DNA of 64,000 nucleotides from Heloderma charlesbogerti. Lineage: Eukaryota > Chordata > Lepidosauria > Squamata > Helodermatidae. The translations under genes and the position numbers were made by a program. Location: positions 1,736,001 through 1,800,000 of the forward strand of contig JANEZZ010001871.1 of NCBI GenBank assembly GCA_026122225.1. Direction: 5' to 3'. Position 1 is the first letter of the stretch; each line of letters starts with the position of its first letter. The notes below the pieces were generated by a model that saw only the letters and a program-made list of their open reading frames with translations, searched no databases and was not told the DNA's origin. This document shows positions 1 through 64,000 of the stretch, piece after piece.

Positions 1-1140
1 AGATGACAAGTGAGAATCAAATCAGGTCTTCTGTCAACATCCAATGTACTGAATGTTTGGTTTAAATCTCTTGGATGGTATCAAAGCAGCTTGAAATATT
101 GTTTTCAGCTGAATTGCATTCCAGTGTTTTTCCTTTGAAACTGGGATCAATGTTTGTGGTAGATCTTTATTCTTTATATTCTCACAACAGTATTTTGTAT
201 AGTTTTGACAGCTTGTGTCAGACACTGTGCAGGAAAGTTACCACCAAGCCTGAGAAGATGCCAGTCAAGGAATACTTCCATAGTCAAGGAAGCTCTTAGA
301 GGCAAAAGGGTTCCTTCCTTCAGAAAATGGAAATGTTGTCCAAATGGGTAGAACAAAAAGGAAAACAAACTTGCGTGTGTCCGTACAGACACAAACACGC
401 ACAAATTCCCCAGTGAGGAAAGTTTATAACACTAGGTGCATTTTAATTAAAAAACAATATTTTACATTTAGAAATAAAGGGAAGTAAGGGGAGACACGAC
501 AGAGGTTTACAGAAATAGGCATCGTGTGAGAAAATCCAGTATCGAGTGAAGACTCTCTTGACATCCATTTATAATTTTTAAAATCTGAAACCTCAAACAG
601 GAGCACCTCGAGAGATTTACTTAAAATGTTGGGCGAGGGTTGCCACTTATGCATCATTAAAAAAAAGACCAAAGAGGACACAAATTTGCAGATGCTAATT
701 TATATGTATAGATGCACATTTAGAAATAATTATAATAATTTAAATGGAAATACAATATATCTCACCATAATGGGGAAGACTGTGACCAGTGTGTCTGCTC
801 AGACTGCTTTCCAGGTGTTCACTGCTGCTGGGGAACATCAAGGCCCCTGCTGCTCTCCCTTCGCAGGGCTCTTTATCTTTAAGATGTGGACTGGACAGCC
901 CTTCAAACAGAGGATCCTTCACATTGAGAACTGTTGTTTGACAGCCCTTCAAATAGATGGGTGGCCTATGTAGGGCTCATGGCATCCCTACATTGAGCTC
1001 TGTGATGGTAACATATTCAGAGTAGATGCTCATCTCCCCATACATTCTGGCCTATCAGAGGAGAAATAGAAGCTTCTCCACTTCTAAACCTGCAAGAGAA
1101 GGAACTTTATGTAATATCATCTTAGCTTTCCCTCTGCAGA
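1..1140. other. Unique DNA, no gene recognised
   Basis: No domain, repeat family or RNA gene is recognisable on either strand. The reading frames are short, overlap in several frames and show no homology that I recognise. The tract is moderately AT-rich and reads as ordinary intergenic or intronic DNA. Confidence 0.5.
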
Positions 1141-1480
1141 GGGGCCGTATGTCAGTGGTAGAGCATATACATGCATGCATTCATAATGTCCTGTATTCAA
1201 TCCCCAGTATGGCTACTTCAAGGACCTTGGGGGTGGGGGAGGCTTAGGAAAGATCCCTGAGACCTTACAGAAGTGCTACCAGTTAGACTAGACCAGTCTT
1301 CCTCAACCTGGTGCCCTCCAGATGTTTTAGACTACAACTCTGATTAGCCTCAGCCAGCATAGTTAGTGGTCAGGGATGATGGGAGTTTTAGCCATATCTG
1401 GAGGGCGCTGGGTTGGGGGAGGTTGGAGTACACAATACTGGGCTTGATGGATCACTGTCTGACTTCACATGTTCATATGT
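1141..1480 (+). mobile_element. tRNA-derived SINE, interrupted
   Basis: The head resembles a pol III promoter: a box-A-like GTCAGTGGTAGAGCA follows GGGGCCGTA, and a degenerate box B (TATTCAATCC) lies about 45 bp downstream. The body and end (GAGTACACAATACTGGGCTTGATGGATC, then GTTCATATG) match the familiar squamate tRNA-SINE layout that recurs in this window. A 132-bp hAT MITE splits the body. Orientation is plus. The copy is diverged and surely inactive. Confidence 0.65.
1294..1425. mobile_element. hAT-type fold-back MITE in the SINE
   Basis: The two ends are inverted copies around the core GCCCTCCAGATG and ACAACTC. The left end reads CAGTCTTCCTCAACCTGGTG and the right end is its approximate complement. 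Flanking octamers GACTAGAC and GAGTACAC agree at 6 of 8 positions, as expected for an old hAT target duplication. It has no coding capacity. The same fold-back family recurs near 9.25, 27.6, 42.3 and 56.5 kb. Confidence 0.7.
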
Positions 1481-1725
1481 TTTCCCCATCAGACTTGAAG
1501 ACAGCAAGTTAAAATCTCTGCATCCAGACATAGAACCACACCAAATATACCTCTGAATACCAAATGCAGGGACAAATGGAGGTGGGGGTATTCCCTTCAT
1601 ACTATACTTGGCCACGTTTGGAAACAGAATGCTGTACCAGATGGACCTTTTTGTTTGATTCAGCAGGGCTCTTCCTATGTTCTTCCTCACCTCATAATCT
1701 ATAGATAGCTCTTAACATCCTCTTA

Positions 1726-1863
1726 GGGTGCAATCCTATGCATGTTTAGACAGAAAAAAGTCCTACAACTCTCACCATTCTGGGAGTAGTAGGACATTCC
1801 CTACCAGGAAATGCTGGGAGTTATAGGACTTTTTTCTGACTAAACACGCATAGGATTATGACT
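1726..1863. mobile_element. Harbinger-like MITE with TTA duplication
   Basis: About 45 bp of imperfect terminal inverted repeat bracket a 138-bp element: GGGTGCAATCCTATGCATG on the left, and the complement of CGCATAGGATTATGACT on the right. Both arms continue into matching TTTAGACAGAAAAAAGTCC-type sequence. TTA flanks each side, the 3-bp TWA duplication usual for PIF/Harbinger elements. The centre is a short spacer around CTGGGAGT. Confidence 0.65.
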
Positions 1864-2628
1864 TTAATGGCTGTGGCTACTAAGGTTACCATACAATCGC
1901 TTTTCTGTATATTTTAGAAAGGCCAGCAATGTCTCACAATGTGTCTTTCTCACTCTGAATGACAGTTTAATTGTGATAAGGTCATATCATTTTGTTACCT
2001 CTGCTAACTTTTTTGTTTTGTTTTTTGGATGGATATGATTAGCAGGTTTGGTGCTTTAGATCTCAGAAGTGTCTCAGAATTTTTTTCGCAAAGCATTTTG
2101 TTTTGCCCCTGAAAAGAAATTACATCAGTTGACTTAGAAGGAAATTAATAATTCAGAGCTTTGAATGGAAAATGAAAACCAGACAGGCAATAAGTTAGCA
2201 GCGTTCATGTTTTGCTGATCATATGATTTTTTGTATGAAATGCTTTCTCATCAACTGACAAAAATGCTAATGTGTTAAAATATCTATGTGGTACCATCAG
2301 CCTTATTTCACTTAGGGAATGATGTAAAATCAATTCCATCGTGCCCTTTCGAAACATATTGAAATTAGCATTTGTTCTATGTATGTTAATACAAAGTTAA
2401 CCTTTTTTTTTAAAAAAAAAACCTCCTGTCTCTACCCTTGCAGCTCCTTCTGCTCATCGGCACAGCAAGTTGTTTAACCTACCTGGCTGTTCCCATTTTT
2501 GAACTACTGGATCACAGACTGAAAGTAACTTCATATGTGAGGGGAACTCAGAAAAAAATAATCCCTGTGAACTCCTTATTAGGGCAGGTCTGAAATGACA
2601 ATCCAGAATGAATCTGGCCAAACTGTGG
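1864..2628. other. AT-rich unique DNA, nothing recognised
   Basis: Mostly AT-rich single-copy-looking sequence. The only structure is an oligo-T/oligo-A run near 2401-2423. No gene or repeat family is recognised. Confidence 0.45.
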
Positions 2629-2684
2629 GGATGGCCCCAAACCCAGTGGTAGAACACATGCTTTGCATGCCTAACGTTTAATCC

Positions 2685-2893
2685 AGAGGTGGTTCTATAA
2701 TGGGGGCAAGTGGGGCATTGCCCCTCTACTTGTTCCCCACCCACTTGTGGCAGCCACAGCCAGGCACATGTACAGCTGTCAAGTGCCACACATAATAATC
2801 TTCTTTTGTCCTCCTCTGGCAATCTCAGTGGAAGCTTGAACATACACGCTGTCCTCCAGCCTACCAGCCCCAAAGGGCACCAGCCGACACTGG
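2685..2893. mobile_element. hAT MITE with perfect 8-bp duplication
   Basis: A 209-bp insert is flanked by identical octamers TTTAATCC at 2677-2684 and 2894-2901. Ends AGAGGTGG and the complement of CCGACACTGG are weak hAT-type inverted termini. It sits inside box B of the surrounding SINE, which independently fixes the boundaries. There is no coding capacity. Confidence 0.75.
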
Positions 2894-2907
2894 TTTAATC
2901 CTTAGCA

Positions 2908-3027
2908 CAGGGGTGGGCAACTTGTTGCCCTCCAGATGTTTTGGCTTACAACTTCCATCATTCCTAGGCAGAATAGTCAATGGTGAGGGATCATAGGAGT
3001 TGTTGGGCCACAAATTACCTACCTCTG
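2908..3027. mobile_element. hAT fold-back MITE in the same SINE
   Basis: The inverted termini CAGGGGTGGGCAACTTG and CAGAGGTAGGTAATTTG (read from the right) enclose a 120-bp fold-back with GCCCTCCAGATGTTTTGGC. Flanks CCTTAGCA and CTCTAGCA agree at 6 of 8 positions, consistent with a hAT target duplication. Confidence 0.75.
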
Positions 3028-3199
3028 CTCTAGCATCTCCATGTTAAGAACAGGTATACATAGCAGATTGAGAGATCCCGCCACCCTCTAAGACCAGGAG
3101 AACTCCTGCCCGAGTAGATGAAACTGGGTTAGGTGGACTAATGGTCTAACTCAGTGTAAGGAAATTTAATGTTTCAGATATTCTCCCAGGATGAGGCTA

Positions 3200-3275
3200 A
3201 GGCTACACTTATCTGGGAGTAAGTCAGTGCAATTTTCTTCTGAGTAGACATATATAGGATTGTGCTGTAAGGTTG
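3200..3275. mobile_element. Short dispersed MITE fragment
   Basis: The fragment has the layout CTGGGAGTAAGTCAGTGCAA, then TTCTGAGTAGACATATATAG, then GATTGTGCTGTAAGG. Related fragments occur near 7980, 46200, 50290 and 52680, so it is a high-copy repeat. The class is not settled; the inverted GCAATCCTA-type ends suggest a DNA transposon. Confidence 0.5.
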
Positions 3276-4269
3276 AACCGCTAAACACACTTACTTACTT
3301 TATTTATTTATTTATTATCTATGTATGTAAGAGATTAAGACACCACTGCCCATATTTAAAAATATATCTAAGCGGTATATTTAAGATTAGAGATATTCAA
3401 AAATAAGATTAGAGATATTTTTAGATATCTCTAATCTATCACTTAATAGATAGTACATCCCATTGTGATAGTGCATGGGAGACATAATTTTTTACTGGTG
3501 GATTCCCCTTATCTGTAAGGGCTCCCCCCAAAAGAATTACGACAGTTGCTACCATAGGCTCAACCTAGCCTGAAAAAAACTATAGGCTGTCTGGTTATAT
3601 TTTTTGGAGTGGGGTGGGATGTTTCTACCCCCACTGACAAAGACCCCTCCAACTAGACAAGCTCTGTGGAAATAATAATAAAAGAGCTTTAGATTTACTT
3701 TCCCAAAGACCAGAGGGCACAGAACTTAACATTAATTTGTGAGATACCCTGAGATCATAAGGGGTAGCTGAACACCCATGCAGTCAAGCATGTCGGGAAG
3801 ATTCTAGTAAGAAATTCCAGGAAAATACCTTTAAAAAAATCAATGAAGCCAACTATCAATGTATATAAATATAGTTTATTTAGGATTTTTTTGACACAGC
3901 AGGAAAAAATAAGGCCACAAATCATACATAGACTTTCAAATGAAAGTAATAAAGTCAGTCTAATCTAGCTAGTTAGTTATTACCTGCTGGAGTAGAATCT
4001 TTGGTCTGAGAGAATGTTTGTCTCTTGTGGAGCATGTTTGGTCATCTTTACTCATGCTTCCAAAGAAGGCAAGGGACTAGGCTGATACACCACATATTTA
4101 TGGGGATGTAAGACCAGTGGAAGCCAACCTCCTACCTGAGATGGAATGTAGTTTGGACCAATGGTGAAACAAGCTATATCTCTGATGTAAGTGGTGAAGG
4201 TGGGTTGGACAATTTTACAATCAGGTGGATCCACCATACTCAACGAGTGCTAATTAATGACTCAGCATC
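3276..4269. other. Mostly unique DNA with a repeat-tail remnant
   Basis: TTTATTTATTTATTTATTA near 3300 followed by CTAAGCGGTATATTTAAG near 3370 resembles the antisense tail of an L2-type element. A small self-complementary patch (AGATTAGAGATATTTTTAGA) follows near 3411. Nothing else is recognised up to the CR1 start. Confidence 0.4.
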
Positions 4270-4644
4270 CTCCTGAAGAAAGGTCTCTAGTGGAGTTCTG
4301 CAGGGCTCTGTTGTAGCCCCTGTGCTGTCGACATTTTCTAAATGACTTGGATGGGGGGTGCAGAAGGGTTGCTTATCAAATTTGCAAATGACACAAAGCT
4401 AGGAGGGATAGCCAACACCAAAGAAAACAGGATCGAGATTCAAAAGCAAGCTGGAACACTGGGCTGAATCTAACAAGATGAGATTCTACAGAGATAAATA
4501 TAAAGCCTGGCATTTAGGTACAAAAAATCAAGACCACAGTTGTAGGATGAGGGAGACCTGGCTTGGCAGCCATACATGTGAAAAGGTCCTAGGTGTCTTA
4601 GTGGATCACAAGCTGAATATGAGCCAGTAATGTGATGTGGCAGC
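4270..4644 (+). mobile_element. CR1 LINE, upstream half (RT region)
   Basis: Translated pieces show the end of a CR1 reverse transcriptase, with GVLQGSVV-like and LANDTKL-like strings, all frameshifted. The sequence stops at CAGC (4641-4644) where an ERV begins. It resumes at 7149 with the same CAGC followed by TAAGAAAG. The two halves are contiguous in CR1, so this is one element split by the insertion. It is 5'-truncated and decayed. Confidence 0.8.
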
Positions 4645-4788
4645 TGTTGAAATAAGCCTGAACCTACTCATGTACCTGAATGTATTTGAACCAAAGTGTT
4701 GCCATCTTGTATGTATTTTCGACAATAACAGGATGACTTCTGACCACAGCTGGTGTCACAAGATAAGAGCTGTTGACACAAAATACTA
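4645..4788 (+). mobile_element. 5' LTR fragment
   Basis: The first 144 bp match the start of the 3' LTR at 6691 with few differences. Similarity stops at AAATACTA, where the GGCTGGACTTAATTCAAA repeats and the L1-derived segment begin. The rest of the LTR, including promoter and polyadenylation signals, is missing from this copy. Confidence 0.85.
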
Positions 4789-4850
4789 GGCTGGACTTAA
4801 TTCAAAATTCAAGGCTGGACTTAATTCAAAGGCTGGACTTAATTCAAAAT
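4789..4850 (+). repeat. Three-unit tandem repeat at the L1 junction
   Basis: The motif GGCTGGACTTAATTCAAA occurs three times in a row, with extra ATTCAA after the first and ATTCC after the third. It lies exactly between the broken LTR and the L1-derived segment. Confidence 0.85.
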
Positions 4851-6017
4851 TCCATTACTGATATGCAGAGAGCCGTGGATTTAATTAATGCGTCACAGAA
4901 AAAAATGGAGTCCAAAATTAATGAGCTTGAAGACTGAGTGGCAAGAAATGAAACTACAACACAAGTTATTTGTAAAAATATATCTGACAGAATCTCTCAA
5001 TTGGAGGCCTATATGAAGAGAGCCAACGTACGTATAGTGGGGATTAAAAGCTTGTCTAATGATATGAAATTGTCTACTTTGTGGATAAACTTTTGCATGA
5101 GATACTTTCTATATCCTCTGATTATTCTCTTGATATTGAGCAGGCATTTCATGTGCCAAATTCTAAAGGGAATGATTATACAATTGTAGTTCAATTCGCA
5201 AAAGTCTCCACAAAGTGTTATATTTTGGATTTAGCAAAACAAGCTGGAAGCCTTTCCTGGAAACAGGATAAAATTATGAAGAAGGCAATTTATCAAAGCA
5301 AAGAATCTGGCAAAACAAATGAACTTACAATATTACTTAAAATATACTGCTACACTTTGTATTGTGTCTGAAGACCAGATGAAGAAGTTTACGAATCATG
5401 AAATGGCGGAGGCTTGGTTGAATGATAAAATGCATGAGAACTCTGTCACAATTCCATGAAATGGAATTTCTAAACAAGTACTGTTAACTGCTTGTGTGTA
5501 GCTTTCATGATCTAGGCTAACTCAGAAGAAATTATTTTATATATATTTGTTCATCTTTATGTATTCTTTTTTATTATTTTTGTCTTTCTCTTTCTCTTTA
5601 TGTATCTTCTATTTTATATTTTAAAATAGACAAAATATCTAATATAAAAGTATTATTGACTGGTGAAGATTTATCTTAAGTTTTATTATTATACAATACT
5701 ATACTCTCTCTTTTTGATTATTATTATTACTAATATTCAGGTTTTGGGGAATGAAGTGTAGAACTGTTGCGTTGATATAAAAGATTGTTTTACTAAATTG
5801 TAAGATTGTATAATAGATATAGTTTTTTACCACTGGAGGTTGGGAGATGTTGGAGTTTATTTTTCTTTTTTCTTTTTTCCTTCCTTTCTTCTCTTTCTGT
5901 TATTATGGTGTCCTAATTAAAATATTGTATTGATGAGAATTGAAGTACTGAGTAGGTTGTTGGTAATTTTGGTAGTGTTTATAAAGATAAAATAAATAAA
6001 AATATATTAAAAAAACA
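4851..6017 (+). mobile_element. L1-derived ORF1-only (HAL1-like) fragment
   Basis: Translation gives a coiled-coil-like stretch (KKMESKINELED, then NISDRISQLEAYMKRANVRI), followed in another frame by the L1 ORF1 RNA-recognition-like block (DIEQAFHVPNSKGNDYTIVV). This matches L1 ORF1p order: coiled coil, RRM, C-terminal domain. After about 5400 it passes into AT-rich 3' UTR and an A-rich tail ending near 6017. No ORF2 lies between. Frameshifts make it a pseudogene. An ORF1 joined to a 3' UTR without ORF2 resembles mammalian half-L1 elements, though an ordinary deletion is the alternative. Confidence 0.65.
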
Positions 6018-6051
6018 AAGTTGACTTTGACACGGAAGAAATAATTGAGCA

Positions 6052-6345
6052 ATGAAGCAATTAATAATTCGTTTTGTTTTCACAGTGCCTTACTTGATTG
6101 CTGAAAAACCTTTTCCAGCTTTTAATCACCATGCCAATTCTTTAGTGTCTCTAGTAGATGCCATACATGCCACGTTGAACCTAACAAAATGTTGGATATG
6201 TTTAACTGCCTCTGAAAGAAGAGACATAACTTTTCCATTTCAGGTAATACCTCTGTCTGCTGAAGAAATAGCTAGCCCTGTAATTCTATCTGATGATCCC
6301 CAAAAGGAAAATCAAACGTGGAAAGCTGCTACGTATGGTAAATGA
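6052..6345 (+). pseudogene. ERV env surface-unit remnant
   Basis: A 97-codon open frame contains NLTKCWICLT, the CWxC-type disulphide-exchange motif of gammaretrovirus-like Env surface subunits, with a nearby N-glycosylation site. The open frame starts in a hydrophobic stretch and is cut by a stop after TYGK. It is far shorter than any functional Env, so the fusion subunit cannot be made from it. It belongs to the ERV that ends in the LTR at 6691. The assignment rests on the motif and on position just 5' of the polypurine tract and LTR. Confidence 0.7.
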
Positions 6346-6680
6346 AGCTGAATAATAAGATGTGAATGATCAACTTAGACATTGGTGTTTATGATCCTGG
6401 CTATCATCCTAGTTCCAAGGACTGTCATGGCTCTAGAAAAGACTTGGCTTAATAGCAACCATAATTTGTTTTGGTATTCTTGCTTGCTGCTGTAATCAAT
6501 GTATACCAGGTATTCTTAGCTATATGTGATCAATGTGCCCAAAACCAGTTCATGGCCAGATGTATCAGGATGTTGATAATGCCCCCACCAAAAGACTGCT
6601 CTCCATCAAGAGAGAATGTGAGCTAGAGAGAAAGTTTTGAAAGCAAGCCCATCAAAAAGGATTAAGTTCCTATGGGCTTG
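6346..6680 (+). pseudogene. Decayed env 3' part
   Basis: There is no long frame. A short piece with clustered cysteines (CCCNQCIPG) near 6490 looks like a juxtamembrane or cytoplasmic Env tail. It lies in the correct place between the surface-unit remnant and the polypurine tract. The transmembrane fusion core is not recognisable. Confidence 0.4.
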
Positions 6681-6690
6681 AAGGGGGGAG
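6681..6690 (+). other. ERV polypurine tract
   Basis: AAGGGGGGAG abuts the TG that opens the 3' LTR. This is the site where plus-strand DNA synthesis is primed in retroviruses. It confirms the orientation and the LTR boundary. Confidence 0.85.
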
Positions 6691-7148
6691 TGTTGAAATA
6701 AGCCTGAACCTGCTCATGTACCTGAATGTATTTGAACCAAAGTGTTGCCATCTTGTATGTATTTCAACAATAACAGGATGACTTCTGACCAGGGCTGGTG
6801 TCACAAGATAAGAGCTGTTGACGCAAAAAACTAAAGGGCGTCAGTCAGAACATCCTGACCAAATAGATAAACAGATGTCAGCATAAAAGTGTTTATCCAG
6901 TATTTTCTGGTACTTTCCATGTTCCATGTAATCTACTCATGCGCATTATATTCAGTTACGTAACTTGTTTGTCTTACTATATAAAAAGCCCAAGTAACTT
7001 TCATTCAGGGCTGACTTCCGCCTTTGGAGACAGTCAGCCTTTGTTGCAGCAAATAAAATCTTGTTGTACCTTACCCGAGTGTCTGTGTTACTGAATTGGG
7101 ACCCACGCTAGACACAAACCTATTGAGTAGCTTTCTACTCTTACCACA
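6691..7148 (+). mobile_element. 3' LTR of the 4.6-kb ERV
   Basis: A 458-bp LTR runs from TGTTGAAATA to TTACCACA. It contains TATATAAAAAGCCC near 6980 as a TATA box, AATAAAATC near 7051 as a polyadenylation signal, and a GT-rich stretch after it. This is a normal U3-R-U5 order. The first 144 bp match the 5' LTR fragment. Confidence 0.9.
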
Positions 7149-7770
7149 CAGCTAAGAAAGATAATGCAATCTTGGGCTGCATTAAAAGATGCATTGTGTC
7201 CAGATCACAGGAAGTCATAGCTGTGCTCTATCTGCATCAGTCAGCCCACATTTGGAGTACTGTGTCCAGTTCTGGGTTCCCCCATTTTAAGAAGGACATT
7301 GAGAAGTTGGAGTGTGTCCAGAGAAGAGCAACCAGGATGGTGAAGGGTCTGGAATCCAAGTCCTATGAAGAATGGTTGAAAGAGCTGGGTATATTTAGCA
7401 TGGAGAAGAGAGGATTAAGGGGAGAAATGAGAGTGGACTTCAAATATCTGAAAGGCTGTCATGCAGAAGATGGAGCAGATGTTCTCTGTTGCTCCCGAGG
7501 GCAGGAAGAGAAACAATGGCTGGAAACTGCAGGGAAGCAGATTTTGGATAAACATTAGGAGAAACATCCTAACAGTGAGAGCTGTTCAGCAGTGGAACAG
7601 AGTAGCTCAGGAGGCAGGGGGTTCTCCTGTGCTGGAGGTATTTAAGCAGAGGCTGGATGGCAATCTGTCAGGGATGCTGTAGCTGCACCCTGCAGTACAG
7701 AGCCTGCATCAAGCAGGGGTTTGGACTAGATTATCTCCAAGATCCTTTCCAACTGTGTGATTTTATGAAG
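7149..7770 (+). mobile_element. CR1 LINE, 3' half
   Basis: The segment resumes CR1 at CAGCTAAGAAAGATAATGC. It encodes the conserved C-terminal CR1 region: EKLECVQRRATRMVKGLE, then [18 protein letters not shown], then VQQWNRVAQEAGG. The 3' end reads CTAGATTATCTCCAAGATCC, then TTCCAACTGTGTGATTTTATG, a drifted form of the CR1 terminal octamer repeats. Two overlapping frames cover the region, so there is at least one frameshift. Confidence 0.9.
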
Positions 7771-9029
7771 GTAGCCAATCAGAAATTATATAGAAAGATG
7801 GTTCCACCTTCCTAATGGGTTTGGACATGACAAAAGAGCTAGCCAGTTCAGTCTAGCTGGCTATTGTGAAAAAAGGATTAAACTGGGAAAGCGGATTGGA
7901 TCTAAAACTAAGGATATTGGTCTACAAGGGGGATTCTTAGCAGAGAACCAAAAATTTGGAGTCTCTAGATGGCCCACCCATTGAACTCAGAGGGACTTAC
8001 TTTTGAGGAAACATGCTTAGGATTGCACTGTAAGGATGACAGTAGAGCTTGGAAAGGCCAAATGAGGCACGACTCCAACTAAGGATAAGGGAGAAGGGAT
8101 GTGGTGTGTTGGACCTGATTATGTGCATCTTTTTGCATCTATCAATGTCATGAATAATAGTCGTATTCTCCCTGCCCCCAACGTCATACTACTTCTGCCA
8201 GTCACATCACTATTATTTCTTGTGTGTTTGTTGAAAAGCTGGTAAACTTGACATTGTGCTATGCTCCACCCCAAAAGATAATCCTCTAGGTTCTTGCCCT
8301 GATTTTTGTCCAGATATTCTCCTGGCTCTTTGCCTCACTCACCAGATGCGATCCTCACTCTGCCAAGCTCCCTTTTGCATTCCTTGCCCCTGCCCGTTTC
8401 GTTTTGGAAATGAAAAGCTGGCAGCTCTACCCACTGTGTGTTTTCCAGCCCCATTATTCAATGTTCATCTAGTCATGTACGTGGGATGTGAGGTCATTCG
8501 GGGGACTGAAAAGAATTTTTTTCGAAACCATTGCAGCCTTGTACACAGTAGAATAAAAGAATAAGCCTTGAGAAACAACGCTGTACAGGGGTTTCATCCA
8601 AGATGAATCATAGTTAGTTTTAACCAGTGTACACAGTTTGAGATATTGTTAAATTTTAAAAGCATGTTGTGGGTGTCATTCACCCTGTAGCTGCTCCTGC
8701 CGCTGATGCTTGAAAGCCTGCATTATTTTCTGTTGCGCCCTCTAAGCTCTGTGATGGATGGCTTGCCAAACACAGGGAGTTCTGAGTTGGTGATCAAAGT
8801 ACTTACATAAACCCTCTTCAGTAGCACTGACCTGCAGCTGCAAGGACAGAATACCTCAAGTGTCAGCAAAATATGGCAGCAGTTTGAGAGGTGGGATGGG
8901 GGAAAAAAGAGTAGAGCCCTATTTTGCAAAAAAGAAGAAAAAAGTTGTGCTGAAATTGCTGAGCAAACTGTTTATTTGAAGCAGGTACAATATTTCTTCT
9001 ATATAAATTGTCACTTCTTCTCTTGGTTC

Positions 9030-9031
<2 letters not shown>
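7771..9031. other. Mostly unique DNA
   Basis: A short copy of the dispersed MITE lies near 7978-8037 (CCCATTGAACTCAGAGGGAC and AGGATTGCACTG). The rest has no recognisable gene or repeat. A 102-codon frame at 8256-8564 shows no homology that I recognise. Confidence 0.4.
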
Positions 9032-9063
<32 letters not shown>

Positions 9064-9073
9064 TGTCTCTCTG

Positions 9074-9129
<56 letters not shown>

Positions 9130-9131
9130 AT
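9032..9131. repeat. Compound microsatellite (TG)n(TCTA)n
   Basis: About 15 TG units are followed by TCTGTCTCTCTG and then roughly 14 TCTA units. It is a pure slippage repeat and probably length-polymorphic. Confidence 0.95.
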
Positions 9132-9221
9132 CTATCTAATCTCCAGTGCACCAGTTACTGAGCCCTTCCTTAAATAGCAAAGAGGTGTGATAGATTTCCT
9201 CTATATTTCCAAATGCCAAAC

Positions 9222-9729
9222 TTTCCCAACCTGGCACCCTCCGGGACTACATGTGTTGGACTAGTGTACTGGCAAAAGCATTGGACTGGGAGCTGGGAGA
9301 TCCGGGTTCTAGTCCCCACTCAGCCATGGAAGCTCACTGGGTGACTTTGGGCCAGTCACACACTCTCAGCCCAACCTACCTCACAGGGTTGTTGTTGTGA
9401 GGATAAAATGGAGAGGAGGAGGATAATGTAAGCCGCCTTGGGTTCCTTGCAAGAGGAATAAAGGTGGGATATAAATGCAATAATAAATAATAAATAATAA
9501 AATAAAAATCACCCACAGCCAGGATGAGTGTGCTGCCTGGGGTGATGGGTTTTGTGGTCCAACACATCTGGAGGGTGCCAGGTTGGGAAAGGTTGCCATA
9601 CATGTGGGCCTGCTGCTGGAGGTTTGGGAAAGGCTGCCATACATAAGTAGACGTGCTGGCTGGAGGAGGATGGGTTTTGTAGTCCAACACATCTGGAGGG
9701 CTCCAGCTTGGGAAATGCTGTCATACAGA
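9222..9729. mobile_element. hAT fold-back MITE, SINE-split and part-duplicated
   Basis: The left arm TTTCCCAACCTGGCACCCTC at 9222 pairs with the right arm GGAGGGTGCCAGGTTGGGAAA near 9570. A MIR-like SINE separates the arms. After the right arm the same arm type appears again as rearranged partial copies (GGTTTGGGAAAGGCTGCCAT near 9618, then CCAACACATCTGGAGGGCTC near 9690). This indicates local tandem duplication with drift. Confidence 0.65.
9270..9508 (+). mobile_element. MIR/CORE-like SINE with L2-type tail
   Basis: The order is a tRNA-like head, box B region GATCCGGGTTCTAGTCCCC, a CORE-like block (CACTGGGTGACTTTGGGCCA), then CCTACCTCACAGGGTTGTTG and GTGAGGATAAAATGG. The tail GCCGCCTTGGGTTCC leads into AATAAATAATAAATAATAA. 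This is the classic MIR-type arrangement whose 3' end is shared with L2 LINEs. It inserted into the fold-back MITE around it. Confidence 0.8.
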
Positions 9730-9924
9730 AGTGCCTTATCCTGAGTCATACCTTCTAGCCTAGTACTCTGACTAGGGATGGGTAAACCCTGATGGCTGGT
9801 CTGGGGGACAGTCTGCCGTGGGGAAATCCAGCCTGCTTGGGGCTCACTGCATTCCCCCAGAGCTCTGGTTCATCCTCCAGATTTCATGGAGTGTTTTCTG
9901 GTTTTAACACAAGCAAAGTATTAA

Positions 9925-10770
9925 TAGGGATGTCAGAGAATTCTGCCACAGATCTCGGTGAGGCTGAATGCCAATGCATTCGGCCCCCTGAAATCCGTGG
10001 CGGAACGAAGCCCCCCCACCCTGTGAAAGGCGCGCGAAACGGGACACCTACCTGCTGCCGTTCGCGCTGACTTGTTGAGAATGGTGGCCGCGGCTGCCAT
10101 TCGTTCATCACTATAGCCATGATAGGCTACGTAAATACTTACATAGCCTATCACGGCTAACACAGGGACGCCATTTGCATCCCTGCGGAAGCTGTGATAG
10201 GCTGTGTAAATATTTACGTAGCCTATCACGGCAAAAAAAAGGGAACGCAAATGGTGGCGGCTACGGCGGCTGCCATTTGCATTCCCTTTTTTTTTTGGCC
10301 ATGATAGCCTACGTAAATCTTTACGTAGGCTATTATGGCAAAAGAGAGAGGCGCAAATGGCGTAGTGGCCGCCATTTGCGTTCCCCCCCTTTTATTGCTG
10401 TAATAGGCTACGTAAATATTTACGTAACTTATTATGGCAAAAAAAAAGAGGGAATGCAAATGGAGGCCGCTGTAGCCGCCGCAATTTGCGTTTGCTGTTT
10501 TGTTGTTGTTGTGATAGGCTACGTAAATATTTACGTAGCCTATCACAGCAAAATACAGGGATGCAAATAGTGGCTGCTACGGCAGCCGCCATTTGCATCC
10601 CTGCAGGCTGCCCAGTGGCTGATTGGCTGTGGGTGGCCCCGGCTGGCAGCTCCACGGAATCTCTGTGGAGCGGAGCCGGCCAGAGAGAATTTTGGGGGGA
10701 GGGACGGAGCACCTCCCCTCCACCGCGAATGTCACCCTTTGAAAAGGTTAGTGACTTTCGTACATCCCTA
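9925..10770 (+). mobile_element. Serial-palindrome hAT MITE, copy 1
   Basis: Ends are TAGGGATGTCAGAGAATTC and the complement TTTCGTACATCCCTA. Flanks AGTATTAA and GGTATTAA agree at 7 of 8. The interior carries five hairpin modules built on GATAGGCTACGTAAATATTT and its complement, each self-complementary over about 36 bp. They are separated by self-complementary AACGCAAATGG/CCATTTGCGTT stretches. It is CpG-rich. Outward splice-donor-like sites are CAGGTAGGT on the minus strand at 10046-10055 and AAGGTTAGT on the plus strand at 10744-10752. Reading frames here are shadows of the palindromes. Confidence 0.9.
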
Positions 10771-10784
10771 GGTATTAATGGTGG

Positions 10785-11050
10785 CTGCCATTAGCATATC
10801 TTGGGAAAATTATGCCATAATTTGCATATTTTACACCATTTGCAGCCATAAAGCACTTATGTCTATGTAAATTGTGGCCGTAAACTGCTTACTTCTATGT
10901 AAGTGTTTATGGCCACAATGTATGTAGAAGCAAGCACTTTATTGCCGCAATTTACATAGAAGTGAGTGCTTTATGGCCACAAATGGTGTAAAATATGCAA
11001 ATTACAGCCATAATTTTCCCAAGATATGCTAATGGCAGCTGCCATTAGCG
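10785..11050. repeat. Long imperfect palindrome in the outer hAT
   Basis: GGCTGCCATTAGCATATCTTGGGAAAATTA on the left pairs with its complement ending at GCTAATGGCAGCTGCC on the right. Internal stretches (ACTTATGTCTATGTAAATTG and matching complements) form secondary hairpins. Confidence 0.8.
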
Positions 11051-11209
11051 TATCTTGCCTGTGTTAAAATCAGAAAATTGTCCTGCGCAAAATCCAGAGG
11101 TCGAGCAGGTTAGCAGAACCCATCTGCTGCAGACTCTGCCGGTTGGATTCTTGGGAATCTGACCTTATTGGAGTCTGCAGTGGATTTCTCCAGTATCCCT
11201 AACTCTGAC

Positions 11210-11999
11210 CAACAGGGTCTCACCTGAGTCTCAGGCAAAGGCCTTTCCTAGCCCTGGAGAGGATGGATATTATCTTGCTTCATTAACTTCTTTTTCCGTT
11301 ATGATGACACAGATACAAATGTTATCAAAATCCTCAGGAGCAGAAATCAACAGACATTTGCTTGTGCCTGCAGTAGCCAGAAACTAACCTTACGAATTAG
11401 ATAGAAGATGTTATACTGTAGGTATTTCCAATCAATAGATATTTCTAGCAATAGCAATAGCTGAGATTTTGCTTGAATAAGGTGTTGTAGAACAAAACAC
11501 TGTATGCCATCTATCACTGGTGGTGCAGTATGGGATAGTGGATAGTGTCAGACTTGAATGGGGAAAACTTGGGTCTAAAAATCCTAAAAATCTTCATTGG
11601 ATAGCAAATCACGAATGTTCATGATAACTTGCTTCACGGGGTCTTCTGAAGACAAAACTGGGAAAAACCCGTTGGACCCTGCCTGAGCTCCTTGGAGGAA
11701 GGATTTAATAATCAATATTTGAAGAAAAATAATAGTGCATGAATAGCATTTTTTTTTAAAGAGAAAGAATAGAAGCTTGCATACTATGGGGGTGCTTCGA
11801 TTTTAGTTCACAAAATGACTTCTTCACAATGAGCTTTGTCGTCATCCTCCCTGTTATGGCTTGTGAGAAGTTGCCTGTGAGTAGGGGTAGGGTTGGGGTG
11901 CAAAGAAGAATCTGCGCATTTATTTTAGGGGAAGGCAGCTGTCACCAGAGCAAGTGGAAAAAGATAAGAGAATGAAGGCAGTGAGGCAGGGTAGCTGAT
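11210..11999. other. Unique DNA, nothing recognised
   Basis: No repeat family or gene is visible. There is a short oligo-T patch near 11750. Confidence 0.45.
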
Positions 12000-12215
12000 G
12001 GCCAAAACAGACATTAATTTAAATCCATATCTAGCAGCAGTGTCATTTTTTTTCATTTAGAGTAGGTGCATGCACGGGGACAATCTGGATCAGGCCCCTA
12101 CATGGGGATGGGTTTTTTAAAGATCTGGATCAGGCCCCTTGCACTTATTCTAGAGTAAAAATGGAAAAAAGGCACAACTGCTAGATATGGATTTAAAGTA
12201 ATGCCTGTTTTGGCC
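12000..12215. mobile_element. Fold-back MITE
   Basis: Inverted termini GGCCAAAACAGACATTA and the complement of TAATGCCTGTTTTGGCC are joined by arms sharing TTTAAATCCATATCTAGCAG. Length is 216 bp. The flanks show no clear duplication, so the superfamily is open. Confidence 0.7.
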
Positions 12216-12577
12216 CTGAACACCAGCTGGAAAGTGCGCTTTCCCAAGAGTACTGAGGTAAGGCACGGAGAGAGGAAATATGTTTGGAAGTGCTTGGTTA
12301 TACTTTGCCTCTCATTAAAAGGGTAATATGTGAATTGGCCCTTTGTATGCCCCACCTAGAAGCAACCAGAGGTGGTAAAGCTGTTGAGGTAAAAGATCAA
12401 GTGACTCAAGGGTAAGGATGGGGGAGAAATTAGTTCAGTTCATATTGTAATACAAACTTACTTTTGGACCAATACTTGAACTGAAACTCAGTTATCCTTA
12501 GAAATTTGCACTTCTCCAAATTTTGCAGTGGAGTTCTCCAATAAAAATAATATATTAGGGAAACATATACAAACAAA
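12216..12577. other. Unique AT-rich DNA
   Basis: Starts with plain sequence. From about 12435 (TTCAGTTCATATTG) it may be the left arm of an old AT-rich element. The possible right arm, containing GATGAACTGAACTGAAG, lies near 13448 beyond the Bov-B and LTR-like insertions. Confidence 0.35.
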
Positions 12578-12687
12578 ATGAACTTGAGCACCCTCCGGGA
12601 GAGAGCGGAGGACAGGAAGGCCTGGCATGCTATGGTCCATTGGGTCACGTAGAGTTGGACACGACTTAACGACTGAACAACAACAAA
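12578..12687 (+). mobile_element. Bov-B (RTE) LINE 3' tail
   Basis: It matches the end of the larger Bov-B at 49262-49372: CACCCTCCGGGAGAGAGCGG, AGGACAGGAAGGCCTGGC, then ACGACTTAACGACTGAACAA and CAACAA. It is severely 5'-truncated to about 110 bp, as is common for RTE insertions. Confidence 0.9.
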
Positions 12688-12740
12688 TGCACACAAAAAT
12701 GCATATATTAGTGAAAATAACATTAAAATGCATTTCTGAA

Positions 12741-13277
12741 GGTTTGAGGCCTACAGAGGCCTATAGAGGTAAAGGGAAAAACAGTCAGGCTTAGAGGCCT
12801 GGAGTTTTTTATTGGGAGAGGGTATCTCTCAGAGGAGTAGTTTTATTTCTCTGGTTAAATTTCAGTTTCATTTCCCCAGTTACGTTTCATTTTGAGGGAG
12901 GAGGGTATATAAAGAGAGCGAGAGAGCCAGTAGGAAAGAGCTGGGGAGAACAGATCCTGAAGAGGGAGCAGGAAGAAGCAGTCTGGAGAAGTCTAAGCTA
13001 GGGTAAAGGAACGTGTTTTGCAACTTTTATTTTCGCTTAATGCCTTTTGTATCACTCAGCTCTATTGTGTAAATACCTTTAATTGCTTGCTTTAATTTAC
13101 CAGCAAACTGTTGTGGTTAAACCCTGTATCTAGAGTGTCAATCACCCCATGCCAACAGCCTAAACCCCATGTTATTGGAAAGGGGAAGGTAAAAGAGGGA
13201 AGGTGGGATGCTTAAGGAGGCAAGAGATCCTTAAGGAGGTGCTCAGAGGGTCCAGGTCATGATGGGAGCCCTGGCAG
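12741..13277 (+). mobile_element. LTR-like dispersed repeat, copy A
   Basis: This 537-bp segment is shared with 25902-26948. It runs from GGTTTGAGGCCTACAGAGG to GAGCCCTGGCAG. It contains GGGTATATAAAGAGAGCGAG as a TATA-like box near 12903, then a downstream block (GCAAACTGTTGTGGTTAAAC and CTAGAGTGTCAATCA) reminiscent of R-U5. No coding frame and no clean duplication were found. A solo LTR is the most likely reading. Confidence 0.5.
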
Positions 13278-13861
13278 CATTATATCAGAAAAATTACTGC
13301 AAAAGTATATATTTAGCAAAATTGCATAAAAATGTGTACATTGGGAGAAATATGCATAAAATGTGTAAGAAATTGTCATGCAAACTTAAAAACTTTCTCA
13401 GAGTTTGAGACAAACCAAACTTAACATTGGAAGAATTCTCAAAGTGTAGGATGAACTGAACTGAAGACTGAAAAATGAGAAACTGAGAGAAACCGAGACT
13501 GACCGATTTGTCCATCTTGACTTTTGTGGGCCAATGAAAGGACGCTAAAGGCCTGTTCTCATGTTCCTTCAGGGGTGTAAAAGCTGCTTTCTCATGGCAA
13601 GGACCCACATTGGGTGAGGGTTTCTGCATGGGTCTTTCCCAGCCAGTCATTGCTATCTTCCCTCAGGCAACATGGGGAGGTCAAGGGTGATGCTGGAGAA
13701 CATATCTGTATTGCTGCTGCTCACATTTTATTTTCAAATGTTTGAAGAGGGCTTTTGAGGGTCCAGGGGTTACCATACAGAGAAGTGGCCCCCACATCCT
13801 TGAGGAAACATGGGAAGGGGCCTTCTATGTAGTTCTCTCACTGAGCGTTATTTGGGTAAAC
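13278..13861. other. Unique DNA
   Basis: An AT-rich stretch near 13290-13460 may be the right arm of an old element (AAAAATGTGTACATTGGG and similar). The rest is unrecognised. A 118-codon antisense frame has no homology that I recognise. Confidence 0.35.
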
Positions 13862-14410
13862 CAGGGGTCCCCAAACTTTTTGGACCTGTGGGCACATTTG
13901 GGAAGTTAAGAGCGCAATCCTGTCAAGATAGGCAGCTGCCTCCAAACTCGGAGGCGACCACCAATCCAAAGCGAGGCAGGAGAGGCACGGGGGGGGGGGA
14001 TCATTTCCTCCACGCCTCTCCTGCCCTACTATTTTCCGCTAGACAGCCGTTTTGGGCTGTCTAGTCGTGGAGGGGCCGACCGGGAGAGGAGGCTGCTGTA
14101 CAACACATTGGATGTGCTGTACACGTAGCTCCGCTCTCCCCGCCCTGGAACACCCCCATCCCCGCCCCTTTTTAGTCGCTCCACACTCCTCTTATGAGCA
14201 TGGAGGATGGGGCTTCTCCGTGCTGCCTCCAAGGCAGCACGGACATGGGGGGGGGAGGTTGGTTTTCTGGGAACCGACCTTGGAGTGCAGGCTCCGAGGT
14301 CAGTTCCTGGAAAGGAGCATATCCTATGGCCCTCTAGACAGTGTCTAGTGGCCATAGGGTTGCTCCCTCCAAAACAGCTGCGGGCACCACCACTAAATAG
14401 CTCCCATGGA
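13862..14410 (+). mobile_element. hAT-type MITE (GGGGTCCCC family), interrupted
   Basis: It starts CAGGGGTCCCCAAACTTTTT with GGGCACATTTGGGAAGTTAA. After a 459-bp insert it resumes as AAAACAGCTGCGGGCACCAC. An opposite-strand copy ends at 42243 with the complementary terminus. The right end is not distinct. Confidence 0.6.
13909..14367. mobile_element. GC-rich Harbinger-like MITE, copy 1
   Basis: Ends AGAGCGCAATCCTGTC and the complement of GGCCATAGGGTTGCTCCC are inverted relatives of the GGGTGCAATCCTAT terminus. Internal landmarks GATAGGCAGC and ACTCGGAGGCGACCACC recur in the copies at 26440, 43495 and 57901. TTA lies on the left; the right TTA has decayed. It inserted into a GGGGTCCCC-type MITE. 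Confidence 0.75.
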
Positions 14411-15414
14411 GGATGTGGCTGTGTGTGTGTAGAAACAGGGAGTCTAGAGGCCGAGAGGGAGGGGAAACACCAAGGCAAAGGGGGTAGACAGATCTACCAT
14501 CCCTCACCTTGTCAATATTACACCTAACTTTCTCATGGAAATTTGCCCATTGATTTAAGTGCTTGGACATCTCTATCATGTTCTAATCTAGGGAAACATT
14601 GGCACTGCCTGTGCTTGTAGAAAAATACCTTGACATAAACTAAAACAAGCCCCGTCATTTAATATTTAAAGCCATTGACTTAAAGCCTAATGAAGTGAAT
14701 TTAATATATTTGGTTACTGGCAACAGTATTTAAATGAAGCACATAATTTGTTAAATACTAGCAAATACGCTTCAAGCTTTAAAGCTAATGTATTTTTCAT
14801 TTTCATTTTTTTTTTGCTTTAGTAGTACCCATAAAGTATCAAGATGCTGCTTTCCCCAAACCTCAACTTTTGGAGTTGTAAGGTCACAGTAGCAGATGGA
14901 ATTTTTTCCCCTTTTAATAAATAGAATAGGGCCAATTCTACTTCTTCATTGGGTACCCACCACCCCTTCTAGCTACTTGATCTCTGTAATTTTTGACCTG
15001 TGTATTACTGTGGATTTAGGAGCCATAGCAACACTTTGTTCTCTTTAAGCTTGCAGCTTTTTTCTTTAGGTAAGCCCAGATTTCATCATCTAAGTGTATT
15101 TCTGTGGCTGCATGGTAAGAGCATGAAAATAATTGCACCCTGCAGTCTCAAACACTACACTCAGGGGGTTCTGCCCTTGTGCCTTTAATGTAATCTAAAA
15201 AGCTGACTTGAACAGGGCTTGGCAGTGGAATACCTGCTAGCCATATCTGATCCCTCAAAAGGCTGTCTATCCTCTTTGTCCAGAAATGCTGGCATATTTG
15301 TGAGTTGTCACAGAGCAAACTCATGCCATGGAAAAGCTTCAGCATGCTGGATGTGACCAGGAGGCCCTACATTGATTGTTTTAGAATATCAGTCAGTTCA
15401 CAATATAGTCTGTG
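14411..15414. other. Unique AT-rich DNA, possible conserved element
   Basis: About 14590-14870 is AT-rich, repeat-free and ends in a long pyrimidine tract followed by TTTAGTAG. It lacks any transposon hallmark in a window that is otherwise full of them. The rest is unrecognised. Confidence 0.4.
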
Positions 15415-16079
15415 GGCCTGTTCAGATGCACATGGGGGCTGAATCTACACATAGCATTTATACCGTTATCATACCATTATCATAACTATTGGTACACATA
15501 ACACCAATGGGCACCAACAGTTATGATAACGGTATAACTGCTATGTGTAGATTCAGCCAGGGGGGAAGGTGGTTAGGGCAACTATGCGGTTTTTTTAATT
15601 AAAAAAAAGCAAAACAGCGTAGCTCTCACACGACCAGAAACCATGCGGTCCCGCACGGTTCCGCTAACCACCTCCTCTCGATAGTTACCTGGTGATCTTC
15701 CCAGTTACCAAGTATCCTGGTGTTCCCGCAGCGTGAATGGGCTCCCAGCAGTTGCTCCTGCATCTGAAATGGCCACACGACCACAGAGAAAGTCCGCAGT
15801 AGCTAGAGTGTCGCCTGCAGTGGTAGATGCTCTAGGCGGCAGACTCTATGGTCGCGGCCTGGAAGTCTCTCCAGACTCCTGTTTTAATCACTGGGGAGCC
15901 CACCAGATAACACGGTAAGCCATCCTGGGTCCCCTTAACCCTTTTGCAGGGGGTGGTTAGTGAGGGTGGCTTACTAACCATGGGGAATGTGGTTTTTTCC
16001 CCCTCATGACATGTGAAGCCACTGTCGTTAGCAAAAATTCCCTAACCAACATGGCTTCACATTATATATGAGCAAGGCC
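15415..16079. mobile_element. Fold-back MITE with inner fold-back
   Basis: The outer termini GGCCTGTTCAGATGCACAT and, read from the right, GGCCTTGCTCATATATAATG are imperfect inverted repeats. Matching inner stretches include GGTGGTTAG on both sides. A 122-bp fold-back (15437-15558) is inserted near the left end. The superfamily is undetermined. Confidence 0.5.
15437..15558. mobile_element. GGCTGAATCTACAC fold-back MITE, copy 1
   Basis: An almost perfect 122-bp inverted repeat: GGCTGAATCTACACATAGCA leads in and its complement leads out, with TACCGTTATCATA and CAGTTATGATAACGGTA inside. It is non-coding. A second copy lies at 17990-18122 within the antisense L1. Confidence 0.85.
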
Positions 16080-16532
16080 TGTGTGTGTGTGTGAGAGAGA
16101 AGGATCACTGAAGATGGTCTTAAGGTCTGGGCAGGTACATATAGGAGGAGACGATCCTTCAGGTAGCCTGGCCCCAAGGTGTTTAGGGCTATGAATGTTA
16201 ATATCATTTAGTATTTTGAACTGGGTCCGGACCTGGACTGATAAAGAAGAGGGAGAGGTGCAGCCCATTTTCTAGGGCCCAGCAACTGACTGCATTGTCT
16301 TGGGAGCACAGCTTTGTTGTAGAGGAAGGAGCTAATAAGCTTTTGTAGAAGAGGCTGTTAATGCACTGTATCTACTTTCGGTTTCGTCGCAGAACTGAGA
16401 TCTGAACATTTCAAGAAGAGTGTTTCCTTTCCTGCTTTTCTGCTACTTAACCTCTAGGTGGCACTATGGTTTTCAAGAATAGCAAAATTATACAGGTGGA
16501 AAAAATGTTTTCTTTCACTTTCACAAAATAGA
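16080..16532. other. Unique DNA
   Basis: A short TG run at 16080 and otherwise unremarkable sequence. Nothing is recognised. Confidence 0.4.
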
Positions 16533-17455
16533 TAGGGGTGCACGAAAGTCCCTTACCTGTCCTCGAAGCTTTTCACGGTGGGGGGGAGGCGCTTCGCTGC
16601 TCCCCCCGCGAAGTTTAGGCCGGGGGGGAGGCTTCCTGCCTCGCCCAGCCGAAATTCAGGCCGGGGGGAGGCGCCTCGCCTCGCCCGGCCGCAAACTAAA
16701 AAGTTAAAAAAAAAACACGCCCCCGTGATAGGCTACGTGACGATTAACGTAGCCTATCATGGCTAGATCTGCAAAGTCAGCCATGATAGGCTACGTAAAT
16801 CGTCACGTAGCCTATCACGGGTGACTTAAAAAAAAAAAAAAGCGTGTACGCAAATGGCAGCCCCCATAGGGAGCCGCCATTCGCGTTCCTTATTTGGTCG
16901 CTGTAGTCTACGTAAATCTTTACGTAGACTACGGCGAAAATAAGGGCAACGCTGCGTTGCCCTTATTTTTGCCGTAGTCTACGTAAAGATTTACGTAGAC
17001 TACAGCAACCAAATAAGGAACGCGAATGGCGGCTCCCTATGAGGGCCGCCATTATCCGTTCGCGCTTTTTTTTTTTAAAGTAATGTAGCCTATCACGGCT
17101 GACTTTTTTTATTTTTTATGTAGCCTATCACGGCTGACTTTGCAAATCTAGCCGTGATAGGCTACGTTAATCGTCATGTAGCCTATCACGGGGGCGTTTT
17201 TTTTCTTTTATTGGAATGGCGGCGGCGGCAGCCGGTCGAAAGACCGGCTGGTGCTCCCGCCCCGGATGAAGACCCGCCGAACCGCCGGCCGGACCTGCCG
17301 CTGGGAGGGACATTCGCCAAAGGTAAGTCCCGTCCCGGGCGGGGTGCGGGGGGCAGGGGGGTGCTGAGAATTTCTCCCCGAAACTTGTTCGGGGGGCCGA
17401 ACATGTTGGCGCTCGGCCCCCCGAAGTTTCGGGGAGAAATTCTCCGCCAACCCTA
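16533..17455 (-). mobile_element. Serial-palindrome hAT MITE, copy 2
   Basis: It is 923 bp, flanked by perfect AAAATAGA duplications (16525-16532 and 17456-17463). It is reversed relative to copy 1: the TAGGGGTGCACGAAAGTC arm is on the left and the GGAGAATTTCTCC arm is on the right. The centre, from about 16725 to 17185, is a large palindrome with its axis near 16953 and nested hairpins on GATAGGCTACGT and TAGTCTACGTAAA. Outward donor-like sites are ACAGGTAAGG on the minus strand (16550-16560) and AAAGGTAAGT on the plus strand (17319-17328). Confidence 0.92.
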
Positions 17456-17463
17456 AAAATAGA

Positions 17464-17751
17464 GCATTTTCCCTGCTCTAAAAAAAATCACCAAAAGTGC
17501 TGGTTAAACACAGAAGTGAATCTGGAGGGTCATGATTTCATCTAAAGAACCTGTAAACAGCCATGAGTAGGGAATGACTAACACACAATAAATGCCTCAT
17601 GTAGAAAAGCTCATTGTGTGGCGAGAGGGTAAAGGAACCCGAGTTGAGATTGAGTCTGAAGAGGCTAAGCCCTGAACTGTGAGCTTCTAGTAGTTCTTCT
17701 ACCATTGTATAAAATTCAGTAACTGTGTTTTCAGTACAGTTGGGATCCCTT
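17464..17751. other. Unique DNA
   Basis: No repeat or gene is recognised in this spacer between the hAT MITE and the L1 tail. Confidence 0.4.
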
Positions 17752-19600
17752 TTGAATTTAATTTAATTTAATTTTTCTTTTCTTTCTTTAAATAATTTTT
17801 ATTGTGAATTTCACGTAACAAAACAAAAAAAAACAAAACAAAAAATTGGAAGTATAACAACATGTTTTAAAGTCCTCAGTTTCAAATATTACAACATTCT
17901 AGAAAAGGAAAAAAGAACAGATTACACATAAACTTGGGTAAAAGCAGACTAAATATCCAATGATATGTCCGTTTGCAAGTGATGCCTAAGGCTGAATCTA
18001 CACATAGCAGTTATACCGTTATCATACTGTTATCATAACTATTGGTGCCCATTGGTGTCATGTGTACCAACAGTTATGATAATGGTATGATAATGGTATA
18101 ACTGCTATGTGTAGATTCAGCCTATACCACGCTTTCAAATGTTGCTAGTGTTGTTAGGTCTTCAATCCTTTGCATTATGGGCGGTGAGCTTTTATCTTTC
18201 TAGTATTGTAGTATCAGTCTTTTAGCAGCCAGGAGGGCATGAAAAATCCATTTACATTGACAGTGTGTTACATTCCAAGAAGCAGGTAAATAGTTTAAGA
18301 GAACATGTACATTGGTAAATATGAAATTGCTTTCCAATGCAAAGTTTATCTGTATGATAACTTCCTCGCAAAAGGGGGCAACTATTGGGCATTTCCCAAA
18401 CGCATGAATAAAAGAAGCATTAACTGCATTAAACCTCCAGCAATTAGCTAAGTTTAACAAACCTTTGTTAAAGAGATGTGATGTCCAATAGACCAGAAAT
18501 AAAAGTTTTTTGCTGAATAAGACGTAACTGGAGGTCCATAGAGATATCAGATACAGACGCCAAAATGGCAGTCAGTTGATTAAACAGAATAGGACATTCC
18601 AATTCCCTGTTCCATTCTTGCTTTAGACCCCATGTATCATATTTATTCACCGATGAAAAGTATTTATAAACATGAATTATGGGTCGATATACCTGGTCAT
18701 CTTCAATAAGTGTTTCTAATAGCAAAGGAGACGCCAAGGCAGTAAAAGCAGCAGGATCAAATCTAGGTTCTAACAAATGTTGCAATTGCAAATACTGCCA
18801 TTCAGCTGTAGCAGGCTGATCAAATTTATCTTGAAAAGCTGAAAATGGCAAAAACCCATCATCAACACCCAATAATTGATCTTGGGTAAAAATTATCTTT
18901 TCTGTCCAGGTCTGCCATAAACACATTTTCTTTCCAATTTTAAAATCGGGATTTCCTCATGACGTCAATTTGGCATGGGAAAATGGGGCAAACTGTAATT
19001 GGCGTGACATTATATGCCACACTTCTCTGACCACCGAGATTGTGGAAAGAGCTCTGTTCACCTTAATATGCTGAGAACCTAATGCCATCCATTTGGAGAG
19101 AGGTTCCAGACAGGAAGATTCCAAAACCAACCAAAGTGGAACACCAATCTAAGTGGAAAAACCCAAAATTTAGTACAGGTCAGCAGATAAGCCCAATGAT
19201 ATGTAGCAAGATTGGCAAAGCCAAACCCACCTTCTTTATTTGGAAGTTGCACCCTTTTCAAAGATATTATTGGTGGAAACAAAGCATTAAACTTTTGGAA
19301 ATACTTGCCAGGTATAAGTAAGGGGATCCCATGTATAACATAAAAAATTGAGGTATAATATTCATCTTGAGAGTATTCACCTTACCCCATAAACTCATCT
19401 TTAAAGATGCCCATCTATCTATATCTTATGAAATATCATTAATCAACTTGTTTAAATTTAACTTGTGCTTTTGAGATATGTCTCTAGGAATAATTATTCC
19501 CAAATAAGTAATGAACTCTGGGCACCATCAAAATTGCCAATTGGCTAATACACTAGAGTATATCCTATTAATTTAGTATTGGAATGCCTTGAGCATTGAG
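17752..19600 (-). mobile_element. L1 LINE, 5'-truncated, antisense
   Basis: On the minus strand, fragments match the distal part of L1 ORF2. One is the GGFGFANLATYHWAYLL-type block near 19.2 kb. Another is the FLPFSAFQDKF block, with the YLQL string further on, near 18.8 kb. The third is the cysteine/histidine C-terminal stretch (CWRFNAVNASFIHAFGKCP) near 18.4 kb. Then come a 3' UTR and a T-rich (antisense A-rich) end near 17.76-17.85 kb. Frames are broken by shifts. The endonuclease and most of the RT are absent. A fold-back MITE interrupts the 3' UTR. Confidence 0.85.
17990..18122. mobile_element. GGCTGAATCTACAC fold-back MITE, copy 2
   Basis: A 133-bp inverted repeat of the same family as 15437-15558, with identical terminal GGCTGAATCTACACATAGCA. 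One arm carries an extra AATGGTATGAT-type repeat. It inserted into the 3' UTR of the antisense L1. Confidence 0.85.
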
Positions 19601-21318
19601 CTCCCCCTGTCCCAATAAAAACATTCCAGAGACAGAGAGAGTGAATATGTGAGAGATGAATGTGCCTTGGATTCTGCTTGAGGAGAGGCTTGCAGTATCT
19701 GGCATTGTCCTGCTATTACTTCTTCCTGTCTCCTGGTATACCTGCCTTTTCCCTTTCAATGCGAAGGTGCTTTGTGGAGAAAAAGAACCTGAGTTGCCAT
19801 ATGGAGGAAGTAACCTCTGATCCTGTCCTGTGTGACTGTGCTGAAAGGGATCGCTTCCCAGGAGTGGTTCATTTGAGTGTGGCCGCTGATCATTTACTCA
19901 CACAAATTGACCCGAGGAAGTGGTGCCTGTCTTGGTCATGTCATGATACACATCGCTTCTTTCAGGTAGCGGCATCCATGAGGATACTCTCTGTGTGGGG
20001 TTTCCTCCCAGTCTTAATGGCACTTCAAATCATCAATGAAACTGAGGGGCCTGTGGACTTTTTTTTAACGGTGGTTCTGGTTTGTTCCGTTTTCGCATGA
20101 TACTTGAAATCACGCTTAGAGAACCTCCTGGCTTGTATCTAAGGCCAAGCACCAGACATGCAACTCTAGGCTGACTGATGTGGTGGCAAATGCTTGTCTG
20201 AATCATGCCTGGCATCAGCATCTGTTATGCTGGGCTAATCGCGGGGGCCTATGGGCCCTGGAGGCATAGACTACCATAGCTGCTGCTGGCCTCCCTTAAA
20301 AATGTTTCTTAATGGCATGGTGCTGTGAAGAGACATGCTGGGGAAGGTGACTACAATCACCGCCATCGTTATCCTCAACGCCTCTGGGCGCCGTTCCCAA
20401 CGTACCCTGTGTTGGCATGTGGCCCAGAAGCACTGGGGATAATGAAGATGGTGGTGACTGCAGCTGCCATGCTTGGCACTTTTCTTCAAAGGCCTGGGTG
20501 GAGTGAGTACAGGACCAGTCGGCTGGAGCAGAGCCATGCTGCTTTCAGTGCTGCTGCCCATCCCCACAGCTGCCTGCCACCACCCCTCCCATACCATTCC
20601 TCTGCAGCCTTGGCACGTTTTGGAGGAGACACCAGGGTGTGCAGTGAGGGGCACTGGAGGGCATCTTGCCAGGGACCCCTCAAACCTGGCACTAGCTCTG
20701 GGTTGAAGCCTTCTTGAGAAATGGCCCAAAGTAATCCATGAAGGAACAAGAAAGAAAAAGGTGCAGAAGGTTGTTGAGAATCCCTGGAGGGATTTGTATG
20801 GGTGAACTGAACACTTTGTAAAGTCAATGTAACTGTTCTGAAGTAATTACAAGTTCACCACAAAAGCCGTTTTTGGGAACAGAATCTTACCAGCTTCTGC
20901 AGGTGAAAAAAAAAGGTTTCTTTTCAATGTCTTGGTCTGTTATGACCTTCTCGTAGCACAGAAATTTGGCCCCAGGCACTGTTTTCTAGAACAATGTTTC
21001 TTTAATGCTACTTTGTCTTCTCCCAGACTGAAGAAAACCATGAATTTTTAGTAACACATTTTCTGGGGCAAATAGAATGTTGATACAGTTTCCTAGATCT
21101 GCTGCTACTGCAACACACACACCCCTCCCTGCTTTTCACACAACCCTTTCTTTTCTTAAGCGACATACACAACCTGGTTTTGACAGAATATGCGCTTAGT
21201 TGAGTTCCTTTGAATAGCAACAGTAGCTCCGCCCCTCTTCCCTGCAAAACAATTAACCAATTGGTATTGTCCATTTTATTCTGTTCTTTTAAAAGCCTGC
21301 AAACATTAAGGATACAGG
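19601..21318. other. Unrecognised, with a small inverted repeat
   Basis: Arms near 20352-20390 and 20424-20463 are complementary (ATCGTTATCCTCAACGCCTC against a GGGGATAATGAAGATGG-type strand). They suggest an old MITE. Several overlapping frames of 100-150 codons occur here on both strands; none has homology that I recognise, and they fit a GC-rich patch. No gene is called. Confidence 0.4.
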
Positions 21319-21871
21319 GGCCGATCTACATTGCGCCCACCATCGCAACAAATTCGGTGTCCTGTCGGGTTAAACGCTCTTGCATTAAAACGTGATTATC
21401 CACACTCAGCCATTTTTCCCGTTGCAGTGCTTCATCTAATGTGCGAGCTCGGTTCACACTCGAGCACTGTGCTGTTTTCCTGCGCTGAAAGATGGCGGCT
21501 CTCATTGGAGGATCAGAAACTCTTCCTGTTTCTGCTGATTCCACGCCCACCGTGTGGTAGTGGTGTGGGAGAGGCTTGTTGTTTTCTGCATGTTTTCCTG
21601 GCCTTGGGGAAAATGACCAGCTTGTCCCTTGCTGCTGCCACCGCTGCTGTAGCAGGTGGGGGTGGAGGGAAGATGGAGGCACCTATCCTCCACCCCCACC
21701 TGCTGGAGGCCAGGATGAGTGGCTGGGGGGTGTCTGCCAATGCTCTTTTCCCCACACCAGCCTTTGACAGACGGTGCAAGGAAGAGGGGCAGTGGCGGCG
21801 GCACCCAGCGCTTGCGTTTGTGGGAGGGCTGCTGGCATCTTCGAAGATTTGAAGCTTCACGTTGGCCCTGT

Positions 21872-21901
21872 CAGTAATTGGATGGGTGACCACCTGGGAA
21901 T
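21872..21901 (+). repeat. 5S rRNA-like segment, partial
   Basis: CAGTAATTGGATGGGTGACC followed by ACCTGGGAA corresponds to the 3' third of 5S rRNA. It is followed by ATCAGGCTTCCTGCATTGAG, a SINE-type tail. It lies in inverted orientation to the longer segment at 22161. Confidence 0.7.
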
Positions 21902-22160
21902 CAGGCTTCCTGCATTGAGCAGGGGGTTGTTCTATCCCTTCAAACGTGGCTTCTCTGTGATGTGAAGCTTCACATCTCCGAATCTTCAAAGATCATGCCT
22001 GAATTAGAAAAAACAAAACAAAACATCACGGAGAAGCCACGATTCTTCGAAGATAACGCCTTAATTAAAAAAAAAAAACCCGACGCGGGGGATAGAAGGG
22101 GGTAAAACTTAGTCTCATTTGAAGGGATACAACAACCCTCTGCTCAATGCAGGAAGCCTG

Positions 22161-22229
22161 ATTCCCAGGCGGTCACCCATCCAACTACTGACTGGGACCG
22201 ACCTTGTTTAGCTTCTGAGATCAGACAAG
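22161..22229 (-). repeat. 5S rRNA-derived segment
   Basis: On the minus strand the order is GTCTGATCTCAGAAGCTAAA, CAAGGTCGGTCCCAGTCAGT, then AGTTGGATGGGTGACCGCC and TGGGAAT. This is the internal-promoter and 3' region of vertebrate 5S rRNA, about 69 bp with scattered changes. The 5' third and the normal 3' end are missing, so it is not a 5S gene. The downstream GCATTGAGCAG stretch resembles LINE/SINE 3' ends, which suggests a 5S-derived SINE captured in the fold-back. Confidence 0.8.
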
Positions 22230-22585
22230 CGTGCGCACATCCAGCCCTTTGCTTGTTGCTGAGGAAACATTGAGAGAGTGCTGAGGAAGCAATGCGATCA
22301 GTAGCCGGAAGATGACCTGGGGCCATCGAGAGCTGTGATTGGACAGAAGGGAAATACGAACACTGCCGTATATGGACAGGCAGGGGAGGGGACTACAACC
22401 AGATATGGTAGCGAGGGCGGAAAATCAGAGCACATTCAGGGGAAATACCGGGATATCAGGGTATTGAAAGCAGGAGCACGGAAGCGGGAAATTCCGGTTC
22501 CAATTTGAGGCGGGTACTGCGTAGTGTGAAAGACGGGCGGTGAAACCTCATTGGAAGTGAAAAAACCCATAAGTGTAGATCGGCT

Positions 22586-22689
22586 GCAGGTCTCCATCCA
22601 GAAAATATTCAGACTTGTAGTTATCTCCTTGTGCCTTTACTAACACAAAGAAAGCCCAAGGAACATTGACAAAAATCTTGACTGAGTTA
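22586..22689. other. Unique spacer
   Basis: Short spacer with nothing recognised. Confidence 0.4.
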
Positions 22690-23115
22690 TTTATTCATTT
22701 ATTAATAATACATATATACCACTTAATATAATAAAATCTCTAAGCAGTTTATATATAAATATTAAAAAGTACATTTCAAATACACTATTAAAATAATTTC
22801 AAGTACAATAACAATACAAAGCAATACAAGAAACAGCATATGAGCAACCCAGAGAAAGCCTGGGTGTGTTTTCAGAAGATGTTTAAAATGTACCACCTCC
22901 CAAAATGCATGGGGAAGGGTTTTCCAGGAGGGGGGTGGGTGGGTGCTGCCACCGAGAAGGCTTCAATATATTACATGGTAACATTCTGTTGGCCGCAGAA
23001 CAATTGAATATCTTAATGGTTGGCTGGGTATATATAAAGGAAGGCAGTCTGCTAGGTATCCTGTTCCCAAATTGTTTGGGGCTTTGTATGTCAACAACAT
23101 AACCTTGAACTGCAT
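22690..23115 (-). mobile_element. L2/CR1-clade LINE 3' fragment, antisense
   Basis: The left end, TTATTCATTTATTAATAATA with ATCTCTAAGCAGTTTA, is the antisense of a common LINE 3' end. Moving right, CAGAGAAAGCCTGGGTGTG, CATGGGGAAGGGTTTTCCAG and TTTGGGGCTTTGTATGTCAA follow the order of squamate L2-like consensus pieces. Frames are broken. The exact clade is not certain. Confidence 0.5.
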
Positions 23116-23224
23116 AGCTGAATGTTCCTTTGTCCTCTCATGACTTGAGCTCTTCTTCCAGATTTTTGCATGAGAAGACGGATATCTTGCAAAATACACA
23201 CCAGCCCTATGTATACTCTGTCTC

Positions 23225-23455
23225 CCTTTTATCAGTTGATTGCATTTATACGCTACTCTTCCTCAGAGGAGCTCAGGGCAGCATATTTGGTTCTTCCTCT
23301 TCCTCTAATTTCATCCTCACAACAACCCTGTGAGGCTGGTGACTGGTGCAAGGTCACCCAGTGAGCTTCAGGGCTAAGTGGGGGGTTGAACATGAATCTC
23401 TCTAGTTCTAATCAGACATGCTAACCAACCAGTACACCACAACAGCTCTTTGAAC
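23225..23455 (-). mobile_element. MIR-like SINE, antisense
   Basis: It is the reverse complement of the SINE at 9270-9508: ATCCTCACAACAACCCTGTG, AGGTCACCCAGTGAGCTTCA, then TTGAACATGAATCTCTCTAG (box B side) and a tRNA-like head near 23440. The L2-type tail end lies on the left. Confidence 0.8.
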
Positions 23456-25526
23456 AGTGCCCCATGCCTTGTCACAGCAACATTTATCCATAGGATTATC
23501 ATCTGACAGGACAAAATATACTCTCTACCCACCTCTTTTCTGTGGATTTTCTTCAGATAAATGTGCCAGGCGGTATGTATCCTCACCATATATATTTACC
23601 AAATAACTTATATTAAGAACATGCAAGATATCAAGTTTGCCCTTAGAACTATGTTGATAATTTGAACTCAAAGTGTTTGAAGTTGAGTGTGGCCATAGTT
23701 CTCAAAGCACTTGCTCTGGAGTAGTCCCGCTGAGGTCTTTTGGATTATCTCTGAGGTTGCCAACTCTTGAAATATAAAAAAAAATGGGTACCTTGGTGGG
23801 TTTGGGGATGAGTGGTTTGCGTGAGGAACCAGGTGGAGCCCAGAGGTTTGGGATGGATCTGGGGTTGGAGCTTAGTTGTTCTAGCAGGGCTGGGGCATAG
23901 CCCAGTGGATGTGAGTGGGTCCAGGGGCGCACAGTAAAGTTGTCTATTTACCAAAGCTGATCAAAACAATGGCTGAGGGAGGGAGGAAAACCAAACTTGC
24001 CCCTTGCTTTTTGAAAGTGGACTCAGAAACAAAGAAACAGAAACAATCAACTTGGTTAGTCCCCTGTCCCGGTTGGTGGCCGGGTGTCCTATGTTATAGA
24101 GCATAGCCCTCTATTTTGGAGACCTGGCAGAGGACAGTCTTGTATTTGAAGATGTCCTGTATTTGAAGAGGTGTCCAGTCCAAGTCTGGTTTAAAGATAA
24201 TGTACCATCAGAAGGAAGAGCTGGGCCTTGAAGAAGCCCATCAAGAGTTAGCACCCTGACAGCAGACTGAGCAAGGCACGTGGATCAGCTGGTCAGTCTT
24301 CTCCACTATGGTGAGATGTATTGTATTTCTATTCAAATTGCACCTATGCACATAAATTTACAGGTGCAAATGTTATGCAAATTGGTGTCCTCTCTTGTCC
24401 TCCTTTTTGATGATGCAGTTCCTCTCATTTTTTTGGCAATGTGTAAGTGGGCACCCTAATAAGCAACCCTAATTACCTGTTAGTAAGCAGTCGTAGTCAA
24501 GATCAGCTTGTCTTGCATATACTCTGTGAAGTCTGTGTTCTTCTGAAAACCACTGCCAATCTGTGAGCCAGCTCCTGGAGGAAATAATAAAGAGTGCTAC
24601 CTTTTGTTGAACAGTGAACATTCTTAGCGCAGTCCCAGTGCTAGACCTCCGTTTTACTTTGGGATTAAAAAGATTCTTTCACAAAGAAAGTAAATCTTCA
24701 GGGAAGCTGATGAGAGCATGTGTTTCCTTTCTATCAGTTTTTCCGAAATGGAGTTCTGAGTGAGAACTGTGTTTTGACTTCATTAGATAGATCCTACAGC
24801 AGGAAAGCGCTGGTGGCTTTCCCCCCCCCTCAACAAAGGAAAATAAATAAATCATAAGTTGCTTAGAGAAGGAAAAAAGCCATGACAACTTTTTAAAGCT
24901 TACGTTAGAAAGGTTTTCTATTAATTCTGCATGCAGCATCTTGGAACAAAGCCGCCAAACAGAAAACTCCAAGAAATGTTATTTTATAGTATTTTAAAAA
25001 CATTTTGGTCTAGTTTTAGCAGAAGAAAGAAGTTATCTTTCCTAAAATGGCATCTGTGAAATCTCTATGGGGAAGATCACAGGTATTGATTATCTATGAG
25101 ATTTCAAAGCAGATATATACGTTCCTTTTGTATATAAATGGGTGTTGTTCCTCTGAGAAAATCTAGGTGGTTGTTGGGGGGGTTTTGGACAGGGAAGAGC
25201 ATATTCTAAAGATCAAAATGATAAGATAAAATATAGTGGTATTTTGTATCTTTTTTAAAAATAAAAATTTCCATTATCGAAAATAATTGGAGTTGGAGAG
25301 GCACAAGTAAAAAAAATTTAAAATAGAAAAATGGAGTCACTTTATTTTATATTGGAACGATACATTTCAGGATTCAGTACAACCTTATTTACTGTTAGGG
25401 GCAATTTAACTGGAATGAGTTTGATTATGTTTATGACTCGTCTTTGTTTTCATTTGTATTTATGAATCAGTGTAAGATGAAACGTTTTCCATTATATACT
25501 GGGTGTTTCCTCTGTAATAGAAAAAT
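23456..25526. other. Unique DNA, AT-rich in the second half
   Basis: Nothing certain is visible at 23.5-24.6 kb. The part from about 24650 to 25500 is AT-rich, free of recognisable repeats and could hold conserved noncoding sequence. No reading frame stands out. Confidence 0.4.
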
Positions 25527-25558
25527 AATAAATAAATAAATAAATAAATAAATAAAAC
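25527..25558. repeat. (AAAT)n microsatellite
   Basis: About seven AAAT units follow an AATAATAA lead-in. Confidence 0.9.
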
Positions 25559-25699
25559 TATTAAAACAATTTAGTGGGTTATATCTGTAGAACCAACTGG
25601 ACTTTTTCTTGCCAATGTAGGCCAGCTTTATTACCATGTTTTATTCTCTGTGCTTGTTTTATATTTGCACATGGCTTGGGACAACATTATCTGAAGGAC

Positions 25700-25874
25700 T
25701 GCCTACACTGCCTGCCCAAACATTAAGATCAGCATCAGAGGCCCTTCTCTCTGGTCCACCAGGAAAAGCTATTAGGCTCGTGGGTACTAGGGATAGGGCC
25801 TTCTCAGAGGTGACCCCACACCTCGGGAACTCCCTCCACAGGGAGATGCATATGGCCCCAACAGCTGTCTCTTA
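25700..25874 (+). pseudogene. L2-clade LINE ORF2 C-terminus
   Basis: The frame reads RDRAFSEVTPHLGNSLHREM, matching the conserved end of L2/CR1-clade ORF2 (RAFS-APxLWNSLP-type). A stop follows after TAVS. The element's 3' end appears about 1.07 kb later (26949-27070), because an LTR-like repeat lies between. The copy is strongly 5'-truncated and inactive. Confidence 0.7.
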
Positions 25875-25901
25875 AAAAAAAGAAACCTGAACTCCAGTTA
25901 A

Positions 25902-26948
25902 GGTTTGAGGCCTACAGAGGCAAGGAAAAAAAAAGTCAGGCCGAGAGACCTGGAGGTTTTTTTTTGTTGGGAGGGGTATCCCTGAGAGGTGTAGTTCCAT
26001 TTCCCCAGTTAAGATTCAGTTTCATTTCCTCAGTTAAGTTTCATTTCTTCAGGTTTGAAACAGTACTTTCATTTTGGAGGGAGTAGGGTATAAAAAGAGA
26101 GAGTCAGAAAGACCAGTGGAGTAAGAGCAGAGTTGGGGAGAACAGAGCCTGAAGAGGGAGCAGGAAGAAGCAGCCTGGAGAAGTCTAAGTGCAGCTAGGG
26201 TAAAGGAACTTACATTTTGCAACTTTTATTTTCTCATAATGCCTTTTGTATCACTCAGTTCTATTGTGTAAATACCTTAGTTGTGATTTGCTTGCAGTAA
26301 ACTGTTGTGGTTAAACCTCGTGTCTAGAGTGTCAGTCAGCACACATCTACAGCCTACTCCCTCAACATGTCTACAGCCTACTCCCTAAACCCCATGTTAT
26401 TGGAAAGGGGAAGGTAAAAGAAGGAAGATGAGACTCTTAGGGTGCAATCCTATCAGGATAGGCAGCCGCTTCCGAACTTGGAGGCAACCACCTATCCAAT
26501 GCAGGGCAGGAGCAGCGCGGAGGGGATCTTCCCCTCTGTGCTTCAGCCACTCTGCATTCATGGCCAGACAGCTGATTTCAGCTGTCTAGCTGCGGGAAGT
26601 CGGGGGGGGGGAGCAGACACCAGATGACGCATAGGAAGTGTCGGAAAGGCACGTCCGCCTGCCCCGCCCCGCTCCCAGGAATGCCCCATTTTCACTGCTC
26701 CGCGCTCCTCTTATGAGTGCGGCGTGTGGGGCCAATCTGCGCTGCCTACGAGTCAGCATGGGAGGGGGTGAAGGTCAGTTCTCAGGGAACCGACCTTGGA
26801 GCACGGGCTCCAAGGTTGGTTCCTAGGAACCGACTTATCCTGTGGCTATCTAGCCGCTGACTAGCGGCCATAGGATTGCGCCCTTAAGGGGCAGGAGATC
26901 CTTAAGGAGTTGCTCAGGGGGTCCAGGTCATAAGGGGAACCCTGACAG
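25902..26948 (+). mobile_element. LTR-like dispersed repeat, copy B
   Basis: It matches 12741-13277 across its whole length: GGTTTGAGGCCTACAGAGG at the start, AGGGTATAAAAAGAGAGAG as TATA-like box, GCAACTTTTATTTTC, then ACTGTTGTGGTTAAACC and CCTGACAG at the end. It has a short internal duplication (CTACAGCCTACTCCCT twice). A Harbinger-like MITE at 26440-26883 inflates its length. It splits an L2 fragment. Confidence 0.55.
26440..26883. mobile_element. GC-rich Harbinger-like MITE, copy 2
   Basis: It is flanked by TTA at 26437-26439 and 26884-26886. Ends GGGTGCAATCCTATC and the complement of GGCCATAGGATTGCGCCC form the inverted termini. The interior is GC-rich with repeated TCTAGC and GGCAGC motifs. 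It lies inside LTR-like copy B, whose continuity on both sides proves the insertion. Confidence 0.9.
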
Positions 26949-27070
26949 GTACTTAAAACCATTAGCTGCTGCTGTTGCTGTGTATGTTTTAGTGTGGTTC
27001 ATATTTTTGTAATAATGTAAGCCATCTTGTGATGGCAATGCATCCTGAAAGGCAGGCTAATATAATAAAT
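26949..27070 (+). mobile_element. L2-clade LINE 3' tail
   Basis: GTATGTTTTAGTGTGGTTCA, GTAATAATGTAAGCCATCTT and an AATATAATAAATTAGTAATA end match the usual L2-like 3' UTR. It is the continuation of 25700-25874. Confidence 0.55.
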
Positions 27071-27599
27071 TAGTAATAGACATCTGTGCATATAACATTA
27101 GATTGTGGAAGTTAGCTATGTTTTTGTGCATCCTCTGTCACACTGATGACACAAAGGAGTGAAGCTGCAGCTTATGTCAACTCTTATACTTATTTATTTT
27201 GGAAAATGTATATCTCACTCTTCAACAGTAAAAACAGTACTCAGGGTGAATACTGAGGCCACTGGTGAAGCGGGGTCTTGAGCCCATGAAAGCTCATGCC
27301 ACAATAAATGTGGGTTTTAAGGTGCCCCAGGAGCTTTTGCTGTTTTTGGTCTGATACTCAGTTATTGCTCCTGTGCACCATCTGGTGCTGATCACTATCA
27401 GAGATGTGATGTTGGGCTAGACAAACCATTGGTATGAACCCTTGGAATCTTGTCTGGTGATATTTTACCATTTCATTTTTGTGTTATTTTCCATTTTGAT
27501 TTTTGCATAGTGTTAAGTGTAGTGAAGGGAACGTGGTTAGAAAAATATGTGCACTACATGAATTGTGATGTAGAAAAAATTGCAGACAGAGTACAGAAC
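27071..27599. other. Mostly unrecognised DNA
   Basis: A short stretch at 27255-27345 (GAGCCCATGAAAGCTCATGC, then CACAATAAATGTGGGTTTTA) resembles a dispersed amniote repeat whose class I cannot name. Otherwise nothing is recognised. Confidence 0.4.
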
Positions 27600-27717
27600 T
27601 TGAGTCCTCTGCAGATGCTGTTGGACTTCAACTCCCATCAGCCTGAGCTAGCATGCCCAATGGTTGGGGATGATGGAAGTACAGTCCATTCTGGAGGGTC
27701 ATAGGATCCCTACCTCT
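27600..27717. mobile_element. hAT-type fold-back MITE
   Basis: CTGCAGATGCTGTTGGACTT with CAACTCCCATCAGCC on the left, and GATGATGGAAGTACAGTCCA with TTCTGGAGGGTC on the right, are inverted arms of the fold-back family seen at 1294 and 56478. Confidence 0.6.
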
Positions 27718-27904
27718 GGTTTACAGTGAGGAGAGTGGATGGGGATCATGGCTTGGAATGCTGTTTATCAGCTCAACCTGATGCTTTGTTCATTCGCTTT
27801 TGTAGAAGTCCTAGCAAAGCACCATTCTCTCTTTGGGGTGGGTGGGCGACCTGGGCATTGACTACTGTGATGTGCTCCACTAGGAAAACTATGAAGGCCT
27901 GCTA

Positions 27905-28108
27905 TTCATGATGGCTTTATATTACCTCCAGTATCAGAGGCACTATGCCTCTCAATGCCAGTTGCCAGGGAATGTGAGTGGAAGGATGCTATTTGCACTT
28001 GTGTCCTGCTTGTGGGCTTCCCATCGGCCTCTGGCTGGCCTCTGTGGGAGCTGAATGTAGGATTAGATAGGTCCTTGGTCCAGTCCAGCAGGGCTCTTCT
28101 TATGTTCA
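27905..28108 (+). mobile_element. CR1-like LINE 3' end fragment
   Basis: CATGATGGCTTTATATTACC, TCAGAGGCACTATGCCTC, CTTGTGTCCTGCTTGTGGGC, then GGTCCTTGGTCCAGTCCAGC and AGGGCTCTTCTTATGTTC match the copy at 35160-35502. Confidence 0.75.
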
Positions 28109-30741
28109 CATGGGGCTGTCCTTGAAGAGTGTTGAGAGACTTCAGCTGGTACAGAAATGGTGGCTCGTCCCTTCAGGGGAGTGCGTTACTGGGAACACCT
28201 ACAGTATTCATGCAGTGTGGGTTCATAGGACCTGGATGTTGCATATCCCAGTGGGAGAAGCAGAAGGCCTCAGGTTGCTGTGCTATGCCTGGCACACTGC
28301 TGAATACGTGGCATGAGATGGGAAGCTCCATACCCCACCCTCTACACAAGGAAAGGAAGCCTGCATCCTCTGTGTTAGTTTATTTGGGCTGTTTCTGCAA
28401 TATGTGAGAGCAGTTCTCCTGAGATGTGTTCAGGCCACATAATGGTTATGTTATGATTGGCACCATGTAAGGAAAAAGTCCAATCATTTTAATGTTCATT
28501 AATTTAATTTTCTATTCATTTGAATTGTAGTAGTTCATCTGTTTTCCATTGATTTCAATGGAAAATCCAGCCAGTCTTCAGCAGCCTGTAACTTCGGTGT
28601 TTTCCATCCAAATGGCATGCAATTTGCAGATATGCTACTATCCCCAGGGCATCAGGCCTGATGCATTTCAGATAGATAGGATCCCTGTTTTACAGGCAAT
28701 TTTAAAAGGTGCCCCCAATGGTGTATGTGTGTGTGTGTGTGTGTATGCCACTGGCTGTCCTTCCTGAATGGTTAGTGCCCCACTTTGGTCAAGCCCCCTG
28801 AATTACAGCTGAAAGTCCTGACTTTGCTCCCATCTGGGTGTGTTTCCTTTCAACTTCAATGTGGTGGTGTACGGAGGCCAATTGCCAAACCAGTTATCCC
28901 TGTTCCAATATTTCTGGCCCTGACTGTATGTCAGTTTCACTGACCTCCTCCTGTGACCTTTATGTTAACTGTACAGAGACTTCTAGTGTATTTCTTCAAC
29001 ACAAAACAATTAGCAGTGGAAAGCAGCTAAAACGGAATGAACTAATGAACTAATGAATGAACACATTTTTGTTTCATTTTCATTCTAATTCTGATTTTTT
29101 GTTTTTACTAAAAACAAAGACCACTGGATGAAGTGGGCTCATTTGTTTCATTCATTATTTGAATGAATGTACACATTCCTAGTTGTGATAATGTTCAAAA
29201 GCTGACCTAATTGTTTCAGTATGTATGAAATGTCACCATCAGTTCTCATGCCATGTATGAGGGAGCATGTAGGGAGAACAATGGATGTTTGAGCTTGCTT
29301 TAATTCTCCAAACTTCACTTTGGAGCTCCATTCGCCTTGCTCTCATTTGCATTTGTGACCTGTTTTTCGGATCATTTGAATGGGAAAAGTGCACATTTCT
29401 ATGTGCATTTCTCAAAAGTGCTCACTTTTCCCTGAAGTGTGAAAATGCATTTTTAAAAAAAAAAATGTGCTCACATTTGTGTTCAGGGCTGTGAATGGGG
29501 CAAGTCTGGAGGATTTGTGAAGTGAAACTCAATTCTCATACATCCCTAGAAGCAGGTACACAGCAGTCATTTGCCAGTGCGGTGGTGCTGTTTTTGATCT
29601 TTGTGATATTTTTTCTATTATTTTAGTGAGGGCTCAATGGGAATCTTTAAAAAGATTCGAATAGATCAGCACAAGACAGAGCAAGCTATTTCCCCACCGC
29701 TTTAATGCTTCTGTGAACTGAGACAGCACAAAGAAACAGAAAGGGAAATGATTTTGGAGGAAGGCAAGAAGATTGTTGGGGGAATTGGGATGGCACTGGG
29801 ATAAGTAAGTCTTACTCAAACTTTTAGTAATAGCTAGAATTACACAAAACTTAAGAAACGCTCAGAGCCAAGATTTCACTTCAAAAGGTCTCCAACTGCT
29901 CATAAAGTCAATGAATAGATGGCATGGATGAGGGGGAAGAAAAAACAGAGGATGGTTGGCTATTTTGGCATGGAAAGAATAAAAAACCCAGCACTGCTCA
30001 GGTCTCCAAAGATCCCTTCCTATTAATCATAAATATAGCATGATGAAAGAATGTGAATTCTGAAATACATTTCACCAGCTCACTATGTATACAGTCTCAA
30101 GGTTTAATTGTATGGTTATAATTTTAATTTCTGCAGGTCTTGACCTAAGTCTTGACCTATGTTGTTCTAAGGAAAAAAAGAGAAAGATATACGCACTGCA
30201 TCTAAATAAATAATTGAGTGCTTTAATGCAAATGCTTGCTCTGAAGCTTTGTTTGAATGCTCTTTACAGAACTGAGCTGAGGGGAAATTTCCTGTGACAT
30301 GTAGCAAGAAAGAAATAACCCTGGATGTGATTTCTCTAATGAATGCAACCCATGAGAGAGAGCTCATAAATAATATTGTGCCCCCAAAGGCTTAGTTCAG
30401 AAGGTCTTTAAGCAAAGGAGTTATTAATTACTTTGGTGGGATTAAGCACATGTTTAAATGGAAGTATATGCTTAAATGCTTAGCTGCATAGGGATTTTGA
30501 TAAATGAAACATGATCAGCCAAGTCGATGGATGTTCCACAGACAGGAAAATCTTCCAGTGGCCTGATGCTTTATCTAACAAATGTAGCTTCTAATGAGCA
30601 GAACACCTGAATGACCCCATGATTGTAAGAGCCAATTCATGTTTTACTTGTTAAATCAGTTTTTTTTTTAAGTATTCAGGTTTAAATGGCAAAATGTGCT
30701 CTAAGTTGTGAATGATGTTTGTTTGGCTTGTTCATATAAAT
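28109..30741. other. Mostly unique DNA with repeat remnants
   Basis: A (TG)n run lies at 28716-28746. Around 28480-29549 an AT-rich stretch of TTCATTT and GTGCACATTTCT motifs ends in CTCATACATCCCTA, which is a hAT-type right terminus. I could not find its left end. From 29630 to 30660 the DNA is AT-rich, free of recognisable repeats and might include conserved noncoding sequence. Confidence 0.4.
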
Positions 30742-30949
30742 CAGCGATGCATAACCTGCAGCCTTGGGATCAGATGTAGTCCTCCTTGGCCACTTCCTGT
30801 GCAGCCCCCAAAGCTGGTAGGATCCTACACTGTTTCCTGGCTTGTGAGATCACAAACAGAAATCTCAGTGGTGATTGTTGGGGACGGGAGAAGCTTCACT
30901 TCCCCCCTTTCCCCCCAGTGATCCCTAGATCTCAGTGGGCAAGGAAGAG

Positions 30950-30980
<31 letters not shown>

Positions 30981-31024
30981 GCGTATATGACCCTCCTTGG
31001 GGCTGAAAAGGTTGAGCATCCCTG
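30742..31024. mobile_element. hAT MITE with perfect 8-bp duplication
   Basis: ATATAAAT occurs exactly at 30734-30741 and 31025-31032. Inverted ends are CAGCGATGCATAACCTGCAG and, from the right, CAGGGATGCTCAACCTTTTC. A (TG)n microsatellite of about 26 bp sits inside at 30953-30978. There is no coding sequence. Confidence 0.85.
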
Positions 31025-31032
31025 ATATAAAT

Positions 31033-31374
31033 GGTTCAATGCTGTTGTTTTTCTCTCAAATAAACAAAGATGTATTATTATAGGGTCCAATAATTTCCTG
31101 GTTGGCTAACTCAGCCATTTAAATGGCGGTACTCAGTTTGTGACTGACAGCAACGTGCGTGTATATGGCCCTTTAAACTCAGATTATTTTTGCACTTGAG
31201 TTCAAAAAGAGAAGGCCAGGATCCAAAGAACCTCACAACGATTTCCATGAACACAAAGGGGGTTTTGAGGTTGTGTTTCACAAATAGCAACCCCCCACGA
31301 AGCCACATTGCAAACTCCCTTTGGAAACTCGGGACATTCACAAGCAAAAGAGTCGTTGCTTTAATCCCTCTTAC
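31033..31374. other. Unique spacer
   Basis: Nothing recognised. Overlapping frames on both strands near 31111-31396 mirror one another and have no homology that I recognise. Confidence 0.4.
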
Positions 31375-31490
31375 TTTTGGATGGATGTTTTATTGAATCT
31401 TATTGTTGATGTGCTTTTTTAATCCTTGTACACTGCTCTGGAAGCCACTTTTGTGAGTCAAGGGCAGCTTAGTAAATGTATAAATAAATA
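31375..31490 (+). mobile_element. L2-type SINE/LINE tail
   Basis: TGTACACTGCTCTGGAAGCC, ACTTTTGTGAGTCAAGGGCA and GTATAAATAAATAAG follow the usual L2-like 3' end. Confidence 0.5.
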
Positions 31491-32315
31491 AGCTGTTTGG
31501 ATTCCACCAAATTATGTGTCACTTCTGCCATTGTAACTGGTGTTCTGACCTAACCATGTGAGGCAGAACACGGCTTTCTGATGTTCCAGGCAATGGTATC
31601 CCTTTTGTTACTTTAAAGTATGACAGATAATTTGGAATCATAGAAAAATATCCTAAAGCACTTTGCGGTGTTGTTAGTTTCTAAGCTGTTTATTATTATG
31701 GCTTTTATTTAAATCAGAGTAATAAAATGTAAACCCATGGATTAAATGTGATTTGCCACAAGCTTACACCAGACAGGTTTTTAATGATCCAGTTAGGTCT
31801 TTTTGAATTAACGTTTAGCTGGAAAATACTATAACTGCAATGAACCATTAAAATCAGTGTCAAGTTGGAATCCATTTCTTTCCCCAGATAATCTATTGCT
31901 ATAAGGAAATACGTGTCCCTACTGGGGATATTTCCATGATACTTTCTGACATAATAATAAAATGGCCTCTCCTTTTAATTTTGTCTCAAAACATGTAGTT
32001 CTTGCAAATTGAAGTATATGGGTAAAAATCAATATAAAAACATGCAATATCCTCAACATCCATCACAAAGAAGTACCCTAAGGAAAATATAATTAAGGAT
32101 AATACCAGAAAACAGGAAGGGAATAATACTACAGCCAAATTTGTCATTGGAGAAAGTTCTGTGATGGGACTGTAAACCATATACAGGCAGATGCCAGGGA
32201 AATAAGAGCCTGTAAAGCCCCCTTCATGCATTAATTGGGTAAAGGAAGCCCACACAACTAAAGGGACAGTGGAGCCCTGTCGCTCACCCTACTCTGAGTT
32301 TACAAAGACACAATA
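31491..32315. other. Unique AT-rich DNA
   Basis: The stretch 31620-32110 is AT-rich and repeat-free, a candidate for conserved noncoding sequence. There is no coding signal. Confidence 0.4.
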
Positions 32316-33322
32316 ACCTGGTTCACAAATAACACTAAGCCATGCTTTATTTAACCCGTGTGTTAAATTCTGGGTTGTCGTGATGTGTGAACCCAGCCAC
32401 GCTAACAAACCATGGTTTGTTAACCATGAACAACCCAGAAAGAGAACCCATGGTTTGTGGTTGGGCTGTGAACTCTGGGTTGTTTAAACCATGGGCTGTC
32501 ATTCTGTGCGAACCCAGAACTTTGGTTGTTCATGGGTGGCTTTGCCAGGCTACGGAGGTGACAGGCAAGAGTGGTAAAAATACCAGCTGCTCTATGTGCC
32601 AGTACTACAGTGCTGCAAAGGCATTTGAGATCCAGGGAGGGAGTGGGTGATGTGTAGGGACGTTGTGGGTGCCCAACTGGTCCAGGAGTCCATTGGCCCC
32701 CTCCGCCCACCATCCCCGGACCACACCCGCTGAGCCCCTGTCCCCACTCACACCCTCTTGTGCCTTCCCAGACTCATGGCAACCCTGTCTGGCATGCGCC
32801 CGCCATTTTGCTGCCTTTTTTCTTTGTAAAAAAGGGAATTTAAAAAATGTGCATATTTAAATATGCGCAGTTTGGGGCCGGGAAAGCTTAATATGCACAA
32901 TATTAGAGGCATAATGCTTCTAATATCGCACATATTAAGCTTTCCCAGCCACCAAACCATGTATTTAAATATCCACATTTTTTAAACTCACTTTTTTACA
33001 CAGAAAATAAGGTGGCAAAATGGTGGGCGCTTGCCGGACAGGGTCACTGTGAGTCCGGGCGACTCGCTGAGCTCATGAGGGCTCGATCATGGGTTGGGGG
33101 GGTGAGTGGGGGCGGCACTTCAGTGGGTTCCTGGAGTAGTTGAGCTGGGGTGTGTTCGCACATCCCTAGGCGAAGGAGGGCGGAAACAAACAACCCAGGG
33201 ATTGAGAAAACAAATCACTGTTTGTTCAATCATCTGCCAGACAAACCCTAGAAAGGGCAACAAATCATGGGTTTTACCATGGGTCAAATAAACTATGGGT
33301 TGGCATTATATGTGAACCAGGT
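32316..33322. mobile_element. Fold-back MITE (ACCTGGTTCACA ends), interrupted
   Basis: ACCTGGTTCACAAATAAC on the left pairs with the complement of TATATGTGAACCAGGT on the right. Both flanks contain CCATGGTTTGTT/AACAAACC-type sub-palindromes. A second element (32655-33168) is inserted in the middle. Target duplication is unclear. Confidence 0.6.
32655..33168. mobile_element. hAT-like palindromic MITE
   Basis: Ends TAGGGACGTTGTGGG and the complement of GTTCGCACATCCCTA fit the TAGGGATG-type hAT terminus. The centre is a palindrome with ATGCGCAGTTTGGGGCCGGG and GAAAGCTTAATATGCACAAT on one arm and their complements on the other. Flanking octamers (GTGATGTG, GGCGAAGG) do not match well. A shorter reversed relative is at 50433-50732. 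Confidence 0.65.
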
Positions 33323-34231
33323 CAAGGTGTGGATATTGGGGGAGTGGCGTTAGGAAGCCATGCAACTTTAGGGGCAGCAGGATAACTTCACTGCCCCTTT
33401 AAACATGTAGACCCTATGACGGGGAATTATATATGTGAATTTTCTAACTTTACCCTTTCTGCATGGAAAAAGTTAATTTACAACTGTCCTCTGCCCTTCT
33501 CATGTTGAGCCTCCTGTTGAAAGGAAGTTGCATGCCCCAAGAGGTCAATATTTAATTACAATAAAATAGGTTTACTTGTTTTTAAATTCAGTAGCTTTCT
33601 GTATTCCTAGCCATTTCTCCCCACTGCATAGTTTAAGCAGTGGTATAGCTAAGACTTTACTTTATATTGCTTTCTGTATAGATGAGAAATGGGCTTGTTG
33701 GTAACATTTTAAACAAGGCAAACAAAAGCAGAACTCCAACCCTGAGCACATCTGATAGCTAAATCAGGCTATATTATGGAACTATCAGCTTCTTCTTTTT
33801 TGCCACTGGCTCCAGAGGCACTCACTAAAGTAAGGCACAAGACTTTCATATTCCCCCCCTTCCCTACAGGAAGCTCCCTACTTTTGGAGGGGGTTTTCCA
33901 GAGTGGGGTCTAATGAGCCTTCCTCCTTCGCCTGTCTAGTGGAGCCTCAGCTCTGTGTTTGTGTGCATCCCTGCTGGGTGCACTGCAAAGTGCCTCGCCT
34001 TTGCCGCACATAGAAATCGGGCAGCCATCTCCTCTCTGTTCTCAAGGAGCACAAGTAGCCTGTAGAGGAGCAGACTGCGGGATTCCTATGAATGGCATGG
34101 AAGAGCTTCATGTTCACAGCAATGGCGGTGTGCACCCACCTTGTGTGTGCGGGTGTAAAAGGCACTGCTGTCATTGTTTGTCTTTAATAGAAATATTCTT
34201 TAAAATGTCAACTGTTACCGGATGAAGCAGG
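33323..34231. other. Unique DNA
   Basis: No repeat or gene recognised. Confidence 0.4.
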
Positions 34232-35047
34232 TAGGGATGGCAGAGAATTCCGCCACGAATCTTGGTGAGGCCGAATGCCAGTGCATTCGGCCCCCCAAAT
34301 CTGTGGCAGAATGGCCTGCCACCCTCCCGCCCCCCGCAGGTCCCCCCCGGGACGAGACTTACCTGGGGCGGATCTTCCGGGTGGCGGTGGCTCCGGCGGT
34401 GGCAGTGGCAGCTGGTCTTCCGACTGGCTGCCGTCGCTGCCATTTGCAATCTTGTAGCTTTTTTTTTTTTTTTACAAGACGTGATAGGCTACGTAAAGAC
34501 TTACGTGGCCTATCACGTCTGGGTTTTTTTTAAAAAAAACAACGCGTACGCAAATGCGTACGCTTAAAAAAAAAACCAAAATACGTAGCAGACGCTATTT
34601 GCATTCCCCCTTATTTTCGCTGTCGTAGTCTACGTAAATATTTACATAGACTAAGATGGCCAAAAATAAGGAACGCAAATGGCAGTGGCTGTAGCCGCCG
34701 CCATTTGTGTACACGCGTTGTTTTTTTTGGTTTTTTTTTTAAGCCAGACATGATAGGCTATGTAAGTCTTTACGTAGCCTATCACGGCTGACTACAGGGA
34801 TGCAAACGGAGGCGGCTACGGCTGCCGCCATTTGTGTCCCTGCTAGCCAGTGGCCGGATGTCCGGCTGCTGGTGGAGCTGGCCGGCGGCTTCGCGGAATC
34901 CCCGCGGAGCGGAGCTGGCCGGCAAGGATTCTAGGGAGAAGGCGCGGAGCGCCTCCCCCCCGGCGAGGATTCCGGGGGGAGGGACGGAGCGCCCCCCCCC
35001 CAGCGGAACCCGGCAGAGCCAGGTAAAGGAACTTTCGTACATCCCTA
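34232..35047 (+). mobile_element. Serial-palindrome hAT MITE, copy 3
   Basis: It is 816 bp, from TAGGGATGGCAGAGAATTCC to CTTTCGTACATCCCTA. Flanking octamers GAAGCAGG and GGAGAAGG agree at 6 of 8. Hairpin modules lie near 34483-34520, 34620-34656 and 34748-34790 (GATAGGCTACGTAAAGACTT and relatives). The subterminal hairpin GCCGAATGC/GCATTCGGC is present near 34270. Outward donor-like sites are CCAGGTAAGT on minus (34357-34366) and CCAGGTAAAG on plus (35019-35028). Confidence 0.9.
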
Positions 35048-35159
35048 GGAGAAGGACAGTTGGTGTGATGCTGTAATGTGAGCCTCGGGTACTGCAAATG
35101 CTCCAATAAGAGGAGAGAGTTTTAAGCCTGACCTGATTGGACCTGGTGGGACATTCTGG
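35048..35159. other. Unique spacer
   Basis: Short spacer between the hAT MITE and the CR1-like tail; nothing recognised. Confidence 0.4.
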
Positions 35160-35502
35160 GCAGATCAAAGGAAGAGCTTCTTCACACTGCGCATAGTTAA
35201 ACTATGGAATTCGCTACCACAAGATGCAGTGATGGATACCAATTTGGATGGCTTTAAAAGGGAGCAAGACAAATTCCTGGAGGAGAAGGCTGTCAATGGC
35301 TTCTAGTCCTGATGGCTATATGCTACCTCCAGTACTAGAGGCAGTATGCCTATGTACACCAGCTCCTGGGGAACATGGGGGGGAGGGTGCTGTTGCACTT
35401 GTGTCCCGCTTGTGGGTTTCCACTCAACAGCTGGTTGGCCACTGTGTGAACAGGGCTAGATGGACCCTTGGTCTGATCCAGCAGGGCTCTTCTTCTGTTC
35501 TT
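35160..35502 (+). mobile_element. CR1-like LINE 3' end
   Basis: AGAGCTTCTTCACACTGCGC, CTATGGAATTCGCTACCACA, GATGGCTTTAAAAGGGAGCA, then GTATGCCTATGTACACCAGC and CCTTGGTCTGATCCAGCAGG with GCTCTTCTTCTGTTC. This is the order of the common squamate CR1-type 3' end, severely 5'-truncated. Confidence 0.8.
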
Positions 35503-35526
35503 CCATTCTGATTCAAGCAGTATTTA

Positions 35527-35870
35527 TGTTGTACAAAATGCTAGTTTTGCCCCCTGGAGGCTAGTCCAATTTGCCCCAGAGAGGAGAGTCAACTTCAGGC
35601 TGGGTCCAACTTGATTTTATTGTTTGCAAACAGTTCGACAAAGGAGCTCACGCTCAAAGCAGAGTCGACCCTGGGCAGCTCCCGTGCTACAGTTTTATCA
35701 CTTAGCTTGCATTCCTCAGCCAGCGTGTTACTTTTGATTGGTTGCCAGCGGTTTGCCTAGCAACCTTATCTTAGGGTTACTGTCTGCTCATTCCAGGCAT
35801 GCGCAGCTTTTACAGTACTATGTGCTGCTTAAGACACATACAATGGCTTTTAGGTTACATTTTTACTACA
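35527..35870 (-). mobile_element. 3' LTR of the antisense provirus
   Basis: On the plus strand it runs TGTTGTACAAAATG to TTTTTACTACA. In sense orientation it contains AACCAATCAAAAG as a CCAAT-type box, GATAAAACTG as a weak TATA and AACAATAAAATC as a polyadenylation signal. By eye it differs from the 5' LTR at six positions. Confidence 0.95.
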
Positions 35871-35887
35871 ATGCCCCCCTCAAAAGG
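35871..35887 (-). other. Provirus polypurine tract
   Basis: On the minus strand CCTTTTGAGGGGGGCAT directly precedes the TG of the 3' LTR. It marks the plus-strand primer site and fixes the orientation. Confidence 0.85.
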
Positions 35888-36109
35888 CTTTTCTCAAATT
35901 TATACTCTCTTTGGTCCCGCGGTGGACTATGCACTTAAAGGCGCAAACTATTATCGCTGTGGCATTGACGCTTTTCTCTAAACAGCAAGTGAGGCCTGGG
36001 ACGCCTTTGTTCTAGCTACTAGAATGTTGACAACAAAAACACTTTTTTTTTGAACTTTTGGAACTCAGTTTTGTTCCGTTCATCAGGAACCCTTGAAACG
36101 AGAGCACCC

Positions 36110-37085
36110 TTTTTCTGTAGAGCTACTTGAGTTCTTTTAGGGGTTCATTATTCCAACGGTGACCCTCAGGTGGGTCAGCTTCCGGTGTGACCCTCTCTGG
36201 TGCAGGTGATGCCTTTATTCAGTGTGATGAATTCACTTTTTTTCTTTGGCGACTTTCATAGCAATGGGAGTGGTAAGTAGGATCTGAAACAGACCCTTCT
36301 GCTTTTTGGTAGGTGGTTCATCTTTCTAGGACTGGATTAGCACCTAATCGCTGGGATTGAGATTATGCACTGGAGCATCTAAAGGCCAGGATTGGTGCGG
36401 TGTCGCAAACCTGTGAAAACAAAACAGACTGCAAGGCAATAACACAATCTTGAATCTTAAAACTTTTACTTCTAAATTTACATTTAAGCTGTCAGCCATA
36501 GGTAATAGCCGAGGTGGGCACTTATAGAACGTTTAAAGGGTGTCAATTTAATACTTCCCTTGCGGGTGCACCGTACTCGAGTCAAGGTGATTGGCAAGGC
36601 CTGTGGCCTTTCAACTTAATCTTTAAACAAATTTTAATGAGCATTGTCTTTAAGGTGCGGTTCATCTTCTCAACTTGACTTGTAGATTGAGGTTTTCAAG
36701 GGTGGTGTAACTTCTAGTTAGTTTGTTATGCCTGGGCCACTACTTGCGTCACTTGTCCAACAAAATGGGCCCCTGATTTGATTCACTCTCTTTAGGTAAC
36801 AAGAGCTTAGGGATTACTTTTTAACAGGATCTTGGCTACTGTCTGAGCGGTGCAGTCAATTGCTTTTATCATTACTAGCAGGTACCGATAGCCATGAGTC
36901 TGGGGCAACTCTGAAAAGTCAATTTGAAATCTCTGAAAAGGATAGTAAGCGCATGGGCGACTTCTCATTTGAGCTGGGGGCTCAAACATCTTTGAATCAT
37001 TTTTGAGGCACAAAGGGCAGTCAGCCACTGTTCTCAGGTCTTGGTCTAACCTGAAGGAGGTGCTATCTGCCTCGGGCGTACTCAA
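36110..37085 (-). pseudogene. Provirus integrase remnant
   Basis: The frame at 36807-37085 holds the zinc-binding tail CPLCLKN and then the core opening FQRFQIDFSELP with GYRYLLVMI, where the Asp is the first catalytic acid. Further on, in shifted frames near 36760-36560, come NQGP and QVEKMNRTLKTM (third acid region). A C-terminal domain remnant (LFQILLTTPIAMKVA) lies near 36260-36330. Several frameshifts and stops disable it. No env frame follows before the polypurine tract. Confidence 0.85.
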
Positions 37086-37240
37086 AATCGGGGTGTTAAA
37101 GGGGGATGATCCCTTTATTAACTAACCATAATTTTTGAACTTCTTAATGAGCAGCTTCAAGCCTGCACAGGTGGCTTTTTTCAGAGGATACTGCCTTACG
37201 CACACAGGGCTCTCCCTTTTTAAATAAGATTTTAATTTGT
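37086..37240 (-). pseudogene. Start of RT, then deletion to integrase
   Basis: Downstream of the protease the minus strand reads SSEKSHLCRLEAAH, EVQKLWLVNKGIIP, which resembles the N-terminal fingers region of gammaretroviral RT. About 130 bp later the sequence is already integrase. The polymerase active site, connection and RNase H domains are absent, so a deletion of roughly 2 kb is inferred. Confidence 0.65.
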
Positions 37241-37700
37241 GTTATGCATTTGGTCGGGCAGGGGTTCTGTCTGCCCACACACATGGATTAACATTCTCTA
37301 AAATCTCAGTCCTTTTGGCCTCTGACACAATCTCAATTGCTTGAAGGGCCATTCGATAATTTGAGCCCTGCATTGCTGGCAGCTGTATTACAATCTGATT
37401 ATCACTGAAGAAGATTTTAGCTTGCAGTCTTGTTAACAAGTCCCGCCCCAAGAGGGCAACTAGGTATGCAGATGAAACTACAAAGTCATGTTCCAGTATG
37501 TTATTTCTAGTCTTTGTGAGGAGGGGCTTACACATGGGCAATTTAGTTTGTTTGTTTTTCCTTTAATTCCTTTTATAGTTACATGCTTTCCACTTTCTCT
37601 CGCCGGGGGGCTTCATAGGGATCATAGAAAATGTGGCTCCAGTATCTACTAGGGCTTTACAGTCCTCGCCACCAACCCTTACTTTTACCTTGGGATTCTC
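37241..37700 (-). pseudogene. Provirus protease remnant
   Basis: The aspartyl-protease active site LVDTGATFSM is encoded at 37621-37652 on the minus strand. The flap and C-terminal helix region ALLGRDLLTRLQAKI lies in a different frame near 37410-37460. VWADRTPA then leads into RT. At least one frameshift separates the two halves. Confidence 0.88.
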
Positions 37701-37807
37701 CCGAGCGTTTGTTCGTAGGGTGGTGGCCCTTCAGCTAGACTCCCCCCCCACTGGAGGACCCTGCCAGCATTTGGCAGCCTTCAGGGTGAGTCTCTTTTCT
37801 CTTTTCT

Positions 37808-37876
37808 TTCAGCTCTGGACAATCTTTCTTCCAATGTCTCTTCTCTCGGCAATACGCACATTTATTGAGCCCCGGT
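37808..37876 (-). pseudogene. Gag nucleocapsid zinc knuckle
   Basis: The minus strand encodes CAYCREKRHWKKDC, a single CX2CX4HX4C retroviral zinc knuckle, followed by PELKE. One knuckle rather than two is the gammaretroviral pattern. It sits just upstream of the protease in proviral direction, as expected. Confidence 0.9.
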
Positions 37877-38049
37877 CGGCCCTTTCCTTTTCTGCCCCCC
37901 CCCCTCTGGTCGCTTCTGTGCTCTCAAGCTGCGGTTTATATCTCTGCCCATGGTGGCTGCCAGCATTGCCTTTTCCTTTTTCCAGGAATGGCACTCTTTT
38001 ATGTGCTCTCATGTGCACCATAGCTCTAAAAACTTCATGATCTGGGGTC

Positions 38050-38112
38050 TAATAAGGCTAAAGCAGGCAGTGATATTAAGGCTTGCTTCAATTTAAGAAA
38101 AGCCTTTTTTAT
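38050..38112 (-). pseudogene. RT-like fragment out of place
   Basis: The minus strand encodes KKAFLKLKQALISLPALALL followed by D, which looks like the thumb/connection motif of retroviral RT. It is upstream of the nucleocapsid in proviral direction, where capsid should be. It could be a rearranged RT piece or a chance resemblance. Confidence 0.4.
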
Positions 38113-38949
38113 TTTAATAGTCCACTTCTAGTGGGTAATATTTTTGTTAAAGCTTCATACGGGGGCTTCACCCCTTTTTATGGCTACTATAGCCTCCCTC
38201 TTGTAACAGGCACACTTATCTTTTGGCTTGCCTGTTCTGCAAATCATGTTTCAAATTCTCTGTGCCATGCACCAGTTTTAACTCTTTGTTTTCTCTGCAA
38301 GTTAGGCTGTTTGCCATTGCTTCGACAGAGACTCGCTTGCTTAGATCTTCAACAACACACATTTGGGATAAGCTTTCTTTCTTTTTTAAGCCTTTTTGTC
38401 TGCTACTTTCTTCTGCCTTCTTTTATACCTTTTTCATATCATTAAAATCTAACACCATGACTGGAAAACATTTGTTTTGTATAGTAGGGCATGGTGGAGC
38501 AGATTTAACCATTATACTGCTCCTCTGACTGCATGGTCAGGGCCCATCAAAATCAAGGGAAGGGCGTTCTCATATGTGGAAAGAGTTTCAAGCCACCATT
38601 TTTGCATCGGCAACTCTACACTGCATGAGTTTTGGCAGAGTGTCAGGTTTGCCTCTGAGCAAATGGAACGTCAGAACAGTTCAGATTTTGAGAAAGAGCT
38701 GGAACACATGGGGCAGGAACTTTCTTAGGCTTTAGAAACACAGCTGGGCTTAGAAGTATCACGGGAGAGTGGGGGACTCTCTCTCACCTCTTAAGTTAAG
38801 AGAATTTGCTGCCCCCCTTTTTAAAGGGAAACTAACTTTCGTAGTTTCTCTTTGAACTTTTTGAAGGCTGTTTCCTTTGTAGTCTATGAATCTCGAGCAA
38901 TTTGTATCTGTATGCTTCATTAGGGTAAATGAAATCAAAGCCTTGGAAA
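38113..38949 (-). pseudogene. Decayed gag interior, unrecognised
   Basis: This should hold capsid but I cannot see the major homology region. Charged, helix-like strings (VEDLSKRVSVEAMANS, ENKELKLVHGTENLKHD) occur in broken minus-strand frames. Frames on the plus strand are shadows. Confidence 0.35.
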
Positions 38950-39340
38950 TCATAGAATCATAGAATAGTAGGGTTGGAAGGGGCTTACAAGGCCATCGAG
39001 TCCAACCCCTTGCCCAGTACAGGAATCTAAATCAGAGCATCCCTGACAGATGGCTGTCTAGCCTCATCTTGAATGCCTCCAGGGTGGGAGAGCCCACCAC
39101 CTCCCTAGGTAATTGGTTCCATTGTCGTATTGCTCTAACAGTTAGGACGTTTCTCCTGATGTTCAGCTGGAATCCAGCTTCCTGTCACTTGAGCCCATTA
39201 TTCCGTGTCCTGCACTCTGGGATGATCGAGAAGAGATCCTGGCCTTCCTCTCTGGGACAACCTTTTAAGTACTTGAAGAGTGCTATCAGATCTCCTCTCA
39301 GTCTTCTCTTCTCAAGGCTAAATATACCCAGTTCTTTCAG
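38950..39340 (-). mobile_element. CR1 LINE 3' end inserted in gag
   Basis: The plus strand begins TCATAGAATCATAGAATAG, the complement of the CR1 terminal ATTCTATGA repeats. It continues through GGTTGGAAGGGGCTTACAAG, GTCCAACCCCTTGCCCAGTA, CAGGGTGGGAGAGCCCACCA and CTCTCAGTCTTCTCTTCTC. It is antisense and 5'-truncated to about 390 bp. It interrupts proviral gag, so it is younger than the provirus, or was carried by the retrovirus. Confidence 0.92.
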
Positions 39341-39848
39341 TCAAATGCAGCTTTTTATCTGAGTGTTGAAATCACAAATCAAACTGTACACTGAGCTGAT
39401 CACAAACAAACACACAATCTACAACAACGGGAGTTTAAGGCTATGACAAGCCTCACAGTACTTTTTATGGCAAGTCTTTAACTGTCTAAAGTTCCAGTCC
39501 ATGTGCAGAGTGCCTCTAACAAAGAAGGCTTTGGGCCATAAAGAAGGGATGTTTTTTAACAAAAGCTCTGTGTCTCTTCATCAGTTCGAATGGGGAAGGT
39601 GTAACCTTACACCTCTTCTAGATTCCTCCACAGATAAGAACAGAGCAGTGCTGCTCAGCTTTCCAGCTGTGATGCTTTTCTTGTTTTTTTTTTGCAAATC
39701 TCACTCTTTTGTCAGGTCCTCACAGACACCTTCCAGCCTCTCTGCTTGCTAAGGCTAAACCAGCCACGGCGAAGGGGGGTTAGGCAAGTCCCCCTTGGCT
39801 CTGCTCTGAGCAGGCTGACAGAGATAAGCTTACACAGACCCTGATATT

Positions 39849-40031
39849 TTAAGGACTTGCTCTGTCTTTGTTTCTTGATTTTGCCACAGTCTTTAAGTCG
39901 TCAAACAAATCTCTTTCTTCAGAAGTTGCAACTTTTTTACTGCTTTTGCTTCTTCTAACAAACTTGGATACGGTGGCAGACAAACTGTCTCTGGAGGGCC
40001 CCCTCCCTCCCCCAACAACCTCTCCTCCCAA
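39849..40031 (-). pseudogene. Gag p12/linker-like remnant
   Basis: A short minus-strand frame rich in Gly, Pro, Ser and Lys (FVRRSKSSKKVATSEERD) lies between matrix and the nucleocapsid. Position and composition suit the variable Gag linker. No late-domain motif was found. Assignment is by context only. Confidence 0.4.
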
Positions 40032-40360
40032 CCTAACAGACCGAATCAGACCGGGGGGAGCTCAGGGCACCTTGGGCAGGGTCTCCCAGTCTTCAAGCTC
40101 CTTCTGTGGGGCTTGAATCAGGGAGAACAGGGGCTTTGGGCTTCACCTCGGAGCATACCATCATGACTTTACAATATTGAACTTTATATTCAACCTTTTC
40201 TCGCCTTCAGTGGATTTTGGTTGGCACTCATCCAAATGCTGATAACCTCACCTTCCCTGAGGCAAATTTATCTCTTACTACTTGATTCAGACACCACCCG
40301 GGGTCTCTTGCCTCTGTGGTCCTTTGCCAGTAACACATTTACACATTTACACTTCTGTAA

Positions 40361-40662
40361 CTAAGGAGGATTCTTTCCGCACCAATTCAACCAACCATCA
40401 ATATAGGCGAATTGATCCCATTGCCCATTATTCACCACATTTTTATATACAGCATTTACAAGATTTACACCAAAGGATCCTATGTCTGGCCAACTAATTC
40501 CACATGCTGGCCATTCCAATTGACAGAGTGTAACCAGCTTGCCTTTCGACATCTTAGTACACGGAGTCTGACAAACCTCAGACGCTTGACTTTGCTAAAG
40601 TTCTTTAGCATGCATCCCAAGGGAGTGGCAGAGCTTTCTAAATGGGAGCTACCCGCCCCCAT
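40361..40662 (-). pseudogene. Gag matrix remnant
   Basis: The minus strand begins MGAGSSHLESSATPLGCMLK at 40662; Gly2 would be the myristoylation site. After a frameshift it continues LVTLCQLEWPACGISWPDIG and GQWDQFAYIDGWL, a pattern typical of gammaretrovirus-like matrix. It sits about 0.34 kb downstream of the primer-binding site, as expected for a Gag start. Confidence 0.8.
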
Positions 40663-40985
40663 TGTGCCTACCTCTATTTGAAACCATACACGGAGCCTGA
40701 CAAACCTCCGACGCTTACACGGAGTCTGACAAACCTCAGACGCTCCGAAGGCAACTCAAACAGAAAGACAGAAGGGAAATCAAGTACTTACTCTGCCCAA
40801 CACCCTAGTGCCGTCTCTTCAGACCCATTCAGCCTGGTTGACTCAATCAATGGAGTCCACGCCTTTAACCTCCTGGGTGTCCCGACCCCCGTTCTCTGGT
40901 GCCGTGGCAGACCTCAAAGGCGGTCCGGCGCGCCCCACAGGCACCTTTGCCGGTTCTGTCGTTTGACCCCAGGGTGGTCCAAGGG

Positions 40986-41003
40986 ACTCCTGGCTGCTCG
41001 CCA
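40986..41003 (-). other. Primer-binding site, tRNA-Arg-like
   Basis: The minus strand reads TGGCGAGCAGCCAGGAGT, three bases inside the 5' LTR end. Its complement ACTCCTGGCTGCTCGCCA matches the 3' end of tRNA-Arg(ACG) apart from one missing G. TGG as the first triplet, and the distance from the LTR, are as expected. Confidence 0.7.
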
Positions 41004-41006
41004 GTT

Positions 41007-41350
41007 TGTTGCACAAAATGCTAGTTTCACCCCCTGGAGGCTAGTCCAATTTGCCCCAAAGAGGAGAGTCAACTTCAGGCTGGGTCCAACTCGATTTTAT
41101 TGTTTGCAAACAGTTCGACAAAGGAGCTCACGCTCAAAGCAGAGTCGACCCTGGGCAGCTCCCGTGCTACAGTTTTATCACTTAGCTTGCATTCCTCAGC
41201 CAGCGTGTTACTTTTGATTGGTTGCCAGCGGTTTGCCTAGCAACCTTATCTTAGGGTTACTGTCTGCTCATTCCAGGCATGCTCAGCTTTTACAGTACTA
41301 TGTGCTGCTTAAGACACATACAATGGCTTTTAGGTTACATTTTTACTACA
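41007..41350 (-). mobile_element. 5' LTR of the antisense provirus
   Basis: 344 bp, same length as the copy at 35527. On the plus strand it runs TGTTGCACAAAATG to TTTTTACTACA. By eye six differences from the partner give about 1.7% divergence, so the insertion is relatively recent. Confidence 0.95.
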
Positions 41351-41469
41351 TTTATGAACGACTGTTGTGCTGCACTCTGAGGGATGGCTGAGTGATTCAC
41401 TGTGACTTGACTTGGGTTCAGGCGACCCGGATTTAAGTCGTGACTTATCCTTGGCCATAAAGCACAAGG

Positions 41470-41548
41470 GGAGGAGCTGTTGCTCGGTGGCAGAGGATAC
41501 GCTTTGCACGCAGGAGGCCCCTGGTTCAGTCCTGGGCCTATGTAGTTA
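41470..41548 (+). mobile_element. tRNA-derived SINE head
   Basis: Box-A-like TGCTCGGTGGCAGAGGATAC and box-B-like CTGGTTCAGTCCTGG are about 35 bp apart. The body after the head (GTTAAAAAGGACTACAGGGA) is only partly alignable. Confidence 0.65.
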
Positions 41549-41820
41549 AAAAGGACTACAGGGAGCAGTGCCAGTTCCAGCGCCATCTTTATTTCCAAGA
41601 ATGCCTCATCCTTAGAGAATAAAAATGGCGTGTAGTCCAGTGCTTCATTTTGAAATGGGCCCAGCCACCCAGGCAAAAAGAAGAAGGTAAGCTGGGAGTG
41701 ATAGTGAGCATCCTGAGAGGCTAGATGAGTTGGTGGGGAGTGATGAGAAATGTTTTGGCTGTGCTGTGAGTGTTTGCTTTGCCTTTTTGGGGTGTGTAGG
41801 GTAGGTTCATTTTCATTTGT
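41549..41820. other. Spacer, little recognised
   Basis: Possible SINE body near the start; nothing else recognised. Confidence 0.35.
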
Positions 41821-41946
41821 CTGTTTTTTGGTGTGTGTGTTTGTGTGTGTGTGTGAGCATGTGTTTTGCCTAGATTTTGCATGTGTATAAGTTGTGTGGT
41901 GTGTGTTTTGCCTGTGTGTGTGTGTGTGTGTGTGTGCGTGTGTGGT
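41821..41946. repeat. Imperfect (TG)n tract
   Basis: Three TG runs separated by GAGCATGTGTTTTGCCTAG-type spacers. The frames through it are meaningless. Confidence 0.85.
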
Positions 41947-42055
41947 GTGGGTGTTGCCTGTCTATATGAGCTCAGACTTCACTTTTGCTTTGTGCTTAGA
42001 TTCTTGGGCAAGTTACTTTTCTTTTAGCCTCATCAGTTTGTTTTCTGGGGGAAAT

Positions 42056-42243
42056 GGGTGCTTTGTTACTGGCCACCCTCACAATGGCAGCCATTTTGTG
42101 AATGGGTAAACCCTCCCCCTATGGCAGCCATTTTGTGAGTGGGCAAGGCCCCTCCCATGGTACGCATTTTGTAAGTTTGCCCATAACACACTCTCAAAAT
42201 TCCAAATGTGCCCACTGGCCCAAAATAGTTGGGGACCCCTGCT
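42056..42243 (-). mobile_element. hAT-type MITE (GGGGTCCCC family), antisense
   Basis: It ends CCAAAATAGTTGGGGACCCC TG at 42243, the complement of the start at 13862. Internal CAGCCATTTTGTGAATGGG and CAGCCATTTTGTGAGTGGG form a short duplication. It abuts the arm of a fold-back MITE on its right. Confidence 0.65.
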
Positions 42244-42328
42244 CTGCCAGCATTGTCTTGCTGGCTGAGGATGATGGGAGTTGTAGTCCAACACATCTAT
42301 AGGGAACCAGGTTGGGGAAGGCTTCAGT
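42244..42328. mobile_element. Half of a hAT fold-back MITE
   Basis: GATGATGGGAGTTGTAGTCC, AACACATCTATAGGGAACCA and GGTTGGGGAAGGCTT are the right arm of the fold-back family; the left arm is missing or lies across the GGGGTCCCC-type insertion. Confidence 0.6.
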
Positions 42329-42424
42329 ATGTCATCAAAGATGTTTTTTCAACTGATTTTTTTTTTTTACTGATCTAGCAGGCTTGATCACTCTGCTGTG
42401 CTCCTGTTGTTCTGCTGATTTGAT

Positions 42425-42525
42425 TGTACTTGATATTATTTTTATTATTTTTGTGAGCTGCACTGATAAATGTTATAAATGGAAGCTCAGAACATAAATA
42501 TTTTAGAGAAATAAATAAAAATACA
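42425..42525 (+). mobile_element. L2-type tail remnant
   Basis: TATTATTTTTGTGAGCTGCA, GATAAATGTTATAAATGGAA and an AATAAATAAAAATA end resemble L2/SINE tails. Confidence 0.4.
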
Positions 42526-43494
42526 ATACCTCCTGCACCAAAAGAAGAAGCGTGGCATGGGCTTTCGTATTCCACCACCACCTCCAGAAGCGCACCTTCA
42601 TTGCTTGATTATGTCCTTCCCATTTACTTTCTGTGCAAGGAAGAGCAAGGAACCCATCAGAAGATTTGCCCATTCACTTTATGTGCTCTTCCCAAAGCCT
42701 TGTTCTAAATGCAGATCATCTCGGTTACTTTCAAAAATGTTTTGAAAACTAATTAGCTAAGTTGGGATGATGCGGAAAGCATTTAAAATTCCTGTTACCC
42801 CTTGAGTCTGATAAACCATGAAATCATGCATAAGTCACCAATTAAGCTCATCCAATGTTTAATGGGTAAAAGATCAGATATATTTGAACTTCATTCAAGC
42901 CAATTATGTTTCCCCCCAAACTGGTGCACAGAAACTATTAATGGATCTTGACTTTGCCTTAGGCTTGAAGCTACCAATTTGTTCCTTTTAACATGAAATT
43001 TCTTATTCAGTATATGCTACATTCTCTTGCTATTTAAATTATCTTGATCTGTCAGATGCTCCAGTAGAAAATGTTGCTTAATGTTCTGAGATGGCATATT
43101 AGCGCAGAAGAAATTTGGAATAAATTAATGTCACAAAATTGCCAGGAGTCTCTACTTTAGGTTTGCACAACTTGTGACCCATGAAGATGGGTGCAAACCA
43201 TCCATTATATATGGTGGTCCATCAGAGACTGAATAAAGGGGGTGGAGTCGCAAGCACTCAGCAGGCCAGAATGCATGGCTGGTGAGATGAGTTTGGCTTG
43301 GTGGTCACAAATTCTGCAAGCCTGATGTATTTGTAATGTTTTAAAGTAGAAAGAGAGACTACTTTTATTTATTAAAGTTAACTTTTGTATAAAATCCTGT
43401 AACTGTTTTCTAGATTCCTTTAACTGCTTAATGTTTTCCTTCTTATTTCGTCTTTACTGTTATCCCATGTTTTTTATTTATATTTTGAGCCTTA
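42526..43494. other. Unique AT-rich DNA
   Basis: About 42750-43140 is repeat-free and AT-rich (for example ATGAAATCATGCATAAGTC), a candidate conserved noncoding element. No gene is visible. Confidence 0.4.
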
Positions 43495-44612
43495 GGGCAC
43501 AATCCTATCGATTGCGCCCTTGATGATTGGATGCCTCTGAACTTGGAGGCTTCCGATCATCCAATGCAGAGGGAGAGGAATGGCGGAGATGGTCTTCACC
43601 TCCCCACCCTCCTGCCATGCATTTTTCTAGGGATGTCAGAGAATTTCTCCACGAATCTCAGGGAGGCCAAATGCCAGCGCATTCGGCCCCCCGAAATTGG
43701 TGGAGAAACGGTCTGCCCCCCACCCCCCCCAGGACGGGACTTACCTTGTGCGAATATCCCTGGCAGTGGCGGCTCCGGCAGTGGTTCGGTGGCGGCGGCT
43801 GCGGCGGCTGGTCTTCCGACTGGCTGCCGCCGCCGCCATTTCCAAGTTAAAAAAAACAAAAAGCAAAAAAATGTGATAGGCTACGTAAAGATTGACGTAG
43901 CCTATCATGGCTAGATTTTTAAAAAGCACCGTGATAGGCTATGTAAATGTTTACATAGCCTATCACGGCTGAGTGAAAAAAAAATTAAAAACTGCGCGTA
44001 CGCAAATGGCGGCGTCCATGGGCGCCGCCATTTGCGTACGCGTGTTTTTTTTTCTTTCACTTAGCCGTGATAGGCTACATAAACATTTATGTAGCCTATC
44101 ATGGCTGACTGCAGGGACGCAAACGGCGGCGGCTATGGCTGCCGCCATTTGCGTCCTGGCAGGACAGGATTCGCGGCGGGAGTGACGGGGCGCCTCCCCC
44201 CCAGCCAGAATTTTGGGGGGGAGGGACGGAGCGCCTCCCCCCCACTGCGAATCAACTTTCGGGTTCAGGGAAGTGACTTTCGTACATCCCTACATTTTTC
44301 TACCAATGGTGCTTCAGAGGGGAAGGGAAGGAGGCTGGAGAGTCTTCAGGATAGTTCATATCCTGGCCTCTCTAGTCTGCTCCCCTCCCTGCCCACCAGA
44401 ATGCCTCTTTTTCCTCCTCTCTGAGGTCTCTTTTCCAACCTCAGAAGCCAGCCAGTGCAGTTCTTTCCATGCTGGCTGCAAGGGTGAGGGTGAGGGTGTC
44501 CGATCTCTGACTCTCCCTTCTGAGATCGGAACACTATCTCTGACCTCGAAGAGGGAATCCCTTCTACCCTATGGCCCCTCAGATGATGTCTAGGGGCCAT
44601 AGGATTGCTCCC
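43495..44612. mobile_element. GC-rich Harbinger-like MITE, copy 3, split
   Basis: TTA flanks at 43492-43494 and 44613-44615. Ends GGGCACAATCCTATCG and the complement of GGCCATAGGATTGCTCCC match the family terminus. A serial-palindrome hAT MITE (43628-44292) is inserted at CATTTTTC. Without it the element is about 450 bp, like its relatives. Confidence 0.88.
43628..44292 (+). mobile_element. Serial-palindrome hAT MITE, copy 4
   Basis: 665 bp with perfect duplication CATTTTTC (43620-43627 and 44293-44300). Ends TAGGGATGTCAGAGAATTTC and the complement TTTCGTACATCCCTA. Modules lie near 43873-43910, 43931-43968 and 44065-44104, plus a CGTACGCAAATGGCGGCGTC palindrome near 44000. The donor-like site CAAGGTAAGT is on minus at 43739-43748. 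The right-hand site has decayed to CAGGGAAGT (44266-44274). Confidence 0.92.
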
Positions 44613-46195
44613 TTATGTGCTTTTGCACATAATAAATGACGACGATGATGATATTTGACTAAGGCTCAGCCAAAGAGGAGTACTTTTCATAAGAAACTTG
44701 TGACAGTTGTGGGAAGTGGCCCCCCTTTAGCAATTTTGTTGGGGTGTACTGCAAAAAGGGGGAAATGTACTGATCCAGGAAGCATTGCCCTCACTCTCAC
44801 ATAGCTTACTGGCATTGCCATGTTGTCATATTGGCACCATCATGCCAATATGACAAAGTGAAAGTGTCACATTGGCAACATAGTGTTATGATTTCGTTGC
44901 AGTCACTATGCAATCACTGATTGGTTAGGATCACAGTTCCAGGTTAAAGAAAACAAAACTAACAAAAATATAGAAGCACATAAGGTAAGCAAGGATGGTT
45001 TTTTTTGGGTGGGGCGGGGAATCTCTTCTTCTGTCCAGAAAACTGACATGGTATAGTTGGATCTGATGTTGCAGTTTGCAGTGTAGGAAAATTATAGTTT
45101 TCAAAATGAAATTGACATTTAAAAGCTCTTCTTTATTCTTATTTTAAAAACCATGTGTTGGCAGGGGTGTATACCCACTGGATGCTTACTATAACAAATA
45201 ATCAACATATCATTTGCTGTGTTGGGCCTTATTGCTACATAATTAAAAATATTAATTACAATACAACAAAACTAAGTTTAAATTGACAGAAAGGCAACAA
45301 CTGTACACAGTTCTCAAGAAAATATATGTGTAGAGATGTGTTATTTCTGAATACTTCAAAACCATCTGTAACAAATATTGCAACACCAACAAGCAGCCGG
45401 TGGAGGCTGCTAACTTTGATGTCAGTGAGGCAGTGAATCCACCCCAAGTTTCAGTCAGAACCTGTCAGAACAATAAAGGACCTACCCAAGGTATGAAGCA
45501 ATTTACATGGTAAAAACATAGGTGTCCACCCCTCCCCTCCTCTGTGCCTAAAACAGCATGTGAACAAGGTGTCCCAAATGGCAGGCCATGTGTGTGGTGG
45601 TCTGATTGGCATAAGCCTTTCCTTCCCTTGGTGAGGGGAGAAAAGCAATAATAGATCACCCCTTGGGTAAAATCTGGCCTAATTATTTAATCAGTTATTA
45701 TCACTCTATATGACATTCTAGAATTCTTATAGACCAATCAGTTATTTCTGATTTTGCTGAGCTTTGTTATCAGTCCAAGGGGCCAATTTGGCCTAAACTA
45801 TATTGGCTGTGTCGCATTTACATGGAGGGGGCTCTTAATGCTGTCTTGATGTTTTGGACTTGAATTATGCTGATCCTTGACCTGTATGCATTCTTGACCT
45901 TTGTTGCTGTTTGCAGCTGTTTTATTATTTTATACCCTGGAAAAGTGTCACATTTTGTTTTGCGTTATAGAGGCTCCGCATAAAATGCAATTCATTCATC
46001 TGGGGGCAATTCATTCTTTCAAACAAACACTGTTTGCGGATTATCCTTTCCTCCATCGGAGCTTTTATCTGAATGTAAGTGTAACAGGGTGCTCATATTT
46101 GTGGTTTAACGAGATATTTGTTTTGAGTACATCATATGTGTGGTTTAACTAGGTGGCAAATACATTGTGTATAATTTAATAGTAATGCATATGAT
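44613..46195. other. Mostly unique DNA
   Basis: A small perfect-looking hairpin lies at 44822-44858 (GTTGTCATATTGGCA against TGCCAATATGACAA). Nothing else is recognised. Frames here show no homology that I recognise. Confidence 0.4.
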
Positions 46196-46262
46196 TGAGC
46201 GTGCAGTCCTATACACATTTACCTGGGAGCAACCCTCATTGAACACAGTGCAACTTAGTAGT
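46196..46262. mobile_element. Short dispersed MITE fragment
   Basis: GTGCAGTCCTATACACATTT, ACCTGGGAGCAACCCTCATT and GAACACAGTGCAACTTAG match the dispersed short MITE seen near 3200 and 50290. Confidence 0.5.
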
Positions 46263-46490
46263 AAAAAGAAAGTAGAAAGTGAACTGGGAGATGGCATTGG
46301 GCTATATCAGAATAGTGACGGGATCATCTCTCCTCTGGAAATTATTAGGATGTGAGGGGAGCCTTATAGACAGGACCTGTCCAATTTGGCAACGGCAAAC
46401 TTTGTTGGATCACCTGGGGGCCTGCGAGAAGTCCTTCAGCACAGGAGGGGAGAGTGTGACTAAGCATTAGGCTTGTCACTCCCGGTGGCC
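46263..46490 (+). pseudogene. SGNH-hydrolase C-terminus, upstream copy
   Basis: IGLYQNSDGIISPLEIIR followed by LREVLQHRRGE parallels GLYKHSDGIITHQDIIW and MREVLQRRWGEF of the copy at 49560-49750. The catalytic DGVH block has been lost. Downstream DNA (GGCTTGTCACTCCCGGTGGC) also matches the copy at 49753. It is the end of another unit of the same retroelement family, lying directly upstream of a recombinase remnant. Confidence 0.65.
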
Positions 46491-46619
46491 GCTAGGATAC
46501 AGGCTTCTGTGCGCAACATGCCATCCAGGGCAGGGCCAGGACGTCACCTGCAACTGCAGACTCCAGGCATCCCCTTTCCGCAGATATCCTTTATGACTCC
46601 GGAGATTACGGCCATTCAT

Positions 46620-47090
46620 TTGCACCTCTACTTCCGAGGTGTCATTGTTTGATGTGGCTGCCTTAATGGCTTTCTTTGGGGCCCTCAGAATCTCCAAGCT
46701 GATCTGGGCATCCAGATGTGATGCAACTGATTGGGCCCTGAGATACTTGATGCCCAAGCACAATATGATATTGTCTGGATTTGGCTCAAGAAACTTAAAA
46801 ACTGACTAATTAGCTAGGGGCACAGAGGTGTTCCTTCTCCCTATGCTAATAGAGGAATTATGTCCCATCAGGGCATTAGCTGCTTTCCTGTATCTAAAGG
46901 GGATGGTAGATAGCCCAGTCTTTTTCCTCGGATGGGTTCCCCCCATTTGACTATATCAATTTTGGACTGTTACTAAGCTGGCATTGAGTCCTCTCAGTCT
47001 AGGAAATCCAATTTAGGACACATTCTTTCAGCATTGTGGCTGCTCCTACAGCCGTGTCTTCGGGTTTTTTTCACCAGCTCAAGTGAAGGC
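46620..47090 (+). pseudogene. Tyrosine-recombinase remnant (DIRS/Ngaro-like)
   Basis: In shifted plus-strand frames, FFGALRISKLISG near 46670 matches the first catalytic-Arg region of YR-retroelement recombinases, and WIWLKKLKN follows as the beta-hairpin Lys stretch. Near 46915-47050 SFFLGWVPP and LYQFWTVTKLALSPLSLGN lead to a decayed HxxR block. The active-site Tyr is not seen. Stops and shifts make it inactive. The SGNH ORF follows directly, an order that I recall for Ngaro-type vertebrate elements. The identification is from sequence pattern and needs a profile search. Confidence 0.6.
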
Positions 47091-47199
47091 GGGGCAGGTG
47101 GCATTCCAAGGCCTTCAGGACGTACGTGTGGGCTTTTCCTTGATGCCAGGGAATAGCCTCTCCTTTTCTGTCACTTACAGTTCTCCTTTATCTCCTTTA

Positions 47200-47434
47200 G
47201 TTCAATGGAATGGATGTGAACCCGTGCGTGTGCTCATGTGGTCACAGCATGGTGTTCAGAAATGGTTGGAGGTCTTAGGTCAAGCTGTGGATCCCAGCTC
47301 GGACTGTCCCAGTGTGCCCGTGTTTGGGGGCTTGGCAGACGTGGTATGCAGTGAGAGTGCCCTCCCCACTCTATTCCATCAACTTGAGGTGCATGCCCCC
47401 CCGGAGATTTTGGTGCTGCATCTAGGGGGGAATG
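47200..47434 (+). pseudogene. SGNH-hydrolase-like ORF, N-terminal part
   Basis: The frame reads VRVLMWSQHGVQKWLEVLGQ, later LPTLFHQLEV and EILVLHLGGN, the oxyanion-hole Asn block of the SGNH/GDSL superfamily. The nucleophile block is degenerate (MWSQHG). The frame is cut at GGN by a Bov-B insertion and resumes at 49386 with D, restoring GGND in the underlying order. No signal peptide is seen. Such ORFs accompany tyrosine recombinases in YR retroelements; their role is unknown. Confidence 0.7.
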
Positions 47435-47789
47435 CCCCTTCATGGATCACTGCCTTGTTGTGACGAAGGGGCTTGCGTAACTCAATGAAGCCATAAGCTA
47501 TTCCATGCAGGGCCACCCAAGACGGACAGGTCATGTTCTGACAAAATGTGGTCAACTGGAGAAGGAAATGGCAACCCACTCCAGTATTCTTGCCAAGAAA
47601 ACCCCATGGAACGTATGACAAGGCTAAAAGATATGACGCCGGAAGATGAGCCCCTCAGGTCGGAAGGTGTCCAATATACTACTGGGGAAGAGCAGAGGTT
47701 ATTTCCAAGTAGCGCCAGAAAGAGTAAAGCGGCTGGGCCAAAGCCGAAAGGATACTCAGCAGTGGATGTGTCTGGTGGTGAAAAGAAAA

Positions 47790-47950
47790 TCCGATGCTAT
47801 AAAGAACAATATTGTTTAGGAACCTGGAATGTAAGATCAATGAATCAAGGTAAGCTGGAGGTGGTCAAACATGAGATGGCAAGATTGAACATCGACATCT
47901 TGTGAATCAGCGAACTAAAATGGACAAGCATGGGCTTTTTATTTTGTTGG
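47790..47950 (+). pseudogene. Bov-B endonuclease N-terminus
   Basis: Plus-strand CYKEQYCLGTWNVRSMNQGK then MARLNIDIL: TWNVRS is the first block of apurinic-type endonucleases of RTE elements. A stop follows, and ISELKWTSMGF in frame precedes the internal deletion. The catalytic Glu/Asp/His blocks further on are missing. Confidence 0.8.
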
Positions 47951-47994
47951 GCTCCAAGATTTTATTTTCTTGGGCTCCAAGATCACCGCAGATG

Positions 47995-48797
47995 TTGGGA
48001 TGTATGAAAGTCACTTACCTGTCTGGCGGGGTGATTCACGGTGGGGGGGAGGCGCTCTGCACCTTCCCTCGAAATCCTAATCTGGCTGGCTCCGCTCCGA
48101 GGAGATTCTGCGGAGCCGCCGGCCAGGGCTGCCCACAGCCGGACATCTGGCAAGCAAAACAAACAAACAAAACACAAAAGAAAACAACAGCGTACGCAAA
48201 TGGAGGCGGCTACAGCGGCCACCATTTGCATTCCCTTTTTTTTGCTGTTTTAGCCTACGTAAATATTTACCTAAGCTATTACGGCGAAAAAAAGGGGAAC
48301 GCAAATAGCGTAGTGGGCACCATTTGCGTTCCTCCCCCCCCCTGCTGTTTTAGCCTACGTAAATATTTATGTAAGCTATTATGGCGAAAAAAAAAAGGAA
48401 CGCAAATAGTGCCCACTACGCTATTTGCGTTCCCCTTTTTTTCACCATAATAGCTTACATAAATATTTATGTAGGCTAAAACAGCGAAAAAAAAGGAACG
48501 CAAATGGTGCCAACTATGCTATAGCCGCCGCCATTTGCGTACGCTGTTTTTTTTTTAGCTTTCCATGATAGGCTACGTAAATACTTACGTAGGCTATCAC
48601 AGCAAAGAGCAGGATGCAAATAGTCAAAAGATCAGCCTCCACCGCTGCCACCGGAGCCGCTGCAGGTAAGTTTCCTTCTGGGGCTATTCCGTGAGGTGGC
48701 GGGGGATGGGAGGCCATTCTGCCATGGGTTTCGGGGTGCCGAATGCCAGTGCATTTGGCCTCACTGAACTCCGTGGTGGAATTCTCCGCCATCCCTA
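47995..48797 (-). mobile_element. Serial-palindrome hAT MITE, copy 5
   Basis: 803 bp with perfect duplication CGCAGATG (47987-47994 and 48798-48805). It is reversed: the GTATGAAAGTCACTTACC arm is on the left (first base drifted to T in TTGGGATG) and the GGAATTCTCCGCCATCCCTA arm on the right. Modules on TAGCCTACGTAAATATTTA lie near 48250-48285, 48350-48385, 48450-48485 and 48566-48602. Outward donors ACAGGTAAGT (minus, 48013-48022) and GCAGGTAAGT (plus, 48662-48671) are both perfect. It splits Bov-B, which reads continuously across when it is removed. Confidence 0.94.
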
Positions 48798-48805
48798 CGC
48801 AGATG

Positions 48806-49360
48806 GTGACTGTAGCCATGAAATTAAAAGACACTTGCTCCTTGGGAGGAAAGCTATGGCAAACCTAGACAGCATAGTAAGAAGCAGAGACATCACCTTG
48901 CCGACAAAGGTCTGTATAATCAAAGCTATGGTTTTCCCAGTAGTAATGTATGGCTGTGAGAGCTGGACTATAAGGAAGGCTGAGCGCTGAAGAATCGATG
49001 CTTTCGAACTGTGGTGCTGGAGAAGACTCTTACGAGTACCCTGGACTGCAAGGAGGTCAAATCAGTCCATCCTAAAGGAAATCAACCCTGACTGCTCATT
49101 GGAAGGACAGATACTGAAGCTGAAGCTCAAATATTTTGGCCACCTAATGCGAAGAGAAAAGTCACTGGAAAAGACCCTGATGCTGGGAAAGATTGAAGGC
49201 AAAAGGAGAAGGGGACAGCAGAGGATGAGATGGCTAGATAGCACAACCGATGCAGTGAATATGAACTTCAGCACGCTCCGGGAGAGAGCGGAGGACAGGA
49301 AGGCCTGGCGTGCTATGGTCCATGGGGTCACGAAGAGTCAGACACGACTTAACGACTGAA
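48806..49360 (+). pseudogene. Bov-B ORF2 C-terminal region
   Basis: EIKRHLLLGRKAMANLDSI, VVMYGCESWTIRKAER, then after a stop CWRRLLRVPW, LKYFGHLMRREKSLEKTLM and LRERAEDRKAWRAMVHGVTK. This is the RTE-type C-terminal domain in correct order with one in-frame stop near 48988. It lacks the RT catalytic YxDD, lost in the internal deletion. Confidence 0.9.
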
Positions 49361-49385
49361 CAACAACAATAACTAGGGGGGAATG

Positions 49386-49755
49386 ACCTGGTTGTGTGAA
49401 GGCAAGGACCTCATTCTGCAGGCCTTGGCCAATTCTGAGTTACCTGGCACCATGAGCCAGGGATAACTATAATTTGGTCTTGTGTGTTCACAAGAATGAA
49501 GTGCAGAATGTTCTGACCCAGAAGGCCATGGAAAGGGCCCATCAGAAAGTGGACTAGGAAATAGCCTTGGGGCTATACAAGCACAGTGATGGGATCATCA
49601 CTCACCAGGACATCATCTGGACAAGGAGGGAGCTTTACAGAGAGGATGGTGTGCACCTGTCTGATGCTGGAATCGACATATTTTTGTCGGATCTGCAAAG
49701 GGGCATGCGAGAAGTTCTTCAGCGCAGGTGGGGAGAGTTTGACCAGCAATAGGCT
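49386..49755 (+). pseudogene. SGNH-hydrolase-like ORF, C-terminal part
   Basis: It resumes after Bov-B. The distal part is open: GLYKHSDGIITHQDIIW, TRRELYREDGVHLSDAGID and IFLSDLQRGMREVLQRRW. DGVH is the catalytic Asp-x-x-His block of SGNH hydrolases, intact here. The middle is interrupted by stops. It is the best-preserved coding relic of the YR element. Confidence 0.75.
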
Positions 49756-50282
49756 TGTCCCTCCTGGTGGTGGCTAGGACGGGCAAGGGAGAATGAGCTT
49801 AGGGATGGTGAGCATTCAGAGGCACTGTTATGGTGACAGGTGACGCCTGAGGCCTCCCGAATGGGTTTTGTGGCTCGGTGGGGGGATAAGGGTTGCCTGT
49901 GAGACTGACTCACCTCACTCACGCAGGAGCTTTGCGACCCAGGAGGGGGTGACAAAGGAAGGTCTACCTCCCCCAGAAGGGGTAGTCCTGAGGTGTGGCG
50001 ATGCTGTCATGCCACTCCTCAGGCTGTGTATGTTTTTCCTCATTATAGTGCCAGCTAGCAACTGGCACAGTCCAGTGCCCGTCCTAGGTTTTCCCATTTG
50101 CAGATATTGCTATAGTCTTCCATTTTTAATGACACCAGGTGCTGTATGGATAATTAGGATGACGTCTGTAAGCGTTGAGATATAACAACTGTGATGCTTT
50201 AAAAATCTCTTGCATTCTAATAGTTTTAAAATCTGTTTTGATATATGTTAGGTCTCATTGTTGAGCAACTGAAAAACACATA
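49756..50282 (+). other. Downstream flank of the YR/SGNH element
   Basis: GGCTTGTCCCTCCTGGTGGT repeats the sequence after the upstream SGNH copy (46466), so the element's 3' noncoding region starts here. An exact end is not visible. No split direct repeats were recognised. Confidence 0.4.
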
Positions 50283-50380
50283 CACAGCACAATCCTACAC
50301 AATGTCTACTCAGAAGCAAGTTCCATTGAGTTCAGTGGGGGCTTACTCCTAGGTAAATCCGTATAGGACTGCAACCTTAG
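50283..50380. mobile_element. Short dispersed MITE
   Basis: AGCACAATCCTACACAATGT on the left and CCGTATAGGACTGCAACC on the right are inverted ends around ATTGAGTTCAGTGGGGGC and TTACTCC. It is the most complete copy of the family in the window. Confidence 0.6.
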
Positions 50381-50432
50381 GGAAGTTTATAATCATCTTG
50401 CGAATATTAAGATGACGTTCTAGAAGAACGAC

Positions 50433-50732
50433 TGGGGATGTGCAAACACACTCCAGCTCGGGTTCTCCAGGTGCCCACTGAAGCACCGCATAATGCCTCT
50501 AATATTGTGCATATTAAGCTTAAAAATATGCACATTTTTAAAAACTCTCTTTTTTCTGTAAAAAAAAAAAAGATGGCAACATGGCAGGTGCTCACCGGAT
50601 GGATTGCAGTGAGTCTGGGAGGGTGCGAGCAGGCATGAGCGAGGGCAGGGGCTTGGCGGCCGTGGTCCAGGGGTTGTGGGCAGGGCACCCCAATGGATTC
50701 CTGCATCCACTTGGGTGTCCGTGACGTGCCTA
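50433..50732. mobile_element. hAT-like palindromic MITE, shorter relative
   Basis: It starts TGGGGATGTGCAAACACAC and ends CCACTTGGGTGTCCGTGACG then TGCCTA, corresponding in reverse to the element at 32655-33168. One arm of the central palindrome is lost. Flanks do not match. Confidence 0.6.
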
Positions 50733-51278
50733 CTAATGAGTTCGTAATTGGGAGCAGGAATCTGCATACAAATTTGAACATATATTTCAAAGCCTGCAAA
50801 CATCAAAGTATTAAAATGATAAGCTACATAGGGCCTCAGTCGCACAAAACGATAAGCCAGTATTCTGTAGAATCTTGACATCATTCATGAGCAAGAATGC
50901 TGGTGCACACAACCTGATCACTCCCGCTTGGCTCCTCCCACTAGTGGGAGTGGCTTTAGTAAGCAGGAAATCTCCAGCAGGAAAAAAGCTTCATATAATG
51001 TCTGAACAGGGACTTCTGGTATGTCACTCCCACATGAAAACAGAGTCTGAAGCCAGTGTTTGAGGCTGACTTACAATTCCTGGCTTGTTTGGGAGCAACA
51101 AGCCAAGAGTTGGGTCTGGAAATAACACTAAACTTCTTCTTGCTGGTGAATTTCTGATTACTGAAGTCACTCCTTCTGGTAGGAAGAGCAAGTGGACAGT
51201 GTTCACCAGTACTCTTGCTCATGAACAATCAGTCAGTGTGCTCTGGAATTTTGGCTTGTAATTTTGTGTGAGTGCAGC
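50733..51278. other. Unique DNA
   Basis: Nothing recognised. Confidence 0.4.
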
Positions 51279-51703
51279 TAGGGATGGGGGAGAATTTCTT
51301 TATGACCCCAACCAACGCCAACGCATTCGGTCCTCCGAAGGTTGTTCGGGGAGAAATTCTCCGCCCCCCCCCCGGGATGGGACTTACCTTTCACGAATGT
51401 CCATCCCGGCGGCGGGTCCCGGCGGCGGTTCGGCAGGTCTTCGTCAGGGGCGGGGGTGGCAGCCGGTCTTTTGACCGGCTGCCGCCGCCGCCGCCATTAC
51501 AAGAAAAGTAAAAAAAAAACAACGCCCCTGTGATAGGCTACGTAACGATTAACATAGCCTATCACAGCTAGATTTGCAAAGTCAGCCGTGATAGGCTACG
51601 TTAATCGTCACGTAGCCTATCATGGGTGACTTAAAAAAAAAGCGCATACGGCTAATTGCAGCCCCCATAGGGAGCCGCCATTCGCATTCCTTATTTGGTC
51701 CCT
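51279..51703 (+). mobile_element. Serial-palindrome hAT MITE, copy 6, truncated
   Basis: The left half only: TAGGGATGGGGGAGAATTTC, a GC-rich arm like that of copy 2, two hairpin modules (near 51530-51566 and 51588-51625), then GGAGCCGCCATTCGCATTCC and TTATTTGGTCCC, where it stops. The donor-like site AAAGGTAAGT is on minus at 51382-51391. The right arm is missing, so no duplication can be tested. Confidence 0.85.
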
Positions 51704-52007
51704 TGTTTTTTAAATTCTAAATGGATGAAATGCAAAAATGTATGAGTTTTTGTTTTAAGCTGGCTAATTATATCAAATCATTTTGGGCAAATATACCATC
51801 TTTCCAATTCTCCTTTTCTTGAATGCAATGATATACCCTTTTCAGCAAATAGGGTAGGACACAGAGTCTTACGAGTTGCCCTTGACAATATGGAATGTGA
51901 TGATGTAGCAAAGAGTTTTATTCAGATCTAATATATTAAACATTTTATGCAAATATGCATATTTATAAACCTTGTGGGAAAGCACAATTTATTTAACTGA
52001 AACATGA
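51704..52007. other. AT-rich unique DNA
   Basis: Nothing recognised. Confidence 0.4.
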
Positions 52008-52552
52008 TGTTCAGGGGTTAAATGGCCTCTGTGGCATTCCCACCTGAGCTTCCCCCTTTTCCCCAGCTTCCGCCTCTGAAACCAAGAAACAACCCCCTGA
52101 GGAACACCTGCTTTGCTTTGGGACAGCTGTACCCACAAGCTTCAGCCCTTTTACCCTCTCTGGGTTCCAGAGAAACTCAATACAGGAGAAGTAACCAGGA
52201 AAGAGATATAATAAAGGTAGTGTAAAAATCAAACAACACATGGGAATTTGGATTTTTAAAAACAAATAAAGATTTATTTTAAACACAGAAAGTTATATTA
52301 TTGTTGTTGTTACTATTATTATTAATCAATGCTTGTTCCTAACTTCCCTACCTATTCTACCCCTTCTAAAATCTTATACACAGACAAACCTCACTAACTA
52401 GATGTTGCTTGCACAATCCCTCAGGCCATATCTGACTGTCAGTTCATTCCTTATATAACCTCACATGCACTCAGGCCCCTCCCACCTTTTACTCACTCTC
52501 TGGCATACTATTAACCCTATCTTACCTGGGTTACATTAACAGTATAAGAACA
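52008..52552 (-). mobile_element. Possible solo LTR, antisense
   Basis: The segment begins TGTTCAGGGG and ends TATAAGAACA on the plus strand, giving inverted TGTTC/GAACA ends. In minus orientation it has GGTTATATAAGGAATG as a TATA-like box and AAAATAAATCTTTATTTG as a polyadenylation-like region. No internal region, partner or clean duplication is seen. Confidence 0.45.
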
Positions 52553-53708
52553 CATACATTAATATAATAGGCATACGTTACAAGTCTCCTTAAAAATTAA
52601 AGGTTTTCCTCCATGTTTACAACTATGTTTTGAACATTCTAGCAGATCAGACACTAAAATAGCAAGCCTCATATGAGCTGCAATTCTATTCACACTTAAC
52701 TGGCAGTATGTCCCATTGAATGTAATGGGGCTTACTCCTGAGTAGACATGTACACAAGTCATTTTCATGTGCCTTTCTACAATAATTTAATTTGAATTTC
52801 CTTAATGTCTGTTAAATGCATTTAAATGCCATTAATTTTAATTTTTAAACCCTGATGGATCTTAATGGCAGAATGAAGCACATGTCTGGAACTTTTGCCC
52901 TTGAAAAAAAAAAGGAAGTTATTAACTTTGGCTGCCTGGATCATGTCCAAAATATACATGTGCCAGTATGAAAGCTGCAGTTCCATTACTTCTCCATACC
53001 ATAAAAGAGGCCTGTTAGACTGCTGGGAATAGGACATCTGGCAGGGTTCTTTATCCAGCACTGAAGGGTTGTTTTTATTTGTTTGTTTTCTGTATAGTTG
53101 TAGATGATATAAGCAGATACAAATTAGTGTGTAGGGTGACGAAAGTAACGTTCTCATTTTTATTCAGCGCAATTATTTTAGTTGCATGTATTATGGCTTG
53201 TATCCAAGGATTCCACTGTGAGAACAGAAGGCACTTTGAATTGTGTAGTGAGGGGTGGGGGTCACTAATTTCCACCTCCTATTTGCGGCCCCCCTCAAAG
53301 CTAGTCTAGAAGGTGCCCTCACCCTCTGAAGCTAGGTGTTTTTTTTTTTTGTAGGAAGAAAAGGCTTTAGATGGGGAATCCTGCTTTTTGCAGTGTTTCT
53401 GAACATGAACACTGTTGGGTTTTAGATGGCATTACTCCCTCTTATTAGAAAGGCAGTTTAGCAAGAGAAAAGCAAGGAAAAACAGAATGAGCTTTTACCA
53501 GCTCCACATCTACAGACAAGGCTATTTTAATAAGGAGACTACACTTTTTCCTTTAGTTAAGAAAGAAAACAGCTTTACTCATGAGTAATCTTGCATGTAA
53601 TACAGGCACAGCTTCCAGTTTCAAACAAGAGTTTATTCAGTCCATTTCTTTGTGTTCAGGCCGGAGAGAGAGCAATCACATCATGTGTGCTCCCAGAAAT
53701 GGAGGAAG
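52553..53708. other. Unique DNA with a short MITE fragment
   Basis: A fragment of the dispersed short MITE lies at 52678-52750 (GTCCCATTGAATGTAATGGG, CTTACTCCTGAGTAGACATG). The remainder is unrecognised. Confidence 0.4.
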
Positions 53709-53752
53709 GCAGAGAGAGAGAGAAAGAGAGAGAGAGAAAGAGAGAGAAGGCA
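53709..53752. repeat. (GA)n microsatellite
   Basis: AGAGAGAGAGAAAGAGAGAG and continuing. Reading frames through it are artefacts. Confidence 0.9.
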
Positions 53753-53984
53753 GGGGGAGCAGGAAGGAGGAAACAGGAAACCCCTGTAGGCTATAGAGTT
53801 CCAAAGGCTACCTATGCTCATGCATTAACTAGCTAAATGCCAAACTGTCCCCTTCCTTTAACTTGCAGACAGGGTTGCAATGTTCCCAACACATACAGAG
53901 TTTGCCCATACAACATGCTGAATGCGCATTGGGTGTGTACGGGCCTGCTACTGCAATCCTGCTCTCCCTTTATGTTCTTTCAGC

Positions 53985-54160
53985 CACTAAAGCTAACATA
54001 AAGTACATTGCGCTAGTACAAGAGACCTCTAGCATGACGTCAATAGCATTAGCTGGCGTGACAGGATTCCCACAAAACCCAGCACACCAGCTAACACTGT
54101 TGGCATTGTGCTAGAAGCCCCTGATGCTAACACAACATAATTTACATTCGTGTTCCTGTC
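53985..54160. mobile_element. Imperfect fold-back element
   Basis: AGCTAACATAAAGTACATTG and CATTAGCTGGCGTGAC on the left match the complement of GATGCTAACACAACATAATT and CACACCAGCTAACAC on the right. Translations of the two strands look alike for this reason. The centre lies near 54070. It may be an old MITE. Confidence 0.55.
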
Positions 54161-56477
54161 CGATGGGTTACTGCCTGTTGTATGAAAAGATAAAGGTAAA
54201 AAAAAAAAAGTAACTGAGTAGGAGAGCTGTTGAAAGATATGCCAGTTCCCCATGCAACTGAAATCTTCCTGTGCTGTTTTCCAGCTCCAGAGTATGGGAG
54301 AGTTCAGTGCTGTCCCTCAGCGATGGAAAATAATGGCAATAAAAGCATGGATCAGTACTTCTCTGTAAACATGAATTTGAAGGAGAAATATATCAGAGAA
54401 AATAGTAAAGAAGGATATTTACATAGTGATTTATGCTGACCTTCAGGATGGGAAAACATCGAACAAAATTTGAAGGGACAATATGCATTGTGTGTGGTTG
54501 CACACAGCAATTGCCTGGCAAAGAGCTAAGCCATTCCTGGGGAGCAAAACTTTCCTGTCATTATGAGGTAGCAGGATAAGGCAAATCTTTACAATTCCCC
54601 ATCCCCCATGCATATTCCCCAAATTTACCAGCTCATGTAGAAGTTTCAATGGGGCAGGCATGGGGGCAAATTGGGAGGAAGGCATGAGAAATTGGTATAA
54701 ATCCAACAGGAGTTTGTTGTGTTCATATGCCCTGACTTTTGCCTGGTTGTCCTACTCCTCAAGGCTGACTGAGGCATCTGGACCCTTTCCAGGTTCAGAA
54801 TTTATAATGCTTGAGAAGAAAATATAAGCCAAGAGTAACGGTGTGAGCTAGGGATAGGTTTTAGAAGGGACCGCCATTGGGGAGGGGATAGTCCCCACAT
54901 CCTACTTCGGAGGGTGTATATACATGTTCCCCTCACCCAATCACTTACCTCTTCTTGCACCCCTGTTGGCATATTCCAGAATACAAGCTAGGTCACGGTG
55001 CTTTGGCAAAGAGGCACATTAAAAATATAACAACTTCCCTTGACATGATTATATCTTATTCATTGGCCATTTGGCTTAGTAGTTGAATTTGAAGAGTGTG
55101 CTAATAATCAGTCTGTTGTTGTTAGGCAATGGATGAGGAGGGCACAGGAAGGTAAGGATAGGATATAGAAGCCTGGGGAGAGACTGTGGGGAGGAAAAAC
55201 AGAGAGCCATGATCCAGGGCACTGTATTGTTCAGGGCTGTCTCTGTTCCCCAGGGGTAAAATGCAGTAAATATGGATCCATCCCAGGGTAATCTTGTTTG
55301 TGATCCTAAATGGATGAAGCTTATATCTCCTAAGGAGTGCTGCTCCAGAGGTGGGAGGTTGTGGTGATGGAGGATGGTGTGTCTTTTCTGTCCCAGGCCC
55401 AGCAGCTAGCAATGCGGCCCAGTGCTGGGGGGAAAACATAAGGAAATCTTGCGATGGCTGGTAGTTCCGCTGGCTATCATGAGATTTCAATGCAAAAATC
55501 ATATCTTGTGAGGCGAAGTTTGGGCAGAACTACGTATATAAGGCCTTGCCCCTCATCATACCAGCTGGGTCAGCAGCACAGCCCACTCACACCCTCCCTT
55601 GATATACAGGGTTACCTCAGGTATGTGCTGGTCATCCAACTGGGGGGTCCAGGAAGAATTTTTTTCATGTTATCCAGATTGGCAAGGGGGTTGGCATGTT
55701 TTTCACCTTCCCTGGGGTATCTCCTTAAAGATGGAAATATAAGCAACAGTATTCTAGAAAATAATATAATCATCACAATGTTGGTGGGTATGGAATGGTG
55801 TGTATGTGTGTGTGTGGGGAACTGGGAACCACCCAGCAGGTTTTGGGCAACTGTTGACATGGGGAACCACACTGAACCTACTGAGGTTCCAGTTAGGGAC
55901 AGATCAGGAGGATAGGGGGCTCAGGTGTGAGTTGAATGTCTGGGGGCCAAAAGCGGTGTGGATAGCCTGACCACCCTCCAGAGTCCGGACAAACTAGAGC
56001 AATAAGTTCAGGGGACTCAAAGTGCCTCCTCTCAAGTCAAACTGTTTACTATGCCAGTAATTAAAAGTTGTGGCCAAGTTAAGACTGGTGTCTGCCTCTT
56101 CCTTCTTGAATGCAGTTAGCATTAGGTGAACTCCCTATGAATGGATTATTGACTGAATATGATGAACTTTTAAAATAATATATACAGCAACTTGCTGCAT
56201 AAGATATTTTAATCAACCGATTTTAATTGGTAAGTTGTACCGACGCTGACTACCGCTTCCTAGCTGTCCCTGTCCTTTCAATGTGTTCTTCATGTGATCA
56301 TGAAAGTAGGTCTGTATAATTCATAACCTGCCAAACCAAAGACAGCACACCAGCCTTGCACCATGCCTTGCCAGGTGTCCAGCAGCCAGCCAGCCACCCT
56401 GCTTCATTATTTTTGCAGGCCCAGGCAGGCAGCGAACAGGATGTTTACTGAGCTTCTGGTGGTTTCTCATAGATCAG
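54161..56477. other. Unique DNA
   Basis: No gene or repeat family is recognised. A short TG tract lies near 55799-55818. Frames up to 153 codons occur but have no homology that I recognise and overlap in opposite strands. Confidence 0.4.
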
Positions 56478-56612
56478 AACCTGTAGCCCCCCACATGCTG
56501 CTGGCCTGCAACTTCCATTATCCTTGACCATTGGCCATGTTAGCCAGGGCTGATGGGACTATGAGTCCAACAACATCTCAAAGGGCTGCATGTTCCCCAT
56601 TCCTGCCATAGA
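56478..56612. mobile_element. hAT-type fold-back MITE
   Basis: CTGTAGCCCCCCACATGCTG with CAACTTCCATTATCC on the left, and GGGCTGATGGGACTATGAGT with CCAACAACATCTCAAAGGGC on the right, are inverted arms of the common fold-back family. Confidence 0.65.
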
Positions 56613-57639
56613 TGGCCAGTGAGCTACGTTTGGTGGTTTGGCAGGTCACAGCTTGTGAAGGCACAGGGTCAGTCAAGGTTGTCTTGGTCAATACCTGCCT
56701 ATTTAGCCTTTGTCTTTTTTGAGTCGATCTTCTTCTCATCTTCTTTTACTTTTTTATATATTTTAAATATGTACAGCTTATGTTCTATATTTGTTTCTGC
56801 CAAATCCCTAGAATGGCCTAATATGCACTTTCTCTTAGAAAAAAGCCAACCTATTGTCTGAAATTATGTCACAACGCCTAAACCTGCAGAGGAATTTGGC
56901 TGCTATGTATTATGGAATCAGTGTTATCCCAAAAACAAATGGCCTGGTGGTACTTGAGTGCTTCTGTAGAATTAATTTGAACATTTCCATTTGCCTGCAT
57001 TATATACATAGCCTGAAAAGATGTGGATGATTTTTTAGCATGCTTGGGGAAAGAGGCTTTGTGGCTGAAATACCATGTATGCATGTGCATAGCTGCTACT
57101 TCACAAAAAAAGTTTCTTGAGAGAATGACACAAACAGCAGATGAGACAGTAAACTTCTATCTGGACAATAGCATTTCAGACTACAGGTGGAAGCTCATAC
57201 TGAATGCTCTGCTATCAGAAAACATTTCCTTGCACAGAGAAGACTAGCACGTCAGGGATATGTCTATGCTGGAAGCCTTTACCCTGACATACTAGTTTTC
57301 TGTGTGCAGTTATTATTCCCCGTCAGTATGTCATACGTAAAAATGGAGAAAGGGCACATCTGTATAATAGAATACACATTTTGGGGGTTAACAAGGATGA
57401 AATAAAAGGAACAAAGAGGACAAGAATGGGGATGAAGAGAGACAAGAGTAGATAGATAAGTGGGACAATAAGACATGTGAAAGTCAATACAAGAGGTATA
57501 AACAGGATAAGAAAAGAGGGATTCAATGTTGAGAACAGGCAAGTTTGGTGCTGATTTAGATAAGAACACAGATAGAAATGAGTTGATGGAAAGTGCTTCA
57601 CATGCTAATTTTGTGTTTGTTAGGCTGCTTTTAAAGGCA
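56613..57639. other. Unique AT-rich DNA
   Basis: Nothing recognised; the frames at 57279-57752 are low-complexity shadows. Confidence 0.4.
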
Positions 57640-57752
57640 CAGAGCATTGTGGTGAAGATGGTGGGAGGGACCCTTCTAAGACACCCTGAGCTCCTTTGGG
57701 GGGAAGGGTGGGATAAATGTAATAGATAAATAAAAATAACAAAAAATAACAA
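57640..57752 (+). mobile_element. L2-type SINE/LINE tail
   Basis: CACCCTGAGCTCCTTTGGGG, GAAGGGTGGGATAAATGTAA and TAGATAAATAAAAATAAC match the usual tail of L2-related SINEs. Confidence 0.6.
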
Positions 57753-57900
57753 TGCATAAATTAAATTCCCTTCTAAAAAACCACAATTAGAGGGATCATG
57801 GTGACCATCTATTCATTTTATAATGAAGAGAAATGGCTCATTCCCCCAAGCCTCTCCAAACACTTCATAGAATTGTGTTTCTCAATCATTATATGATTTA

Positions 57901-58308
57901 GGGTGCAATCCTATGGGGATAGGCAGCCACCTCCGAACTCAGAGGCGACCGCCTATCCAGTGCAGGGCAGGAGAAGCATGGAGGGGATTGTTCCCTCCGT
58001 GCTTCTCCTGCCCTGCATTTGTGGCTAGACAGCCAATTGTGGTTGTCTAGCTGTGGGAAGGCGGAGCGGGGGAGGAGGCTGCCGGATGACACGTAGGATG
58101 TGTTGTACCGGCATTTCCACCTTCCCCGCCCCAGAATGCACCCTGGAACGCCCCATTTTGGCTGCTCTGTGCTCCTCTTCTGAGCGTGGAGCACAGGGCT
58201 GTTCCACACTGCCTGCGAGGCAGCGCGGAAGGGGGGAAGGTTGGCTCCCGGAAGACCACATATCCTATGGCCGTCTAGCTGCTGACTAGCGGCCATAGGA
58301 TTGCTCCC
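57901..58308. mobile_element. GC-rich Harbinger-like MITE, copy 4
   Basis: 408 bp, flanked by TTA (57898-57900 and 58309-58311). Ends GGGTGCAATCCTATGG and the complement of GGCCATAGGATTGCTCCC. It is the cleanest copy, with no insertion. The long frames on both strands come from its GC-rich interior. Confidence 0.92.
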
Positions 58309-58311
58309 TTA

Positions 58312-59344
58312 TTTACTGAAATAGCTTTTAAATATCTGAAGAAATGGAAGATAGAATACTGAAACGAAAGCCATATCTTGCAAGTACTGTTGCTCCTTCC
58401 GCCTTCTTTTAATCTGAAGAAAGTTAAACAGAACTTGACTCTGAACATAGAGTTTTGCTTCTTAATATCAGCTTAAATGTAGGTAGCAGTAGCAAGGCTT
58501 TTTCCGCAGGCAAAATGCTTTACAATGAAGAAGATAACGGCTTCCACTGCAGTTCTCCAAATGCTGTTTCTTACAAATATATTGCATCCCACTGGCTTTA
58601 TGCAATAGCGAGAGATGGCAGCATTACTACTCCTAGTGGACTTGATTAATCACAGCAGAAAGTCTAATTCCAGGTGTCATATCCTGACAGATCTCTTATT
58701 ACACAGAGAGTAGGAGAAATTATATCTTTCATCACTCTTCAGGCAACATTATACCAAGTCTAAGACAAATTCATGAAACGGGGTCCATTCTTCATTGATG
58801 CACACTATATAATGAAAGAATTTTATATTTAATTTCAGAAATTGTACAGATAGGTCTTACCACTTTATAAGTTTAATTTGCAGGCTTATAAAGTGAATGT
58901 CTTTCCTGTTCCATCTTGGTAATGAACTTGTTCAACCTTGTTTTGCTGGTCACCGATACTACAAGGATTTAGGTGTATCAGGAATGACATGGAGTATGGC
59001 ACATAGTCTGCTACAGTATGAAGGATGTTGAAGTCTGGAGTTACAATGCATGGATCAGGCGCAATCATAATCTTACTTTACTAGTGTATGGCTAAATACA
59101 ACACTTTGGTAAACAATGAATTGGTTCAATAACAGATGCTCTTTCATCTTCTGTCTCTCATTCTCTAAAATCCACACAGCTACAAATGTATGGATATTTC
59201 ATTTACATAGGGGTGGTTCACACATGTAGCAAACCCAGCTTGATTACCGCTATGAAAACATGGGGCTCAAACTGCTGCATTCACATGGATAGTCTATCCA
59301 CAAAGAGCACCAAAATACAGGGCTTACCTTTGCAGAAGCCATGA
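58312..59344. other. Unique AT-rich DNA
   Basis: Long repeat-free tract. Stretches such as 58540-58680 look like possible conserved noncoding sequence. No gene is recognised. Confidence 0.4.
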
Positions 59345-59481
59345 CGCTTCTTCTTCTTAGAGGAGGGGCCATGACCCAGTGGGAATGCACATGCAATGCA
59401 TGCAGAAGTTCCCAGGTCAGTCCCTGGCATCTCCAGGTACAAGGATGAAGGATCAGGGGATGGAGGGCTGCTGCCAGTCGA
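59345..59481 (+). mobile_element. tRNA-derived SINE, interrupted
   Basis: CCAGTGGGAATGCACATGCA, GCAGAAGTTCCCAGGTCAGT and CCCTGGCATCTCCAGGTA, then GGGCTGCTGCCAGTCGA. It stops abruptly at a TAGGGATGTC terminus. Confidence 0.7.
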
Positions 59482-59482
59482 T

Positions 59483-60172
59483 TAGGGATGTCGGGGGAAT
59501 CCATTTGGGGCATAGAGCTTGGAGAGTTTTTGCGATCTCGGCCCTCCAGACACTGGCTTGTGTGATGAGTCAGGCCAGCTTGCAGTTTTCCACTTTTTTT
59601 GATTTGCGCAAATTGCGATTATATTATATTTTGATCGGTGCAAATTGTGTAAATATTTATAGAAATCACAATTTGTGCAAAATCGCAGCTGTAAATTGCA
59701 CAATTTGTGCAAAGACCATTCATGCCTCTCCCTTCTTTAGAAGGTGGGGAGGGCACCCAGTTGGAGGCTGGCTTCTGCCTCTGCTCACACCTTTATGGGT
59801 TCCTTGCCTGCGAGGAACCCATGAAGGTTTGAGTCAGGCGGCGGAGGCAGGAGTCACCCTCCAACTGTGCTTTCTCCCTTTCTTGGAAGGAGGGGAGGAT
59901 GCCTGGTTGGAGGTCGATGCCTGACAATGAGAGCAGGCTGTTGCTGCCAGCTCCTAGGCCCTCTGGACGCACACCAGCAGCCGCCTTGTTCTGGAGAGTG
60001 GTGGGAGCCATTTGCCCATTTCCCCCTGTTTTTGCACTGTGGCTATGCCCGTGAGTGGCAGATCTGTGATTTTTCTGGTTCAGTCTGTGGAGGCAGATAT
60101 GCCTGTGATATGTTGGTGGTTTGGGGGATTTACTCTGCAAAAATCATATGAAATCAATGAGGATCCCATTTT
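59483..60172 (+). mobile_element. hAT-like element, left end only clear
   Basis: TAGGGATGTCGGGGGAATCC opens the element immediately after the broken SINE. Near 59600-59715 are interleaved inverted repeats (GCGCAAATTGCGATTATATT, AATCACAATTTGTGCAAAAT). I could not identify the right terminus or a duplication, partly because another hAT MITE follows at 60181. Confidence 0.45.
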
Positions 60173-60180
60173 GATTTGAT

Positions 60181-60810
60181 TAGGGATGTTAGAGAATTCT
60201 GCCACAGATCCCAGGGGGGCTGAATTCCAATGAATTCAGCCCCCTGGAATCCGTGGCGGAACGGAGTCCCCTGCCCCTCCACCCCGTGAAAGCCCCGCGA
60301 AACGGAGCCTACCTGGCTGCGGCTCTGGCTGTGGCTTTGGCTCCGGCAGCGGCAGCTGCCGGGTTGCTGTGGCCGCAAATGGCGGCCATCGTAGTGGCCA
60401 CCATTTCCGCCTTATGCCAGCCCTGTGATAGGCTACATATATATTTACGTAGCCTATCACGGCTAAAGCGAGAGCGCAAATGGTGTAGGGTCCCTGCTTT
60501 AGCCATGATAGGCTACGTAAATATTTACGTAGCCTATTACGGGCCACCATAGGGACGCAAATGGTGTCCCCTACTCAGGGTGCCATTTGTGTCCGCACCA
60601 GCCCAGCAGCAGCTGGAAGCCCCGCTGTGGGTTGGCCCGGCTGGCAGCTCTGCGGCCTGGCTGTGGAATGGAGCTGGCCAGGCAGGATTCCGGGGGGGGA
60701 GGAACAGATCACCTCCCCCCCCGTCGAGGATTCTGGGGGGAGGAATGGATCGCCTCGCCCCACCTGCGGAACCCGGCGGAGCCAGGTAAGCGGGGATTTG
60801 TAAACCCCTA
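60181..60810 (+). mobile_element. Serial-palindrome hAT MITE, copy 7
   Basis: 630 bp from TAGGGATGTTAGAGAATTCT to GGATTTGTAAACCCCTA. Flanks GATTTGAT and GATTTTAT agree at 7 of 8. There are two hairpin modules, near 60424-60463 and 60503-60545, fewer than in copies 1 and 5. The subterminal hairpin GCTGAATTCCAATGAATTCAGC is present. Donor-like sites are CCAGGTAGGC on minus (60307-60316) and CCAGGTAAGC on plus (60782-60791). Confidence 0.9.
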
Positions 60811-63196
60811 GATTTTATGCATCCTCATTTTACCCAGTCCCCATAGCACACACTTTCTTCTCAGCTTCATTCTGCCAAAGGAGAGTAGGAAGGGTTAAGG
60901 CTTCCTCTGCCATGCCTAGCAGAAACTGGGCCAGTTACTCACAGTGGCTAGGACTGGAGTGGAGAGAGAAATGCCATGGAGCTTCCCTCTCAGCTTCCAT
61001 CCCATCCCGCTGCTGCCACTGCTGCTGCCGCCACCATCATTGCGCACAATGGCAAATTGTCAGGGCAGTGGGAGACTGCTCAATTATCAGGCATTTTGCA
61101 CACCCCAATGGATCATCTTGCACCACCCCGGGGTGTGTGCACCCCACTTTGGAGGCCACTGGTCGAGCCAAATATCATTCAGACAGGCCTCTCCTTTCCA
61201 GTAACACCACCTCTCTCACAATGAGCAACCGGAGGCTGACTCACAGCAAAGCTCCCTCCCTCCTCCTCCTCCTCCTCCTCTCCCCTTCCCCCGCCTCTCC
61301 TGGTGGCCGGACCTCTCTCAAATTGATACATTTGGTGCCTCCGTATCCTCTCACCTCCTCTCCCTCCGCTTCCTCCTACCCCTCTGTGTGATCTTTCAGA
61401 AGTTGATACATTTTTGGAGACAGCCTGGCTGTCTAGGCTGCTCAGAAGGCATAAGAAGAGCTCTGAATAGATGAGGTGGACGAGGTGCTTCATAGAGGAG
61501 CGGCTCGGCTTTGGAGCACCTCAGTGCTGCTCTGATCTGCTTCGTATCACGACGAGACACCTCCGAATCAGCCCATTTCACCTCGTCATTCGGGCTTCGT
61601 ACTGAGGCGATGCACAGCCGTATAATTTTCCCTAATATTTGCATTTTTGTACACATTTTTTGATGGGAGAACTTCATTACAACATTTGGAAATGTGCAAA
61701 TCTTGAAGGATAACTGAGTTATACTTTGCATAGTGGTTCAAAAGTACAAAATTAGATAAGTTCGCATTAAAATGCAAACTGAATGAGTCTCCCCCCTACC
61801 GCTTCCCTCAGTCCAACTCCCTCAACTGAATCTAACTGATTCTAGCTGCCTTAGAATGCTGCTGTTATGAACAGATAGCTCCTATTCAACATTCCAGGCA
61901 TTTCACCACTATCAGGACTATTTCTAAAAACTGCCTTGCATACTATTGGGGGAGTGCAGGAGGCATCCCAAAGACTCCAAGATGCTAATTCTTTCAGAAG
62001 TAGAATATGTAGGCAGATGAGCTTGCTTGCCTTATCATAGTGGCGCAGGTACTGATGTTGCAGGTTACCTGTGGTTGGTTAATTCTTTTTTTCTCCCTTA
62101 TGACACTGTTACCTGGATGGCTAATGAAGATAATTATTTTTTGTCTTTGTGATCACCTACTGTTACCAACTCTCTAAAGAATGCTACATAATTAGGATAA
62201 CGTTTGTCAACATGCAACACGTCTTAGAAAATGCAAGAGATGATTATCAGTGAACCAACCACCTGCAAGTATCATTTAAAAACAGATGGTGCAGGAAAAG
62301 AATTCGCCTAAATGTGGCAGCTATGACATAATCCTGGGAAATGTTCCCAGCTGTTTGATGATAAAAAATGCTCATGACCCCAGCTGTTTATGAGTTCCTG
62401 TTTTGCTGTGATCTCAGGTATGAAGGTGTAATTGTCAGTTTCTGAAGGTGCTTTCATTGCCACACATGTCTGGCTATTAAAATAGCCCGTTTGGCTCATA
62501 TTGCATAACCTTGATCATTTATTGCATTTGCCTCATTTGCTGAATAGCTAAGCTGCCAGCCTGGCTGGCAGAGGGAAATCAGTAGTATGGGTTTTTTTTT
62601 AGGAGCAGGGAATTGCATACTTCTTGTATCGTTCTAGGTGTTAACATATTGTGGAGGGACTTGACCTCTTTCAGCACAAGGGCTGAATTGAGTTTGGAAG
62701 AGGCTCTTGGGGGCTGCATTTCACCAAAGGCAAAATGGGGTGGGGCCAAAGGGGACAGGGCCAAAATTCCAAAAATATCAGCATATTTTAAAGCTGTTCC
62801 TGCCAGTAACTCAGCCTTAGGGGAGGCATCCCAGCCTTTCAGAATGGGAAAAAATGTGCAAAAGCCAGGAAACTGCCAAGCAATCAGTGGTTGGAGGAAA
62901 GGGGGTGGGACCAGGAGAAGTGGGCAGAGCCATCCAGGGAATCCCAAAGGGCCAGATTGGAAATCCCGGAGGGCTGGATTTGGCCCACAGGCCTGAGATT
63001 CTGCATCCCCATTACAGTGGTAAGTGTCAGGGACTGGGAGTCCTGTTGAAGCCACAGAAGTTATGTCAGCCTGGTACTGGAGGGAAGCAGATTAACACAG
63101 CATTGGGTCCCTTCTCTTGCTGCTACCAGGCCCACCGTTGTTCACGGCTCTGAGCTAACATAAAGCCCTTCCTCATGTGCCTCGTGTGGTCTCAGA
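60811..63196. other. Mostly unique DNA
   Basis: A pyrimidine-rich tract with CTCCTCCTCCTCCTC lies near 61256-61290 and explains the long frames at 60912-61493. The part 62040-62570 is AT-rich and repeat-free, a further conserved-noncoding candidate. No gene is recognised. Confidence 0.4.
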
Positions 63197-63430
63197 GGCC
63201 AGATCTACACCTCGTGTCATGTCATTATGATCCCATCATGGTAACTCTATATCCCCCTTGTGCATTTTTACCTAATAGGTCACACAATGACATTTGTTGC
63301 AGTATATTGGATAATGTGGAATAAAAAGCAGGAAATAACACTACGATAGCAGTATATTGAATGTGTCATGTGCCCCAACAGTTATCAGTGCACTTCAATA
63401 CTGCTATAAAGCAGTAGTGTAGATCTAGCC
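63197..63430. mobile_element. Fold-back MITE (GGCCAGATCTACAC ends)
   Basis: GGCCAGATCTACACCTCG on the left and the complement of TAGTGTAGATCTAGCC on the right are inverted termini. Inner stretches (CAGTATATTG, CAACAGTTATCAGTGCA) partly resemble the GGCTGAATCTACAC fold-backs. Length 234 bp. Confidence 0.6.
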
Positions 63431-64000
63431 AGAATCACCACACATGATGTACATTCTCACTCCCATTTCTCCAGGTTTTCCAGTCCCCAAACGCTGCCTG
63501 CTGCTATATCATCGTGGCATCATCCTTCCCACTTCCTGGCTCCCAGATTCATTCATCCTCCGTCTACAAGTGGTCTTGGAATAATATGAGATCTGATAAG
63601 GGAACAACCATGGTCTAATTGCATGCATGGTTGACCATATCTGCATGAGAAAACACAACAATGTCTACAATTATATCCAGTATGCATTAAGCGCAATCTC
63701 AGTTGCAGTGCCATTCACATTTTCTACCTTTTGTCTCCTGCCCACTTTCCAGATGCTCTTCCTCCTTTCTTTAGCATTCTGAATGCAGTCCAACAATTCT
63801 ACATTGCTTTCTAAGCCTTCCTCCTCTTTTCTGAATACATTAGTAAGAGAAGCGTGCATTGTTATGCAAAAATTGTAAAGTTTGGCCAGATCTTATTAGT
63901 GTTCTGCATATTTTAGTCTCCCCCACCCCGCAAACCCAGTATCTAATTTTACTTCTGTCTCAAGCTTCATTTTTGCTACACAATAGAGCTAACAACAGGG
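63431..64000. other. Unique DNA to window end
   Basis: Nothing recognised. Confidence 0.4.

What the first reader, a model, noticed from the sequence alone, without database searches (positions are those of the whole stretch)
9925..60810. hAT MITE family with outward-facing splice donors at both ends
Seven CpG-rich TAGGGATGT-ended MITEs carry a 5' splice-donor consensus pointing out of the element on each side. In the GAGAATT arm it lies 103-127 bp from the end: AGGTAAGT in five of seven copies (34357, 43739, 51382 on minus; 17319, 48662 on plus), AGGTAGGT or AGGTAGGC in the other two (10046, 60307, minus). In the GAAAGTC arm it lies 17-19 bp from the end: AGGTAAGT, AGGTAAGG, AGGTAAGC, AGGTAAAG and AGGTTAGT (48013, 16550, 60782, 35019, 10744); only copy 4 has lost it (GGGAAGT at 44266). 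Constant position and keeping through drift elsewhere suggest constraint, or a very young family. With a CpG-rich core, this would make each copy a portable bidirectional promoter plus first exon. That function is inference.
Basis: partly seen in the sequence, partly recalled or inferred. Interest (0 to 1): 0.78.

Follow-up and report, generated by a model that had tools for sequence, protein, structure and literature searches.

The report
Mobile DNA with outward splice donors
A very abundant small mobile DNA element in this animal genome carries, near both of its ends, a near-perfect signal for starting RNA splicing that points outward into the neighbouring DNA, and this signal has changed far less than most of the sequence around it, so a copy could in principle start a new exon for whatever gene it lands beside.

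Summary
The window has six complete copies and one truncated copy of a fold-back hAT MITE with 8-bp target duplications. Its 18-base right tip occurs 27,286 times in the 2.30-Gb assembly. Near both ends lies MAG|GTAAGT, pointing outward. Of 50 right ends picked by tip alone, 41 carry AGGTAAGT immediately inside; of 46 left arms in those loci, 33 carry it exactly and 11 with one mismatch. In 68 full elements, 107 of 115 AGGTRAG matches lie at these two places. Sequence beside the motif differs between subfamilies while the motif hardly changes: 12 of 796 donor positions against 240 of 3318 nearby non-CpG positions, about what drift after insertion predicts. So source elements, not single copies, appear constrained. 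The hAT transposase relatives whose ends I could read lack the motif, but the true partner is unproven. Best reading: conserved U1/5' splice sites serving element-born first exons. Promoter activity and splicing are unproven: CpGs are decaying, two searches for fossil spliced copies found none, and no RNA data were available. A DNA-binding motif that mimics a donor is the main rival.

The parts
9925..10770 (+). MITE copy 1, complete; GAGAATT arm at 9925, TSD AGTATTAA/GGTATTAA
10046..10053 (-). copy 1 outward donor AGGTAGGT (GAGAATT arm)
10745..10752 (+). copy 1 outward donor AGGTTAGT (GAAAGTC arm)
16533..17455 (-). MITE copy 2, complete, inverted; TSD AAAATAGA, 0 of 8 mismatches
17321..17328 (+). 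copy 2 outward donor AGGTAAGT (GAGAATT arm)
16551..16558 (-). copy 2 outward donor AGGTAAGG (GAAAGTC arm)
34232..35047 (+). MITE copy 3, complete; TSD GAAGCAGG/GGAGAAGG, 2 mismatches
34357..34364 (-). copy 3 outward donor AGGTAAGT (GAGAATT arm)
35021..35028 (+). copy 3 outward donor AGGTAAAG (GAAAGTC arm)
43628..44292 (+). MITE copy 4, complete; TSD CATTTTTC, 0 mismatches; folds on itself (z -19)
43739..43746 (-). copy 4 outward donor AGGTAAGT (GAGAATT arm)
44267..44274 (+). copy 4 lost donor AGGGAAGT (GAAAGTC arm)
47995..48797 (-). MITE copy 5, complete, inverted; TSD CGCAGATG, 0 mismatches
48664..48671 (+). copy 5 outward donor AGGTAAGT (GAGAATT arm)
48013..48020 (-). copy 5 outward donor AGGTAAGT (GAAAGTC arm)
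51279..51703 (+). MITE copy 6, right part missing
51382..51389 (-). copy 6 outward donor AGGTAAGT (GAGAATT arm)
60181..60810 (+). MITE copy 7, complete; TSD GATTTGAT/GATTTTAT
60307..60314 (-). copy 7 outward donor AGGTAGGC (GAGAATT arm)
60784..60791 (+). copy 7 outward donor AGGTAAGC (GAAAGTC arm)
43869..44169 (+). palindromic core of copy 4 (approximate limits): alternating hairpins A (GTGATAGGCTACGTAAA...) and B (CGCAAATGGCGGC...), unit number varies between copies

Best explanation
A fold-back hAT MITE family has evolved, and kept in its source elements, a strong 5' splice site (MAG|GTAAGT) near each end, both reading outward. Most likely each is a U1-binding donor for RNA that starts inside the CpG-rich palindromic core and leaves on that side, so a copy is a small two-way transcription cassette with two unrelated first exons that could be spliced to acceptors in the flanking DNA. 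The gain for the element would be a more active, accessible insertion (promoter-proximal donors recruit initiation factors), not a product. Shown: position, orientation, abundance, constraint at source level. Inferred: U1 use, promoter, splicing, advantage.
For: AGGTAAGT directly inside the right tip in 41 of 50 places selected on the tip only. Left arms found with a profile that excludes the donor: 57 of 84 exact and 17 more with one mismatch, 98-132 bp from the end, with subfamily-specific flanks; the 84 include 8 from the window and 30 from loci picked by similarity to copy 3, donor included, and in the 46 from tip-picked loci 33 are exact and 11 have one mismatch. In 68 full elements 56 AGGTRAG lie at the right end, 51 at 90-135 bp from the left end and 8 elsewhere. 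One arm per distinct upstream context: -2 is A in 95 of 98 and -3 is A or C in 92 of 98. Donor differences 12 of 796 against 240 of 3318 in non-CpG flanks, and 11 of 516 against 605 of 7669 on left arms. The arms share little but MAGGTAAGT. hAT transposase relatives read here lack it. Published: U1 and splice sites near a promoter can promote initiation (passages of PMC8097089).
Against: No RNA, CAGE or ATAC data. CpG transitions 358 of 2091 against 316 of 7669 elsewhere suggest methylated copies. No fossil spliced junction in two searches: 11 and 2 departures, none a spliced copy. Other windows in the arms are as conserved as the donor: donor ranks 6 of 136, 26 of 130, 27 of 93, 27 of 91, 7 of 90. 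In full elements the right site is exactly AGGTAAGT in only 32 of 68 (left 47 of 68); many of the rest are AGGTAAGG. A right-arm variant AGTTAAGT, which destroys GT, is in two copies with the same exon end (L036, L078), so it may have amplified. On the right, -4 is also A or C in 50 of 54, so the M at -3 is only moderate evidence. TATAAA is absent and GGGCGG is not enriched. [quoted passage not shown]
Confidence: 0.45

Rival explanations
1. AGGTAAGT is a DNA motif: a subterminal binding site or transposition enhancer for the transposase or a host protein, and its match to the splice consensus is coincidence.
For: On the right the motif is continuous with the conserved tip; conservation is at source level, as expected of a transposition signal; inverted orientation at the two ends fits a binding site; the retroposed-junction searches found nothing.
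Against: hAT transposase elements sharing the left tip carry no outward CTTACCT, CCTACCT or CTCACCT in the first 400 bp in the three left ends scanned (L096, which is L091, L098, L099), and 10 of 10 fossil right ends have no AGGTAAG, AGGTGAG or AGGTAGG within 300 bp, though the true right end of these elements is unknown; distance from the left end varies from 98 to 132 bp; the shared word is the U1 complement (recalled), and variation sits mainly at -3 (A/C) and +6 (T/G).
Confidence: 0.3
2. Cassette exon or natural exon trap: T-rich tracts plus AG at the foot of hairpin A act as acceptors, so a copy in an intron is included as an exon in either orientation.
For: Best acceptor-like scores exceed shuffles on both strands (median 7.8 against 3.3 and 5.9 against 2.8); implied exons of the better ones are mostly 108-289 nt (59 of 64).
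Against: Acceptors are neither strong nor constant: 37 of 66 and 27 of 62 arms reach an arbitrary score of 7 with recalled frequencies, unlike the donors; T-tracts are a by-product of the palindromes; inclusion should harm the host gene.
Confidence: 0.12
3. No function: a young family whose founder happened to carry two donor-like words, kept by descent only.
For: Target duplications are nearly intact in the elements kept (44 of 62 perfect; at most 2 mismatches was the entry rule), so many copies are recent; donor differences in single copies are at about the neutral level; the donor is not the single best-conserved window.
Against: Left arms of window copies differ 14-48%, subfamilies differ in the 20 bases next to the donor, yet the donor hardly changes.
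Confidence: 0.1

Closest known systems
Maize Ds and Ds1 (hAT, Ac/Ds) with splice sites near their termini
   Same: Short non-autonomous hAT element (Ds1, 512 bp) with 8-bp duplications and splice donors close to a terminus; PMC5432752 gives Ds1 donors at 12, 22 and 33 bp (passages read).
   Different: In the exonized transcripts modelled there the donor is used on the side where the host transcript enters, so the body of Ds1 is removed; here donors are on the exit side on both strands. AGGTRAG facing inward near an end was seen only 2 times in 68 elements.
hAT MITE families of animals, such as Mar in Drosophila (PMC3517528; search listing and start of abstract only)
   Same: Short non-coding hAT derivatives with terminal inverted repeats.
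   Different: Here with a CpG-rich core of alternating palindromes and conserved outward donors; from the listing alone I cannot say whether Mar has splice sites.
MITEs with subterminal transposition enhancers (Stowaway/Osmar, recalled, no call)
   Same: Internal words that the autonomous partner lacks and that help the MITE multiply.
   Different: Those act as DNA; here the word is a near-perfect 5' splice site.

Membership tests
hAT MITE | 8-bp target-site duplication | tested here: met
   0-2 mismatches in 6 of 6 complete window copies; 62 genomic elements with at most 2 mismatches, 44 perfect (at most 2 was the entry condition)
hAT MITE | short terminal inverted repeats of hAT type | tested here: met
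   TAGGGATG-like at both ends; that this is the hAT type is recalled
hAT MITE | moved by a hAT transposase of the genome | tested here: inconclusive
   150 PF05699 places scored of 871 candidates, 10 fetched as loci; one clade shares a left tip of about 23 bp, but its true right end was not found
hAT MITE | no coding capacity | not tested
   elements are 503-1208 bp; their own ORFs were not scanned
5' splice site | match to the consensus MAG|GTRAGT (consensus recalled) | tested here: met
5' splice site | use as a donor in RNA | not testable with these tools
   no RNA data; fossil junction searches negative
CpG-island promoter | CpG not depleted by methylation in the germ line | tested here: not met
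   transitions at CpG 17.1% against 4.1% at other sites in left arms (the rule for calling ancestral CpG favours CG), though observed/expected stays near 0.95
CpG-island promoter | capped transcription starts | not testable with these tools
   none
Ac/Ds-type spliced element | donor on the entry side, so that the element is removed as intron | tested here: not met
   AGGTRAG outward at the two ends 107 times, elsewhere 8 times, in 68 elements; 2 of the 8 face inward near an end

The most novel reading that the evidence does not exclude
A DNA-transposon MITE, in tens of thousands of copies or more, selected for carrying two divergent first exons: its success depends on U1 recruitment on both sides, and it seeds the genome with ready-made alternative first exons in every orientation.
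Probability: 0.3. Interest if true: 0.88.

Novelty: new variant of a known kind. Interest (0 to 1): 0.62.

Why it matters
If the sites are used, this is a natural two-way exon-donating cassette spread over a large animal genome, a ready supply of new promoters and first exons, and a case where a splice signal is part of what makes a DNA transposon spread. It makes a testable link between U1, promoter activity and transposition. If instead the motif is DNA-bound, it is a striking mimic that could mislead gene annotation wherever the family lies.

Tried and rejected
Fossil spliced copies. If element-born RNAs are spliced, retroposed copies should leave the element exactly at AG|. For one left-arm exon end, 11 genomic places leave there with the next two bases changed: nine read as small deletions, a duplication or the insertion of another copy, one joins core sequence (L095), and one (C2798:135875) runs into unrelated DNA. 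That last copy still has its own right tip, so I read it as a truncated genomic copy, not a retroposed RNA. For one right-arm end, 2 places, both small deletions. The patterns also pass only part of any true junctions, no control for departures at other positions was obtained, and the number of intact exon ends was not counted.

Conserved acceptors: sought, present but variable.

Known RNA families: none at gathering scores in the window; 11 weak matches in copy 4, all below gathering scores, which I attribute to the palindromes. Pfam on 10 window ORFs, none chosen inside a copy: nothing.

An autonomous partner with the GAAAGTC right tip: not found among the loci read. The CCCTA of hAT 'X' is an internal, fossil end, because similarity goes on past it.

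Motif enrichment in 68 elements: AAATGGCGG (YY1-like, name recalled) 191 against 1.65 in shuffles, ATGCAAAT (octamer, recalled) 70 against 2.5; CCGGAAG, GGGCGG, NRF1 and CRE words not enriched. These are repeats of one family, so the counts are not independent evidence of a promoter.
Full report
What is there. The window holds six complete copies and one truncated copy of a palindrome-rich, CpG-rich element. Complete copies have 8-bp target duplications with 1, 0, 2, 0, 0 and 1 mismatches and TAGGG-type ends, so they are hAT-type MITEs. The element reads: left tip TAGGGATGKCRGAGAATT; a hairpin of about 95 bp; a GC-rich stretch; a core of alternating palindromes (A, GTGATAGGCTACGTAAATATTTACGTAGCCTATCAC; B, CGCAAATGGCGGC...GCCGCCATTTGCG) whose number varies; a C-rich right arm; right tip GACTTTCGTACATCCCTA. 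Copy 4 folded as one strand is far more stable than 20 shuffles (z -19). The window belongs to an unnamed 2.30-Gb assembly of 3,246 contigs, and the exact right tip occurs 27,286 times in it, with no hit for the reversed control.

The donors, window and genome. All stated motifs were found. In the window alone the case is modest: the left donor block is among the best-conserved (4 of 127 windows at least as high) but the right one is not (36 of 101). Genome-wide it is stronger. Of 50 places chosen only for the exact right tip, 41 have AGGTAAGT immediately inside it; the others have AGGTAAGG (3), AGTTAAGT (2), AGGTAAAT, AGATAAGT, one with the site shifted by four bases (L055) and one with part of it deleted (L042). 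A profile of the first 92 bases of the left arm, which excludes the donor, found 84 left arms: 57 have AGGTAAGT outward, 17 differ by one base, 3 by two, 7 by three or more. By source: 46 from loci picked by the right tip (33 exact, 11 with one mismatch), 30 from loci picked by similarity to copy 3 including its donors (19 exact, 5 with one mismatch), 8 from the window, which include the profile's own members and one false inner end (5 exact). The site lies 98-132 bp from the end, and its flanks fall into several quite different types (CCGCCCCAG|GTAAGTCTCG, TTCGCCAAAG|GTAAGTCCC, CGGCAGCAG|GTAAGTGCT and others).

Is it constrained? I collected 62 genomic elements with both ends and matching duplications (44 perfect, 17 with one mismatch, 1 with two; at most two was the entry rule) and added the 6 complete window copies; 34 of the 62 come from tip-picked loci, 22 from loci similar to copy 3, 6 from hAT loci. 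In these 68, AGGTRAG occurs 56 times within 30 bp of the right end pointing right, 51 times at 90-135 bp from the left end pointing left, and 8 times elsewhere. MAGGTAAGT occurs 84 times against a shuffle mean of 0.35. The site is exactly AGGTAAGT in 32 of 68 right arms and 47 of 68 left arms, and within one base in 63 and 60. Within five subfamily clusters of at least 8 members (39 and 13 of 68 left arms; 21, 15 and 12 of 68 right arms; the rest were not used; the cluster of 21 has AGGTAAGG as its consensus) the site differs from consensus at 12 of 796 positions and the non-CpG positions within 25 bases at 240 of 3318. A separate count on left arms, in clusters of 45, 20 and 7 of 84 (the last without AGGTAAGT in its consensus and so not in the donor count), gave 11 of 516 against 605 of 7669. 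The duplications give 19 mismatches in 496 positions, about 1.9% per copy and a lower bound because of the entry rule. The donor rate of 1.5-2.1% is therefore about what drift after insertion predicts, leaving almost nothing for change in the source elements, while the neighbours carry an extra 5-6%. I read this as constraint on sources and neutral decay of single copies. The limits: the donor is not the single most conserved window (ranks 6 of 136, 26 of 130, 27 of 93, 27 of 91, 7 of 90), and sequences are related, so no simple probability applies.

Does it look like a splice site and not some other word? Arms were anchored on GGTAAG with at most one mismatch (105 of 118 right arms, 77 of 84 left arms) and thinned to one per distinct upstream string (54 and 44; some of these differ by single mutations, so they are not independent). 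Position -2, not used in anchoring, is A in 95 of 98; -3 is A or C in 92 of 98 (G 6, T 0); +6 is T in 79 of 98 and otherwise mostly G; -4 and further upstream vary more. In the 68 full elements, among sites within two mismatches, -3 is C 35, A 30, T 1 on the right and C 42, A 20 on the left; GT is kept in 62 of 66 and 58 of 62. An unanchored alignment weighted by cluster shows the block too, with commonest letters at 0.76-0.97 on both sides taken together, against 0.37-0.70 in the 14 columns upstream on the right; on the left some flanking columns are as conserved (97 of 116 right tips kept, 19 without the C-rich block dropped, several of which also carry the donor). So the arms share little but the 5' splice-site consensus, and variation sits mainly where that consensus is known to be loose (recalled). 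Caution: on the right -4 is also A or C in 50 of 54, and AGTTAAGT copies show that loss of GT is not always fatal to an element.

Partner elements. The genome has many hAT transposases (150 places scored of 871 candidates). One clade, 'X', begins with about the same 23 bases as the MITE's left end; a DNA search with the first 507 bases found further copies, and in three whose flanks were printed the flanks differ, so the end is real. The three X left ends scanned (L096, which is the L091 element, L098, L099) have no outward CTTACCT, CCTACCT or CTCACCT in 400 bp; L097's end was not located by my script and L100 was not examined. Ten of ten loci with the fossil right end TACATCCCTA have no AGGTAAG, AGGTGAG or AGGTAGG in the last 300 bp in either direction, but sequence similarity continues past this end, so X's true right end is unknown. 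One other transposase-bearing right end (L088) also lacks the word in the 112 bp printed. The donors thus look MITE-specific, which argues against an ordinary transposase-binding site, though the true partner is not proven.

How it may work. RNA starting in the core would leave on either side through a GC-rich exon and meet a strong donor: about 18 bp before the right end, or 98-132 bp before the left end. Splicing would then depend on acceptors in the flanking DNA. Donors near a start site can promote initiation and open chromatin (U1 with TFIIH; passages of PMC8097089), which would give the element a selfish gain without any product; the same review says that activation by internal exons needs both splice sites. 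Acceptor-like T-tracts with AG exist upstream of the donors on both strands but vary (37 of 66 and 27 of 62 reach an arbitrary score; recalled frequencies), so a first-exon reading fits better than a cassette exon. Against promoter activity: CpG sites in left arms show 358 transitions in 2091 against 316 in 7669 at other sites (the rule for calling CpG favours CG), so copies appear methylated; the high CpG content may reflect youth. Two searches for retroposed spliced products found none.

Compared with what is known. Ds1 of maize has donors at 12, 22 and 33 bp from its terminus, but in the transcripts modelled they are used on the entry side and remove the element (PMC5432752, passages read). 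Here they face out on both strands. Searches of open-access papers (listings only, apart from passages of PMC5432752 and PMC8097089) listed no paper whose title or abstract start reports a MITE with conserved outward donors at both ends; subscription papers and repeat libraries were not searched.

Verdict. What the site does is open: 5' splice site or U1 site 0.45 in the form stated, DNA motif 0.3.

Noticed in passing
window 29540, 33160, 59483: Three further TAGGGATGT tips that belong to other elements; no AGGTAAGT lies within them in the stretches printed, so other families with the same tip may exist without the donors.
   Followed up: partly
L091, 14-4696: A hAT element with a 908-codon open frame whose left tip equals the MITE's; related copies carry a fossil right end and up to about 800 bp of shared sequence beyond it, as if a new right end had been recruited.
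   Followed up: partly
L102 (C2798, about 137900 and 142300): Translations that look like exons of a vomeronasal type-2 receptor gene (recognised by eye, not by a search), a few kb from a truncated MITE.
   Followed up: no
window 35527-35826 and 41007-41306: Direct repeat of at least 300 bp, 98% identical, 5.5 kb apart.
   Followed up: no
window 4645-4718 and 6691-6764: Direct repeat, 99% identical over 74 bp and matching over about 143 bp, 2 kb apart.
   Followed up: no
window 15437-15535 and 18024-18122: Inverted pair of 99 bp, 94% complementary, flanking the 2.5 kb that holds copy 2.
   Followed up: no
C1876:15165 and C1876:72492; C1703:1414331; C2452:813991; C2798:86253: Five left arms that have lost just GTAAG next to AG (AG|TCTCG or AG|TCTTG), a recurring small deletion at the donor.
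   Followed up: no
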